In this document: positions 1 through 64,000 of the stretch, one piece after another
How the letters are laid out: every line of letters begins with the position of its first letter
Position numbering within the stretch: the stretch's first letter is position 1
Assembly: GCF_022376445.1 (NCBI RefSeq)
Contig: NW_025955120.1
Span: 1-64,000 of the forward strand
Length of the DNA: 64,000 bases
DNA from: Fomitopsis serialis
Lineage: Eukaryota > Basidiomycota > Agaricomycetes > Polyporales > Fomitopsidaceae
Direction of reading: 5' to 3'
Program-made: the position numbers and the translations under genes
Notes under the pieces: generated by a model
What the model saw: the letters and a program-made list of their open reading frames with translations, nothing else
What the model was told of the DNA's origin: nothing
The model's database searches: none

Positions 1-1225
1 GGTGGCGAGAGGATTGTCGAATCATTGAGTTCGCCGCATTGTAGCCTGATCCCATATGACGTCAATTGACCGAATATCCTGTATCGTCGTACTCACAGCA
101 TATCTCCGTGAACCAGGTTGGCACGCCGCCGCTCAAGTTGCGCCCGTATCAAAGACCTCTTGTTGGGTCGCCGCACTTGCAAAATCGTACAGGTGGTGGC
201 AGTTCCCACCTAAGACTCGCCGACGGTCGCATTGAGCCAAACCGGCTCGTCGTTCGAGTAGTTGGCTGTACAGCCCATTAAGAAGGTCCTACACGTCGTT
301 TAATGAAACGAGTCGACTGACTTGTGTCGGAAGACTCATCAGAAATGACCTGCGTAGAGAGGCCGGCCGCCTTCAGCGATGCAGCGAGGGTAGTAACCAC
401 CTCCGCGCGCTGTTGCGGGACAACCTGCATACCCTCTTGATTGCAGCTGCCGAAAGTATCGTCGGGCTCGCTATCGGGCGCTGAGAATCAGTGAACGACT
501 TGATGATAAGCAGCGAGTGAGTACGTGCTTCATTGGTGAGACGTGCGTGAACTCGACACCCTCGCTTTTCCAGTGACTAACCACGTCGGTGAGATACTGC
601 ACGTATGCGGGGATGCGATCTGTGACGAGGTCGCCCCCACAGCTTTGATTATTGCTGGTCATCGTGATGGGCTACGTGCTAAGCGTCAGTCGCGGAAGAC
701 ACTTCGGGAATAAAGTACACTCACAGCACTGTTCACGAAGAGCGTCAGCACGGGCACACCTTGCAGAGCAGCTTCCTTGAGGTAGTAAGTACCTGCTGCA
801 TCTGCGGACCAGTTGTAGACGCCATCGCTGTATAGCATATATCAGTAAGTTCCCAATGGCATACGGTGGGATGCCGGGTTAACTACCTAACGTATGGAGT
901 CTCCGGTGCCCTATCCCATGTAGTGACACCGACACCACCGCCTCCAAGGTTGTATCGATAGTCGGTGAGGCCGAGCCCTACACAGCACGACATTCAAGAT
1001 CATCACGGTCCCATAGACGGAGTTAGACATACCACTAGTCTGGTTCAAGAGCAGGTTGGAGACGTTTTGGCGAACATCATCCGGATAGAGCGCGAGGTCA
1101 AGCGTCCACCACGCTCCCGACGCGCCAACGCCATGGATAGTCTGCCGTGTCGTGGACGTGATCTGAACCCCACGAACCCCTAGGAGTAGTAGCGGTACAA
1201 GGGTGAGTACTAGTCGGACGGCCAT
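1..1225 (-). pseudogene. GH30-like glycoside hydrolase, left copy, broken and cut by window edge
   Basis: Read leftwards from an ATG at 1225. A hydrophobic signal peptide (MAVRLVLTLVPLLLLGVRG) is followed by a GH30-type start (HGVGASGAWWTLDLA), then spliced segments LGLTDYRYNLGGGGVG, YYLKEAALQGVPVLTLFVNSA and MTSNNQSCGGDLV. This matches secreted fungal GH30 glycosidases (beta-1,6-galactanase-like), which act outside the cell on galactan side chains. Defects: the stretch that should carry the catalytic NEP motif (about 500-530) does not splice into an intact motif, and there is an extra base near 305-315 compared with the right copy at 28.17 kb. The C-terminal half runs off the window, so its state is unknown. 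Family assignment is fairly secure; pseudogene status rests on these two lesions. Confidence 0.7.
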
Positions 1226-1700
1226 CTGGACAAGGTGCGGCTGCGGCCCGACGTCCGTCACGAATCGAGTGTCCGCCTATATATGTGCCTCAGGCTTTCT
1301 GGAAGCCTTATACGGGCATGGGTTCCACGAGTCCAATTTCCATGATGGAGGGCGTGACCGGTACCGCATGACAGGTTCTCAGCGAGCGACACAGGTAATT
1401 ACAGTCTTCGCCGCCAATCTGAAAGCAAGGGGGATGTGCGCAATGGAGCAGTGGTCCTCAAGCGTCCAGTGGCCTACTCATCAAGACAGTGTCATGCAAG
1501 GACTCTTTCCAAGCGATAAGGTTCACCGTCTGTTGGCTTTCGCTGGGACATGGGATCTTGAGATGAAGGATCGACGTTCTGGTGCGAGCGTCACGGTCGG
1601 TCTCGACAAGAGGGGACCGAGGCGGGCCGGCGGCTTCCTATTCCTCAGGATTCCGGGATGCGGTCTCATGCACAGAGACCGTCACGTACTGACACAGGTG
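1..1700. repeat. Duplicated block shared with 22.78-23.83 kb and 27.98-28.45 kb (inverted)
   Basis: The reverse complement of this segment matches 22780-23829 and then 27985-28450. The match covers the GH30 reading frames and also about 450 bp upstream of the start codon (for example the stretch around 1300-1360 against 23085-23160). So the promoter was copied with the gene. Between 1226 and 1976 I see no gene of its own, only this shared upstream DNA and unassigned sequence. Confidence 0.75.
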
Positions 1701-1976
1701 GTTGCTTTCGTCGATTTTCAGGCGCGCTGATATGCAAGACAGAGGATGGAGAAACGAATTTAATCCTGACTCGCTGCTGAGGTCGGAAGAGGATCGAAAC
1801 TGGAGGCGCACGGGCCCCAGCCACAGACGCGTTTGTGGCGATCGGCACCGATCAGACAATTGTCTGAGACGCCGAGAGGCGGACCGAGCCTCAAGCTATA
1901 CAGACTCTCTCAGCGCTCTCATTGAAAGCGCCCTCAATGATAATCAGCAGCGGCTTGTGTAGGCCTCCTCCTGCCT

Positions 1977-3411
1977 ATGTACGCGTTCCTGACGAGCGAA
2001 CCACATCTATCCACCCTCGTGTCCTGCGCGCTCGTATGCCAAGACTGGTACTACCTGACGTGGTACCATCTTCGTCAACGTATCCATCTACGACGTCGGG
2101 AGGATGTCCTCTCACTCTTCAAGACGCTTCGTGAAAGACCGCGCCTCCGTGAGGCTATCCAACAGGTCATCATATCCGGTACCTCACCTGGGTACCGTCA
2201 GCCGATTGGGCACATCGGGACATTTGCCATCATGCTCGCTGGCAAGGCTCTGAGGTTGTCGAGCATCGCCATCACGGATGCTGAATTGATCACTGGCGCG
2301 GTTCGAATGGAGGACATCGACTACCTATCCACGTTCAGCTCCATTGACACTCTGAACATCCTCAACGTCACCTTCTCCAGCGTTTCCCAGCTCTCCCGCC
2401 TCGTTTCAGCACTCCCGCGGCTGAGAGAGTTATCATGCACCAATGTCGACTGCTTGCCGCGAAAACAGCAAGTCTTCCCCGTCTCTCTCCCACTGAACTG
2501 TGCCAATATGGAGTATCTCGGAATGCGATGGGTTGCACCAGAAATCGAAGACCTTCTCGTGCAGATCAGCCGGGCTTCTCGAGTGCGCATTCTCAATGTT
2601 GCAGTAGCCGGCGAGCCGGGTCCCCCCTCAGCAGCTAGTCAAAGTCAGACTCTGCTGGATGCAAGTTCCACATCTGCGGATGTGGTTGGCCTCAGGTTCT
2701 GGCTCGATCCTAGCTCTCCCATGCCTGATGGGACAATTGATGCTACTGTCGGAAAGTTTTATGTCATTATCTCTCCAAGCACTTGGCTGATTGATTCATG
2801 CCTACAGAGCGACACTACAACCTTTCACATCATGACCGCCTGCGGAGGTTGGAAATCCACCTATACCACCCCTTTGCAGCGTGGCCCTGGATCCCGCACA
2901 TATTGTCTCGCATCACCTCAAAACACTTCCATGCCGTTTCTGTCATGCTGATGCTTCAGACAGACCACATAGCCAATGACCTGGGCGAAATGCTAACGAA
3001 GATGGAGCAGGATAGTGTTTTGGGACGATTGGACAACATACTGCAGGAGGAGCACTTCTCCAGTATCGTCGTGTCACGCGGCGTCTGTCTAGGCATTGAT
3101 ACAGATGATGATGCCTGGACCTTTGACAGAGAGCTGGGTTCAGCACTCCGAGAACGGTGGGACGAACTCACCAGGCAGAAGATGCCATACGCAGAAGGAC
3201 GAGGTATACTGACGTATGTAATACTACTATTGACTCAGCCTGCCGCGGAAAGCTCAGTGCCCTTCATAGCATCGTGCACAATCATCAAGATTTCATAGTC
3301 TGGCGTCAGGACATGGAAAGGATCCCTCGTGTTCCAGCCACGCAGCCAAATACCGAAGAGGCACAGCGTTACGGTCAAGATATCGAGAGCCTTGGAGGTG
3401 GCACAGATTGA
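1977..3411 (+). CDS. F-box-type protein paralog lacking the F-box (5'-truncated duplicate)
   Basis: Three exons (1977-2762, 2810-3203, 3239-3411) encode about 450 residues closely similar to the intact gene at 30010-31624. The acceptor of intron 1 is the second AG of an AGAG, as in the intact copy. Homology starts abruptly at about 1973. The first 43 or so residues of the intact protein, including the F-box core (LPVEVCGRIIDHV), are missing, and an ATG arises at the junction (MYAFLTSEPHLST). The remaining leucine-rich substrate-recognition part is open. If translated it could not bind Skp1 in the usual way. It is either a decaying fragment or a protein without the E3-recruiting part. Confidence 0.6.
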
Positions 3412-3623
3412 CGTCCTTGCTGCCCTGCACCTTCGCAGGTATCGTCACATGGAGTACCGTGCCCGTGAGTACAGAGTCGACATCGTTAGTGCCGCTGTAC
3501 TAACCCGTTCTGCGATCTCAGGGTGCAGAATGTCGGACTCTTTGACACTGGATTGACTAGTTATCACCGTCATTCTCGACGGTTCCATTTCTATACAAGA
3601 AAGTGACTACATATCATAATGTA

Positions 3624-4260
3624 TCAGCACTGAACGTACGAACAGCCAAGTCCAAGTGCGATCTTGCCCAGTATCGTCTCCTTGGTAGCCAACGGCGTCT
3701 CACCCCTCGTCCGCGTACACGGCAACCTCGTCTTCATAAACTCTCCTCCCTCATGTTCTCCTCCCTCGTGATCCCCGTCCTTATAATCCTCTTCGTCCGC
3801 TCCTTGATCGTTGTCATCTCCGGTGTCTGCATCGTACGTCATGCTCTTGCCCGACGACACGCCGGTCAAGTCGCCTTCAAGATCAATGTCTGTGTCGGCG
3901 GATTTCTCCCCGTCCCACGGTGTGTACGCGCCATCGTCGTAGCGGTGCCATTTCGCACTACCTTCGAGTGGCGTCCAGTCTTTAAACCGGTAGCGATGCT
4001 CGATCGGCAGCAGCTGAAACCTCTCGACCCATTTGGGGGTAAGCTCGGTGGTCGACATACATCGCAAAGACGAGCTCGTGGGTTCTGCCACTTCAACACT
4101 GCATTAGGTCGGACCAGCCCGTCCTCTGGCACATGTACCATCCGGTGGCCGCGCACTCGTGGTGGAAGTCCTTCGAATCCGGTTCGTCTGCGAGATTCAG
4201 CCTCTTTGGAGAAGCAGATGCCATGGGGTTGTTGATGACGCAGCCCAGAACCTAAGTCAT
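3624..4260 (-). pseudogene. GWA family copy 1, pseudogene
   Basis: Read leftwards from 4260, the frame starts MT-stop-VLG. Later segments are family-typical: HECAATGWYMCQRTGW, HELVFAMYVDHRAYP, AKWHRYDDGAYTPWDGE, then an acidic tail (DADTGDDNDQGADEEDY). The codon for the conserved Trp at position 3 is TAG, and a second Trp codon (before SGRTHELVF) is TGA. Both are single G-to-A changes on the coding strand. The core then changes frame near 4040. The nearest relative in the window is the copy at 33.4 kb. Not translatable as it stands. Function of the family is unknown. Confidence 0.7.
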
Positions 4261-4474
4261 CTCGACAGGAGTTGGATCGTTTACCTGGCGCTCCGAGTCG
4301 ATGATGAACAAGTATTGACACTAAAGCACGCGCAGCACCCAGGAAGGCAATGCACCAATACAGTCGAACACCTATGATACACACCTGATGTACAACCAGT
4401 AAGCAAGCCTCGGATCAAGAAAGCATAGGTCATCGCAAAAGGAGAGCTGACAAAACAAAGGTCGAACGCAAGTA

Positions 4475-6300
4475 TTACGGGCTCGCTGGAGCCCACGCTA
4501 TGCATCGCGGTGTAGTGTCAATTTCCTCGTCGGGCCTACGTCCGAAGTGCGGCTGAGGCACGTAGCAGAATTCCTGCAAGGAGAAGGTGTAAGCGCGTGG
4601 AGAGTTGACCGAGCAAGGTTCGGAAACTGACGTTGATGGCACAGCCGGGCTCACAGCCCATCCACACCGGCCAGTCTAGCCACTGGACCAGCGAGTCGAC
4701 TTCAGTCTTCCACTTCGCCAGCATCTCCGCCGCGACGCCCGCGCTCTTTTCCTCGATGTCAAATGCCCCACTCCAGGCGCCCGTGAGCACACGGCAGATC
4801 TCGTGTAGCACTTCATCCAGCGCGTTGCGTAGGACATGCTCCTGCTTTGTGAAGCGCGACACGGGCAGGTGCGACGTGAAGCTCGCCCGGCAGCCATGCG
4901 CGGTCTCGGCAAACCACGTAGACTCGCCTACGCCCGCACGCGGTATGTACGGGATCAGCGAGATGATCAGCTGCTGGCGGACCGCCTCTGCTTGCGCCGA
5001 CGCGTTCTGAGTCGGCTGGTGCAGCAGGTACCGCAGGAACGGCAGCCTCTCCGCGAAGCGGTCCTGCACCGTCTGCGCGAGGCCCTGCCAGTCCACGCCG
5101 CTCCGTTCGTACTGTCCGCGCGAGAACATGTCCGAGATATCCTCACGCGCACGGGCGACGTCCGCGCTCGAGATGTTCTGCAGCCGGTACTGCTGGCGCG
5201 TCAGCCCGCGCCGCGCTTCGACGAGCGACGTGAACGCGGGGTCGAAGAAGGTCAGCATGGCCGACGGCTCCACGCGCACGCGCAGGTCACCTGGGAAGGG
5301 CCCGTGCCAGCTGCCTGCGTGCATTAATGAGGAACCGGCTACGGGAGAACTGCCTTTCCAACCCTTGGGAACGGTGCTGGGGCTGCCACGACCGGGGCCA
5401 CCAGGACCACCCGGCCCTCCAGGACCACCGGGCCCACTTGGAGCTCCTGGTCCGTTGGGTCCATCTAGTGAGCTATGCATAGGTCCGCCATGCCCATCGT
5501 CTGGCTGCTCTCCACCAGGCTTTCGTCCAGGTCCAGGTCCTCCTCTTCCGGGGTTTATGATGTTCAGCGCAGAGACTAGCTCGAGACCCTGCTTGAAGTC
5601 GCAGTACATGATCTCGCTGGGACATACTTAGCGTCAAGATACTTGATTATGCGAAATGAAGGCGTACAAGTCCATTTCCATCCTCACAAAGCCATCGACA
5701 CCATACTCCTTAGCCCACTCGCAGGCGTCGACGAGGCGCTGCTGCTCACTGCCCCGCCCTGAGTTGTGCCCGAGGTCTCCCCAGATGAGCACGTCTTGGG
5801 TATCATCGACACCCGCGGCTTTGTCGGCGCTGCATCCGTCGAAGTAGACGAGCTTCAAATCGCGGGTGGTGACGAAAGTAAAGAGTGTGCCATTGTCTCC
5901 GCGCGCGAAGTGTTGGGAGTGCTCCGGGTCAAACGCAATCCAGTCTGCTTCCGGGAAAGCGTTGCTTCCACGGCCATGGTACAGAACTGTGCCCGGTGGA
6001 ATGTGTGCGCGGACGATGGAATGGCCTATGGGCTGCTGACTTGGCTCTTACTTCAGTACATCGCAAGGATAACGACGCACCGTAAGGGTATCTGGAATTG
6101 GGTCGCATCTGCATCAGAGAGGCCAGAGATTGGAATACAAGATTCCCGGTGGCATCTTCGCTCAACCGCACATTCCAGGGCAGCGACTGAATATTCTCAG
6201 TCCGGAATTCCGTGATCAGAGGTAGCTGATCAGGAACGTATGCCCCGAGAACTGCACCAAGGGCAAGGAAACGGAAGCTAAGGGCAATCGCCAAATGCAT
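4475..6300 (-). CDS. Secreted fungal protein of unknown function, copy A, with collagen-like insert
   Basis: Four exons: 6300-6081, 6025-5668, 5616-4632, 4573-4475, giving 553 residues with all phases matching. The N-terminus is a signal peptide (MHLAIALSFRFLALGAVLGA). Family hallmarks follow: LPWNVRLSEDATGNLVFQSL, GHSIVRAHIPPGTVLYHGR, WIAFDPEHS, KLVYFDGCSADK, and MEMDFEIMYCDF across intron 2. The C-terminal half has a conserved core (AGSWHGPFPGDLRVRV, FTKQEHVLRNALDEVLHEIC, WLDWPVW) and a last exon EFCYVPQP. The secretion or lumenal location is inferred from the signal peptide; I know of no function for the family. Unlike copies B (10.4-12.3 kb) and C (20.0-21.9 kb), its variable middle is a Gly-Pro-rich tract (about 5380-5560; GPGGPGGPGGPGGPGRGS). 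No lesion seen. Confidence 0.8.
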
Positions 6301-6831
6301 GGCTAGGAGGAGACGGGGGCACTGTGGATCGCAGAACCTGCATGGGTGTGGTACTTATCTAGAATCCGACTCGGTGAATGAAAGAGGCCTATTAGAACGT
6401 GTTGCTGCGCACAGCTGCGGAGGAATCTTCAATCGTCCCACCATGTCCTGACCATGTCTCTTTGAGTCTCTTCGTAGCAGCGGAGATCATCGGATCCGAA
6501 GCGCAGCACGATAAGACAAGTAATGGGCAAGGCACGTTTTGAACGTGAGTTTTCAGGAACAGATCGTCTTGAACGAGGTCGAGCCCAACATCTGTGCGTA
6601 TATAGTACAGTCTGAGGATCATCGGTGGGTAACACAGGCCAGAGGAGTCGGAGGTGAGGAATTCCGAATATGCTTTACGCGACGCGGTCACGAGATTGCT
6701 GATAGACGCCGAGAGCCAACTCACGAACAGTCGCGCGTCGCGCGGCGGCCGAGACTCTCGAGGCATAAGTACTGTCATCCCCTCAGCAGCATACACTTAC
6801 AGTAATGCCTTCCCGTGTATAGGCTGCGACA
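6301..6831. other. Intergenic, no supported gene
   Basis: Upstream region of copy A. A 134-codon reading frame on the minus strand (6392-6796) has no recognisable motif, no paralog in the window and no convincing splice context, so I do not call it a gene. Confidence 0.4.
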
Positions 6832-7195
6832 TGGATATATGGCTGGCCTATACATTATCGAAATCACCAAGCAGCGTGATCTCGTCAAAGATCTCCAGAA
6901 GATAATGGCCGAGGGAATGATGCCCGACAGACAGAGCCGCCGAATATCGTGGTAAGTACATGCGTCGGCTGGTATCGCTACTGCGACGGGTCGTGAACAC
7001 TTTGACTTGGAGAGGACGGTGGGAGGAGACGGACCTCGACCCCGAAAATGACCTGAACATGAATGACACAAATGTCGAAGAGATGGAGGATGAAGACGAT
7101 GGGGACAGTGACAAGGGCGACAGCGATAACGACGACGGGATCGAGGAGCGTAGTGGTGAGAATAGCGATGAGATCGGTGAGGACGCAGTATGAGG
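6832..7195 (+). pseudogene. GWA family relic
   Basis: Short, heavily decayed copy. Near 6840 the DNA still encodes GWP followed, after a small deletion, by IEITKQRDLVKD, which corresponds to the GWPLYDDDAIEIAKQHHLVKD of intact members. Near 6965 GWYRYCDGS is followed by in-frame stops where intact copies read WYRYVDGS or WYQYNDPS. An acidic stretch (MEDEDDGDSDKGDSDNDD, about 7080-7140) is the remnant of the tail. Most of the core is missing. Confidence 0.55.
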
Positions 7196-7538
7196 ATGCT
7201 GCAGCAGGCATGGCTGGCGATGATAGTACCGATTGCGACGGTAGTGATGATGGGGTTACAATGACCGGCGGCTCAGTGGACGTGTTTACTATTGGGTGAT
7301 GGGATAATCTACATACTCAAAATCAGTTGTCCTGTATGTATTATATCAACGTCAAAGCAACGTCTTGCTGCCCGCCTCCCAGTGACCAGTCAGTGTATAC
7401 ATACGTCGCGCCACGCGGGTTACCAAGACACGTGATCGCGTCATTCAACCGGTAGCGCCTGCAGCGGTCACTCGACCTTTTGACTTCCACCAACGCGTCT
7501 TTGAGTTCTTCGGACGCGCTGACTGCTTTAGGTTCGGC
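7196..7538. other. Intergenic upstream of the PIF1 helicase
   Basis: 343 bp between the GWA relic and the helicase start. I see no gene and no clear TATA box. Confidence 0.4.
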
Positions 7539-10161
7539 ATGGCTACAGGACGACAACCTATCTCAGGTCTGCGCACGGTAAAGCGCGACTTCTCGGCGAA
7601 CAGCATCCCTCCGGCTAGTCAAGACTCTGCCCTCGGCGACTCTGACCCCAGCACGATCCCCTGGACGCCCACACCTCCACGACAGACGATGACTGGAATG
7701 TCGCAGCGTATGAAGGACATTCAGGATGCTCTCAACGACAACATAGCCTCCTCGCAGCAGGCCATAGCGACCTCGCAGCAAGCCCGCCTCGGGGGCAGCT
7801 CCCAGAAGCGATCGTCCATATCGGATGATTCTTCCGCCAACCCACCAGCTAAACGGAGACAGCTTCCTACGAACTGGGAGGAGCCGAAGAGCAGCATTGC
7901 CAAAACATCTTCTCGAACGTTCGGCTCGACGCGGCCAACAAATACGAGCGCGATCAGAGTGGCTGCGGCCACCACCTCCACGGCGGGTGGCAAGGCGGGG
8001 AAAGTCGTGCTCAGCGCGGAACAAACGCATATATTGAATCTCGCGAAAGAGGGAAAGAGTCTGTTTTACACTGGTAGTGCAGGTGAGTGTTTCACATACA
8101 GTTGTGGCTGGTTCTCGGTGTTCCCTACCCACTATATGCGCGTCGGTAACCCCCCTTAGTGTATATAGCACTGCGTTGGTCTACAGTATGCTCTACCCTG
8201 ATTCTTCTGCTCGTCTGGATGGCCATGCGATGTGGTATACCCTAATACGGATCACTTCGCATATATTCCTCAAGAGATCAGTCGCTGACTGTCCCTCCAC
8301 ACAGGAACCGGCAAGTCCGTGCTTCTACGCGAGATAATCGCTGCTCTCAAACTCAAGTACAAACGCACGCAAGATGCAGTAGCAGTCACTGCCTCGACAG
8401 GTCAGGCCTCTCTCGTAAATTTCTCAGTCAGTCGTAACATGGTCTATGCAGGTATCGCGGCATGCAACATTGGTGGCGTTACTGTCCATTCTTTCGCTGG
8501 AATCGGTCTGGGGAAAGACAATGTCGACGCCCTTGTCACACGAATCAGAAAGAACAAGAAGGCGAGCGCGCGCTGGCTCCGCACCGAGGTGCTCATCATC
8601 GACGAAGGTACGTTGCATCGCGAGTCGGGATTTGAGCTGGAATAACATTTTCGCAACTGATGCCATTTAGTCTCGATGGTCGAGGGCGAGCTCTTCGACA
8701 AGCTTTGTCGCATCGGGAGCATGATGCGCAAGAAGTCAGTGCCATTTGGAGGCATCCAGGTGGGTTGAAGTGTAGTTTCAGCACATCCACGTAGATTCGC
8801 TCACGCTCGAGGCTAGGTCATCGTAACTGGAGATTTCTTCCAGCTTCCTCCCGTCAACAAGAGCGGGAAAGTCAGCTTCGCATTTGAAGCAGAGATGTGG
8901 AGCCACACAATCAAGAAGAACAACTTCAAGCTCACGAAGGTGTTCCGGCAGCGTGATCAAGGTCCGTGGCCTGCGAGAGGTCTGTTGTGAACGTGCCTGT
9001 GCTTATATGCTCTCCAGATTTCGTCGACATGCTCAATGAGATGCGTTATGGGCAGTTGTCGCAGCGGTCGATCGAAAGATTCAGGAGCCTCGACCGCGAG
9101 ATCATATACGAAGACGGCGTTGCTGCCGCCGAACTGTACGTCGCTGCTACTGTCTCACCAAAATGTGGAACCTGACTGCCCGCGCGACGGCCTTAGCTTC
9201 CCACTCCGTCAAGATGTCGATCGCGCGAATGCAACGCGGATGCAGAGCCTGGACACGGAAGTGCGGTCATTCACTTCGTCGGACGGTGGAACCCTCCACG
9301 ACGATCAGCAGCGCGAGAAGATGCTGAACAACTTCATGGTCCCGCGCGCGCTCACGCTCAAGGTCGGCGCCCAGGTATGACGAGCACATTGTACGACTAC
9401 CTGTCAGCGTGCATTGACGCGTGCACCCAGGTCATGCTCATCAAGAACCTCGACGAGACACTCGTCAACGGCTCAGTGGGCAAGATCATCAAGTTCGCCG
9501 ACCCCGCTGACCCAGAGGCGCTTTCCAACGTCAATGACAAGCAAATGTCTGGCACCACTTCCAGACCGGTATCCTCGGTGAAGCCGCCCTCCAAGAATGG
9601 GAAGGATGCGAAGCTCGGCAGCGGCCAGCTCTGGCCCGTAGTGGACTTCCTGCTACCTGGCGGCGGGATGCGCCGCCATATGGTGACGGTGGAGATATTC
9701 AAGGTTGAGCTGCCGAATGGTGAGGTACAAGTCAGTAGGTCGCAGGTACGTGTGGTTTGCCAGACATCTCAGACATAGTGAAAGTAAGATCTGATGTATG
9801 CATCTTGGGCTCTCGCAGCTGCCGTTGATCCTCGCATGGGCGATGTCGATACACAAATCGCAAGGACAGACACTAGAGCGAGTCAAGGTCGATCTCGGCA
9901 AGGTTTTCGAGAAGGGTAAGATACGTTCTCCGTCGTGATGTCTTGCCCGCTGACGCCGGCTATAGGTCAGGCATACGTCGCGCTCTCTCGAGCGACAACA
10001 TTAGATGGACTGGAGGTGAAGAACTTCGACGCGAGGAAGGTGCGCAGGCCCGTTTTCTCTCATTTTGCCACTGTACAGAACTCACATGGCCTCCGTGTCA
10101 GGTCTTGGCCCATCCCACTGTTGTAGAATGGACCAAAACCCTCACGACCGTAGCCGAATGA
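7539..10161 (+). CDS. PIF1: PIF1-family ATP-dependent DNA helicase
   Basis: Eleven exons with clean GT-AG junctions: 7539-8082, 8305-8400, 8452-8607, 8671-8759, 8817-8961, 9018-9135, 9197-9374, 9431-9745, 9819-9915, 9966-10039, 10102-10161. They give 623 residues, a usual length for fungal PIF1. The SF1B motifs are all present: Walker A GSAGTGKS across intron 1, [12 protein letters not shown] (Ia), [17 protein letters not shown] (Walker B), [11 protein letters not shown] (III), FRQRD (IV), [19 protein letters not shown] (V) and [15 protein letters not shown] (VI). The N-terminal 150 residues are polar and disordered. PIF1 unwinds DNA 5' to 3' and acts in telomere, mitochondrial DNA and G-quadruplex maintenance. 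It stands alone between two secreted-protein copies, with no Rep domain, so it is a cellular helicase and not a Helitron protein. Confidence 0.93.
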
Positions 10162-10420
10162 GACACCTCATTAGCCGGTTACTACCTCGCGGACTCACGT
10201 TATTTTATTTGCCCCTCTCGCTGCATTTTACTTATCCTGTTTGTACACTGCCATCGACGTAATGCTCACTTCTCGCGATCATCGCCGAGCCCAGTGCACA
10301 GCCAATGCCTGATTACTAAATGTATATACCCTACAGCTCCCTACAGATCCTACGACAACATTCTCAAAACGCAAGCAAGACACTTGAGGGCTATGGCCTA
10401 GGTTCGACACGGCTATGACC

Positions 10421-12260
10421 TCAAGTCCACGAACTATCTATGGCGACGCACTGTGGCGTCTGATCAACGTCCTTGTCAGGCTCTGGGTCGAACGGCCCTC
10501 CTCGCTGTGGCAAGTAGCAGAATTCCTGTCACGAAGCTCAGTGAGCACAGTGCGTACAATCCGTTTTCACCCCAGCGCACTCACGTCTACACCACATGCC
10601 GGATCACACTTCAACCACACTGGCCAGTCTAGCCACTCGACCAGTGCATCGACTGAGGTCTTCCACTTCTCCCTCAACGCGACGGCGACGTCCGGGCTCT
10701 TCTCTTCGACGTCGAACGCCTCGGTCCATGCGAGTGTCAATACACGGCAAATCTCATGCAGAACCTCACCGATTGCGTGACGTAGGATGCGCTCCTGCTT
10801 CGTGAACTTCTCAACAGGCAGGTGCGTGACGAAGTTTGTCGCACAGCTGTGAGCGATCTGAGCGAACCACTCCGGTTCGCCGAGCCCCGGGCGTTGCATA
10901 TACGGAAGGAGGGAGACGATGAACTGCTTGCGCACCGTCCTGACCTGTTCGGATACGTTCGCCGCGGGCTGGTGGAGCAAATATTGCAGGTACGGCAGCC
11001 GGTCTGAGAACCTATCCTGTATGGCCCTTGCGAGTCCACGCCAGTCCACTCCGCTGCGCTCACTGGGATCGCGCCGTATCATCTCGACGACGTCAGAACG
11101 CACGCAGGCCATGTCTTCTGCGGAGATGTTGCCCGGCCTATAGTCGTCGCGGCGCACGGAGCGACGCGCGGCTACCAGAGAGGTGAGCGCGGGGTCATAG
11201 AACGAGACTAGGGTGGAGGGGTCGGGGTGCACCCGGACGTCGCCCGGGAAGTCGTTGTGCCAGCTTCCTGCGTGCCGTATCGAGTTGTTCATGACAGGCC
11301 AGGTACCTTTCCAACCCTCTGGCGGGTTGGGAGGGAAGCGAGGTTGGCGCAGGTCAGAATGGTGACCTTGCGCAGTACCGGGGACGTGTAGGCCATGAAA
11401 GGTGGCCTGGCCGTCGTAAGAGGGCCATCCAGGTATCACGACGGTGTGTGCAGAGCTCGTGCTATCATCTGGCTTGTCCGGACCGTGCGGAGGAGGGCGG
11501 CCGCCCTCGTTGACTGTAGGTATTGCGGACACAAGTTCCAACCCATCTGAGAAGTCGCAGTACATGATTTCACTGATGCCATGCTGAGTGACCACGAGGT
11601 GGAATGCATGCAACAGCCGACGTACAAGTCGAACTCCATTCTGATATACCCGTCCACACCAAATGGCTTGCCCCAAGCGCACGTCTGGTTGATGCGATCG
11701 ACCTGAGACTGCCAGTCCCATGGCTTTCCATGATCAACCTCTCCCCAGACTAGGATGTCCTGCGCATCCGTCGTGCCGCTGAGTTCGTTCGCACTGCAGC
11801 CATCGAAGTACAGCAGTTTGAGTTCGCGGGTAGTGGTGAAGGTGAAGAGGGTGCCGTTCTCGCTTCTCGCGAATATGCGGGAGTGTTCCGGATCAAATGC
11901 GAGCCAGTCCATGTATGGGTAACCACTATCTCCTCGACCGTGATACAACAGCGTCCCAGGCGGGATACTAGCTCGGACGATGGAGTGTCCTGACACAGTG
12001 ATGTTAGAACGCGCAACTACCAACGTAGGGAGGCCCTGCGCACCTCTCGGGTACCTTGAGTTGGGCTTCATCTGCATGAGCGAGGCGAGAGAGTGCAATA
12101 CGAGGTTTCCAGTCGCATCTTCGCCGAGGGGTGTGTCCCATGGAAGGGGCAGAGGTCCCTCAGACGACCTCAGCGGGTAGAGTGGGTATTGCTCAAGACC
12201 ATACGCCCACAGAGTCAACGTCAGCGCATAGAGCACTCCAATAGCTGCTTGAAGGGCCAT
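10421..12260 (-). CDS. Secreted fungal protein of unknown function, copy B
   Basis: Three exons: 12260-11626, 11572-10585, 10525-10421, giving 575 residues in frame. The ATG at 12260 begins a signal peptide (MALQAAIGVLYALTLTLWAYG). It shares all family blocks with copy A: SEDATGNLVL-type block, GHSIVRASIPPGTLLYHGR, WLAFDPEHSRIFARSENGTL, LKLLYFDGCSANE, MEFDFEIMYCDFSDGLELVS, AGSWHNDFPGDVRV, FTKQERILRHAIGEVLHEICR, WLDWPVWLKCDPACG and the last exon EFCYLPQ. Copy A has an extra intron (6026-6080) that is absent here and in copy C. The variable middle is Pro/Gly/His-rich but not collagen-like. No lesion seen, so B is the best reference member. Confidence 0.8.
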
Positions 12261-12537
12261 TGTCAAGGACAATACCCAAGAAAGAGATGCTGCGGAAGGC
12301 CATCAGGACTCTGAGTCGATGTCGTCGTCGCGCGCCGGACAAGTTATTTAGAGGCTCGATCCCGGCGCTCCGGAACGCTCAGCGCGACACGGCCACGTGC
12401 ATCGCTCCTCCACAGGGCACTTCACTAATAACGCGTCGGGCTCAAACTCATTCACATGAGACTACTATAGTCTATCCTCTCCTCGCACTCCCGCGTACTG
12501 GTCTTCGTTATCCCTGGTGTATTGCTTCTGAACGGGG

Positions 12538-13536
12538 ATGGCACGGAAACCTTGGGCTCTCGGGTGGCATGTCGACAAGGAAGCTGTCATCGAACTATCC
12601 AGATATCTCAACCTCGTACGCGGGCCAAAAGCTGACGATGAGCTGGCAGTCGAGGACGCGGGAGTCAAATATATCGTGAGCCGCCTTTGGTGGCCTTACA
12701 TGATGGAGTGCTTGGTTGATGAAGACGAGAACATCGAGCTCGTCTTCGCCATCTACGTCGATAACAAGCGCAGGTCGTATCCTCCTAGGTGGATTCCGCG
12801 CTCGCAGATGTTGTCGAAGAAGTACGCCGACAAGTTGAACGAGCTGATGCCACTCAAGGGCAAGGCTCAGTGGTATTAATGTGTCGACGGCTCGCATACA
12901 CCGTGGCGCTATCCGGACGACGATGACGACGACGAGGATGAAGTCTGGGTCGACGTCTTGCACACGTTGCCACAGCCCGAACCGGAGGAAGAAGCTGGTG
13001 TGGATGTTGTCGTGCAAGAATACGAAGCCGAGTACGGAGAGTACGATGAGGAGGAAGTCGAGTATGGTGTTGGTGCCGAAGAAGACCTTGTGGAATTCTA
13101 TGAAGATGACCAGGAACCCGCGGAGCACGCCGAGGAAGGAGGAGAGTATCTCAAGGAGAGAGGAGAGTACCTCGAGGGCGATGCGGAGGACCTGGAAGAG
13201 GCTGCGACGGGCTCTCAGGACGGTACAGACTACGCCAAGGGGTCTATGGTGGGCATCGATGGTGAAGTTGCCGTGTACGATGAACAAGACGTGGTGGACA
13301 TCGAAGACGATGACCCGGATGCTGTTCGCGATGACGAGGACGCTGAAACATGCGATATCGAGGACGGCGACGCTGTGACATCCGTCATTGGGAACGACAA
13401 CCGCAATACGACCCCGCCGGCGAGTACAGCCTGCGATATTAATGTTCGCGAAGGTGTCAACGGCACGTCTTCTAGCGGCGTGGAGCCCGATTGTAAAGGT
13501 GGTCCAGCAGGTGCTGCAGAAGATGGGCTGTGGTAG
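12538..13536 (+). pseudogene. GWA family copy (long-tail type) with premature stop
   Basis: Intronless frame starting MARKPWALGWHVDKEAV, nearly identical to the intact gene at 16905-17981. At 12876-12878 the codon after AQWY is TAA, where the 16.9-kb copy has CAG. The change needs one C-to-T and one G-to-A. Beyond the stop the frame continues open through CVDGSHTPWRYPDDDD and an acidic tail to 13536. The tail has two units of the EEYLEEG-type repeat where the intact copy has about six. As written, only 113 residues of core could be made. Confidence 0.75.
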
Positions 13537-13749
13537 TGCAGTATGTTCAACGTTCATTACATGCGTGTATCGATACAGACTGCCCTTCATCATTTAACAA
13601 ATATCCCCTTCCTGACACCCTAGCCCCCTACGTCAGGCATGCCTGCGGGGCAGGTCCATGCTCGAAGTCTCAGGCTATCACGACGAACTGTTTCACTACT
13701 TTCTGCCTCTGGCATAGCTCATAGGGACTCGAGTACTAATATATCACTT

Positions 13750-13990
13750 ACCTACGCCGCTGGAGAACCTGCTGAAACACGAAGGCGAGGACTCGGATTA
13801 TCATTGAGACCGAGGTGCAGAGTACGTCCGGGAAGATACGAAATGCACTGAGGAGAAGTAGACATGCATCGAGAAGGGCGAAGAGTATGTCGAAGTAGGC
13901 GTGACTCAGATTGAGGACGACCGCGTCCGAGTCGTGGAATGTCAGGCAGCGCTCTGTCATACGTCTTGGGGCCACTGGCAAATCCACCCA
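13750..13990 (+). pseudogene. Possible relic of a GWA acidic tail
   Basis: One frame reads EDSDYH-stop, AEYVREDTKCTEEK-stop, then EKGEEYVEVGVTQIEDD. This resembles the tail of long-tail members, and the 33.4-kb copy also has YVEVGVQ. No core is attached. The rest of 13537-14170 holds nothing I recognise. The match is short, so the call is weak. Confidence 0.3.
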
Positions 13991-14170
13991 TGTGAGTCCT
14001 CAGAAGCCTATATACACTGTACATACCCAAGCGTTGCCTGCGCTTCTGCAGCCGTGATAACAAGATCATATGTTTCGAGGAATAGAAAAATTGCGGTTGT
14101 CTTTCTCAGTACATACATTACGGCGACTGGTACGCGATCCGGGCGAGGAAATCATTTGAGTAGAAGACAG

Positions 14171-16413
14171 TCACATTACAACGGAAATAAGTGGTAGTAG
14201 GTGAAGAGGAAGAAGACGGTATTGCCCATGCCATGGAGCGGTATCAGACGTATTATACGTCCTGTTACTCCTGTATAGCTTCACGGGCCCACACATCAAC
14301 ATCGTGTTCCCGGTAATACTGAAGGAAGACATACTGAGTGCAGATAATAACGCGCTAAGATCCGGATTTGAGTTGTTCAGCGCAGCGTTCCGAAGTATGA
14401 CTCTATGAGGATGCTCGATTTGACGTTGAGGATTATTCTGGATAATCATCTCGAGCAGCCTATCCTTAGTCTTCTCTGCACTTGGATCCGTCCAGCGCTC
14501 GAATTCTGTCCACTCTAATCTATGGTAATTTACGAAGAGTAGTCACAATGAGCAATGCTAGATCACAACGCGATGATGGTGAATGACGGCACTTACTCCC
14601 TTATTACGGAGGCGGGCTCGCGAAGCTGTTCAAGCTGCTGCCTTATGGCCTGAGTGCGAGCACTTTCAGCTTTCTTGAGCACAGCCGATGCGCCCGAGGC
14701 TGTGCGCTGCGGTCCATGTATACTTGTACCGCTTTTCTGTGTTGTGCTAACAGCCGCCACGTTCCTGCTCATGTCCGCAGGTCCACCACTCCTGCGAGGG
14801 ATCCTAGAGGGTCCTGGGGTCCTCGAGTCCACAACACGCTGAGGTGATGCGGTCGCATGAGGCCCACTAGCAGGTTTGGAAGTTTGGACAGCTGTCTGAG
14901 CATCACGAAGAGCACCGGCGAGCCGTACTGGTTGCCGATGAACAGGCGGTGCAGCTGTGGTAGAACGAGCCGCCCTGGTGGCCGTCGATCGCTGGCCTTG
15001 AACAACCCGCGCGCTGGTCACTCTTGGAGTATTCGAGGGCACGGCGGACATTCCGGCCTGGTCAGTATGTGCGGATGCGCCTGAATCCCCTCCTATAACT
15101 CCAGAGTTCTGCGATGAACGAGGAGCACCGGCTCGTCCACGCGTAAAGGGGGCACCGGGGGCCTCAGCAGCAGTAACCATTGTACCACTAGTAGGGACCT
15201 TTTTTGGCACCTCAGGACGAAGAATCCTTTGGCGATTGAGACTTGCCACGGCGTACGCCGTCAACATCGCGCTTCATAACATTTGGTACACGGTAGCTTA
15301 CCTTGTACCCTGCTCTGAACGACGAGTTTGCATGGTAGTATTGGAACTTCGCTGAGACGGTCCAGCCCGTCCTGAAGGTTCAACTCCTGGGCGACTGCAA
15401 AAGTTGGCTTCAAATTACCGCAGAGGAACATATACCCAACGTCATGTAAGCTGACCTTGCAGATGCTAAGACTGTGCGCTTGCCCTTGGTCACGTCCGTG
15501 GTCCCGTACCGCACCCTGCAAGAGATGTCAAAGACGTCAATAAGAGTTGGTTACAAAACAACGTACGTCTTCTTCAGTGCAGCTGCAGGGCGGAGGGTCC
15601 TATTGTGCAACGAGCACAAGGGCCTGTAAGTCCTCAAGTTGTACCCTTGAGAGGTGGTCCAACTTACCTCGGACGCCCCCGAGCTGGCTGGTGAGCGGTG
15701 CCAGTGGCTTCAAGGGGAGGCGAATAAACACTGTCATATTCTAGGTCCGTGTCGGACTGCTGCTCTGAGGCCGGCGGTTGACGGTAGGTAGGGTCAGTAT
15801 TGTTGGATAGGAATTCGATCTGATCATCTTCGCAGTTTGCGATGGAGAAGAATGGACCAACAGCCGCCACTGCGGCGATTGCTTCTACGTGCCGACCCTC
15901 ATCGGCGAGGGCAGAAAATAGCAACGTAAGCTGCTTGAAAGCTCCAGACTTCGCGGCGGTTTGGTATTGATGCATGTCCCTTTCGAAAGCTGCCTCATAG
16001 CTGTGCTCCGGAATGTCGGGAGATAGGTATGGAAGTGTCTTGATCTCGCAAACAGCCAGGATCGCGTGGTCGTCAACTATGCAATCACCCTTGTAGTGTG
16101 CAAGCATCGCCTCGTAATTGCGTACCTCGGAGGACGTGACCCGGCGTTTGACTCCCCGGTGGCCCTCCATGTAAAGTAACACGAAGTCCGGCAGTTTCCT
16201 GACCTTTTTCAGAGCACCGTTACTCTTGAGTTGCAGCTTTGTCAGAGGGTATTGAGGAGCGGCAAAGACACGGTTGGGATTGAATCTTCCGTCACGGTCG
16301 AAAGCTTTCGCCCAGTACGGGTACCAGAAACCTTCTAGTCCATCCTCGTTATACTCCTTGTGATCGCCAGCAAATGACTGTAGAACATCGAGGGAGAGCA
16401 TATAGTCGTCCAT
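14171..16413 (-). CDS. PD-(D/E)XK nuclease-like protein, module 1
   Basis: Read leftwards from the ATG at 16413. Exon 1 (to about 15664) encodes a domain shared with the genes at 47.9 and 55.9 kb: AFDRDGRFNPNRVFAAPQYP, KLPDFVLLYMEG, ILAVCEIKTLP, a Gln-containing helix (QTAAKSGAFKQLTLLF) and VAAVGPFFS. The pattern PD, about 50 residues, then ExK, then Gln fits the PD-(D/E)XK fold; this is a motif-level assignment. Several small exons and a Ser/Ala/Pro/Arg-rich basic exon (14593-15267) follow. The last exon begins LEWTEFERWTDPSAEKTKDR (from 14518), homologous to HEWSMWYHWEHPNGIKQRS of module 3. Small-exon boundaries and the stop at 14171 are uncertain. It lies head to head with the intact GWA gene at 16905. 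Confidence 0.6.
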
Positions 16414-16904
16414 GGTTAGATCAGCGAGCTAGGATCACCGGAGTGGATGCCAGTTGCGACCGCGTTTGAACGCTGCCACCACACTTATATATGCCGAGGT
16501 GGGCACACTCGTAGGCTGCGAATAGTCCGCTTCTGAGGCCAGGTAAACTTCCGAAGCACATGTTAGGCAACCTTTGTTCTCCGAAATGTACCTGCATTTG
16601 GAAGGTCGCGCCTTGCGGCCATGGTTGTTATCCCAAATAGGCAGTGTGGCTTGCGTGGACCTGCGTGGACCGTGGCACATCAGGGCACATCATGATCAGC
16701 ATGGATCAAATCCGATCAATCGCCGTGGACCGTGTCCACCTCTGTCCAAATTAGGCAGTTTTGTACTTCTGTCCACGGCATGTGACCGCGTTGCTTCGTT
16801 TGAACCGCTTGATTGTGGCTTGACTTCTTAGCTGTACGCCACTTTCCGCCCAGACCCACACCGTGTTCTCTCTCGCCTTCACTGTATCCACCCCTCACTT
16901 TATG
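16414..16904. promoter_or_regulatory. Divergent intergenic region, module 1
   Basis: 491 bp between the two divergent starts. It contains GTGGACC-type repeats (about 16655-16680: GCGTGGACCTGCGTGGACCG) and GGCATGTGACCGCG at 16777-16790, an E-box-centred sequence also found upstream of other GWA genes. Confidence 0.5.
16777..16790 (+). promoter_or_regulatory. E-box-like CATGTGACCGCG element
   Basis: GGCATGTGACCGCG lies 115-128 bp before the GWA start at 16905. The same core occurs near 45.76, 46.33, 52.78 and 54.18 kb upstream of other members, though in opposite orientation relative to the gene. CANNTG cores are typical bHLH sites; the factor is unknown. Confidence 0.4.
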
Positions 16905-17981
16905 ATGTCGCGGAAACCTTGGGCTCTCGGGTGGCTTGTCGACAAAGAAGCCGTCACCCAACTTGCCAGGCGTCTTAACCTTGTACGCGGGCCAAAAGCC
17001 GACAAAGAAATAGAAGTCGAGTACGCGGGAGTCGACTACATCGTGGGTCGCCTTTGGTGGCCATACATGATGCGGTGCCGGGTTGGTGATAACGACTGGG
17101 ACACCGAGCTCGTCTTCGCCATCTACGTCGATAACAAGCGCAGGTCGTACCCCCCAAGGTGGATTCCGCGCTCGCAGATGTTGTCGAAGAAGTACGCCGA
17201 CAAGTTGAACGAGCTGATGCCACTCAAGGGCAAGGCTCAGTGGTATCAGTGTGTCGACGGCTCGCATACACCGTGGCGCTATCCGGACGACGATGACGAC
17301 GACGAGGATGAAGTCTGGGTCGACGTCTTGCACACGTTGCCACAGCCCGAACCGGAGGAAGAAGCTGGTGTGGATGTTGTCGTGCAAGAATACGAAGCCG
17401 AGTACGGGGAGTACGATGAGGAGGAAGTCGAGTATGGTGTTGGTGCCGAAGAAGACCTTGTGGAGTTCTATGAAGACGATCAGGAACTCGTGGAGTACGC
17501 CGAGGAAGGAGAAGAGTACCTCGAGGAAGGAGAGGAGTACCTCGAGGAAGGAGGAGAGTACCTCGAGGAAGGAGGAGAGTACCTCGAGGAAGGAGAAGAG
17601 TACCTTGAGGAAGGAGAGCAGTGCCCCGAGGGCGATGCGGAGGACCTGGAAGAGGGTGCGACGGGCTCTCAGGACGGTACAGACTACGACAAGGGGTCTA
17701 TGGTGGGCAGCGAGGGTGAGGTTGCCGTGTACGATGAACAAGGCGTGGTGGACATCGAAGACGACGACTCGGATACTGTTCGCGGTGACGAGGATGCCGA
17801 CATATGCACTGAGAACGATGGTGGTCAGGCGGTTGCATCCGTCGGGATTTACGACGACTGCAACGCTACGTCGAGCGCAGGCGATGTCCATCGTGGAGGG
17901 GTCGATGACGTGCCCTCATCTCGCGGTGTGGAATGCCGCTCTGAAACGAGCCCCACGGGCGCGGCAGGAGATGCACCGTGA
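16905..17981 (+). CDS. GWA family protein, long-tail type, intact
   Basis: Single exon of 358 residues starting MSRKPWALGWLVDKEAV; a second ATG immediately precedes it. Core (residues 1-120): YIVGRLWWPYMM, TELVFAIYVDNKRRSYPPRW, LNELMPLKGKAQWYQCVDGS. From about residue 125 the protein is overwhelmingly Asp/Glu (DDDDDDEDE, then EYEAEYGEYDEEEVEYG) and includes about six EEYLEEG-like heptads. No signal peptide or membrane segment, so probably nuclear or cytosolic. Domain unknown to me. It is divergent from the nuclease-like gene at 14171-16413. The 12.5-kb gene is a recent duplicate. Confidence 0.75.
   Translation: MSRKPWALGWLVDKEAVTQLARRLNLVRGPKADKEIEVEYAGVDYIVGRLWWPYMMRCRVGDNDWDTELVFAIYVDNKRRSYPPRWIPRSQMLSKKYADKLNELMPLKGKAQWYQCVDGSHTPWRYPDDDDDDEDEVWVDVLHTLPQPEPEEEAGVDVVVQEYEAEYGEYDEEEVEYGVGAEEDLVEFYEDDQELVEYAEEGEEYLEEGEEYLEEGGEYLEEGGEYLEEGEEYLEEGEQCPEGDAEDLEEGATGSQDGTDYDKGSMVGSEGEVAVYDEQGVVDIEDDDSDTVRGDEDADICTENDGGQAVASVGIYDDCNATSSAGDVHRGGVDDVPSSRGVECRSETSPTGAAGDAP
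17502..17620 (+). repeat. 21-bp coding minisatellite (EEYLEEG repeat)
   Basis: Tandem 21-bp units of the type GAGTACCTCGAGGAAGGAGA encode EEYLEEG or GEYLEEG. About six copies here, against about two in the duplicate at 13130-13180, so copy number has changed since duplication. Confidence 0.8.
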
Positions 17982-18637
17982 TACTTCCGTACGTTTATGT
18001 TCAATGCTACGCGAGTGCATCGAACCTGACCGCCATTTTTCACTTACTCAACAGAAACCGTCGCCTTGTGTCGCCCTGGCACCCTTCCGTATTCATACCT
18101 AGGATCATCTCACTGTCTGCATGTTGCCCCGTTGCTCTTTCCGATAAATTTGCTCTCCAAGTCGCTCAAACGCTGTTACATTGTACCACATACGTCGCAA
18201 TCCCCCGAATCAATCTCGTCGTTTCGTACAATATCCACACTGTTATATGTATTTGCATCATAAATCGATCCCAGTCTACGCGCAGTACACAGTGAAAGCT
18301 GCGGTCGAATGGGCCAGCTTTTTGATGTGACGACTTCTTACTATTGTCGCGTCAGTACTAGAGTCCACACTTCAGATCCTCAGACCCAGCTGGCCAGGCT
18401 ATGGCGGCGAAGGCTAGATGATTCTTTACCGATGACCTGATACCTGTAGGATAGACACACGCAACCTGAAGAACGTATTCGTCCAACATTCCGATATGAC
18501 GATTTGTAGCCAGACTCTCAGACTCTCAGAAAGCTAGACGCGTCTGTGGCTGCGGATCACGCCTCCAGTGGCCGCGAGGCCTCAATCTCCTTCATCACGG
18601 TGTCGCGTACCGGAACCTGTCTTTCTCCGCATCAAAT
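17982..18637. other. Intergenic between two GWA copies
   Basis: 656 bp covering the 3' flank of the intact gene and the upstream region of the next copy. I see no gene here. Confidence 0.4.
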
Positions 18638-19559
18638 ATGTCTCTATTGCCCTGGGCTCTTGGATGGGTCGTGGACAAGGAATATCTCCTGCAATTCGCT
18701 CGGCAACTCCAGCTCGTACAAGGACCAGAAGCCGACAACACGTTAAGACTCACGTATGCCGCAGGCTATCGACTACATCGCATTGAAGCTGCGGTGGCCG
18801 TACCTCATGGACTGCGTGGTTGGTCACGGCTGCCATACAGAGCTTATCTTCGCGGTCTATGTCGACTACAAGCTCAGGCCATATCCCCCCAGATGTATTG
18901 CTCGCTCGCTGCTGCTGCCCCGGGAGTACGCAGTCGCGCTGAAGGAGTTTATGCCGCTGAAAGGCAAACCTCAATGGTATTGCTGCGTTGGAGGGTCGCA
19001 TACACCGTGGCGTCTCAATATCGAGAGCCTCGGAGACGATGTCTGGATCGACGCCTTGCGCATGCTCCCACAGCCCGATCCCGTCGACGAAGGCGATGAT
19101 ACTGAAGACGACGCCGCTCGCGGGGAGTACGACGATGAAGGTATCGAACCTGATGCTGACACCGATGATGAACTCGCCGGAGACGACCAAGAGGTGTTTG
19201 AACGCGAGGACTGTGACGAAGATGGCGCGTATCATACGGAGGAAGGTATATGTTACACCGAGGAAGGCGAGGAGCCCGTCGGGAACGGCGTGGAGTACAG
19301 CCAGGATGCTGTGGAGTATGCAGAAGCTGGGTACATGGATGGTACGGATGAGGACGTCTCGAGCGACGAAGGGTACGAGAGCGATGTGTACGTTGGAGAC
19401 CATGCGGCGCGCTCCGAAGACGAAGACGACTCGGTCACTGTTTGTGGCGATGAGGAGGTCGAAGCATGCGAGCCTGAGCACTGCGACGTTGCGCCTGCAA
19501 GTGCCGACGACGTTGGCGACGTGACCTCGGGGCACAGTTTGTCGCGTGGATGCGAATAA
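18638..19559 (+). pseudogene. GWA family copy (long-tail type), frameshifted
   Basis: The start MSLLPWALGWVVDKEYLLQFARQLQLVQGPEAD (split here as LPWALGWVVDKE and LQLVQGPEAD) is in one frame up to about 18765. The rest of the core (DYIALKLRWPYLMDC, TELIFAVYVDYKLRPYPPR, LKEFMPLKGKPQWYCCVGGS) and the acidic tail to 19559 are in another. Compared with the 16.9-kb copy, the junction TATGCCGCAGGCTATCGAC has four extra bases, a net +1 shift. The tail is long, open and acidic. An unseen intron could in principle bridge the frames, but the relatives have none here. Confidence 0.65.
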
Positions 19560-20015
19560 CGCACTATCATCCAGCGACGTTCAGTTTGGCCCAGCAGTCA
19601 CCACGGAAGATTTGTCGTCGTCATTGCTCCGTATGTTCATTATCCATCGCATACAGGAATTGACTCCGCTGATTGCCGCTCTTTTTCGAACAGGAATCCT
19701 CGTACTATGATGTCTTCAGCATCGTTCACTCGACCTGATCTCGATTCAAACTCACTATGAGATTCAGCCTCAGGTCCGACGTCCATTAACCTCTACGCCG
19801 CGCAGAAACACGGCTATAACACTTGTTATGGATACCTCTACTTGATATACTGCCCGATCGTGTGAGGCTCACCAGTCGCAGGCCGCACAAAACTAGTGTA
19901 TTAGTAAGTCATATGTAGCATATACTACAGACTGATGGTCAACATCACTTCTGACCAGAATCGCATGAGACCGCACACCTGATATGAATAATCCTTGACT
20001 ACGTTTCATCCCTCT
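19560..20015. other. Convergent intergenic region
   Basis: Lies between the 3' ends of the 18.6-kb GWA copy and secreted-family copy C. No gene seen. Confidence 0.4.
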
Positions 20016-21885
20016 CTAAAGTGGAGGCGGAAACCCGTCGAAGTCTATCGGAATACAGTGCGGTTCGTAATCGCCATCAGGAACCCACGGCGCGCCTTGC
20101 GGCACCCAACAGAGCTCCTACGGAAATCCTGTCAACCTCATAGATCCGTATTCAACAGGAAGCACTCACGTCGACGCCACAAGCGGGCTCGCATTTGATC
20201 CATACTGGCCAATCAAGCCAGTCTATAAGCGAGTCGAATTCACCCCTCCACTTCTCCAGGTATCCTCGGACGACGTCGGCGGACTTCTCTTCCGCGTCGA
20301 AGGCATCTACCCAAGCCTCCGTGTAGACTCGACAGATCTCGTGCAGCACCTCCTCCACGGCGTGATGCAGAACGCGCTCCTGCTTCGTGAACTCTGCCCG
20401 CGGCAAGTGCCCCGTGAAGCGCGCCGCGCAGTCGCGCGCGATCCTCGCGAACCATGCTGGCTCCCCGATGTCTTCGCGGTGCATGTACGGGATGAGCGAG
20501 ACGACGAGCTGCCTGCGGACCCTCGCCAGCCGTTCGGTGACGTTCGTCACCGGCTGGTGCAGGAGGTGCCGCACGTACGGGAGTCGGCCTGAAAAGCGGT
20601 CCTGGATGACCCGTGCAAGGGCCTCCCAGTCCACCCCGCTCGTCGCCGACGAGTTGCGTGTCATGACTTCGGCGATGTCCGCGCGCACGTGGGCGATGTC
20701 CGCCTGCGAGATGTTGCCCGGGCGGTACTCGTCCCGCGCCATTGTGCGACGCGCCTCGACGAGCGACGTCAGGGCTGGGTCGTAGAAGGAGAACATACTC
20801 GCGGGATCAACGCGGACGCGTACTTCTCCTGGGAACTGGTTGTGCCATGTCCCCGCGTTAAAGCCTTCGATGTCTAGGTCGGGCAGCGCCCCTTTCCATC
20901 CCTTGGGGTACGAACGTGGATCATCGACCAACTGATCTCTGAGCAGACCGTTCTCCTTGTCGAGCTGATTGTGGGTAAGCCCGTGGATCGTCGCTTCTGG
21001 AGTGCACTGGCCACGAGGGAGCCGATCTTGCCATGGCGGTGCAGAAAGATCGTCTTCTGATCGTGACGCGTCTGAGGGAGTCGGGAAAGGCGAAGAAGGA
21101 TCCAAATCAGCTAACGAGTTCACACTCGACATGGTAGAGACAAGCTCCAGGCCCTGCGAGAAATCGCAGTACATGACCTCGCTGGGACATGTAGCAAGGA
21201 AAGTCAGCGCGAGGCATCTAGAGTAGCTGAAGCACGTACAAGTCGAATTCCATCCGCAGGAAACCGTCAATTCCGTATTGCCTTGCCCAAGCACATCCGT
21301 CGACTATACGGTCTATCTCGTGCCTCCACGGGCTTCCTGGGTCCCCTGTCCGGCCCGGCTCACCCCAGATCAAGATGTCTTGGGTGTCGCCCACACCGCC
21401 GTACTTGTTGCCGCTGCATCCGTCAAAGTAGACGAGCTGCAGATCGCGAGTTGCGATGTACGTCAGCAAGGTGCCGTTCGTGCCAAAGGCAAACATCATG
21501 GAGTGCTCGAGGTCGAACGCGATCCAGTCCATCGACGGGCAGCCGCGTAAAAATCTCCCGTGGTGAAGCACAGTGCCCTTCGGGATGATCGCACGCGCAA
21601 TGGAGTGGCCTGAGTCCGAGATTAGTGACTGGACGTAACAAGGAGTTGGAGCAGGAATCGTACCAATAGGGTACTTGGAGTTCGGCATCATTTGCAGAAG
21701 AGAGCCAGAGACTGGAATACGAGGTTGCCCGTCGCGTCTTCGCTTAGACGTTCGTTCCATGGGCGGGAGTGCCATGCTCGGGGTGACGTATCGACCGAAG
21801 GTGTGAGCGGCACTTGCGAAGCACTAATCAAGGCCCACAGTCTCACTGAAAGTAAGATGGGGGCAAGTCTTCTCCACCAGCACAT
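20016..21885 (-). pseudogene. Secreted fungal protein of unknown function, copy C, one-base frameshift
   Basis: Three exons as in copy B: 21885-21240, 21181-20170, 20117-20016, the last reading ELCWVPQGAPWVPDGDY. Blocks are conserved (SEDATGNLVFQSLA, GHSIARAIIPKGTVLHHGR, DLQLVYFDGCSGNK, MEFDFEVMYCDFSQGLELVS, AGTWHNQFPGEVRVRV, WLDWPVWIKCEPACG). Exon 1 is 646 nt where the reading frame needs 647. At about 21710, after CAGTCTCTGG, one base is missing compared with A and B, and the frame reaches TGA after LFCK. Apart from that base the gene is open, so a recent mutation or a sequence error are both possible. The variable middle is acidic and Ser/Pro-rich. Confidence 0.75.
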
Positions 21886-23210
21886 TGTTCTGGACAGCGG
21901 AGAGAGGCCTGAGCACTGGCCGTTCGGAGAATTGAAGTGACTGACGCAGATACGGTGAAGCGATCAAGCCTGGCGCACTGTGCAAGTAAGTCGCAGCGCG
22001 ATAACCTCGCTGCGGCGCAGAACCTGTACTGACGATAAGTAATGTCAGTCAACAACACACTCCCGCGATACTATTGCCCGCGTCAGGATCAGGCCATATG
22101 GGAGCCATAACGGCGTGTGGCAGTGTTGGCAGATCCGCGGAGTCTGGACGCCGTACCAGTGAGTCGGCCTCGGTCGCTTTTTGCGCGGAAGCGAAGACAC
22201 GAAGCTGCAGTCGTTGCAGACCACGCAAATGCTCATGTACAGAAGATGAAGGTTGAGGATACGACAGGGATACGACTCGGAGGCAACAATCGGAGACTCC
22301 GACACAGAGTCTGGTCCCAGTATGGCATGCCCGAACTCTCCGGGGTGGTCCTCCCGGGCGGGCCGGTCGTCGATCGAACCTCGATGGCGTGGGACACGGT
22401 GCGATGAGCGCAGGATGCACTGAGGAGGCATATGAGCGTCGGCCTTCAAGTTGTACTTGCATACTTGCCCGCGACACTGCTGGTGTGCACATTTGCGCAA
22501 CCGATGCTTAAGACCTGTGCATTACTCTTCGTACTCTACGGTCTCTGATGGGCCGTTGCCACCGCGTCTCCCAAGCTGAGAACATCGCGGAGCAAGCTTG
22601 CTGGGAGTAGTAATTTGAACATGATTCCGGTATGTCCATCTTGATTCGTGAGTCCGCATTATGCTGAGAAGCGCGTTCAATGACTAGTACATCCATTGCA
22701 ACGGCCGGGCCTTTCATGATCTAGCAGCAACGTGGAAGTCAGCTACGTATAGATCGTCTGTTCATGGCAAGATCTGGCCATGAGACCGCATCACGGAATC
22801 CTGAAGGCACAGAAAGCCGCCGGCCCGCCTTGGTCCCTTCTTGTCGTCAGACCGAAGCTCGCACCAGAACGTCAATCCTTCAAGCTCAAGATCTCAAGAG
22901 CTCATGCCTCAGCAAAAGCCAATAGATTGGAAACTTTGTCGCTTGTGCAGAGTTCTTGACACCGTCTTGATGAGTAGGCCCTTGGACACTTGAGGACCAC
23001 TGTTCCATTGCGCTCATTCTCCGTGATCTCACACTGGCGGCGAAAACTGGTCTGCGTCACTTACAGTCACTTGATGAAACCCGTCACGCGGTCACGCCCT
23101 CCATCATGGAATCGTGGAACTCATTGCCGCAGAAGGCTTCCAGAAAGTCTGAGGCGCATATATAGGCGGACGCTCAAGTGAAGGACGTCGGACCGCAACA
23201 CCTTGTCCAG
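21886..23210. other. Intergenic: unassigned DNA, then duplicated GH30 promoter
   Basis: 22045-22500 has a minus-strand frame with two CxxC pairs (VCNDC, ICQHC) but no family match or paralog, so it is not called. From about 22780 the DNA matches the inverted upstream region of the left GH30 copy. A TATATA at 23159-23164 lies about 50 bp before the GH30 start. Confidence 0.45.
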
Positions 23211-23829
23211 ATGGCCGTCCGACTACTCACCCTTGTGCCGCTACTGTTCCTAGGGGTTCGCGGGGTTCAGATTACGTCCACGACGCGGCAGACTATCCAT
23301 GGCGTTGGCGCGTCGGGAGCGTGGTGGACGCTTGACCTCGCGCTCTTTCCGGATGATGTTCGCCAGAACGTCTCCAACCTGCTCTTGAACCAGAATAGTG
23401 GTATGTCTACCTCCGTTTCCATGGGACCGAAATATCTGGATTTCGTGCTATGCAGGTCTCGGCCTCACCGATTATCGATACAACCTTGGAGGCGGTGGAG
23501 TCGGTATCACTACATGGGATAGGGCACCGGAGACTCCATACGTTAGGTAGTCAGACTGGCATCCCACCGTATGCCATTGTGAACTTACTGGTTTGTGCTG
23601 TTCAGCGATGGCGTGTACAGCAGGTACTTACTACCTCAAGGAAGCTGCTCTGCAAGGTGTGCCCGTGTTCACGCTATTCGTGAACAGTGCCGTGAGTGTG
23701 CTTTGTATCCCAAGTCTCTGGCGCGACTGACACTTAGCATGTAGCCCGTCACGATGACTAGCAACAATCAAAGCTGTGGGGGCAACCTCGTCACGGAGCG
23801 CATCCCCGCATACGTGCAGTATCTCACCG
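23211..23829 (+). pseudogene. GH30-like glycoside hydrolase, right copy, 5' part
   Basis: ATG at 23211 opens the same signal peptide (MAVRLLTLVPLLFLGVRG) and GH30 start as the left copy. Exon 2 gives LGLTDYRYNLGGGGVGITTW. Exon 3 has lost 17 bp relative to the left copy just after GATGGCGTGTACA (about 23614), which shifts the frame. Homology to GH30 stops at about 23829 (after YVQYLT) and is replaced by a DAP3 reading frame. The 3' part of the gene lies 4.2 kb away at 27985. Confidence 0.75.
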
Positions 23830-25197
23830 GTTCCCGGCTTCGCAGAATGAAGCTATGCGTGCGTTCGGTGTTCCGGACAGCCCACTTCGCGACGTAAGCC
23901 CCTGTTTCATCATCAACTACTCTGTCTGACGCACAAGACTAGTTCCGGATACTTTCAAGGCCGTGCTCTGTCGTCCGGGACGTCACTATCAGTGCACTGA
24001 ACATTCTGGACGGTGCTAGCGACAAGTCAAGTCGGGACACTAGACTGATCATGAGCGAGTCTTGATACCTCTTCGCTGCGAAAACCACTAACGCTGCCTC
24101 GTAGCCGGACCGACTGGTTGTGGCAAGGGCTATCTGCTACTGCAGACAGTAGAAAATGCAGCACATAGTGACTGGATCGTGATGTACATCCCGCGAGGTA
24201 TGATCTCTCTCTATGAGCAGACACCCCTCTAATGCTTCTCAGGATTGCACCTCGTTGACTCGTCTAGGGACTAGGCCTATGACGCGCGAACGCGGACATA
24301 TTCTCAGTCAGCGTATTCCGACCAGCTGCTCCGCAGGTTCCTTAGTGTCAACGAGCGGCTCATCGAAACGCCAAAGACTCGGGAGCATGTCTCGCTGGAA
24401 AACGCTCCTGTGCCCGCTGGCTCCCCTCTTAGCGAGCTTGTAAAAGCAGGCGTACAGGACCCGGTCAATGCGCCTGTGGTTCTAGCTGTTCTGATGGATG
24501 AGCTGTCGCACCAGTCAACGTAATTATCCGTCTATCATTTCTGGGTGTCGGCTTATTTCTCGATAGATATCCTGTGCTGCTCGCCGTAGACGATATGCAG
24601 GCTATGTACGGCTACAGTCTGTACCGTGACGCGCACTACCGACAAATTATGGCGCAGCACCTGGCGATCCCGCGAATGATCCTTGAATACGCGAGCGGCA
24701 AGAAGGCTTTCGTACGTTCCATTTACTTTCCTACAGGCTGCTAACGCCTCATGCTTTGCTCTACTCAGCCACATGGTGCGGTCATGGGAGCAGCAGGCAC
24801 CCAGCATACTGCGTTCAAGATGCCATTCGAGCTGTGCGAAGCCCTTGGTCTGCCGCCGCCACGTCCTGCAGGGCCTTACACGAAGCGCTCGCCGGAGACT
24901 ACGGAGTTCGCGCGGGGCCTGAAGAACTTTCCTGTGTCGCCGCGCATGAGCGTCAGCGAAGCCGCGTCGCTTTTTGAGGTCTGGATGCAGGACAAGGCGC
25001 TGCACACGGGCGAAGTGCGCCTCAACGATGAGCTGCGATCTGGTGCGTTATGTCCTCTTGATTCTGGCTCTTGTGATTGATCATGGTGTGGTGTAGTGCC
25101 AAACGACGAGCTGTTCATGTCCAAGTATGCCGAGGCTGACGGGAATCCCAGGGCGTTCGTGCAGAACGGGCTTTTGGCAACACAAATGACGCTGTAG
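23830..25197 (+). pseudogene. DAP3/mS29 mitochondrial ribosomal protein pseudogene
   Basis: Exon-like segments read NEAMRAFGVPDSPLRDV, LSRPCSVVRDVTISALNILD, GPTGCGKGYLLLQTVENAA (P-loop), DWIVMYIPRGLHLVDS, YSQSAYSDQLLRRFLSVNE, YPVLLAVDDMQAMYGYSLYRD, IPRMILEYASGKKAF, FEVWMQDKALHTGEVRLNDE and, to the stop at 25197, DELFMSKYAEADGNPRAFVQ. These match DAP3/mS29, the GTPase-like protein of the mitochondrial small ribosomal subunit. Lesions: an in-frame TAG after VDSSRD (about 24272), a TAA at about 24521, and a lost GT donor near 24050. The 5' end with the targeting peptide is missing. A working copy must exist elsewhere, as the protein is essential for mitochondrial translation. Confidence 0.75.
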
Positions 25198-25862
25198 ATC
25201 GGGGCTCAATGTCGTACTAATTACTCTCGTCCGCACATTTCACAGTGCATCCCATTTCCACGCGACGTTCTACGGTTTTTGATATCGCGAGTGACAGGGC
25301 TAGACTCCCCTGCCGTACCACTGCCACGGTCGCGTGATAAGGCGGAGGTCAGGACTCGACGGCGTACAATCTCGTCGATGAATTGATATTGACGCGTGTC
25401 CTTGCTCGTGGGCGGTCAGGAAGCTTCCTCCGCTTCGCGGGATCCTGCACGCAGGTCATATCCATCTGGAGACTCCGTCGATCTTGTCGTTATCACGTAC
25501 GCGTGCAGATGTAGCCTAATATCCCGAGATACTGATATAATCGGGCTTCCTGGACATCGTTGAACGATATCCCTCCACTTCACTCAGCCAGCATACCACT
25601 GCGAGTAGATGAGTGTTGCCTCAGAAACCATTTCGGCGACGCATGGTATGTTCCGCGACGTCGTGATTATCCGTTCTCACTGTGAAGCAACCCGCAGGTC
25701 CACGGAGAAAGTTTTGGCCACGTCCTCAGAACATAATGAAACTGGGTTCATTTTCTCAGGCGATGGGACTCGGTCGCATGGACCCAAAGTTCACTCGGTT
25801 TACAGTGCGTTGCTTTTATGAGATCAAGTCACCTTGAACTGACTTGGCCTTTCAATCACAAA
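25198..25862. other. Unassigned DNA within the material that interrupts GH30
   Basis: 665 bp between the DAP3 pseudogene and the next gene fragment. I see no coding signal. Confidence 0.35.
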
Positions 25863-26782
25863 GAGCGGCGTGCGGACGCTTGTGTCGGAACATCTAGATG
25901 TGTTGCAACTCTTTCGAGATCAAGACCCCGAGCGGTGGACCGCATTCTCTAACGAGGTGACCAGTATGGCTTCGACTTTGACAGGTGCCTCACACAGCTT
26001 TTGTCCCGGGCGCAGGTCGTAAGCCAGTTTCCATTCATCAAGACCGAATACGAAGACGCCTGGCCTATTGATGGATACACCCGTCGTTGGCTCAAGAGGA
26101 TGCGGTGGAAGCACAAACAAGCGATGAAGAATGCCAATCAGGATCAACAAGGGGGACCCAATGAAGATGGAGACGCCGGTACCATCCGCAAGAGTGGGCG
26201 GCTTCGCAGGAGCCCGAGGAATGCCGCGGTTCGGACCCCATATCATTACCAATCGAAAGGGTAAGTCAAGGGGATGAAATGCCATGTTCGTTCATTGAAT
26301 CTGAATCACCACCGACAGGTCCTATCGCCTGCTGAGTCGTCGAGCTCTAGTACGGCGTCTGACTCTGAGTCTACATATCGTGACACACCTTCAGTGGGTC
26401 CGTCTGTATCGGTGAGAGTCCGCCGCCGCTCGTGTGAATGAGCACTCATCGCATTCTCTTCCAGGTAAGAACGGTCCATGCCATCCAGACCGCCCGTTCT
26501 GGGAAGGCCCCGGCTATGACCCGCCACCAAACTACCGCCTCCGCCGGTACAGCACCGAGCAAGCCACACGACGGGGTCATCCGTGCCTTCCTCCAGTCGC
26601 TGAACCCAGATCTAGAAGACCTCACGCACAAGTTCATCGGCGCGGGAATTGTCAACAAAACCTGTCTCATCGCTCTCGCGGGCATGCCCGACTGGGAAAA
26701 GGATAAGCTGCTCCGGGATGATCTGTCCCTTACGGCGTTCCAATCTCGGGTCGTTCGCGTCGGACTCGCAGACCTGTTGTAA
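25863..26782 (+). CDS. Hypothetical protein fragment with C-terminal SAM-like domain
   Basis: At least four exons: a segment VSEHLDVLQLFRDQDPERW, then YEDAWPIDGYTRRWLKRMRW (26040-26260), a Ser-rich exon (PAESSSSSTASDSESTYRD), and a last exon from about 26466 to the stop at 26782. This last exon encodes a helical domain (FLQSLNPDLEDLTHKFIGAG, CLIALAGMPDWEKDKLLRDD, LTAFQSRVVRVGLADLL). The final domain looks like a SAM-type bundle. The 5' start is not visible, so the gene is probably truncated, like the DAP3 piece beside it. Confidence 0.45.
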
Positions 26783-27984
26783 CCGTAGATGAGCGTGTGA
26801 GTGCTGTACGAAACGAATCGGAATAAGCGTTGTCGCACTTCGACCTTGTGTTACCGTTATGTGCATATCTGTTATCAAGACTAGTTTGTGCATCTCCACG
26901 GGAAGAGAGCTGTAGCGTTGAGGTACGTGATTTGGCTTCCTGATTACGTTGTATAGGCGTCGCTTTCTAATAACATTTCATATCAGGTAGTCGGGCACCC
27001 ACAAGATGTGCGATATCACAACGGTAGCCCGACGTAATACATCCCGGTACGCCGTGCGTGGGCAGTGAAGATCGTTGTGTATTCTTTGCGAATCTCAATC
27101 GTGCCGCCCAGGATTAATGACAACGGTAGCCAAGCTGTCGATCCTCACCTCGTCAGTCGTGCTATCTTCAACCCATGTGTGAAGCTTGAAGTCGGGCTGA
27201 TTGGACCTCCGTAGATAGATTCCAGTACCCATACCGCAAACCCAGAACATACACACCGCCGAGGATCATCGAGCAGAGATGCCGCCTGTCACGGTGCCAG
27301 CTCTACTCGTCCGTTGCCTGTCAGCTCGCACTAACGTTGACTCCTGGTATGCAATCGTTGCTACTTATACCATGACAGACATGACACCTCTGGATTGTTT
27401 GCTACCGTGCTACGGTTGTTCTTGATTCAAGCTCATGTTCGTGTTCAAGATTCTCTGTTATCTTGTGTCGATCCTCGAAGCACTGACCTCGACTGAGACA
27501 GACTACGGCCTGAGTAATCTCTGCACGTGATCGTCCTGGATCGCGGACTACCGTGACATTCTTGTCGAAGAAGGCATTCTCGATGCACTCAACTACGTTG
27601 TTATCACACCATGCTCAACCAGTCTCGAAAACCGAAGCTAGTAGGAGGAGTCACAGCGGCTGAGACCAGTGACCGAGATCGCGCACATTCCCCCGCTGAG
27701 TCAGTCAGTCAGAATCGGGAAGCTCTCATCTAGAACTTTTCAGTCATAAGTATTGCGGGTATCGTCACTCTCGCCGCTATGCAGAAGACATGTCTATGTC
27801 TGACGTCTATCTATCATTGCATTTCAACGCGGAGTGACAACGCATGATGCAATCCCAAGTTGTGTTATCACCGTGAAGTTCAGTAAGTCACAGCCGGGTT
27901 TTTGTGTGCGCGGGGGCTACTCATTTAATGGGTTGTTTTCAGGGTACTTTGGAGCCGGCTTACCGGCATGGCAAGGTACGAAAC
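26783..27984. other. No supported gene
   Basis: About 1.2 kb of mixed sequence. I found no gene, tandem repeat or paired ends marking a transposon. GH30 homology resumes at about 27985. Confidence 0.4.
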
Positions 27985-29213
27985 AGTTAGCGTACAGCGA
28001 GCCCGACGACACTTTCGGCAGCTGCACTCAAGAGGGTATGCAGGTTGTCCCTCAACAGCGCGCGGAGGTTGTGACTACCCTCGCTGCATCGCTGAACGCA
28101 GCCGGCCTCTCTACGCAGGTCATCTCTGATGAGTCTTCCGAAACAAGTCAGTCGGCTCGTTTCCCAAACGATGTGTGGGACCTTCTAAATGGGCTGTACA
28201 GCCAACTACTCGAACGACGAGCCGGTTTGGCTCAATGTGACCGTGGGCGAGTCTTTAGGTGGGAACTGCCACCACCTGTACGATTTTGCAAGTGCGGCGA
28301 CCCAACAAGAGGTCTTTGCGCACGGGCGCAACTTGAGCGGCGGCGTGCCAACCTGGTTCACGGAGATATGCTGTGAGTACGACGACGCTAGGATATTTGT
28401 TCAATTGACGTCATCTGGGATCAGGCTACAATGCGGCGAACTCAGATGATTCCGACAATCCTCTCGCCGAACTCACTTTCGGCTCGCAGTATGATCCTAC
28501 AATGCTTAGCGGCCTCCGTATGGCGCATATTGTTTGGCAGTCATTCACTTATGCAGAAGACTCGCATTGGTAAGTGGGCGTACATCGGTCGAATCCGTAC
28601 CTATTGAATGTTATGTCTATTCCAAGGGACTGGTGGACTGCGCTCTCTAACGAAATAGGTTGCACGCTCAGCAGTAACGCTACGTGCTGGGATGGCATCC
28701 AGTCTAGTGGGGAGGACGACGGTAAGACTCACTGCAGGATACCAGTTCCTCGTTGGCATGGCTGACTAGCCTTTGACCAGGTCTTCTCTACTACGACCCC
28801 GACCACAGCGGCTCGCAGAACTACGACATCAAGGCTACCAAGCGCTACTCCGTGCTGAAGCACTTCACAAAGGGGCTCCCGTCGGCTCCATCCGCCGCGC
28901 CGTCACGCCCGACTCTGACACCGACGACGACGCATGGTGCGTCCTCGCGTTCGACTACGACTCGTCCTGCGCGCAGTACAGCACGTGTGACCAGGTGCCG
29001 TACTCCGTCGTCGCGATGAACGCGCAGTGGAACGCCTCAAGCATCACTCTGTCGGGCGGCGGCACATTCGAGCTCACACAGCCCGTTACGATGTTCCGCA
29101 CGAGTGTGGCGGAGGACTACGCGGAGGTGCAGGTGCCGACTCTGAGCGCGAATGGCAGTCTCTTTATTGACGCGCCGGAGATGAGCATCTTCACCATATT
29201 CTTCCAATTGTGA
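27985..29213 (+). pseudogene. GH30-like glycoside hydrolase, right copy, 3' part
   Basis: Homology resumes with SEPDDTFGSCTQEGMQVV, then LSTQVISDESSETSQS, HHLYDFASAATQQEVFAHGR and PTWFTEICC; the Glu of this last motif is the expected nucleophile. The C-terminal part reads RMAHIVWQSFTYAEDSHW, DWWTALSNEIGC, YYDPDHSGSQNYDIKATKRY and a beta-sandwich-like end to the stop at 29213. Introns at about 28374, 28570 and 28722 look normal. The acid/base region that should precede SEPDD is missing, lost with about 130 bp at the junction with the interrupting DNA. This is a severed 3' half. Confidence 0.7.
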
Positions 29214-30009
29214 GCCCTCGCCCTGACTACAAACAATAGTATTTATCACGCGGTACCTCACTAGAGGCCTGACGTGTTCTATATTCCAGATCTCGGGGTC
29301 TTCACGACAGAAGGCCTCGTCCAAGATGATTTTTTTTTCGTCCCGGTGGAATGGATAGCTCACATGGCAGCACCTCCGTAGGTGTTGGTGCGGTCCCCGT
29401 TTCTCGTCAGTATGGCGTTCGCATCCGCACCGCCCCCTTGTCTATACATTCGTCGCGTAGTTCCCCTCGTTCTCCGTGCATACAGAATTTCACATGCTCG
29501 TACCGCACATTACCAAAACTCACCCGTTGGAGGACGCCATGCCATACATCATCGATCATCCCTTGCTTGTGATGAAGCAGTCTTCGACAAAGAGAATGCG
29601 GCCTGCGGTCTGCGAGACATATTTGTACGTCTTCTTGCAACATGCCCGCATCACTCAACGCAGAGTGCGACTCGGAGTAGTAGTGCGTACTCTGTAGATG
29701 TATTTTGTATCGATCGACGGCCCGAGGCTTGTTCTTCAACTATCATCTGTCTAACTCGAGCACAATACATCCATCTGATTCTCCTGGCTTCGAGAAACCG
29801 TCATGCAGGTGCGGTATGTGATCATAAGTGAGCATGAACATCTTAGGTTCCCATGCCAGCGACGTCTCGACCCGTGTTCCAGCCATGGTCATTCTGCGCG
29901 CTGAGATCGCCGGACGGATTAATAGAGCGGTAATAACGATGACGACTCTGTACTCACGGCACGGCACTCCATGGGACAATACCTGCGAGGGTGCAGGGCA
30001 GCAAGGACG
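29214..30009. other. Convergent intergenic region
   Basis: Between the GH30 3' half and the F-box gene. The part near 29870-30010 is also present, inverted, downstream of the truncated F-box copy (3412-3560). No gene seen. Confidence 0.4.
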
Positions 30010-31624
30010 TCAATCTGTGCCACCTCTAGGACTCTCGATATCTTGACCTTCTCGCTGTGCCTCTCCTCCGGTATTTGGCTGCGTGGCCTGCGCACGATGG
30101 ATTCTTTCCATGTCCTCACGCCAGACTATGAAATCTTGGTAATTATGCATGGTGCTATGAAGGGCACTGAGCTTTCCCCCGCAGTCTGAGTCAATAGTAT
30201 CACATACGTTAGTATACCTCGTCCTTCTGAGTGTGGCATCTTCTGCCTGGCGAGTTCATCCCACCGCTCTCGGAGTGCTGAACCCGGCTCCAGTGTGCCA
30301 GAGGTCCAGGTATCATCATGAGTGTCGAAGCCTAGACAGATGCCGCGTGACACGACAATACTGGAGAAGTGCTCCTCCTGCAGTATGCTGTCCAATCGTC
30401 CCAACACACTATCTTGCTCCATCGTCGTTAGCATTTCGCCCAGGTCATCGGCCATGTGGTCTGTCCGAATGACCAACATGACAGACATGGCCTGGAAGTG
30501 TTTTGAGGTGATGCGAGACAATATGTACGGGATCCAGGGCCACGCTGCATAGGGGTGATATAGGTGGATCTCCAACCTCCACAGGCGGTCGTGGTGTGAA
30601 AGGTTGTAGTGTCGCTCTATAGGCACGAATCAATCAGCCAATTGCTTCAGAGATAATGACATAAAACTTTCCGACAGTAGCATCAATTGTCCCATCAGGC
30701 ATGGGAGTAGGATCGACCCAGAACCTGAGCCCAACCACATCCGCAGATGTGGAACTTGCATCCAGCAGAGTCTGACTGCGGCTAGCTGCCGACTCGGGGG
30801 GACCCAACTCGCCAACTACCGCAAGAATGAGAACACGCACGCGAGAAGCCCGGCTGATCTGCACGAGAAAGTCTTCGAGTTCTGGTGCAACCCATCGCAC
30901 TCCGAGATACTCCATGTTGGCACAGTTCAGCGGAAGAGAGCCGGGGAAGACCTGCTGTTTCTGCAAACAGTCGACATTGATGCATGATAACTCTCTCAGC
31001 CGCGGGAGTGCCGAAACGAGGCGGGACAGCAGGGAAACGCTGGACAAGGTAACGTCGATGATGTTCAGAGTGTTAATGGAGCTGAACCTGGATAGGTAGC
31101 CGACGTCCACCATTCGAACCGCGCCCGCGATCCATTTAGCATCTGTGATGGTGATCCTCGACAACCTGGGAGCCTTGCCAGCGAGCATGACGGCAAATGT
31201 CCCCATGTGCCCAATCGGCTGACGGTACCCAGGTAAGGCACCGGATATGATGACCTGTTGGACGGCCTCACGGAGGCGCGGTCTTTCACGAAGCGTCTTG
31301 AAGAGTGAGAGGACATCTTCCCGACGTCGTAGATGGATACGTTGACGAAGATGGTACCACGTCAGGTAGTACCAGTCTTGGCATACGAGCGCGCAGGACG
31401 CGAGAGTAGATAGATGTGGGTCGCTCGTCAGGGACACGTATTTGTGATCCACTCCGGTTGCTACGTGGTCGATAATTCGTCCACAGACCTCAACAGGAAG
31501 TTGCGGAATCGATGGACATCGAGGAATGCCCTCGGACGTTGCAGCTGTACTATATTCCTCATGTTAAGACCATGTAACTCGCGTATGTGGACAACGAAAC
31601 TTACATCCAGTCGTCTTCCTCCAT
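30010..31624 (-). CDS. F-box/LRR-type protein, intact
   Basis: Four exons: 31624-31605, 31549-30661, 30614-30218, 30185-30010, giving 493 residues with consistent phases. The start is MEEDDWI, and the F-box core follows directly (IPQLPVEVCGRIIDHV, then ASCALVCQDWYYLTWYHLRQ). The rest is a run of leucine-rich segments (SRITITDAKWIAG, INTLNIIDVTLSSVSLLSR, LPRLRELSCINVDCL). Such proteins link substrates to SCF ubiquitin ligases through Skp1; the substrate is unknown, and agaricomycetes carry large lineage-specific sets. Intron 2 uses the second AG of TAGAG. The truncated paralog at 1977-3411 has the same introns. No lesion seen. Confidence 0.8.
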
Positions 31625-31885
31625 TTTGTCGGTGTCCCAGTGACCACGCAGCCTTCAAGTTCACGGTAGTACCGATGTCGATGAAGGCTCAAGACTTCGT
31701 GCGCGTGTGAGATCAATCGATCACCACGCAGACCCTCGACGACGACGAAGACGCGCTACTTACATATGTAGGTAGGAGCTGGGTACCAGGGTAGGAGGAC
31801 GTACGATCGTCCCACAGAAGCCGCTGCTGACCCGCCTGTGCAGTGCACTCTTTTCGGCGAGAGGTCTAGCAATACTTATTTAGCT

Positions 31886-32170
31886 GTAACACCACGACGG
31901 TTACCGTTACCCGCTAGTCCGTGGATGAAGGTCCCGCGCCACACGCCTCAGCCACCTCGCGTCTCGCGGCCGTCGCCTTCATGCAATGCCCAATACCTCG
32001 CTCGAAACTCATCGTATGGCCTTGGCGACCTCATTTTCGGAATCTACGCGTCAAACACTACTCAGGCATGATGTCAGAAAGGCCAAATTGAGAGGCAGCT
32101 GCGCGCAAGACCCCACAAGAGTCCGGACGAGTCGGCGAACACCCGCACGCAGCGTAAACGGCGCGTGAGT
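31886..32170 (+). repeat. Inverted repeat, left arm
   Basis: Outer end GTAACACC, inner end GGCGCGTGAGTG. Pairs with 33061-33348. Confidence 0.8.
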
Positions 32171-33060
32171 GCCATAGTATATACATCGTGGGCCAGGAGA
32201 CTAGGGTAGGCTGTAGGGTGACTGAACTATAGTATCGCGTATACGACGCGATGGAACAGCGGCGAGTATCGACTCGACGCGCAGGTGCTTGAGGGTTGGG
32301 GCGCAGATCGGAGAGCTCGGGGGAAAAACTCTAAGGTTCGTATTTCTGTCTGTCTACTTATACATGTACATTGGTACTGATCAAATATGATGGTGTCGGA
32401 TGGCGCATGTCGCACACGGTAGCCTTGAGGCTACCGTCCAAGGCGGGCGATGTTCAGCCGGCGATAAGCGACAGCGCAAGCATACGACGAGGACCGCATA
32501 TCGGCCTCGAGTCCAAGGTGAGTTTTATTAGTACAATTCTATCTATACGGATCTAACATTCCGACATATAGTATGTCCCGGACACGGAGATCTCGAGCTC
32601 AGGAGTCAAGACCGTTCAAGTGGGTTCATCACTCGGGTGCACATACTGTACAGTGTGCAATTGTCAATGGTCGTGAATCTTGGCTCTAGGCCTTGGTATT
32701 GGTGCAATGGTAGACCCTTGATGCACTCATGAAATATTGCATACAGCGTAGAATACCATTTGATTGTTAGGTGTGAGATTATACCCAACAGTCATGAAGA
32801 CCACTGTATCAGCTCGGCTGGACCTCCTACGAGCAGTAGTATTATATCGACAGCGATACATATATGAAGATTGGATATACTGTGCGACATAACTTATAAT
32901 GTGGCGAACCAGTATCCCATAAGCCCGGGACTGCTCGCGCGAGTACAGAAGGACGAAAGGACAACAACACGAGCAGTGAAGACTCACTATACAAACAGCT
33001 TCAACCCTGGCTCAATCTACCACTCATAGCACCCTCCAGCCTCCCGACACGCGATATGTG

Positions 33061-33348
33061 ACACGCACGCGCCGTTTACGCTGCGTGCGGGTCACGGTGT
33101 TCGCCGACTCGTCCGGACTCTTGTGGGGTCTTGCGCGCAGCTGCCTCTCAATTTGGCCTTTCTGACATCATGCCTGAGTAGTGTTTGACGCGTAGATTCC
33201 GAAAATGAGGTCGCCAAGGCCATACGATGAGTTTCGAGCGAGGTATTGGGCATTGCATGAAGGCGACGGCCGCGAGACGCGAGGTGGCTGAGGCGTGTGG
33301 CGCGGGACCTTCATCCACGGACTAGCGGGTAACGGTAGACGGTGTCAC
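33061..33348 (-). repeat. Inverted repeat, right arm
   Basis: Reverse complement of 31886-32170 with few differences; outer end reads GGTGTCAC on the plus strand. Confidence 0.8.
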
Positions 33349-33404
33349 TTTACGTAATTTTCCATGTCTTGCTGCATACCCTCACGTCGTCTAACTTCGT
33401 CGCA

Positions 33405-34178
33405 ATGACCTGGGTGCTTGGCTGGGTTGCTCAACAAACCGTTCTGTAGGAAGCTTTCCAAAGAGTTCAATCTTGCCACTGAGTCGGATCCCAATGACGT
33501 CGACCACGAGTGTGCAGCCGCCGAATTCATCGCACAGAAGACGGGATGGCCCTATCTCAAGGAGTGCTGGGTTGGCGAGTCCACCGAGCTCGTCTTCGGT
33601 GTCTACATAGACTATAGAAACAGAGCCTATCCTCCCAAGCGGATCGAGCGGTCGCGCTCGCCACCTATCGAGCTCGCGGATAGGCTGGACGACTGGATGC
33701 CACTCATGTGCCAGTGCCACGTGAAGTGGTTCCGCTACGTGGACGCGTCCTACTCGCCACGGGAAGGGGAGAAATACCTGAGGTGGACCTCCGGGAGGAT
33801 GACGACTTGGGCGACACATCCAGGTTTGACCCATACACTCCCGGCAGCGCCGACGGGGATGAAGAGGACGATGCGTACAGCGATGACGGTGTGGAATACG
33901 GAGACGATGAAGGTTACGACGATGAGTCTGTCGGATGGGATGGGGGGGATGTCCAATACGTGGAGGTAGGTGTTCAGTGCGACGGAAGTCTCGAATGCGA
34001 GAAGTGTGTTGATGGCTCTCGCGATGCGTTCTATACCATCAATTGGTGCTCTACTACCCTATGCCCACACACCCGAAGATCCTCCGAGTCGTATAATGTA
34101 CATACTGTATCATACCTACGGTGTCGTACTATTCTCAGATGTGTTGTTGTGTTCCGCAACCATGCGCGAATAAGATAG
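33405..34178 (+). pseudogene. GWA family copy next to the inverted-repeat element, frameshifted
   Basis: Starts MTWVLGW, then needs a one-base shift at about 33425 to continue LLNKPFCRKLSKEFNL, ECAAAEFIAQKTGWPYLKEC, TELVFGVYIDYRNRAYPPKR, DDWMPLMCQCHVKWFRYVDA. A second shift near 33775 is needed to reach the acidic tail (DGDEEDDAYSDDGVEYGDDE). It is closest to the pseudogene at 4.2 kb. Two independent shifts make a working product unlikely. Confidence 0.65.
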
Positions 34179-34382
34179 GGTTGACCAAAAAATGCATGCC
34201 CGGTATCGCAAGGTTCCGTGAAGTAGTCGTGCGTTCGTTACAAGCGTTGTTGCACAGACGTGCCTAGCGTTTTCATGCGCCTGTGACTGTGAACATTGAG
34301 ATATATGATACATAAAATTGTTATGCACGTACTGGAATATAGTATAACCCAAGAGCCTCCCTGGCGAGTACCGAAATTTCAG

Positions 34383-35610
34383 TCAGGATCCTGCTCGAGC
34401 TCTCGATAGAACGGCCGCGAGGAGTCCAGGGACGTCGTTTGCTTGTACATGCGCACCGACGATGTCGCCCACATCCTCTTTGAGGCCCTCGATCTGTGCA
34501 TCTGCTAGCTGTCTCGTATTAGGCACGAACAGTAGGACGATGCGGATAGGTCGTCGGCGCGTGTCAGGGCCAGACGTCGGCGTGATGGAATATGCGAGGT
34601 GTAGTTCATTTTCGGACACGGAACGGAAGGACTCGAGAGAATGTAGCGAGCGGTGTAGTGCCAGCGACGCTATAAACCTATCGTGCCGATCAGGAACCCT
34701 CCATGCACAGAATGCGACGCTGCATACCAGTCGTACAGCCCGCGGACCCGTCCGTCCTGAACATCTGCTTCGCCCGCACGGACAAGCTTCTCAGCATCCG
34801 CTCGCTCTATACGGAGCCGCTCGACGTCGCGTGCCCCTTCCTTGACATTATCCTTGACCTCATCAATGTTCGCATTGATGCCCTGCAGCTCATCGTCGAG
34901 CTTCTGCATCTCTTCGACCTGTGCGTCGAGCTGCGCGTTGGCTGACGTGACAGTGAGACGCGGATGCGGGTGTGCTTGTCTCAAGCGAGTGAGCTGTAGC
35001 CGCGCGTCGAGAATGTTCCGCGCAAGATCGGAGGCCTCTGATGTGAGTGCCTTGGCTTTATTGTAATCTGCGAGGGCAACGTAGGTACGTTCGCATGCTA
35101 GAAGGATGTAAACACGACTCACCTTGCTCTACTAGCGGCGCAAGGGTACGAATGTCACTATCTTTCTCTGCTAGCTGAGCCTTAGCTATCCGTAGAGCCT
35201 CCTTCTTCTGTTCATTCGCGAGTGCCAGTCGTTCGTTGTCTTCGGCGTTGATGTTCGGTGCGTCGTCGCTCACGATCGTCTTGATGTATTGATCTTTCGC
35301 CTTTTGCTCAAGGTACTGCATCTTGAGCTTCCGCAAAAACGCCTATAGGTTGGCTGCGTAAGTCGCGTATATCAGCCATAGTGCAAGCACGGACCACTTG
35401 CGATGCAAGATGTACCCCGACGATAGCGGGGTCTGTGAGACCTGTCCTCCCTTGAAACAGCTGTCCGGCATCGCCATCGAGCGAGTCCTGCTGAGAGTCA
35501 AATTGCTCGCGGTAGTTGACCAGATGAAATTGGGTTTGTTCGAGTGTCGTTTGCAATGTCCTTGCGGCCTCTAGTTTCGCCGTATGCTCGCTGTTGGCAG
35601 ACGTAGGCAT
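34383..35610 (-). CDS. Sos7-like kinetochore coiled-coil protein
   Basis: Starts at 35610 (MPTSANSEHTAKLEAARTLQ). A diagnostic block follows intron 1: LRKLKMQYLEQKAKDQYIKT then IVSDDAP. This resembles the FxKLxxxYLEQxxKxxYL...IVGD signature of fungal Sos7/Kre28, which binds Spc7/KNL1 at the outer kinetochore. Long coiled coils come next (LALANEQKKEALRIAKAQLA; AQVEEMQKLDDELQGINANI). The C-terminal region (DWFIASLALHRSLHSLESFR, ENELHLAYSITP, LADAQIEGLKEDVGDIV) ends at 34383. The last intron uses ATAG before GTTTATAGCG. The gene is divergent from 35947 with 336 bp between starts. The assignment is from motif memory; another Spc7-type coiled-coil protein is possible. Confidence 0.6.
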
Positions 35611-35946
35611 GTTTCAATCGCTAATCTTGTGGTCGCAATCAACGTAGAGAATGTATGATTCCAGCCACGAACAACAGTGTGGATTTAGGTCGCGAAATGC
35701 AGTGATCGGAGTGAGAGACGATGACTGGAGCGGCGCGTCGCGACGCGCCGGCGGCGAAATGAACACGTCCACGTGATCAAGGACTTAGTGACCGATGCCG
35801 TACATTCACGTGATCGTGACGCGACGGGCGCAGCGCCTGCGTTTTGAACTTGAACCAAACTCGAACCTTGATGTTCCCTTGATGCCCGCCAGCCCCTTCT
35901 CCCTAGCACCCGCCCTCGCACACCGCTCAGCAAGTCAACCCGCGAA

Positions 35947-38128
35947 ATGGGCTTCTTCAAGCGAATATTCTCTCTCAGCGGCCGTCGCAAGAAAGACAAG
36001 CGAAAACAGTCGCATGGCCCGCTCGTGACCGACGCCGAGGGTCGCATCTTGCGCTCTGAGGACCAAGTGCCCGACACAGATGCCACCCGTCTTCTGCGCT
36101 CTGCGTCGGCGCGCTGGGCAAGCACGGATGCTGTCCAGTCGCTTGCTCCGCGTACGTGCAGTATACAGACTGTTTCACCGATGACTGACGCATTCACTAG
36201 CTTCCGTAAATCATCTTTCCGTCCCAGCGTCGCCCGCACAATCCCTTCAAACCCTTGCAAGCAGTCTTAAGCGCAGTAACACATACTCCGTGCAAGTTCT
36301 TAGTCGCACCCAACACTCGCGCACCGAATTCCCTAACGCCAACCCCCGCATTGACGACCGCAAGCAGCCTTGCACACCACAACAAACTCATGACCAGCAT
36401 ATAACCGACAACGCAGGTGAAGCAGCACCTGCACTACCTGCCATGAAGGCCGTAACCTACACACCCCGAGACGAGAATCGCCTGCGTGCGCTGCGCAGAG
36501 ATCCGTCCGTTCTCAGTCTGCTCAACATGTATGACAATCACGGGCGGCTAGATGAGCACGCTTTCTCGAACAGCCCACCGAACTCAGCGCCCATTCAGGA
36601 GGGTCGCGAACAGACTAAACGTGGTGGATCAACCTTGCGCCAGCTTCTAGGGGACGCAGAGATGCGCGGCGAAGCTACCGAGAGAGACATCTCTTGGGCA
36701 GACCGCTTTCTGCAGTACGTTTACTACACTGCTGCGTAGCATATGCAAAGTCAACTCACATCTCTTAGGCAAGCAGGGTCTGCGGTTTCATCCACATCAT
36801 CTCTCCCTCTGGTCACTCCAGACAACGCCGACAACGCTTTCATTCACGGCGATACCGCTTACAATGACTGCAGCGCATCTGCCGAAAACTCTAGTGAGCT
36901 CTTGGACGGCCATCCTGCGATATCATCGCTGGAAGTGGAGGTCAGCGGTACGAGCGATGTTCTGGACCCAGATCAACCCATTTCTGTCGCCGACAATCTT
37001 GTCACATCCCCCAAGACACCGCAGCAAGCAAACCACGTTTTTGGCTTCTTGAGCGAACGTCGTCGCTCAGTACGCTCCCAAACAGGGTCCGCGTATGGGT
37101 TCTCGACGATCACCCTGCCGCAGCTCGATAGCGCGTCCGCTTCAAGTCAACCCTCTCAGCCCACATCAGACTCGAGCCCGCAAACGCCGTCTTTTGAGGA
37201 ATCACATTGGCATACCAACATCTCGCACGCCGAGGTCAAGACTGCTACGGTGATGAAATTGTCTACTGCCCCCGCTGCTGTTTGCAGTCAGGCCATCATC
37301 GGCGCAAAGGCGCCCGTATCGGCGACTGCACCAAGCGTTGCAGAAGCACCCATGCACAAGCTGGAGTTTCTCGAGTTCCCCGAACTGCAGCGTGCGACAA
37401 CGGGTTCGTCGGTGCATAGCAATGTCACACGCAGGAGCAGCACTGCGCAACCCTCTCGCATCCCCCGCGGTCCTCGTCCTCGGCGCTCGAAACAGTCACT
37501 TAGCCGTGACCTTCGCCAATCGCAAACCGAACTGCCTCTCGACCTGCAACGGCAGCTCGAGAATACGGTCACGGATACCCAGCTCGGCCGAACGGCATCG
37601 GGACAAAGCCAGCGCCCCGGGAGACCGTACGGGCCCCGCGCGGCGGAGTCCTCCAAGAGTGTTGACACGTTCACTGCTGTTGTGCCGCGCAAGCACCGAC
37701 GCAGCACCTCGCGTACCTCTCTTGTCAACGATCAGTACAACGACGTTGAGGAGATACCTCCGCCTCTACCTCCGAAGTCTGCTGCCTCACGCGCTCAGCG
37801 CAGCGCGCATAGGAAGAAGCCCCCGCGCGCCCCGCGGGATGACGACAAAGAGAACAGCGACGTATCACCGAACCCGAGTCCTGCACTAGCCCGTTCGAAG
37901 AGCGCGGCTATGCCTGGTGCGAGTGTATCTGGACCTTCGACGCCGACGCGCACACGTTCGGTGCTTGACGCACGATACCGCAACGACCTGGCGGATGTCC
38001 CCTCACCTGCCTCTTCATCGGAGCTATCACCCATCGCAAAGGACATGATGGACAATCTTCGCAAGCAGCGCTTGCGACTTCAGAATGTCGCGCGTAGGTC
38101 CGGTAGGGGCCTTCGCTCAGCATCATAG
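35947..38128 (+). CDS. Conserved disordered protein of unknown function, possibly membrane-linked
   Basis: Three exons (35947-36151, 36201-36714, 36769-38128) give 692 residues in frame. The N-terminus MGFFKRIFSLSGRRKKDKRK has Gly2 followed by a basic stretch, compatible with N-myristoylation and membrane contact (inference). Conserved-looking islands sit in an otherwise Ser/Pro-rich disordered chain: ENRLRALRRDPSVLSLLNMY, STLRQLLGD, ERDISWADRFLQ, VFGFLSERRRSVRS, PPPLPPKSAA (SH3-ligand type), and the end SPIAKDMMDNLRKQRLRLQN. No catalytic domain. I recognise the style of a conserved basidiomycete hypothetical protein but no function. Confidence 0.7.
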
Positions 38129-38603
38129 TATTTATTGAACCTTACTCGCTCTACGCCTCGCTTCCGTCGTCGTCGGTCGTATTTCGGCTTCATCGTATCG
38201 AGTTTCCCGTGAGCGTGACGAAACCCCTTGTCACGTAGTTCTTCCTAGGCGTATGACCCCCGTATGAGTGACCTATGCAGTGTTAGGCTGTTCTTGGACT
38301 TCCTTCGACTTTCGTGTGTTGTTTGACGTATTGTTAATGGTCATGTTATGTCTTGCCTGGTAGCAGGCCGCGCCTTCCATCATAGTGAACGTTTGAACGC
38401 TTACGGCGGCCATCTTCAGGTTCAGCACAGGCACACAGACCATTGCGGGGAGCGTTCCATTGAGAAGTAGAAAGCACGTAGTGACAGGGAGGGGGGGCAA
38501 CAAAAGTTAACAATAAGTTATAGCGTAAAAAGCTTCGTCAGAACACCCAGTGCCCTTATGTTAAAGTCATGTCATGAAAAGAGTTGGTCGTTTGGTCGGT
38601 CGT
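38129..38603. other. Convergent intergenic region
   Basis: 475 bp between the stops of the 35.9-kb gene and the protease. Presumably holds both 3' UTRs; no gene seen. Confidence 0.5.
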
Positions 38604-41325
38604 TCAGTAGTCGTCAGTGTAGTGATAGGTTGCAGTGTATGCACCCGCCTCCGGGTCCGCCTCAGCCTCCGCGTTGGCCTCGAGCACGAAGTAAGCCGCG
38701 CGCTTGCGAGCCTGGGACCGCGTGTGGTTGCGGACGGCGAGAACGATGGTGACAACGCAAAGCGAGAGCGAGACGATGAACGTGCCCGCGATGAGCGCGA
38801 ACAGCAGCACGCCGTACTCCTCAACAAGGGGCGTGAGGCAGTCGTGCATCGTCTTTGTCGGCTCGCGGTACGAGCGGCGGAACCGCCGCGAGTACTCGTA
38901 GTCGTTGTGGTCATCGTCAGTGCCATACAGGTTGTTGCCGAAGGACGATTGGCTGCCCTTGGGAGTCTCCAATAAGCTGGGGTTCTCTGAGATCGAACCA
39001 GAGCCATCGCCCGAGGATGAGCCATCCGTCGACGAAGAGATGGAGAAGGGGAGCGCGCCAGAAGAAGAGTCGCCCGTCGACGAGCTGTCGGACTGCGTAG
39101 CAGCCGGATCCGCAGACGAATCGGTAGGAGCTGCAGAGGCGTCGGTAGTGGTCGCAGTTGCATCGGTAGGAGTTGCGGCCGCGTCCGACGAGACGGCGGT
39201 GGGTGCAGTGGCATCTGTAGACGAGTCGGTGGGGGTCGCAGCCGCACTCGCGGACGAGTCAGTGGGGGTTGCGGTTGCACCCGCAGACGCGTCGGTAGTA
39301 CTTGCGCTCGCGTCCGTCGAGCTGGCATCCGAGGCGGTGGTGGTGGGCGCAGAAGAATCCGTCGACGAAGCGTCAGTCGTGGCTGCGGGATCGGCAGAAG
39401 CCGTTGACGACGCGTCCGTTGCGGCAGCGGGGTCGGCGGCGACAGTCGCATTCGTGGAAGATGAACCGTCCGCACTCGAAGAAACGGTCGCGTTCGAGGC
39501 ATCCCCGGAGCTCGAACCAGCTAGATTCGGGGAGGCAGTGCTGGCCGGCGCTGAGTCGGTCATGACGGCCGACGGCGCGGAGCTCGACCAAGCCGAGGCG
39601 AAGAGCGGCGTGGTTGTGGGCGCAGCACCGTTGCACGCGATGGGCGCACTACCGGAGACAAGGGCAGCGTACGCGGAGGCTGCAGAGGCAGACGCGGAGG
39701 AAGCGGCGACAGAAGCAGCGGCTTGGGCGTACATCGCCCCGCGCACGGACTCGAACTCCTCCTGCGCGGCATCCATGTCAGTTGTGGGCAGAATCTGCAT
39801 GTACGGGACAGCATCTGCGGACATGTCGCCATAATTGAAGCTGGAGAGGCGCATCTTCAGTCATGACATTTCGGCCAACGCTGAGCAGCACTCACGAGAC
39901 GTAGGCGTTCTTCAGGAAAGCATCACCCAGAATGAGATCGAACTGGTTGTTCACGGGGAAGGTCGAAGGACTATGTGCATGCCATCAGAAGAGATTACAG
40001 CGCAGGAAAGGATTTTGCACTTACCGGAACGTGTTCACGCAGACCTCGGTGTTGTTGATCTCGACGATCGTCGTGAGATCCAAGGGATGGATCGGCACAG
40101 ACATTTCGCTTCACGAGACAGTGAGTCCGCATATACAAGGGTCCTGATAGCTATTCACGTACCCGAACTGGAACTCAACATCGGCCGCCTTGTTGCAGGG
40201 GACGATCCAGAGGCTGCTGTTCGTGTCGTAGTACGAACCATTGATGCCACCGTAAATAGCCTCCACAGCCGCGCCAGGGATGGGCGGGAACGTGAAACCC
40301 GTGTCAAGCACCGCAACGACGGAGCCCTCCGGCGTATCAGGGACCCCGGACGCGTTGAACTGGAAGGGCTTGCCGTTGATGGTCATGCCGCTCAGAATAG
40401 TGGACCAGCGGGGAGCCGCGCCTGTGCCATTGTTGGGGAAGCGGTAGAGCTTCTGCATGTCCGAGACGGTCTCGAATTCAGGCAGGTATTCGCCAATGGT
40501 GAACGCGCCCTCGGTGGTGTACTGTGGGTCATCCGTACGACCGAGCTGGACGGTGAAGAGGGGCTTGGTCTCGTTCTGCATGAAGAGGTTCGAGAGGAAG
40601 GAACGGCCGAGGGTCGAGTCACTCCCGTAGACCTGAGTAATAGTGCCTTCGACGGTAGAACCCGCATCGAATGCGAGACCAAGGATACCGCGCACGTCAT
40701 CTTTGAAGATCGTGCCGAAGTCCGTCGCGTTCGAGATGTTCATGAACGCTGTGAGCGAAGAGTTAGCTTGCAATTTCCTGACATGTAGCCCGCACTCGTA
40801 CCTTGGTTGGGCACAATGTTGTCACCCAACTCAACATTAGCGAACTGGATGGTGCCGGTGACATGCCCAATGCCGTATGCTTCCTCAGCCGGGAGGTCCG
40901 TCGTGTTCGTGAACTCGATTTCGCCGGCCTCGAGGTTGACCCACAGATCGGAAGATCCGGTGTCCAACTGGATGAGGAGCTCTGTAGACGAGGTGCGTGA
41001 ATCTCAGTAAGAAGGAACGTGAGACAGTCGATCAAAACATACCTTCGCCACCAATCGTCATGTTCGTAGCATACTAGTGATCGGTGAGACGCTGAAATTC
41101 GATCACTGGCAGAATAATAAAGCGTACCACCGTATCCTGGAAGTTTACAACGCTGTCGTTGTTTGCATCCTGCTGACGGAACGACCCGACCAAGCGAATG
41201 GCAGGGTTGTGGACACCAGTTCCACGGGAGGAGACCTGAGTATCATGACTGACTCGTACAGGGATGTAGAGTGCATTCGTAAGACCGCACAGCGATGCAA
41301 TAAGGAGACCGAAGAAGGCGTTCAT
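38604..41325 (-). CDS. Pepsin-like aspartic protease (A1) with Ser/Thr/Ala stalk and C-terminal membrane anchor
   Basis: Start at 41325 with signal peptide MNAFFGLLIASLCGLTNA. Exons include 41325-41131, 41073-41043 and one from 40981. The two catalytic motifs are LLIQLDTGSSDLWV and VVAVLDTGFTFPPIPG, separated by YGIGHVTGTIQFANVELGD and DDVRGILGLAFDAG. After the catalytic domain (LILGDAFLKNAYVS) comes a 230-residue stalk of Ser, Thr, Ala and Asp (about 38990-39740), likely O-glycosylated. It is followed by a transmembrane helix (YGVLLFALIAGTFIVSLSLC, then VVTIVLAV) and a short cytosolic tail. It should cleave proteins at the cell surface or in the secretory or vacuolar system. GPI-type yapsins are related, but here the anchor is a membrane helix. 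Confidence 0.85.
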
Positions 41326-43184
41326 GACGAAGAATTAGAAAGTGGGGCAAAAGGGGTGGTAGAAGAAACTGAAATGAAAAAAGCAACCAGTACCAAGGGG
41401 TGTTCCCGGAACGTCCTAGAGGCGCAATACCATCGTCTCTGTCCTTATATTGTTTTCCTAGTCCTGGCGGCTGTGTCACACGTCTGATGAGATTGGCCTG
41501 AAACTCGCATGGAGACGGCACAGCTTCCATCGTTGATGGGCCGTCACATTTCCAGTCATACCGGGATTTCGGCCGGGTTATTGGGCTACTCGGTCAGTCG
41601 AGTGCCACAGACAAAACTCTTCTGCAAAACACACAGTATGTAAGTACCTGCGCAGGTAGTTGTAAGTCGTGGTAGCATACTGGTGTACTGTTTGCCCGAT
41701 ATTCCTGAGAGAACAGTGAGCGATGTTCACGATGTGACCGAGATCCCGGCCCGACATAAGTAGTACAGCCCATCAGTATTCGTAACGAGTTGTAAACGAG
41801 CGTGACAATCCACTTCTTACTGTTGTGACCGGGCGTTTCGAAGCCGGATGATGGCCGTAGCCAAGCCTCCGCAAGAAAGCTGCCGCCGCCACACCGCCGA
41901 GCTCATTAGCGCGTTGTCACATTGTTACTCTCGACCTCTCCAGTCCTCCGGATTCTGCAAAGGCCGCATTCGTGCTCTTGCTAGTAGCAAACGACGCTCT
42001 CAATCATGAGGTGGTGAGTATTCACCCCTCCACATTGGTATGTCACCAATAATTCCGTGGTTTCATTGTCGCTACAGGGTGTTCAGGAACCAGCAATTTG
42101 CTGATTGCTGCTGCCGCAGTGGCATCTGTCAAATCCCATGGCCAGGCGTCCAACGGCCCACAAGGCGATACAGCGGGAGCTGCATCGCGGCACACTGCAC
42201 GTTGAAGGCAGCGTACGTACTGAGTACCGAACGGGTGGTCTCTCCCCCTGATGTGTCTGGATGATGGTGATTCTACACGGTGCGCAGTATCCTCACGCGA
42301 CCTTGGGTGCTCGTTGACAAACCTGGTTGAAACCTATACCAGTCTGGCGGTAGGTTCTCTCAGTCGAGGATGTTCTCAAAAAGCTCGACCGTTGCCCTGT
42401 CCGGCGTTCGATAAAACTCTACAGTAGTAGATGCGCGGTGGGGCCAATAAGGTAAGGCCCCCATGGCTTTCAATATCGTAACAGCTGAGATGAAATCACA
42501 GTAGGGTGCTATTGCAGTCTCATGACGACTTACGCTGATCGTCGGGCAGAAGGTCCAATGCTGCGATTCTTGGCCATGCACCTGCTGCGTCTCGATCTGC
42601 AGGGTGACTGGTCTTGAGCGGCTTTATAGTGCGAGGCCATCCCCAAGCAGTAAGCAACGCCCTGGACGGTCGAGAACCCGGGTCTGGACAGTGGACGATT
42701 GTGAAGCATACCATTTTCAGCCGGGGGTGAGGATGCGTGCGTAAGTGCTTCTGCGAGCTTCATAGAGCCAATTACGTGTGCATCTTCGGGGGTTGTGCGG
42801 GGAAGAGGTGGGGAGGTGATGATGCATGGCGCGTTCCCCAGATCACGTGGGCGCGTTTGATTGGAACGCGTCGTCGGTCCGGAGCATAGCCGTCGTATGT
42901 CGCGCGGCGAAACCGATAATGTCCCGGCCAGGGTCCGCTGCAGGCCCGCCCGCCCGCTCTCTCAGCCCAGAACGCTCGACCCATTTTCCCGATGGACCAT
43001 CCACTCTCCCTCTCGCCATCCCCTGCCGGCCTTCCGACTCGCTAGCCTCCCCGGCGCGCTCGCATCATCCTATAAAGCCCCTCTCCGCACCCGACAGTCG
43101 GGATCTTGTCTTCCCCATCCTCCGCAACACTACCCCACACCCCACATAAACCCCTACCTCCCGCGTGAGGCCCTCTTCCTGACC
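41326..43184. other. Long intergenic region with no supported gene
   Basis: 1.86 kb. Minus-strand frames at 42360-42760 (for example AIAPYCDFISAVTILKAMGA) could be exons of a short gene, but I cannot build a model or name a family. 42960-43184 is C-rich, fitting the promoter and 5' UTR of the xylulokinase gene. Confidence 0.45.
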
Positions 43185-45015
43185 ATGGAGACCTCACCCC
43201 TCTTCCTCGGCCTCGACCTCTCCACCCAAGGTCTCAAGGCCGTACTGATCACGGAGGACAGCGATGTCGTACATGAATCATCTGTCAACTTCGACCGCGA
43301 CCTCCCCAACTACGCGACCACGAACGGTGCCATCCGCGGTCCTGGCCCTGGCGAAGTCACCTCTCCCGTATGCATGTGGCTCGAGGCCTTCGACCTCCTC
43401 ATGGAGCGGATGAAGGCCGCGAACGTCAACTTTGGGCGGATTCTGAGCATCTCTGGCGACGGACAGGTTCGATGGATCCCCATCGTCTCTCATCGTGATG
43501 CTCATACAGCCTTTCCAGCAACACGGATCCGTGTACTGGTCTGATGACGCCGAGCGTATGCTCGCGACGCTCGACCCAGAATGCCCGCTGGAGCAGTTGT
43601 CTCCTGGCGCGTTCTCGCTCCCCAACGCGCCCATCTGGCAGGACTCCTCCACAACTCGCGAGTGCCGCGAACTGGAAGCAGCCGTCGGCGGTGCACAGGC
43701 GCTCGCGGACCTGACCGGAAGCCGTGCCTACGAGCGGTTCACTGGCACACAAATCGCCAAGGTCAGTCACACGACGCGAGTTTGGCATTCCGAATTGACC
43801 ATGGGCCCACATCCTAGCTTCGTCGCACGAACCCCGTAGCGTATGAGGCAACGGCGCGGATTTCTTTGGTGTCTTCGTTCATGCCTTCGCTCTTCTTGGG
43901 GTCAATCGCTCCCATCGAGGTGTCAGATGCGAGTGGAATGAACCTGATGGATGTACTCACCTGCAAGTGGGACGATACTCTGTTGGACGCGTGCGGAGGC
44001 CCGGAGCTGCGGGAAAAGATCGGGCCAGAGCCCGCTCCGGGTGGTACCGTGCTGGGCACGATCAGTCCATGGTGGGTGGGGCGTTGGGGCTTTAACCCCG
44101 GTAAGTTCTCAGCGCCGTGTGCAAGCGTGGTTCTGACGGATCCCTTTACTCCTTGTAGCCTGCTGCATCGCGCCGTTCACAGGTGATAACCCAGCCACCG
44201 TCGTCGCACTCTCCACTCCCGGAGATGCCATCCTTTCCCTCGGGACCTCCACTACTCTCCTACTCTCCATCCCTCCCTCCGACTCCGCGCCCAAGCGCTT
44301 CACGACCTCACACCTCCTTTCTCACCCTACCACGATCGATGCGCACATCGCTATGCTCTGCTACAAGAACGGCGCGCTCGCACGTGAACAGGTCCGGGAC
44401 GCCTACGCCGACGGGCACTGGACACAGTTCAATGCGCTCGTCGAGCAGACGCCGGCTGGCAACGCTGGCTACATGGGCTTCTACTTCCCGCTCCCCGAGA
44501 TCATCCCCCCAAGCGTCCACGGATCCTTCTTCTTCCGTACCAACCCCTCCGTCTCGCCGTCAGACGCGCGCATGATCACTGACGCAGAGATGCCGCGCAC
44601 CGCACACCCCCGGGCGATCCTCGAGTCGCAGTTCCTTTCCATCCGCTCACGCATCGCTGCGATCCTACCACCGGACGCCGCCCCACTGCAGCGGCTCGTG
44701 CTGAGCGGCGGGTCCTCCGCGAACGCGGTGATCCGCCAGCTCGCCGCGGACGTGTTCGGCATGCGCGTCTTCGTCGCGGGCAAGGAGGGCGCGGCGGAGG
44801 GCGGCGCGCAGCTCGCGCGGTACGCGTGGTGGCGCGCGCAGAACGGCGGCGAGGGCACGTTCGAGGAGATGCGCGCGTCGGACGTCGTGGGCGAGCGCAT
44901 GAAGTGCGTCGCGGAGCCCAAGGAGACGAACGTCGCGCTGTACGCGGGGCTGGTGGACGCATACCGCGTGTGCGAGGACCGTGTGGTGGATATGCGTAAC
45001 TTGAAGACTGCGTAG
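43185..45015 (+). CDS. D-xylulose kinase (xylulokinase)
   Basis: Four exons (43185-43466, 43519-43761, 43818-44100, 44159-45015) give 554 residues, normal for the fungal enzyme. FGGY-kinase features: [17 protein letters not shown] (N-terminal phosphate loop), [12 protein letters not shown] across intron 1, WQDSSTT, the second-lobe [16 protein letters not shown], and [20 protein letters not shown]. It phosphorylates D-xylulose with ATP to xylulose-5-phosphate, feeding pentose from hemicellulose into the pentose phosphate pathway in the cytosol. Single copy, no lesion; marks the conserved part of the window. Confidence 0.92.
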
Positions 45016-45164
45016 ATGGGATACCCGGATGGACGAAACTGAAGCAAGATATAGATCGGTAGACGTGCAGTGAGGTATCTACGATATTGTATATTATTCT
45101 TGGGTCTGCCAGGCCGATTAATTTCGGACATCGTTCATACCACGTGACCGCGATATGGTAGTCG

Positions 45165-45584
45165 TCATCCAGAACAGCGGCCAATTCGTCTTTCGGGTTG
45201 AAATCCGTGGTCAACGTTCAACCATGCCTCTCCGTGGTAAGGTCTCCAAGATCCATCGTTATGTCGGTACCAACCCAGGTCCCTGAGAGGCATAGATTCC
45301 CTGAGACGACGTCTCTGTTTAGCGGGCATTACGTCGTCGGACAAGATGACGCCCGGGGGATGGGCTCTGTCTCGATAGTCGACATACAGAGCAAAAACGT
45401 AGTGGAGCTCGTCGTCGGCCCAGCAGGCGAAGACAAGAGGGAAGCCCGCGTTGCACGCGACCCACCACTGCGCTGCGTCGATGTAGGCATGCTCGTTTAC
45501 GACAGGTTCCTTGACAAGGTTGTGTTTCTGGGATATCTCGACTGCGTCCTCGAAGTAGAGGGGCCATCCGAACACCCAAGTCAT
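45165..45584 (-). CDS. GWA family protein, MTW type, without acidic tail
   Basis: 139 residues from 45584: MTWVFGWPLYFEDAVEISQK, VNEHAYIDAAQWWVACNAG, YVFALYVDYRDRAHPPG, RLRESMPLRDLGWYRHNDGS. The core is full length and open. Where relatives splice into the acidic exon (after LYG), the donor is missing and the frame runs into an unrelated 25-residue end (NVDHGFQPERRIGRCSG). It is either a tail-less variant or a decaying copy. It lies just past the xylulokinase 3' end, the first of the array on this side. Confidence 0.6.
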   Translation of the reverse strand: MTWVFGWPLYFEDAVEISQKHNLVKEPVVNEHAYIDAAQWWVACNAGFPLVFACWADDELHYVFALYVDYRDRAHPPGVILSDDVMPAKQRRRLRESMPLRDLGWYRHNDGSWRPYHGEAWLNVDHGFQPERRIGRCSG

Positions 45585-45750
45585 TTCGAAGGTGAATCGC
45601 GACGGAGTACGTGCGGGTAGGCGTGTAAAGGGAGGTGTGATTAAATGGTACCCTAGATGCAACCGTTTTGAAGAGGGTGGGGAGGTTTGGGGATACCCGT
45701 ACGGTACGCCAGTGGCAACTCCCACTGATGCGCGCGGCCGGCTACACGAG

Positions 45751-45776
45751 TGTGGCCTCCGGCATGTGATCGCGAC
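45751..45776 (-). promoter_or_regulatory. Conserved upstream element of a GWA gene
   Basis: Read on the plus strand: TGTGGCCTC then CGGCATGTGATCGCGAC, about 170-190 bp before the start at 45584. The same two-part element (TGTGGCYTC, then CAYGTGAYCG) occurs upstream of the members starting at 46179, 52651 and 53881. Confidence 0.5.
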
Positions 45777-45867
45777 ACACCGCCCAGCCTGAGCCTATCA
45801 GAGTATAAGTATGCTGCTTTCGAGGAGTGATCGCCTCAAGGTCTCGCCAGGCTTGCAAACAGCGATG

Positions 45868-46179
45868 TCACGACATAAGATGAACGGATTCAAGTTTGAA
45901 TTGAGACAGACAAGTGGGCAAGGAAGAATGCGATGTCGATGGCGATGGGGGCTTGATACAGGAGAGGGTGCCGGATTCAAAATACAAATGATACAGCTCA
46001 GGGAGGCTGTCGACCCAACAGGAGAGTATAGGGATCACGCCGACTTGAGCTGCGACCCATTGCTGGGCTGCTTCGATGTACCGATATTCTGGCGCATTCG
46101 GGTCCTTGACGAGATGGTGCTGTTTCGCGATTTCGATCGCATCGTCGTCATAAAGGGGCCAGCCGAGCACCCAGGTCAT
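45868..46179 (-). pseudogene. GWA family copy with internal deletion
   Basis: Starts MTWVLGWPLYDDDAIEIAKQ and is almost identical to the 55.3-kb gene up to VDSLPEL. It then jumps straight into DNA resembling the 3' flank of its relatives (TGTATCATTTG, CCTGTATC, compare 51800-51890). About 350-400 bp, including the second half of the core and the acidic tail, is missing. The 103-residue frame ends in unrelated residues. Confidence 0.65.
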
Positions 46180-46314
46180 GTCAATTATAAACACGCAAGC
46201 AGAGCGCAGAGATTGAAAGAGGAGGACAGAGGTAACCCTCGGATCAGTGTAAGTATGCGGGTTGCAACCGGTGAGCTTGAACAATGAAGACGACACGGTT
46301 TGGACACGATCAAA

Positions 46315-46340
46315 TGTGGCTTCGGTCATGTGATCGTGAC
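46315..46340 (-). promoter_or_regulatory. Conserved upstream element of a GWA gene
   Basis: TGTGGCTTC then GGTCATGTGATCGTGAC on the plus strand, about 135-160 bp before the start at 46179. See the element at 45751. Confidence 0.5.
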
Positions 46341-46712
46341 ATGATCGCCCGGCCAATGACATACGAACGGAGATGGACGTCGGACGTCCAGAGTATGGAG
46401 GCCTGAAGGCGTCCAACGCGATACAAAGTTGGCTCGTAACAACGCCAGGTCAAAATACTCACTTCGCGCCCGCTCACACAGAAGTCCAGCGTGACTGTTG
46501 GCCAGCCTGAGAAAGGTCTCCGCCATCATAACGGCAGAGCCACGAGACAGGTTGAACGTAATGAAGTTGGGGCAATCATGCATATAAAGTACAATGCAAC
46601 ATCGATGGCAATGACAGGATGATACAGGAGTCACGGAGGTAGTAGATCAACGATACAGAGTTTAGACAGTACGACGACAGGCGGAGATGGGGTGAACTGC
46701 GTTGTGTCAAGG

Positions 46713-47451
46713 CTACGGCTCGGTAATGGTGCAACGGGCATCTGCGTGCAACATCAGCCAACAGCGTCATTTCCCATCAAGTGTGGCACACTCACCAAAA
46801 TCCGTTGGCAATGACTGAACCGCTTCAGAGGGGCTGAAGCCCTCTGGGAGTAGGTCCGACTTCGAGACCGCACCGTCGGTCACCGTTTCATTATCGCTCT
46901 CAGCCGTGTCTTCGTCAACGCTGGCGATGTTCATCGAGGCAACTTCGTTATCACCTCCTTCGCCGCTATCTTCATCGCCATCGGTGTCGCTACCCTCGTC
47001 ACTTTCTTCGTCACTGTCATCGACATCCTCGTAAACCGTCTCCTCTGCATTGACAACATCAGTCGCGTCGAAGAAACATAAGGGTAGGGTTAATAAGCTC
47101 ACCATAGAGTTCGCAAGATGGGTCGTCGTGCTGGTACCAACCAAGATCCCTCAGCGGCATCGCCCGCTTGAGACGGCGATACTGCTTTCTGGAGATCGTA
47201 TCCTCGTGGACGAGTTCTATCGGGGGATATCGATTGTTCCCGTAGTCGATATATGCAGCGTACACGACCTCTGGCATGTTGTCGACCCAGCAACAGAGGA
47301 CAGGGACGCCACCAATGTGGTCCGCGACCCACAGCCTGGCTGCTTGAACGCGTTGAGCATCGTTCGCGTTTGGGTTTTTGACGAGATTGTGCTCCTTTGC
47401 GATCTTGATGGCGTCATCGTCGTAGAGAGGCCAGCCGAAGACCCAAGTCAT
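46713..47451 (-). CDS. GWA family protein, MTW type, intact (module 2)
   Basis: Three exons (47451-47103, 47044-46796, 46741-46713), 208 residues, phases consistent. Core: MTWVFGWPLYDDDAIKIAKE, HNLVKNPNAN, VLCCWVDNMPEVVYAAYIDY, NRYPPIELV, RAMPLRDLGWYQHDDPS. The second exon is acidic (VYEDVDDSDEESDEGSDTDG, DEDSGEGGDNE) and then has a block shared by relatives (AESDNETVTDGAVSKSDLLP). A tiny third exon reads DARCTITEP; relatives read DACCTIAEPQP, so this one stops two codons early. No signal peptide. Head to head with the nuclease-like gene at 47936, 484 bp between starts. Confidence 0.75.
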
Positions 47452-47935
47452 GTTGAACGAAGAGGATGATGCGAGTTGATTCGAGAGTGAAAGAGCAACG
47501 ATGCCTATAAATGTCTCGGAGAAACGGGAACGATGGTGTGGCTTCGGCGCTTAATAACGGAATCTACCGTGGCTTGATGTTCATAATGCCATTGTCTGCC
47601 ATATCGGTCATAGCAACCGATCGGCGATCGTGTGGCACCGTGGTAGGCGACGCCCGTTATGGATGTGGCTGACCACAAGGATGTGGTTCTTGGAGCCACA
47701 GTGTGGTTAATCCTTAATCGGGTCGCATGGGCGACGCAACCTAGGCGACGACCACAATGGTCCCACCGTGACATGTCCAATGAAGGAAGTTGTCGTTGCC
47801 ACTGTGACCACACGATTCATCGGGTCATTGGCCACGCGCTAGGCCATGCATTGCAGTCGTATAAAAGGGCCAGCGATACCCATCGAACTTCGTATCATCT
47901 CCTCCGCATAGTACCTCCACCGCTACGTCCCCGCG
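47452..47935. promoter_or_regulatory. Divergent intergenic region, module 2
   Basis: Shared upstream DNA of the two module genes. It shares words with the module 3 region: TCTGCCATATCGG, CAACCGATCG, GTGGCACCGTGG and GCGACGACCACAATG. TATAAAAGG at 47861-47869 lies about 67 bp before the nuclease-like start. Confidence 0.6.
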
Positions 47936-49629
47936 ATGGCGTTCAGGCTGTTCATACGAAAGACTCTCGCCGTCATACAAGCTTTTGCTGGGAATCCTGG
48001 TAACTTCTTGGGCCGGACCCTTGAATGGCCGTGGTACGGGTTTTGGACGCAAGCGTTCTACGGCGTCGTGGATCCTCGAAAAGTCAATGTCGGGCCTCAA
48101 TCCGAGGTTGTCAAGCAGCAACATACGAATGACGGCGGTGTCGCGCTGAAGAAGAGGGTTCCTGACTTCGTTCTCCATTACGTCACGGGAGTCCCTCTGT
48201 ACCACGACATCCGCTCTCTACTGCAAGTGACGAACCTCGAGGAGCTGCTACAATTCTACCAGGGCAGTTACACCGTCACTAACTCTATTGTCCTCGCGAT
48301 TTGCGAAATCAAGGCTCTACCGGACCCGTACAAAATACCAGCGGGTGAACGCTTCCAGCACACGCTGGACAGACGGGTGTCGGGCAACCAGACTGAGGCG
48401 CAATCGGGCGCGCGGCATCAGGTTTCTCTACACCTCTCTGCCCACAGAGATCTTGACGAGGTTGTGGCCATTGCAATTTTTGGACCCTTCTTTTCGTGGA
48501 GAATCTTCGCTCGGGATGAAGCGAGTGACATATCTAGCAATGTTGACTCAACGTACAAGGATTCCGGGCCGGCCGATGATGACAGTTTTGACGAGCACGA
48601 TGCGACGTTAGTAAGCTTCCTTTGTTATCGAGCAGCGAGTGATGTCAGATGCTCTGGTCACAGCGCAGCATCTCTGTCCATGCGTCATGAGATCTCCAAT
48701 GCTTCCAGGTCAGCAGCAGGTCCAGTGTGAGTATTTTCCACGTCTCTCCTCTCAGGACGACACTGAGCACTGTACCAGAAACGAACGACCCAAGCGCAAT
48801 CGACGGCCAGTGTATGATTTTCTCTCGCTCTCATATTGCCGTCCTGCTCATAGGTCCTTAGGAAGAGATATGGACAGCATCGGGCACCGACACAGACACA
48901 GGAAATACCGAAGACTGAGGAAGGCAAGGAAGAGGAGGAGAATTCGTGAGTCATCTGACCGCTGGTACCCCTCATTTAATTGATAACAGAGTTCTATTAG
49001 TACCTATCAGAAACTGAAAGGGAAGGCCAAAGCTTTTGCCAGGACTGTGTCGAAGCCGAGGCCGAAGCCGGAGGCCAGAGGCCACGGCAAGGTCTCAGGT
49101 CAGAAGGACAAGGGGAAGGGTAAGGACACTGGCAAGAGCCAGGCAAAACGTCAGCCTGCACTACAGGCGCTCCTACTGGCGTTGCCACCGCTAATGCATT
49201 CGGAGGAGTGAGTTACATCCCTTTCGTATTGATGGTAGGGAGAATACTGAGCTACCACGCGAACGTAGTGAACGTGACGAAGTCGTAGCAACTGGTGGAC
49301 CAAATACCGACAATTCGGATGCCACGACGAGTGGTGCGGAACAGGAGGCTGCATCGACATCCGCGGACGCCTCTCGCGTCGCCGGACCATCCGGACGGCA
49401 GAACGTCGACTCTGATAATGAAGAGGAGGAAGATGCGCCCGTTCCTCCAGATGAGTACGTCACTATCCACACCATGAATTGGCCAGTCTTCTGATAGCCA
49501 CCTGTGTCTAGACACGAGTGGTCGCAGTTTTACCATTGGGATCATCCCGATGGCATCGAGGAACGATCCAGGATGCTGGATGCCATCCAGCGACAGAACC
49601 CTGACATCACGTTCCGCTTCCCGACCTAA
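47936..49629 (+). CDS. PD-(D/E)XK nuclease-like protein, module 2
   Basis: Exon 1 (47936-48606) encodes the shared domain: AVIQAFAGNPGNFLGRTLEW, AFYGVVDPRKVNVG, KKRVPDFVLHYVTGVPLYHD, IVLAICEIKALPDP, ARHQVSLHLSAHRDLDEVVA, IAIFGPFFSW. Small exons follow. One begins QKLKGKAKA and is basic (KDKGKGKDTGKSQAKRQ); another is acidic and Ser-rich. The last exon, ending at 49629, reads HEWSQFYHWDHPDGIEERS then RMLDAIQRQNPDITFRFPT. PD and CEIK are the candidate metal-binding residues. No signal peptide. Middle exon boundaries were not resolved fully, but first and last exons match module 3. Function inferred only from motif pattern. Confidence 0.65.
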
Positions 49630-49739
49630 TAGTCTCTACGTGTAACCTGAAGAACGTATACCAAGTCTCAATTCCCCTCTTACTCATGCCCTCTGCTCTA
49701 CTCTGCCCCTGACCCTCGCGACTCTGAGCCACAATGTCT

Positions 49740-51744
49740 GTACTTGTTCCGAGATGTAATGTAGATCGTCCCTGTATCCCGACCCAATATAGTGTTTGCG
49801 ATGTTTCATGTGTCGTGACTAGTAAAATGCATCGCTCGTTCCAGTCTAAGTACAATCTGAGGCCAATGGCCTCGAGAATAACCGGAGTTGAGACCGTACG
49901 TACAGCCGTGACACCACCTACCACAGAGCAACACTGCTTAGTTGCGCGGCGCGTTTTTGTTGCAAGGAGCAAGGACCAACAAGGTCACAGTGCATCTCAG
50001 AAGAGACGCTTGCTCAAGTTCTATCCGACGAGGAACGCCTACGTAAGACCACTACTACTAACACAAATCGTAAGATACACGACAGCAAGCGTCCACCCGG
50101 GGTCACTCCCAGGCTCACAGCACACGTACAGCTCAAGACATGCATGGCACAAGAAAGTACGAAAGTACGAAGGCACGACAGCGAACAGTGTCTCTCGTCA
50201 CAAGCAGAACAACAACCACACGGACTCCCCTTTTGTCATCGCCCTCGTCCCCGTCCAGCAAAAGTCCGCAGATGGTGGCACACTACACGCGTCCGCACTG
50301 AGTTCAAGGGCGCGCACGTCTAGGGGAGCGTCCATCCGCCAGCGCCCAGCACAGCTCGCGCTCGGCCGGGCGCGAACAGGGACCTACCGTCCCGAAGGCA
50401 GCCCGCCAGTCCTACGGAGGGTCCGCCCGCCCGCCTCCTCAACTCAAAGCCCAAAGCCCCGAGCCCCGCAGGCAGCTAGCTCGGCGGCTTGTCCACGCTC
50501 ACGCTCCTCCGCCCCACGCGAGCTCTCTCCTCCGACCTCTCCCGACCGGTCACCCCCGCCCCACTCCCGCCACTATGCATGCTATGCACGCTGTGCATAC
50601 TGTGCACGCTCACCGAGTCGTCCTCCCGCGCCCGCTTCTGCCCGGTGCCCGGCGACGACGCGAGGGACACGGACATAGACGTCGGTACGGCGAAGTTCGC
50701 CATCGACCGCGCGGCGCTGCTGATCCCGACGCTGTGCGGGATCCCCGCGCACTCGTGCTCGGGAAGAGCGAGGCGGCGCTGAGCTGGCTGGACTGCGCGC
50801 CGGACGAGGAGGACGTGCCGGAGAGGAAGTCGAACCAGTTGCTGTTGTCCGTGGCCGAGTGCACGCTCCCTGGGTCCCGGGAACGACCACAATCATGAGC
50901 GCGACGCCGAGCGGCAATTGAGCATCACGCACCGTTCTCTGGATGACTCTGCTGACCACCCCCATGCACCGGCCAGTCGAACGACGGCATCCCGCCCTGC
51001 CCTCCTCCACCCGCACCTCCCCCACCCCCATTCGCCTCGCCCAGCAGCTCCAGGGCCATCGCCGTCGCCGACGACACGCCTCCCTGTCTCTGCTGCTGCT
51101 GCTGCTGCTGCTGATACATCGGCGCTAGTGTTTGCTGGGGTGTATACGGCGACGCCGAGCCGTGCTGACTATGCTGGCTACCGAGGAAGCCGGCCGTGCG
51201 CAGCGACGGATGGTGGCCCGCGCCCATGTCCATGCCGTACCCGCCGGAGCCCTGGGAGCCCAGCTGCGAGACGAAGCCTGCGGGGGCGCTCTGCGAGCCG
51301 AGCCCGCTGCCCACGCCGTTCATGCCGAGATTGAGGCCGGAGCTGGCGTACTGGAGCGAGGGATGGCTCGCGCTCTGTGTGGGCGGGAGGCCGGGCGCGG
51401 AGTGGAGGGGCGTGAAGCCCGTCTGGACGGGGTAGCCGGAGCTCATGTCGACCTCGAGGCGGTAGGGGTAGTGCGGCATGCCGCTGGAGCCGCTCGGGCT
51501 GGCAGCGAGGGAGGAAAGGTTGAGCGACTGCGGGAGGGCGGGCATGGAGTTGCTGTGTGTAGAGAGGTGGGGGCTGTCGTCGAGCCGGGGGCGCTTGGAG
51601 GCGAGGGAGTGGGAGGTGTTACGCACGGGCGGGGACGCGGCGCTGAGGCGCTCGCCGGAGACGGGGATGGTCATGGAGGAGGTCGTACCCGTGGATGAAA
51701 GGCGGTAGTCGAGCTAGAGTACGGCGGTCAGCCTGTGGGAAGTC
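49740..51744. repeat. Segmental duplication, left copy
   Basis: Much of this stretch, nearly identical from about 50060 on, is repeated in the same orientation at 57890-60038 (for example 50060-50350 against 58380-58640). It covers DNA downstream of the nuclease-like gene and the 3' half of the MADS gene. The match stops at 51744, inside the MADS coding region. Confidence 0.8.
50476..51744 (-). pseudogene. 3' fragment of a MADS-box gene without the DNA-binding domain
   Basis: Near-identical to the C-terminal half of the complete gene at 58773-60770: [39 protein letters not shown], a polyglutamine run of eight, [15 protein letters not shown] and the last exon [20 protein letters not shown]. 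The copy starts at the duplication edge (51744), so the MADS box and linker are absent. One base is missing near 50745 relative to the full gene (SLFPSTSARG, then out of frame). No promoter is visible. A by-product of tandem duplication. Confidence 0.75.
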
Positions 51745-51916
51745 CTTGCCTCACGACATGAGGCAAAGGAGATAGGAACGAGACAGACAAGCAGGCAAGG
51801 AATAATGCAGCATTGCATGATGGCAGTGGCGGGGAAATACAGGACAGGGTGCTAGATCAATGACACAAATGATACAGTATTCATACACTACCAACGACAA
51901 GAGGATGTGGCACGCG

Positions 51917-52651
51917 TCAAGGCTGTGGTTCGGCGATGGTGCAACACGTATCTGCACAATAGTAAGTGGTCAAGAGGCAGTCTCAATCATGCATGATCAT
52001 ACACTCACCAAAATCCGTCGGAAGGGTTTGCCTCAGAGGGGCCGGAGTCCTCCGAGCGCGAGTCCAACTTCGAGACTTCACCGTCGGTGACTGTCTCAGT
52101 GTCGCTTCCCAGCCGTGTCTTTGTCGTCGTCGACAATGTTCGTCGGCGCATCATCATCATCGTCTTCTCCATCGCCTGCATCTCCATCGATATCCGTCGC
52201 GCTGCCCTCGTCACTGTCGTCGCCCTCTTCATCACCCATCTCCTCTTCATCCAACATCAATTGCGTCGAAGAGATATCAGGGCACATGCAGCTTACTGTA
52301 TAGCTCGCAGGACGGGTCATTGTACTGATACCAGCCAAGATCCTTGAGTGGCATCACCTTCTTGAGGCGACGATAGTTCTTGTCGGACATCGTCATGTTC
52401 TCGCGGATGAGATCAGGCGGAGGATAGCGGTTGTCGCCATAGTCAACATATGCAGCGTAAACAATTTCCGGGAAGTCGTCAACCCAGCAGGAGAGCACAG
52501 GAACAATACCGATCTGGTCCGCGACCCACAGCCGGGTTGCTTGGATGCGCTGATCATCTCCCGCGTTCGGGTCCGACTTGACAAGATTGCGCCTCTTCGC
52601 GATTTTGAGCGCGTCGTCATTATAGAGAGGCCAGCCAAAGACCCAAGTCAT
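51917..52651 (-). pseudogene. GWA family copy with frameshifted tail
   Basis: Exon 1 (52651-52297) is intact: MTWVFGWPLYNDDALKIAKR, VLSCWVDDFPEIVYAAYVDY, DNRYPPPDLI, VMPLKDLGWYQYNDPS. In exon 2 (52244-52009) the acidic part is fine up to DDDKDTAG. An extra base (GGGAAGCGACACTGAG, where relatives have GAGAGCGA) then gives a stop. A second length change (-5) lies near 52030. Exon 3 (51951-51917) still reads CCTIAEPQP. A shortened protein of about 165 residues with an acidic tail could still be made. Confidence 0.65.
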
Positions 52652-52771
52652 GATTACGATACCAAAGCATCAAAGTCAAGCAGTGTTACTTATGGAAGTA
52701 GAAGACGACACAGTTGCAAGTCCGTTGAAGTTGGTAAGTTCCAAAACTGATCATGATGGGCAAGCCGTGAC

Positions 52772-52797
52772 TGTGGCTTCAGACACGTGATCGCGAC
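52772..52797 (-). promoter_or_regulatory. Conserved upstream element of a GWA gene
   Basis: TGTGGCTTC then AGACACGTGATCGCGAC on the plus strand, about 120-145 bp before the start at 52651. Here the centre is the palindrome CACGTG. Confidence 0.5.
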
Positions 52798-53211
52798 GTA
52801 GTCGCCCACCAGGGTCCGGCGAATGGGAGCATACATACATTCCAAGAACTCAGGATGGGCACGTCAGAGGGCCATGCGAGACAAATACAGCAGGTGCGGG
52901 GGTATGTAATAGTGCGTGAGATTTGTCCCCCCATTCGCGCCCAAGGCTTCGCCTGCATATGCATCCCCCGGGGGCGGGCCATCGTATGTATGGCATATAT
53001 GTACTAGTACGCAATCCGCTGCATGAACACACTCGTGTCGATCTGTACAGTAGTCCACGGAGTTAACCTCCAATTCTTGCCTTCACGACCGCGAGGTATC
53101 AACGCAATGAGATCGAGACATACATGCAAGCAAGCACGGTGCTAGACAGGGAACAATACAGTTCGGATAGTACACTGTAAAATCACAGGAGGTGGGATGA
53201 ACTGCCGTGCG

Positions 53212-53881
53212 TCAAGACTGCGGCTCAGCAACGGTGCAATGCGCATCTGCGCAACATCGATTGGTTAAAAGGGATCACATCATATGTATGCGACGAACTC
53301 ACCGAACTCCGTCAGCAGTGATTGGGCTGTCTCAGAAGAGCTGGAGTCCTCTGAGAGCATGTCTGATTGCAAGACAACACCGTTAGTTACCGCTTCGTTG
53401 TCGCTCCGAGCAGTTCCTTCGCTGGCCGTGTCGATATCTTCATCACCATCTTCGCCATTATACTCATCACTGTCGTACTCTCCCATCCCAGATCAGTCAT
53501 GACAGGCATAAGAAGTCATAGACTGAAGTTACCGTATAGAACGCTAGATGGGTCGTTATGTTGGTACCAACCGAAGTCCTTGAGAGGCATTGCCCGCTTC
53601 AGACGGCGGTACTGCTTGTCAGTCATTTTATCCTCGAGGCTGAGTTCGGCTGGGGGATTAGGACTATCACCGTAGTCGACGTATGCAGCATAGACGAGCT
53701 GCGGCAGATCGTCGACCCAGCAAGAGAACACCGGAATCAGGCCAGCTCTGTCCACGATCCATTCCTGTGCGGCTTCGGCGTAGGCTACGTCGTCAGCATT
53801 CGGATCCTTGACGAGGTTGTGCGTTTTGGCGATGTCGATCGCGTCGTAGTAGTACAGAGGCCAACCCAGGACCCAAGTCAT
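53212..53881 (-). CDS. GWA family protein, MTW type, intact
   Basis: Three exons (53881-53533, 53479-53303, 53246-53212), 186 residues, in frame. Core: MTWVLGWPLYYYDAIDIAKT, HNLVKDPNADDVAYAEAAQE, FSCWVDDLPQLVYAAYVDYG, KRAMPLKDFGWYQHNDPS. The acidic exon (EYDSDEYNGEDGDEDIDTA) is shorter than in the neighbours. The last exon reads DAHCTVAEPQS. It has no adjacent nuclease-like partner: between it and module 3 lies only another GWA gene, so it is either an extra copy or the survivor of a broken module. Confidence 0.72.
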
Positions 53882-54166
53882 ATTGCCAGGCTGGATGTGA
53901 GGTTGGAAGGGCAGGATAGATTTAGTAGAAACAAGTACTCAGCTGAGTACGAAATACGTGAAGGCTTGAGTGTCTCGGAGAACAAGGCTCAGGCTTGTAT
54001 TGACTCGTGGCGACGAAGGTGCTGATTATTACCGCTGGTTTCCTTCGCAATACCGTAAATCAAACCAGGATGTGTGGGCTGCGGCCTTCTACGCTGTGTA
54101 ATAGAACGCCTGAACACGGTGAGCAGGTAGGATGGTAATGGACCGCATGCAGTGAATCTAATAAAC

Positions 54167-54192
54167 CGTGGCCTCAGGCATGTGACCGCGCT
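54167..54192 (-). promoter_or_regulatory. Conserved upstream element of a GWA gene
   Basis: CGTGGCCTC then AGGCATGTGACCGCG on the plus strand, about 290-310 bp before the start at 53881. Confidence 0.45.
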
Positions 54193-54571
54193 GTGGCGAC
54201 TCGGATCGCCCAGCGGCCCCAGCCAATTAATGAGAGTTACCAGGTTCGACACACTTGGAAGGCGCGTCGAAGATGGATACGTCGGACGCAGCACGAAGAG
54301 CAACACGAGCTCGTAAGTGCTACTATGCACACGTCTGCACGTAGGAGCCCATCATGATCGCTTGCAATTCTCAGCTTCACGTCGGCAAAACTACGATGAC
54401 GACACAAGTTGAATGTAATGGAATTGGCACAAATATACTATACAGATATTGCTGTACAGACTGAATACAACGCAGCGTCAACGGGAATGGAAGAGTAATA
54501 CAGGATAGTTGCTTGATGTGATACATGATGTTGATGGTGCGACGAGAGAAGGCAGAGTTATAGACCTTGTA

Positions 54572-55325
54572 TCAAGGCTGCGGCTCGGCAATGGTGCAAC
54601 ATGCATCTACGCAGTACCCAGCGGTTGGTATGGATGATCTCAGACTATGTGCGACACACTCACCGAAGTCCTTAGGCAGTGACTTCGCTGCCTCAAAGGT
54701 TCCGGAGTCTTCTGGGAGCACGTCCAACTTCGAGACCGCACCATCAGTTACCGTCTCATTGTCACTCTCGACACTGTCTTCTTCGCAATCTTCATCATCG
54801 CTGGTATCGTTCATCGACGCATCGCCGCCGCCGCCATCTTCATCGTCACCCTCGTCGCTGCCCTCGTCACTGTCCTCGTCATTGTCCTCATCACTGTCCT
54901 CGTCACTCTCGTGACGCGTCTTCTCTGCATAGATGATCAGCGAAGTCATAAAAGGTGCCAGCACTTAGTCACTCACCATACAGGACACCGGACGGATCGT
55001 CGTATTGGTACCAGCCAAAATCCCTCAGTGGCATAGCTCGCCCGAGGCGGCGATGTTGCTTGCGGCTTATGATTTCCTTGCTGACGAGTCTGGTCGGAGG
55101 ATAACGGTTGTCCCCGTAGGCGACATACGCAGCGTATACAAGCTCAGGGAAGCTGTCGACCCAACAGGAGAGTGTAGGTATTATGCCGACTTGATCTGCG
55201 ATCCATTCCCGGGCTGCTTCGATGTACCGATATTCTGGCGCATTCGGGTCCTTGACGAGATGGTGCTGTTTCGCGATTTCGATCGCATCGTCATCGTAGA
55301 GGGGCCAGCCGAGTACCCAGGTCAT
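54572..55325 (-). CDS. GWA family protein, MTW type, intact (module 3)
   Basis: Three exons (55325-54977, 54924-54664, 54606-54572), 214 residues, in frame. Core: MTWVLGWPLYDDDAIEIAKQ, HHLVKDPNAPEYRYIEAARE, LSCWVDSFPELVYAAYVAYG, RAMPLRDFGWYQYDDPS. The tail is the most regular of the family (SDEDSDEDNDEDSDEGSDEG, DDEDGGGGDAS), followed by the shared block VESDNETVTDGAVSKLDVLP and last exon DACCTIAEPQP. No export signal. Divergent from the nuclease-like gene at 55878 with 552 bp between starts. Confidence 0.77.
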
Positions 55326-55877
55326 GCTGAGATTGTGAGAGAGGGAAGATGCGAGGGAAGATGCGAGGTGATTCGAACTTGGCGGCAGATGAACAGTGCC
55401 CTTAAGAGCAAGAGCGGGACGCGGTTCCAGCGCTCTCACGGCACCCACGGGAACAGCCGTGGCCTGAAGCACTAACCTTAGATGGTCGCGGCAACCGATC
55501 GCTGGTGGCACCGTGGGCAAGTGGTGGCACGCCATGCCCGATACGGTCGTTTGATCAGTAGCGATTGTGGTCATTGTGTGGCAATCTGCCATATCGGGTG
55601 GCATGATCGCGACGACCACAACGTTGCCACTTGCCACCACTCGTTTTGGGTAAATCGGTCGATGATTGTCGCGACGACCACAATGTTGCCACCGTGCCAC
55701 CACTTTAGTATGCTCGTTTAGGTAGTTCGATCGATGGCATGGCATCTCCCATTGTTTGACCGGCTCTGCGTCTCGGCTATGTGCTGCAGCTATATAAAGG
55801 GGTCTTATTAGGTCCCTTGGGCCTCGCATCACCGACACCGTGCCGGTCTCTCTCACTGGCACGTCTCCAACTCTGCA
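55326..55877. promoter_or_regulatory. Divergent intergenic region, module 3, with internal repeats
   Basis: Contains GTGGC/GCCAC words in both orientations and a partial direct repeat at about 55605-55645 and 55662-55702: CGCGACGACCACAA, then [CT]GTTGCCAC, then GCCACCACT. TCTGCCATATCGG, GTGGCACCGTGG and CAACCGATCG are shared with module 2. TATATAAAGG at 55790-55799 lies about 80 bp before the nuclease-like start. Confidence 0.6.
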
Positions 55878-57778
55878 ATGGAGCTGTTCATACGAAGCAC
55901 TTTCGCTGTTATACAAGCTTTCGCTGGAAATCCTGGTAACTTCCTCGGCAGGACCCTAGAGTGGCCATGGTATGGCTTATGGGTCCAAGCGTTCTACGGT
56001 GTCGTGGATCCCCGGAAGGTCGTTGCTGGCCCCCAATTCGAACTGGCCAAGATGCAGAATACCAATGATGGCGGCGTTGTCTTCAAGAAGAAGGTCCCCG
56101 ACTTCGTTCTTCACTATGTCACTGGCGTCCCTCTATATCACGACATAGACTCGTTGTTACGGGTGACCAATCATGAAGAATTGCTACAGTTCTACGAGGG
56201 CAGGTGCGCCCTGACCAGCTCCATCGTCCTAGCAGTCTGCGAGGTCAAGGCGCTACCAGACCCGACGAAGATACCAGCTGGGGATCAATTTCAAGCGGTG
56301 CTAAAGAAAAGGCTGTTCAACATCCAGGGCGAGGCGCGTTCTGGTGCACGGAAACAGGTTTCGTTACACCTCTCTGCCCATAGAGACCTCGACGAAGTCG
56401 TAGCCATCGCCATATTTGGACCCTATTTCTCGTGGAGGATCCTCGCTTGGGATGCAGTCAGTGACATATCGAGTAACGACGATCCGACTTATCACGCACC
56501 TGAGTCGGACGGCGGAGACAGCTCCGGCGACCAAGCTCCGCGGTGAGTATCATTGCCGTCTGTCGCTGTCGCTTTCGAATAGTTTCTGAGTTCGAGATCT
56601 CTAGGGGTCCGTCGGTGCATCAAGACCAAGAGATTCCCGACTTCTTGGCTGCAGCGGATCGACCGTGAGCACTCTTCGCATTTCTTCCCCAGGAGCAAAC
56701 TGACCGCTACCAAATAGTGCTGGCCGACCTAAGCGAGGTCCGCATCCAGTGTACGATCGTTTCCTTCCTCTTCAGGGGTTGTTTGCTCACCGGATCTTAG
56801 CAAGGAATACGTACAATACAGCATCCTGAAGGCGGAAAGACTCAGCACTTCAGAAGACGACGACACCAAGAAGCACCCGTGAGTCGTCCTGCCTCTAGAC
56901 ATTCTTCAATTCGTTGACCCTGAGGTACTAGTAGGGCGCAGAAACTGAAAGGCAAAGCTAAGGCGCTGGGAACATTTGTCATGGAGCCAGAGGAAAAGGC
57001 CATACTCGACGGCGAGAGGGCAGACGACGAGAAGGCAGACGACGCGAAGGAAGGCGGCAAGAAGGCAGGCGGCAAGAAGGCAGGCGGAAAGAAGGCAGGC
57101 GGCAAGAAAGCAGACGACAAGAAGGCAGATGGAAAGAAGACAGACGGCAAGAAGACAGACGGCAAGAAGACAGACGGCAAGAAGACAGACGGCAAAAAGG
57201 AGGAGAACAAGGAGGAGAACAAGAATAAGGGGAAGGGGAAAGCAAGGCAGCGGGAGAAAGAGGAAGTGAAGGCCGCCGAGGACAAGAGGGAGAAGGCAGA
57301 GGCCCCCCCGGAACCAGAAGTGCAGCGCTTGGAGTTGCCACCGTTCGTAAACTGGGAAGAGTGAGTCGTTCTCGCGGTCTCTTATGCGCATTTTCTGAGC
57401 CAGAAGTGAATCCAGTCCGTACCAAGGGATCTTAGCCCCCGGTGGGTCGCATGCCGGGAACTCGCGTGCCCCAACGAGCCGTGTGGGGCCGGAGGCTGCC
57501 TCGACATCCGCGAGTGCCTCTCGCGCTGCTGGACCTTCCGACCGGCAGAACGTCCACTCTGACGGCGAAGACGAGGAAGACGCGCACCTTCCTGCTGACG
57601 AGTACGTCGCTATCTTTTCTGCTGAAGGGTCAGTCTCCTGATAGCAAGTCGTGTGCATAGACACGAGTGGTCGATGTGGTACCACTGGGAGCATCCCAAT
57701 GGCATCAAGCAACGATCTAGGATGCTGGATGCTATCCAGAGACAGAATCCTGACATCACGTTCCGCTTCCCGAACTGA
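55878..57778 (+). CDS. PD-(D/E)XK nuclease-like protein, module 3
   Basis: Six exons (55878-56542, 56605-56664, 56801-56878, 56935-57360, 57416-57601, 57661-57778) give 510 residues with all phases matching. Residues 1-205: AVIQAFAGNPGNFLGRTLEW, AFYGVVDPRKVVAG, KKKVPDFVLHYVTGVPLYHD, IVLAVCEVKALPDP, ARKQVSLHLSAHRDLDEVVA, IAIFGPYFSW. PD and the Glu and Lys of CEVK are the candidate active-site residues. Exon 4 begins AQKLKGKAKALGTF and becomes a Lys-rich repeat (KKAGGKKADDKKADGKKTDG). Exon 5 is Ser-rich then acidic. Exon 6 is the conserved end HEWSMWYHWEHPNGIKQRS then QRQNPDITFRFPN. No export signal. Paralog of the genes at 14.2 and 47.9 kb. Confidence 0.7.
57045..57195 (+). repeat. 15-bp coding repeat, Lys-rich (KKAGG/KKTDG)
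   Basis: Tandem units GGCAAGAAGGCAG or GGCAAGAAGACAGAC encode about ten KK-containing pentads. Modules 1 and 2 are basic at this position too but lack the repeat. Confidence 0.8.
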
Positions 57779-57889
57779 TCTGCCCTGAGCGGGTAAGCCT
57801 GACGACACATGTCCGCTGAAGTCTGGATTTGTCTCCATCACATTTCTTCCCCTGTACTCTCCCCCCGACCCGTCGAGACTCGAATCGCA

Positions 57890-60038
57890 ATATCTGTACA
57901 TGTTCCGAGATGTAACGTAATTTCTCCTTGTCCCTATCCCCGCTCAATATGTATCGATGTGTTTGCGAAAATCTGCTTGCTATCTGCAACTGCCAACCGC
58001 AACGCACGCCGACCCATGTCTAAGGCTAACATTGCTTTGAGAACGTCCGGCTTTTGAGCGCATTCAATGGTTCGTTCTTGACTGCGCGTACAACAAGCCC
58101 TGGCCACTCATTCTAATGCAATGCAATCCGGTAGTTCCACCCGTCTATCCAAAACGCCGGATTTAGAGAACCAACGAAGTGCCACAGGCGAGCCTGAACT
58201 AACAATCACGACGCTAGGTGTTATACACACCGCAAAGCAACGCTGCAGCCCGACGCGATTGCTGATGCAAGGCCCAATCACGCATAGTCACGATTGCAAT
58301 ACATCAGACGAGCCGCCTGTTCAAACGTCCATGTTCATCCAACAAGGACGCCTGTGTAAAACCACTGCTACTAACACGAATCGTAAGATACACGACAGCA
58401 AGCGTCCACCCGGGGCCACTCCCAGGCTCACAGCACACGTACAGCTCAAGACATGCATGGCACAAGAAAGTACGCAGGTACGACAGCGAACAGTGTCTCT
58501 CGTCACAAGCAGAACAACAACCACACGGACTCCCCTTTTGTCGTCGTCCTTGTCCCCGTCCAGCAAAAGTCCGCAGATGGTGACACACTACACGCGTCCG
58601 CACTGAGTTCAAGGGCGCGCACGTCTAGGGGAGCGTCCATCCGCCAGCGCCCCGCACAGCTCGCGCTCGGCCGGACGCGAACAGGGACGGAGGCAGCCCG
58701 CCCTGTCCTACGGAGAGTGCGCCCGCCCGCCTCCTCAGTTTAAAGCCCAAAGCCCCGAGCCCCCGCACGCAGCTAGCGCGGCGGCTTGTCCACGCTCACG
58801 CTCCTCCGCCCCGCGCTCGCCCTCTCCTCCGACCTCTCCCGGCCGGTCAGCCCACCCCCACCCCCGCTCCCGCCGCTATGCATGCTATGCACGCTGTGCA
58901 TACTGTGCACGCTCACCGAGTCGTCCTCCCGCGCGCGCTTCTGCCCTGTGCCCGGCGACGACGCGACGGACACGGACATGGACGTCGGTACGGCGAAGTT
59001 CGCCATCGACCGCGCGGCGCTGCTGATCCCGACGGTGTGCGGGATCCCGCGCGCGTTCGTGCTTGGAAATAGGGAGGCGGCGCTGAGCTGGCTGGACTGG
59101 GCGCCGGACGAGGAGGACGTGCCGGAGAGGAAGTCGAACCAGTTGCTGTTGTCCGTGGCCGAGTGCGCGCTCCCTGGGTCCCGGGAACGACCACAATCAT
59201 GAGCGCGACGCCGAGCGGCAATTGAGCATCACGCACCGTTCTCTGGATGACTCTGCTGACCACCCCCATGCACCGGCCAGTCGAACGACGGCATCCCGCC
59301 CTGCCCTCCTCCACCCGCACCTCCCCCGCTCCCATTCGCCTCGCCCAGTAGCTCCAATGCCATTGCCGTCGCCGACGACACGCCTCCCTGTCTCTGCTGC
59401 TGCTGCTGCTGTTGATACATTGGCGCTGATGTTTGCTGGGGAGTATACGGCGACGCCGAACCGTGTTGACTATGCTGGCCGCCGGGGAAACCGACCGTGC
59501 GCAGCGACGGATGGTGGCCCGTGCCCATGTCCATGCCGAACGCGCCGGAGCCCTGGGAGCCCAGCTGCGAGAGGAAGCCTGCAGGGGCGCTCTGCGAGCC
59601 GAGCCCGCCGCCCACGCCGTTCATGCCGAGATTGAGGCCAGAGCTGGCGTACTGGAGGGAGGGGTGGCTCGCGCTCTGCGTGGGCGGGAGGCCGGACGCG
59701 GAGTGGAGGGGCGTGATGCCCGTCTGGACGGGGTAGCCGGAGCTCATGTCGACCTCGAGGCGGTAGGGGTAGTGCGGCATGCTGCTCGAGCCGCTCGGGC
59801 TGGCAGCGAGGGAGGAGAGGTTGAGCGACTGCGGGAGGGCGGGCATGGAGTTGCTGTGCGTGGGGAGGTGGGGGCCGTCGTCGAGGCGGGGGCGCTTAGA
59901 GGCGAGGGAGTGGGAGATGTTGCGCACAGGCGGGGACGCGGCGCTGAGGCGCTCGCCGGAGACGGGGATGGTCATGGAGGAGGTCGTGCCCGTGGGCGAG
60001 AGGCGGTAGTCGAGCTGGAGTACGGCGGTCAGCCTGTG
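57890..60038. repeat. Segmental duplication, right copy
   Basis: Direct counterpart of 49740-51744, here continuing without break into the complete MADS-box gene, so this is the parental arrangement. 57779-58772 holds no gene of its own. Confidence 0.8.
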
Positions 60039-60770
60039 GGAGTAACGTGAGAAGGGCTACGCACGTTGATCATGGAGAGGTCGGTGTTTGCTTGTGGAAC
60101 GGGGCGGATGGGGATCGCACCGTTGATGTTGAGGCTGCCGTTGGTGCTCTCTGTCTTCACCTTTGCGGGCTTGCTGGGTGCCTGGCGACCCTTCGATGGC
60201 CGTGCACCGTCCTCGTCGTCGCCATCCTCGTCATCCTCGTCGACGTTGTCGTTCTTTGTGTTTCCGCTGAAGTCTGATGGTCCGCGCGTGTCGCGTTCAC
60301 CGTCGAACTGGAGAGTGGTCAGAGAGCATGCGGAAGAGGGCGTCGTGTACGCACGCGGAGATGGCGCTGGACCATGCTGTTGACGTCGGTCGAGCAGTAC
60401 TGGAAGAGCTTGACATGGTGGCCCGGACGCTCCTCGAAGATGATGACCGCGACGTCGACGGAGCAGAGGACGCCGAGCTCGTAGGCCTTCTTGAAGAGGC
60501 CGTTCTTGCGCTGGGGGCGGGCGTTAGGCGGGAGTCGGGCCCGGATTGGCCAACGGCAAGGATGCCAAGCCCGAGTGCAAAAATAGAGACAGACCTTCAA
60601 AAAGGTCACAGACCGATTGCGCTCGTGCTATACATGGGCGGCGGACCGTCAGCGGGCTATTCTCGCCAGCACCGCGCGCGGGCAGGCCGTCGCGCATCTT
60701 TAGGCCTGCCGCACACGCACCGCGGGACACGCACCGTGATGGGCTGGATCTCAATCTTTCTGCGGCCCAT
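58773..60770 (-). CDS. MADS-box transcription factor, MEF2/RLM1 type
   Basis: Read leftwards from ATG 60770. The MADS box is split over three exons: [23 protein letters not shown], then [20 protein letters not shown] and AVIIFE, then a MEF2-like extension ([20 protein letters not shown]). The IEIQPI and [12 protein letters not shown] pattern is that of MEF2/RLM1 rather than SRF/Mcm1. A disordered activation region follows: acidic stretch ([17 protein letters not shown]), [20 protein letters not shown], polyglutamine of seven, and the last exon ([34 protein letters not shown]) to the stop at 58773. It binds A/T-rich MEF2 sites as a dimer in the nucleus; RLM1-type factors act below the cell-wall-integrity MAP kinase in yeast. 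Partly duplicated at 50.5-51.7 kb. Confidence 0.88.
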
Positions 60771-63700
60771 GGTGGCGGGCGGGCTTTGCGCGGGCAGCGG
60801 GCGAGGAGCGAGGGAGGGGGAGGAGACAGAGGAGGAGGCCGGCGCTGGAGGAGCACTTGAGGGAGGCCGGGCTGGGACTGGCGGTCGGACGCGCGCGCAT
60901 GCACAAAGCACAACAACTGCAAACGCCGTCCGCGGGGCTCCTCCTCCTCTCTTCTCACCCGGCCGACCCGTTTCTCCGCAGCAGCGTCCTCTTCGCCCCT
61001 CCCGGCCTCCCCATCCCCATTCAGCACTCGCCCCATCACATCCCTATTGCACCCACCGCCATCTCGTGTCTCATCTTCTCCCCCGAGAGCCTGCTTCCGT
61101 TCCCACTCTTACTCTTCAACATTCCCCTCCAAGCCCCCGTCACGCCCAACACCCTTGGCATTCTCACCGCCGTCCTGCGTCGACACCTGCGCTCCCAACC
61201 ACGGCTCCCGGGCTGCGTCCTGCCCATCGCGGTCGACCGTCGTCCTGCGCGTAAACCCACACCCGGCCGCCCTTCAAGCCGCCCATGCCCTCATCATTTC
61301 CTCTTCCCGTAACCTCAAGCCGTCCTGTTCGGCGTCCCCGGCATCCGTACGTCTCATTGTATTCCGAATTCATTCAGCCACTGAGCACAGTGACCAGGCG
61401 CGATCTCCACTTTGCACGGCGGCCACGGCCGGCGGCGGCGGGCCGTCCGTGGCCTCCGCAGCGTGCCTGACAGATCTTCGATCGAAGACATTGCCGGCGT
61501 CGGCATGTGCAGCTTAACGTAACGCCGTCCCTGGTTCGTGCTCTGCCTCTTTGGGCCGGATCAGGATCCGACTCCGTGTGGCCACTGTCAGTCTCGGACG
61601 GACACCGCAGTCTGCCATATTGTGCGTATCGCAGCCAGGCGGGATTCTCCCTCTCTCAGCCCTCGGGTGACAGCGATGTTTACAGAGGACTTCCAGACTA
61701 AGCGCATGAACGTTCTGCTACCAGTGCAGCGCTTTCGCTGGCAGCCGAACAACATGCGAGACAACCACCGCACACCATTACTACGCTCTCCCACAACTCC
61801 TCATACACCGCACCAGGATCCATTAGGGCCCGCACAGCTTGCCGGACCAACAAGTGGGTCTCCTCCCCCTTTCCTCTCCTGCGCGTCGTGTGGCTCGCGG
61901 TTCACAGGCGTGAACTTGTGAAGGGATCGTCCTTCGAAGGTCGGCCGGTGCGCGGTCCGAATACTGCGAAAATGAAAGACTGTGAAGGTGTTCCCTTTGC
62001 TCGACGCGGTTGCGCGATTTATGCGGTGCGCTGTGTCAGCGGGTCCCAGGGTGCTCCTCGGGCGTGGGCCACGTTCCACGCCGAAGCGGTCAAAGTAGGA
62101 GGCGGCGCCGACGCGGCGGGCGCGCCAACTTCGGGGCGGTGGCGCGACGCGGTCATGGTGCGATACTGCTCCGCGATGGAGTTGACCGTTTGACCGTCTG
62201 GTCTGGGTGCAGAAGTTCACCAAAGCTACTACGGATAGGTTCGTGAAGGTGGTTCGATTCACCACAGTGCCGCTGCGGTGTCTTGGGACATGATACTGTC
62301 ATCCGCCTACATACGATGGTTACGGCAGACTTGTCACAATGCTTTGCGTCGCACAGGTCGCGTGCTCCGCTTGTTCGGCTGCCACCACACTGCCAAGCGG
62401 CGGCGCCTCTATCCATCCTGTAGCTATCCAAGTTCTCATCTGTCTAGATCCTCATAATTTAAATTGAAATGACAGACCACACAGCGAATTTGCCAGGAGA
62501 CGTTCATTACGGTTATACAGCCAGGGCAGCAACACTAGGGACCACCGACAATTGCAAGCGGGTCAACTCAGATGTCAAATGGAAGCCCCTATCTATTACA
62601 TCGCAGCTTCTCCGCAGCCCCTCTGGCGCGCGGATGTCCAGGATAATGAACTACCGTCATCTCCTGCCGGCAGTGTCGGTAGCTGGCGTGCTACCAGTGG
62701 GCCCATTCTGCAATGGTTTGGTCGGTGGTTCGCTGGATACGAGTGGAGTGGCTGTCGATGGGCCGCAGACGGGTGACGACAGTGCCTTCTCACGGGGCGG
62801 GTCGGCTATGCATCGAACGACCTGCTCGACCCTCTCCACCTGGTCACCTCAACCACTTGTCCACCACAGTTGCCCGCCTCGCGACCGCCGTCCCACTCCA
62901 CCCAGTCCCGCCGTCGTCGTTCGCCCGGCGCAGGACGCATGGTCGTCTAGGGGGCGGCCTCCGTCGGGCCCCCGCGCCCGCCTCGAGACCGAGGAAGGGT
63001 GCGTGGGCGTGGGCGTGCGAGGGAGGGGGGCGCGCACTCTCATATCGTCAGTAAGCAGGCTGGGCGAGGCCCGGAAGGGAAGGTATGCACACCGGCCGCC
63101 TGTCCGTGTCGCTGCGGGCGGCTCTTGGCGTGTGAGGGTTCGAGAAGACGAGGGATGAACGCGAAGACGACCGCGAAGGTCCTGCGAAGGCGGCCTGGGT
63201 GCGTCATGGACGATGTGGAGACTGGGGCTGTGGCTTAGGCAGTCGGCTTGCGCGCTGACTGGATCTGCGCTGGCCGTCCCGGTGCGGGTGGGGTCCGCTG
63301 GACGCCTGGTGGAAGCTCGGGGAGCATCGCGATGAGATGGATGGACGGACGGACGGAGGTTTGTCGGTGATCCCGGTGTGGCTCGCGGGTGCGCTGCTCC
63401 CTGGGAACCTTCTTGCGCTCACCGAGAGTCAGTAGGTCGTGTTGCTCACTTGGGATCTACGCCGTTGGCGTCGCACGGAGGCGACGTCGTGGCTCGGGCT
63501 TCCGCGAGCCCATCCGGGTCTTGCAGCAGCGCATATGGCCGCAAGTTCTGATATGATCAAGGATATGCCGGGTTCGTTGGCACTGCTAGCTCGAAAAAAT
63601 CCGAGAAACCCATGTGCTCCTCATCCATCGGAGGCATGATCACTGGGTCATGTCGTTGCGCTCAACGACGTCTGCGGACGTAGTGCGCTGTTCCTTGAAG

Positions 63701-64000
63701 GGGAGGTCGCGCAATGACGTCGACGGGAGCCAGCCGTGCGCGTCCGACCATCCATCGTCGTAGGCCGAATTCTCTTCCGTGTCCTGCATCGTGCAGGAAG
63801 ATAACTTACGAGTGTCGTTGACATGTGCCAGCAGTTATCTTCTTCCGATGAGCAATGTCCGCTGACACGCGGATGCTGTTCTCTTCATTGGCATGGTCCT
63901 CGGAGGGGACCCATCGACATCTTGTACGTCATAACAAACTCCTTTCCCAACCCCAGCTCTTGTCGCATTCTCTTCTCATGTCGCTTCCCAAGTCTCGTCC
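60771..64000. other. Long upstream region with no supported gene
   Basis: 3.2 kb upstream of the MADS-box gene. Pyrimidine-rich stretches at about 60940-61330 fit a promoter and 5' leader. Frames at 62469-63158 and elsewhere show no domain, paralog or splice pattern. A T-arm-like hairpin at about 62250 lacks a cloverleaf. I see no gene I can support. Confidence 0.45.

What the first reader, a model, noticed from the sequence alone, without database searches (positions are those of the whole stretch)
14171..57778. A divergent two-gene module, GWA acidic protein plus PD-(D/E)XK nuclease-like protein, present three times
At 14171-16413/16905-17981, 46713-47451/47936-49629 and 54572-55325/55878-57778 the same two families lie head to head with 491, 484 and 552 bp between starts. 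Module 1 is in the reverse orientation and uses the long-tail GWA type, so the association has lasted through inversion and divergence. All six genes look open at the level I can read. A conserved divergent pair implies co-expression and probably joint function. Fungal precedents for nuclease-bearing selfish or defence proteins exist (Spok spore killers combine a nuclease-like and a kinase domain), but these proteins are different. I know of no description of this pair.
Basis: partly seen in the sequence, partly recalled or inferred. Interest (0 to 1): 0.92.

Follow-up and report, generated by a model that had tools for sequence, protein, structure and literature searches.

The report
Nuclease–antidote gene pairs in polypore fungi
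In a wood-rotting fungus, every gene of one family of predicted DNA-cutting proteins sits back to back with a gene for a small acidic protein that likely neutralises it, and the two versions of this chromosome region (likely from the fungus's two nuclei) carry different sets of these pairs plus spare copies of the acidic gene, which would make this a candidate poison-and-antidote system in mushroom-forming fungi.

Summary
The window is contig C69 of a Fomitopsis serialis assembly. In 66 Mb the nuclease-like family (N) is found at 7 places, all on C69 and its allelic contig C212, and 7 of 7 are head to head with a member of the small acidic family (S).

N keeps the residues of a PD-(D/E)XK nuclease (E, PD, ExK, QxxxY-like) but its model is weak. 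Behind the domain are a lysine-rich stretch and a conserved C-terminal W motif. S is a confidently modelled small domain with a very acidic tail. No credible Pfam, NCBIfam or PADLOC match. Named homologues were found only in Fomitopsis, Rhodofomes and Daedalea.

This asymmetry is what a toxin–antidote system with orphan antidotes predicts, so I commit to that (about 50%). Toxicity, binding and expression are untested, and adjacency in other species could not be read from DNA.

The parts
14171..16413 (-). N1: PD-(D/E)XK-like gene, divergent type; present on C69, not found on C212
Evidence: Exon 1 15667-16413; C-terminal W-motif exon at 14360-14518; model P0011, 616 aa; absent from C212.
16414..16904 (.). 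N1/S1 shared upstream region, 491 bp
   Evidence: no GACCACA site
16905..17981 (+). S1: long-tail acidic partner of N1
   Evidence: Open frame, 358 aa read as one exon, tail net charge -82
46713..47451 (-). S2: acidic partner of N2
   Evidence: Three exons, model P0015, 208 aa
47452..47935 (.). S2/N2 shared upstream region, 484 bp, with three GACCACA sites (47671, 47750, 47806)
47936..49629 (+). N2: seven exons, 455 aa, nuclease-like domain, lysine-rich stretch, C-terminal WSxFYHW motif
54572..55325 (-). S3: acidic partner of N3
55326..55877 (.). S3/N3 shared upstream region, 552 bp, with three GACCACA sites on either strand (55566, 55614, 55676) and a 24-nt direct repeat
55878..57778 (+). N3: seven exons, 525 aa; domain protein identical on the two haplotypes
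12538..12915 (+). orphan S (S1 type), exon 1 with one in-frame stop; its C212 counterpart is open
18638..19013 (+). orphan S (S1 type), frame-shifted
33400..33759 (+). degraded orphan S
3915..4251 (-). fragmentary S relic in two frames
45234..45584 (-). orphan S exon 1, open; C69 only
45967..46179 (-). truncated orphan S, near the S3 type by eye
52295..52651 (-). orphan S exon 1, open, on both haplotypes
53531..53881 (-). orphan S exon 1, open, 93% identical to S2b, the partner of N2b, an N type that C69 lacks

Best explanation
The locus is a cluster of head-to-head gene pairs in which N is a predicted PD-(D/E)XK nuclease that likely acts as a poison inside the cell and its neighbour S is likely the matching antidote, predicted to bind and block N, while the two haplotypes carry different N genes and both keep unpaired S genes. 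Shown by the sequence: the pairing, the motif set, the charge pattern, the orphan S genes, the haplotype differences, and one N copy split by an insertion beside an intact S. Inferred: that N cuts nucleic acid; that the S domain recognises N and its acidic tail masks N's lysine-rich stretch or DNA-binding face; that shared upstream elements make both proteins together. On this model losing N is harmless and losing S is not, so S genes would outlive N as orphans that cover N types met in a partner nucleus. Whether the payoff is killing of spores or nuclei without the pair, or non-self recognition between mycelia, is not decided here.
For: 7 of 7 N loci are head to head with S. The reverse fails: 24 of 31 S loci on the two contigs have no N, and no N remnant lies elsewhere on the stretches read. 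Exon 1 of S is open in 7 of 7 paired and 12 of 24 unpaired loci (Fisher p 0.026, optimistic since many copies are allelic). N content differs between haplotypes: N1 only on C69; N2 and N2b, 61% identical, dS about 1.5, against 0.007-0.013 for shared N3 and N4. Orphan S types match absent N types: S53.9 on C69 is 93% identical to S2b; S24 and S25.5 on C212 are 82% and 87% identical to S1. The C69 copy of N4 is split by a 2,324-bp insertion while its S4 exon is open. Motifs: LExxWY and PDF in 18 of 18 N rows, C-E-x-K in 16 of 18, Q motif in 16 of 18. S: pI 4.1-4.6, net -17 to -33 in 12 of 12 models measured; N2 has a 106-aa segment of net +17. N and S trees share the deep split; pair identities correlate with r 0.96, best of 120 assignments.
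Confidence: 0.5

Rival explanations
1. N and S are two parts of one working complex: S is a recognition or activating subunit and the pair acts together on nucleic acid, for example against viruses or transposons.
For: Strict pairing and shared upstream regions; purifying selection on both; local duplication and haplotype differences also fit a defence locus.
Against: Does not explain why S is kept without N at 24 of 31 loci, 12 of them with an open exon 1, or why orphan S types match N types missing from that haplotype. No match to known defence proteins (PADLOC), though that library is prokaryotic.
Confidence: 0.25
2. The locus is a recognition (allorecognition or mating-related) locus in which N and S proteins from different haplotypes interact in a non-self combination.
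For: Different segments at one site, N2/S2 against N2b/S2b, in contigs otherwise mostly 97-99% alike; narrow range of both families; basidiomycete incompatibility genes are unknown (PMC8229728, passages).
Against: N3 and N4 domains are identical on both haplotypes. Both haplotypes evidently coexist in the sequenced strain. No homeodomain match in N or S or in the 116 ORFs scanned.
Confidence: 0.13
3. The pairing is a by-product of local duplication: one ancestral neighbour pair was copied as a block, with no joint function.
For: Segments around N2/S2 and N3/S3 are duplicated with flanks; apart from N1 the pairs are 60-77% (N) and 61-71% (S) alike.
Against: Adjacency survives to about 31-38% identity in N1/S1 and through inversion, while S duplicated alone many times and N never did.
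Confidence: 0.1
4. N is a domesticated transposon nuclease and S a regulator carried with it.
For: PD-(D/E)XK domains occur in mobile elements (recalled).
Against: Only 7 places, at one locus and its allele; no transposase or reverse-transcriptase match in six N models.
Confidence: 0.02

Closest known systems
Spok spore killers (Podospora, Fusarium)
   Same: A predicted PD-(D/E)XK nuclease is the killing part, and SPOK3's nuclease was matched to the HsdR protein of Vibrio vulnificus with a QxxxY motif (PMC6660238, passages); HsdR 3h1t is also the first row for N, and N has a QxxxY-like motif. Haplotypes differ in content.
   Different: Spok is one protein with a kinase domain that confers resistance; N has no kinase match and the proposed antidote is a separate gene. 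Spok is described from ascomycetes; this is a basidiomycete.
EsaD/EsaG and other bacterial nuclease toxin-immunity loci with arrays of orphan immunity genes
   Same: A nuclease beside an immunity gene, plus strings of non-identical immunity paralogues (PMC9484751, search listing with start of abstract; polyimmunity loci in PMC3482391, passages).
   Different: Bacterial, secreted, operonic; here eukaryotic, spliced, divergently transcribed, with no detected sequence relation.
wtf poison-antidote drivers of fission yeast
   Same: Family includes antidote-only genes derived from complete drivers (PMC12941216, passages), as orphan S would be.
   Different: Poison and antidote are products of one gene there; two genes and a nuclease here.
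Homeodomain (HD1/HD2) mating-type locus of mushrooms
   Same: Divergent gene pairs repeated at a polymorphic locus (recalled).
   Different: No homeodomain in N or S.

Membership tests
PD-(D/E)XK nuclease superfamily | Catalytic D and ExK, usually with upstream E and downstream Q | tested here: met
   LExxWY and PDF 18/18, C-E-x-K 16/18 (P0001 has K; P0005's model lacks the segment), Q motif 16/18 (P0005 and the short P0013 lack it)
PD-(D/E)XK nuclease superfamily | Alpha-beta-beta-beta-alpha-beta core | tested here: inconclusive
PD-(D/E)XK nuclease superfamily | Nuclease activity | not testable with these tools
   Needs a biochemical assay
Spok | Nuclease and kinase domains in one protein | tested here: not met
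   No kinase family in six full N models at E <= 5
Toxin-antidote / toxin-immunity system (as a kind) | Toxin gene closely linked to its neutraliser | tested here: met
   Linkage 7 of 7; the roles are inferred
Toxin-antidote / toxin-immunity system (as a kind) | Toxicity alone, relieved by partner | not testable with these tools
   Needs expression assay
Toxin-antidote / toxin-immunity system (as a kind) | Antidote-only copies but no toxin-only copies | tested here: met
   24 orphan S loci (12 with open exon 1), 0 orphan N on the two contigs
Homeodomain mating-type locus | Homeodomain proteins | tested here: not met
   No homeodomain family in ten N and S proteins at E <= 5 or in 116 window ORFs at E <= 0.001
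Transposable element | Dispersed multicopy element | tested here: not met
   7 places, all on two allelic contigs

The most novel reading that the evidence does not exclude
The first two-gene nuclease-antidote system of mushroom-forming fungi: back-to-back genes make a DNA-cutting poison and its own neutraliser, haplotypes carry different poison types and libraries of orphan antidotes, and the locus decides which nuclei or spores survive after mating or fusion (a spore killer or a somatic-incompatibility determinant of basidiomycetes).
Probability: 0.3. Interest if true: 0.92.

Novelty: new variant of a known kind. Interest (0 to 1): 0.74.

Why it matters
Spok, the known fungal killer with a nuclease, puts poison and antidote in one protein, and a review says that the mechanisms of basidiomycete somatic incompatibility remain completely unknown (PMC8229728, passages). 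A two-gene module with the toxin-immunity signature of bacteria, in a fungus whose two haplotypes differ exactly there, gives a direct and cheap test: express N, then N plus S, then N plus an orphan S. It also defines two protein families with no credible match in Pfam, NCBIfam or PADLOC.

Tried and rejected

Rows left out: A4 holds 15 of the 20 S rows first tried, five with stops or broken being dropped. A5 holds 16 rows; P0005, whose model lacks the catalytic segment, was left out. The Pfam scan took 116 of 148 retained ORFs, of 181 of 110 aa or more. The S tree left out the degraded 33.4/44.9-kb copies and fragments. A weak S match at window 6829-6969 (E 0.004) was not counted as a locus. 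The orphan upstream test used 11 of 24 orphans. The final N profile search scored only the 7,998 candidates sharing most words. Haplotype copies are not independent. Paper searches whose listings show nothing on this pair; most subscription papers are not held.
Full report
What the window is. The window is bases 1-64000 of contig C69 (91,305 bases) in a 66-Mb assembly of 806 contigs. Public models on contigs of exactly 91,305 and 420,011 bases are labelled Fomitopsis serialis (P0011, P0006, P0008), so the host is that wood-decay polypore (also called Neoantrodia serialis; recalled). The 420,011-base contig is C212. It aligns collinearly to C69, with blocks of 97-99.5% identity and one of 93.7%, interrupted by insertions and replaced segments. 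I read the two as haplotypes of one dikaryon; that is an inference.

The modules. N (nuclease-like) and S (small acidic) lie head to head at the three places named, 484, 552 and 491 bp apart. N2 and N3 splice to 455 and 525 aa, and N2b on C212 to 439 aa. N1 and the C212 copy of N4 have public models with the C-terminal motif (P0011, P0008). The C69 copy of N4 is split by a 2,324-bp insertion (C69 69478-71801) with short inverted ends and a 4- or 5-bp target duplication; its exons lie on both sides.

Genome-wide count. Searches with N2 and with N1 return the same 7 places: C69 near 16, 48, 56 and 73 kb, C212 near 65, 73 and 89 kb. Each has an S start on the opposite strand within 1 kb upstream. 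S has 16 loci on C69 and 15 on C212, fragments included, and three stop-containing relatives on C57, C91 and C667 with no credible N in the 10 kb read around each. Of the 31 loci on the two contigs 7 are paired and 24 are not. Exon 1 is open in 7 of 7 paired and 12 of 24 unpaired. A translated search with 12 N queries found no N remnant elsewhere on C69 or on C212 1-110000 at E <= 0.05.

Haplotype differences. N3 and N4 domain proteins are identical on both haplotypes, with dS 0.007 and 0.013. N1 is on C69 only; C212 has two open S1-type genes there. Between the blocks ending at C69 45133 and starting at 50777 the haplotypes carry different segments: two S copies, S2 and N2 on C69; S2b, N2b and S67 on C212. 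N2 and N2b are 61% identical with dS about 1.5.

Orphans match absent nucleases. In the S tree orphan S53.9 groups with S2b (98/96), S67 with S4 (100/99), S76.7/S92 with S3 (100/99), and S12.5/S24/S25.5 with S1 (100/99, together with metagenomic P0033). So C69, without N2b, has an S of the N2b type, and C212, without N1, has S1-type genes. The exception is N2: the nearest S on C212 is 74% identical to S2. S52, S66 and S75 form a group with no paired member, so some S types have no known N here.

Relatives. The N profile finds 14 proteins at E <= 0.1: three of F. serialis, two of F. schrenkii, two of Rhodofomes roseus, two of Daedalea quercina, five metagenomic. The S profile finds 20: eight of F. 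serialis, six of R. roseus, one of F. schrenkii, five metagenomic, none of Daedalea. N and S share a contig in F. schrenkii (382,712 bases) and R. roseus (1,919,588 bases). In R. roseus the tags 846366 (S) and 846371 (N) are five apart, and in F. serialis six such tags (1210797 to 1210808) run in contig order. This suggests closeness in R. roseus but does not show adjacency.

Regulation. GACCACA recurs in the shared upstream regions of four of the five modules. On C69, 7 of 17 sites fall in the four intergenic regions (binomial 7e-8 before correcting for choosing the word after looking). None of 11 orphan upstream regions has one, but about one was expected. Common descent of the regions can explain part. 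N1/S1 has none.

Mechanism. I commit to nuclease poison plus antidote (about 50%): pairing, asymmetry, type-matched orphans, an open S beside a split N4, and the charge pattern point that way. Bacterial EsaD with strings of EsaG paralogues (PMC9484751, listing) and antidote-only wtf genes (PMC12941216, passages) are precedents; SPOK1 kills through DNA (PMC9972908, abstract). Against it: no functional data, weak co-divergence without N1, no diversifying selection, N proteins that are not basic overall, and the uncovered N2 type. A cooperative complex (25%), a recognition locus (13%) and a duplication by-product (10%) remain.

Known or new. Eight full-text searches listed nothing on this pair. 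It fails the Spok architecture, the homeodomain test and the dispersal test. I file it as a new variant of the toxin-antidote kind, resting on families without a credible match in the libraries searched.

Noticed in passing
window 4536-6047, 10567-12302, 20152-21823 (all -): Three tandem copies of another uncharacterised two-exon gene family (HSIVRAxIPPGTxLYHGR ... GSWHxxFPG ... TFFDPAxTSLVEARR), about 68% alike in DNA; the nine Pfam families found among the window's ORFs include no obvious match.
   Followed up: partly
window 1944-3298 (+) and 30637-31563 (-): Inverted duplicate of a gene that reads like an F-box protein; one window ORF matches F-box-like (ORF not named).
   Followed up: no
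window 50928-51713, 59232-60056 (-); also C69 about 65-68 kb: A low-complexity reading frame duplicated at about 90% DNA identity beside S genes, marking segmental duplications that carried the cluster.
   Followed up: partly
L009/L029 (C69:69478-71801): 2.3-kb element with short inverted ends and TCAGAC-rich end, inserted into the last exons of N4 on one haplotype only.
   Followed up: partly
L023, L024, L025 (C57, C91, C667): S-like genes elsewhere in the genome, each with one in-frame stop in the domain but otherwise long open frames; the C667 copy lies near a stretch that reads like a reverse transcriptase.
   Followed up: partly
P0001 (metagenomic N): The E of C-E-x-K is K, so a possibly inactive N exists.
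   Followed up: no
window about 44.1-45.0 kb (+): An FGGY-type sugar kinase gene beside the variable segment (match; place judged by reading), an ordinary neighbour.
   Followed up: no
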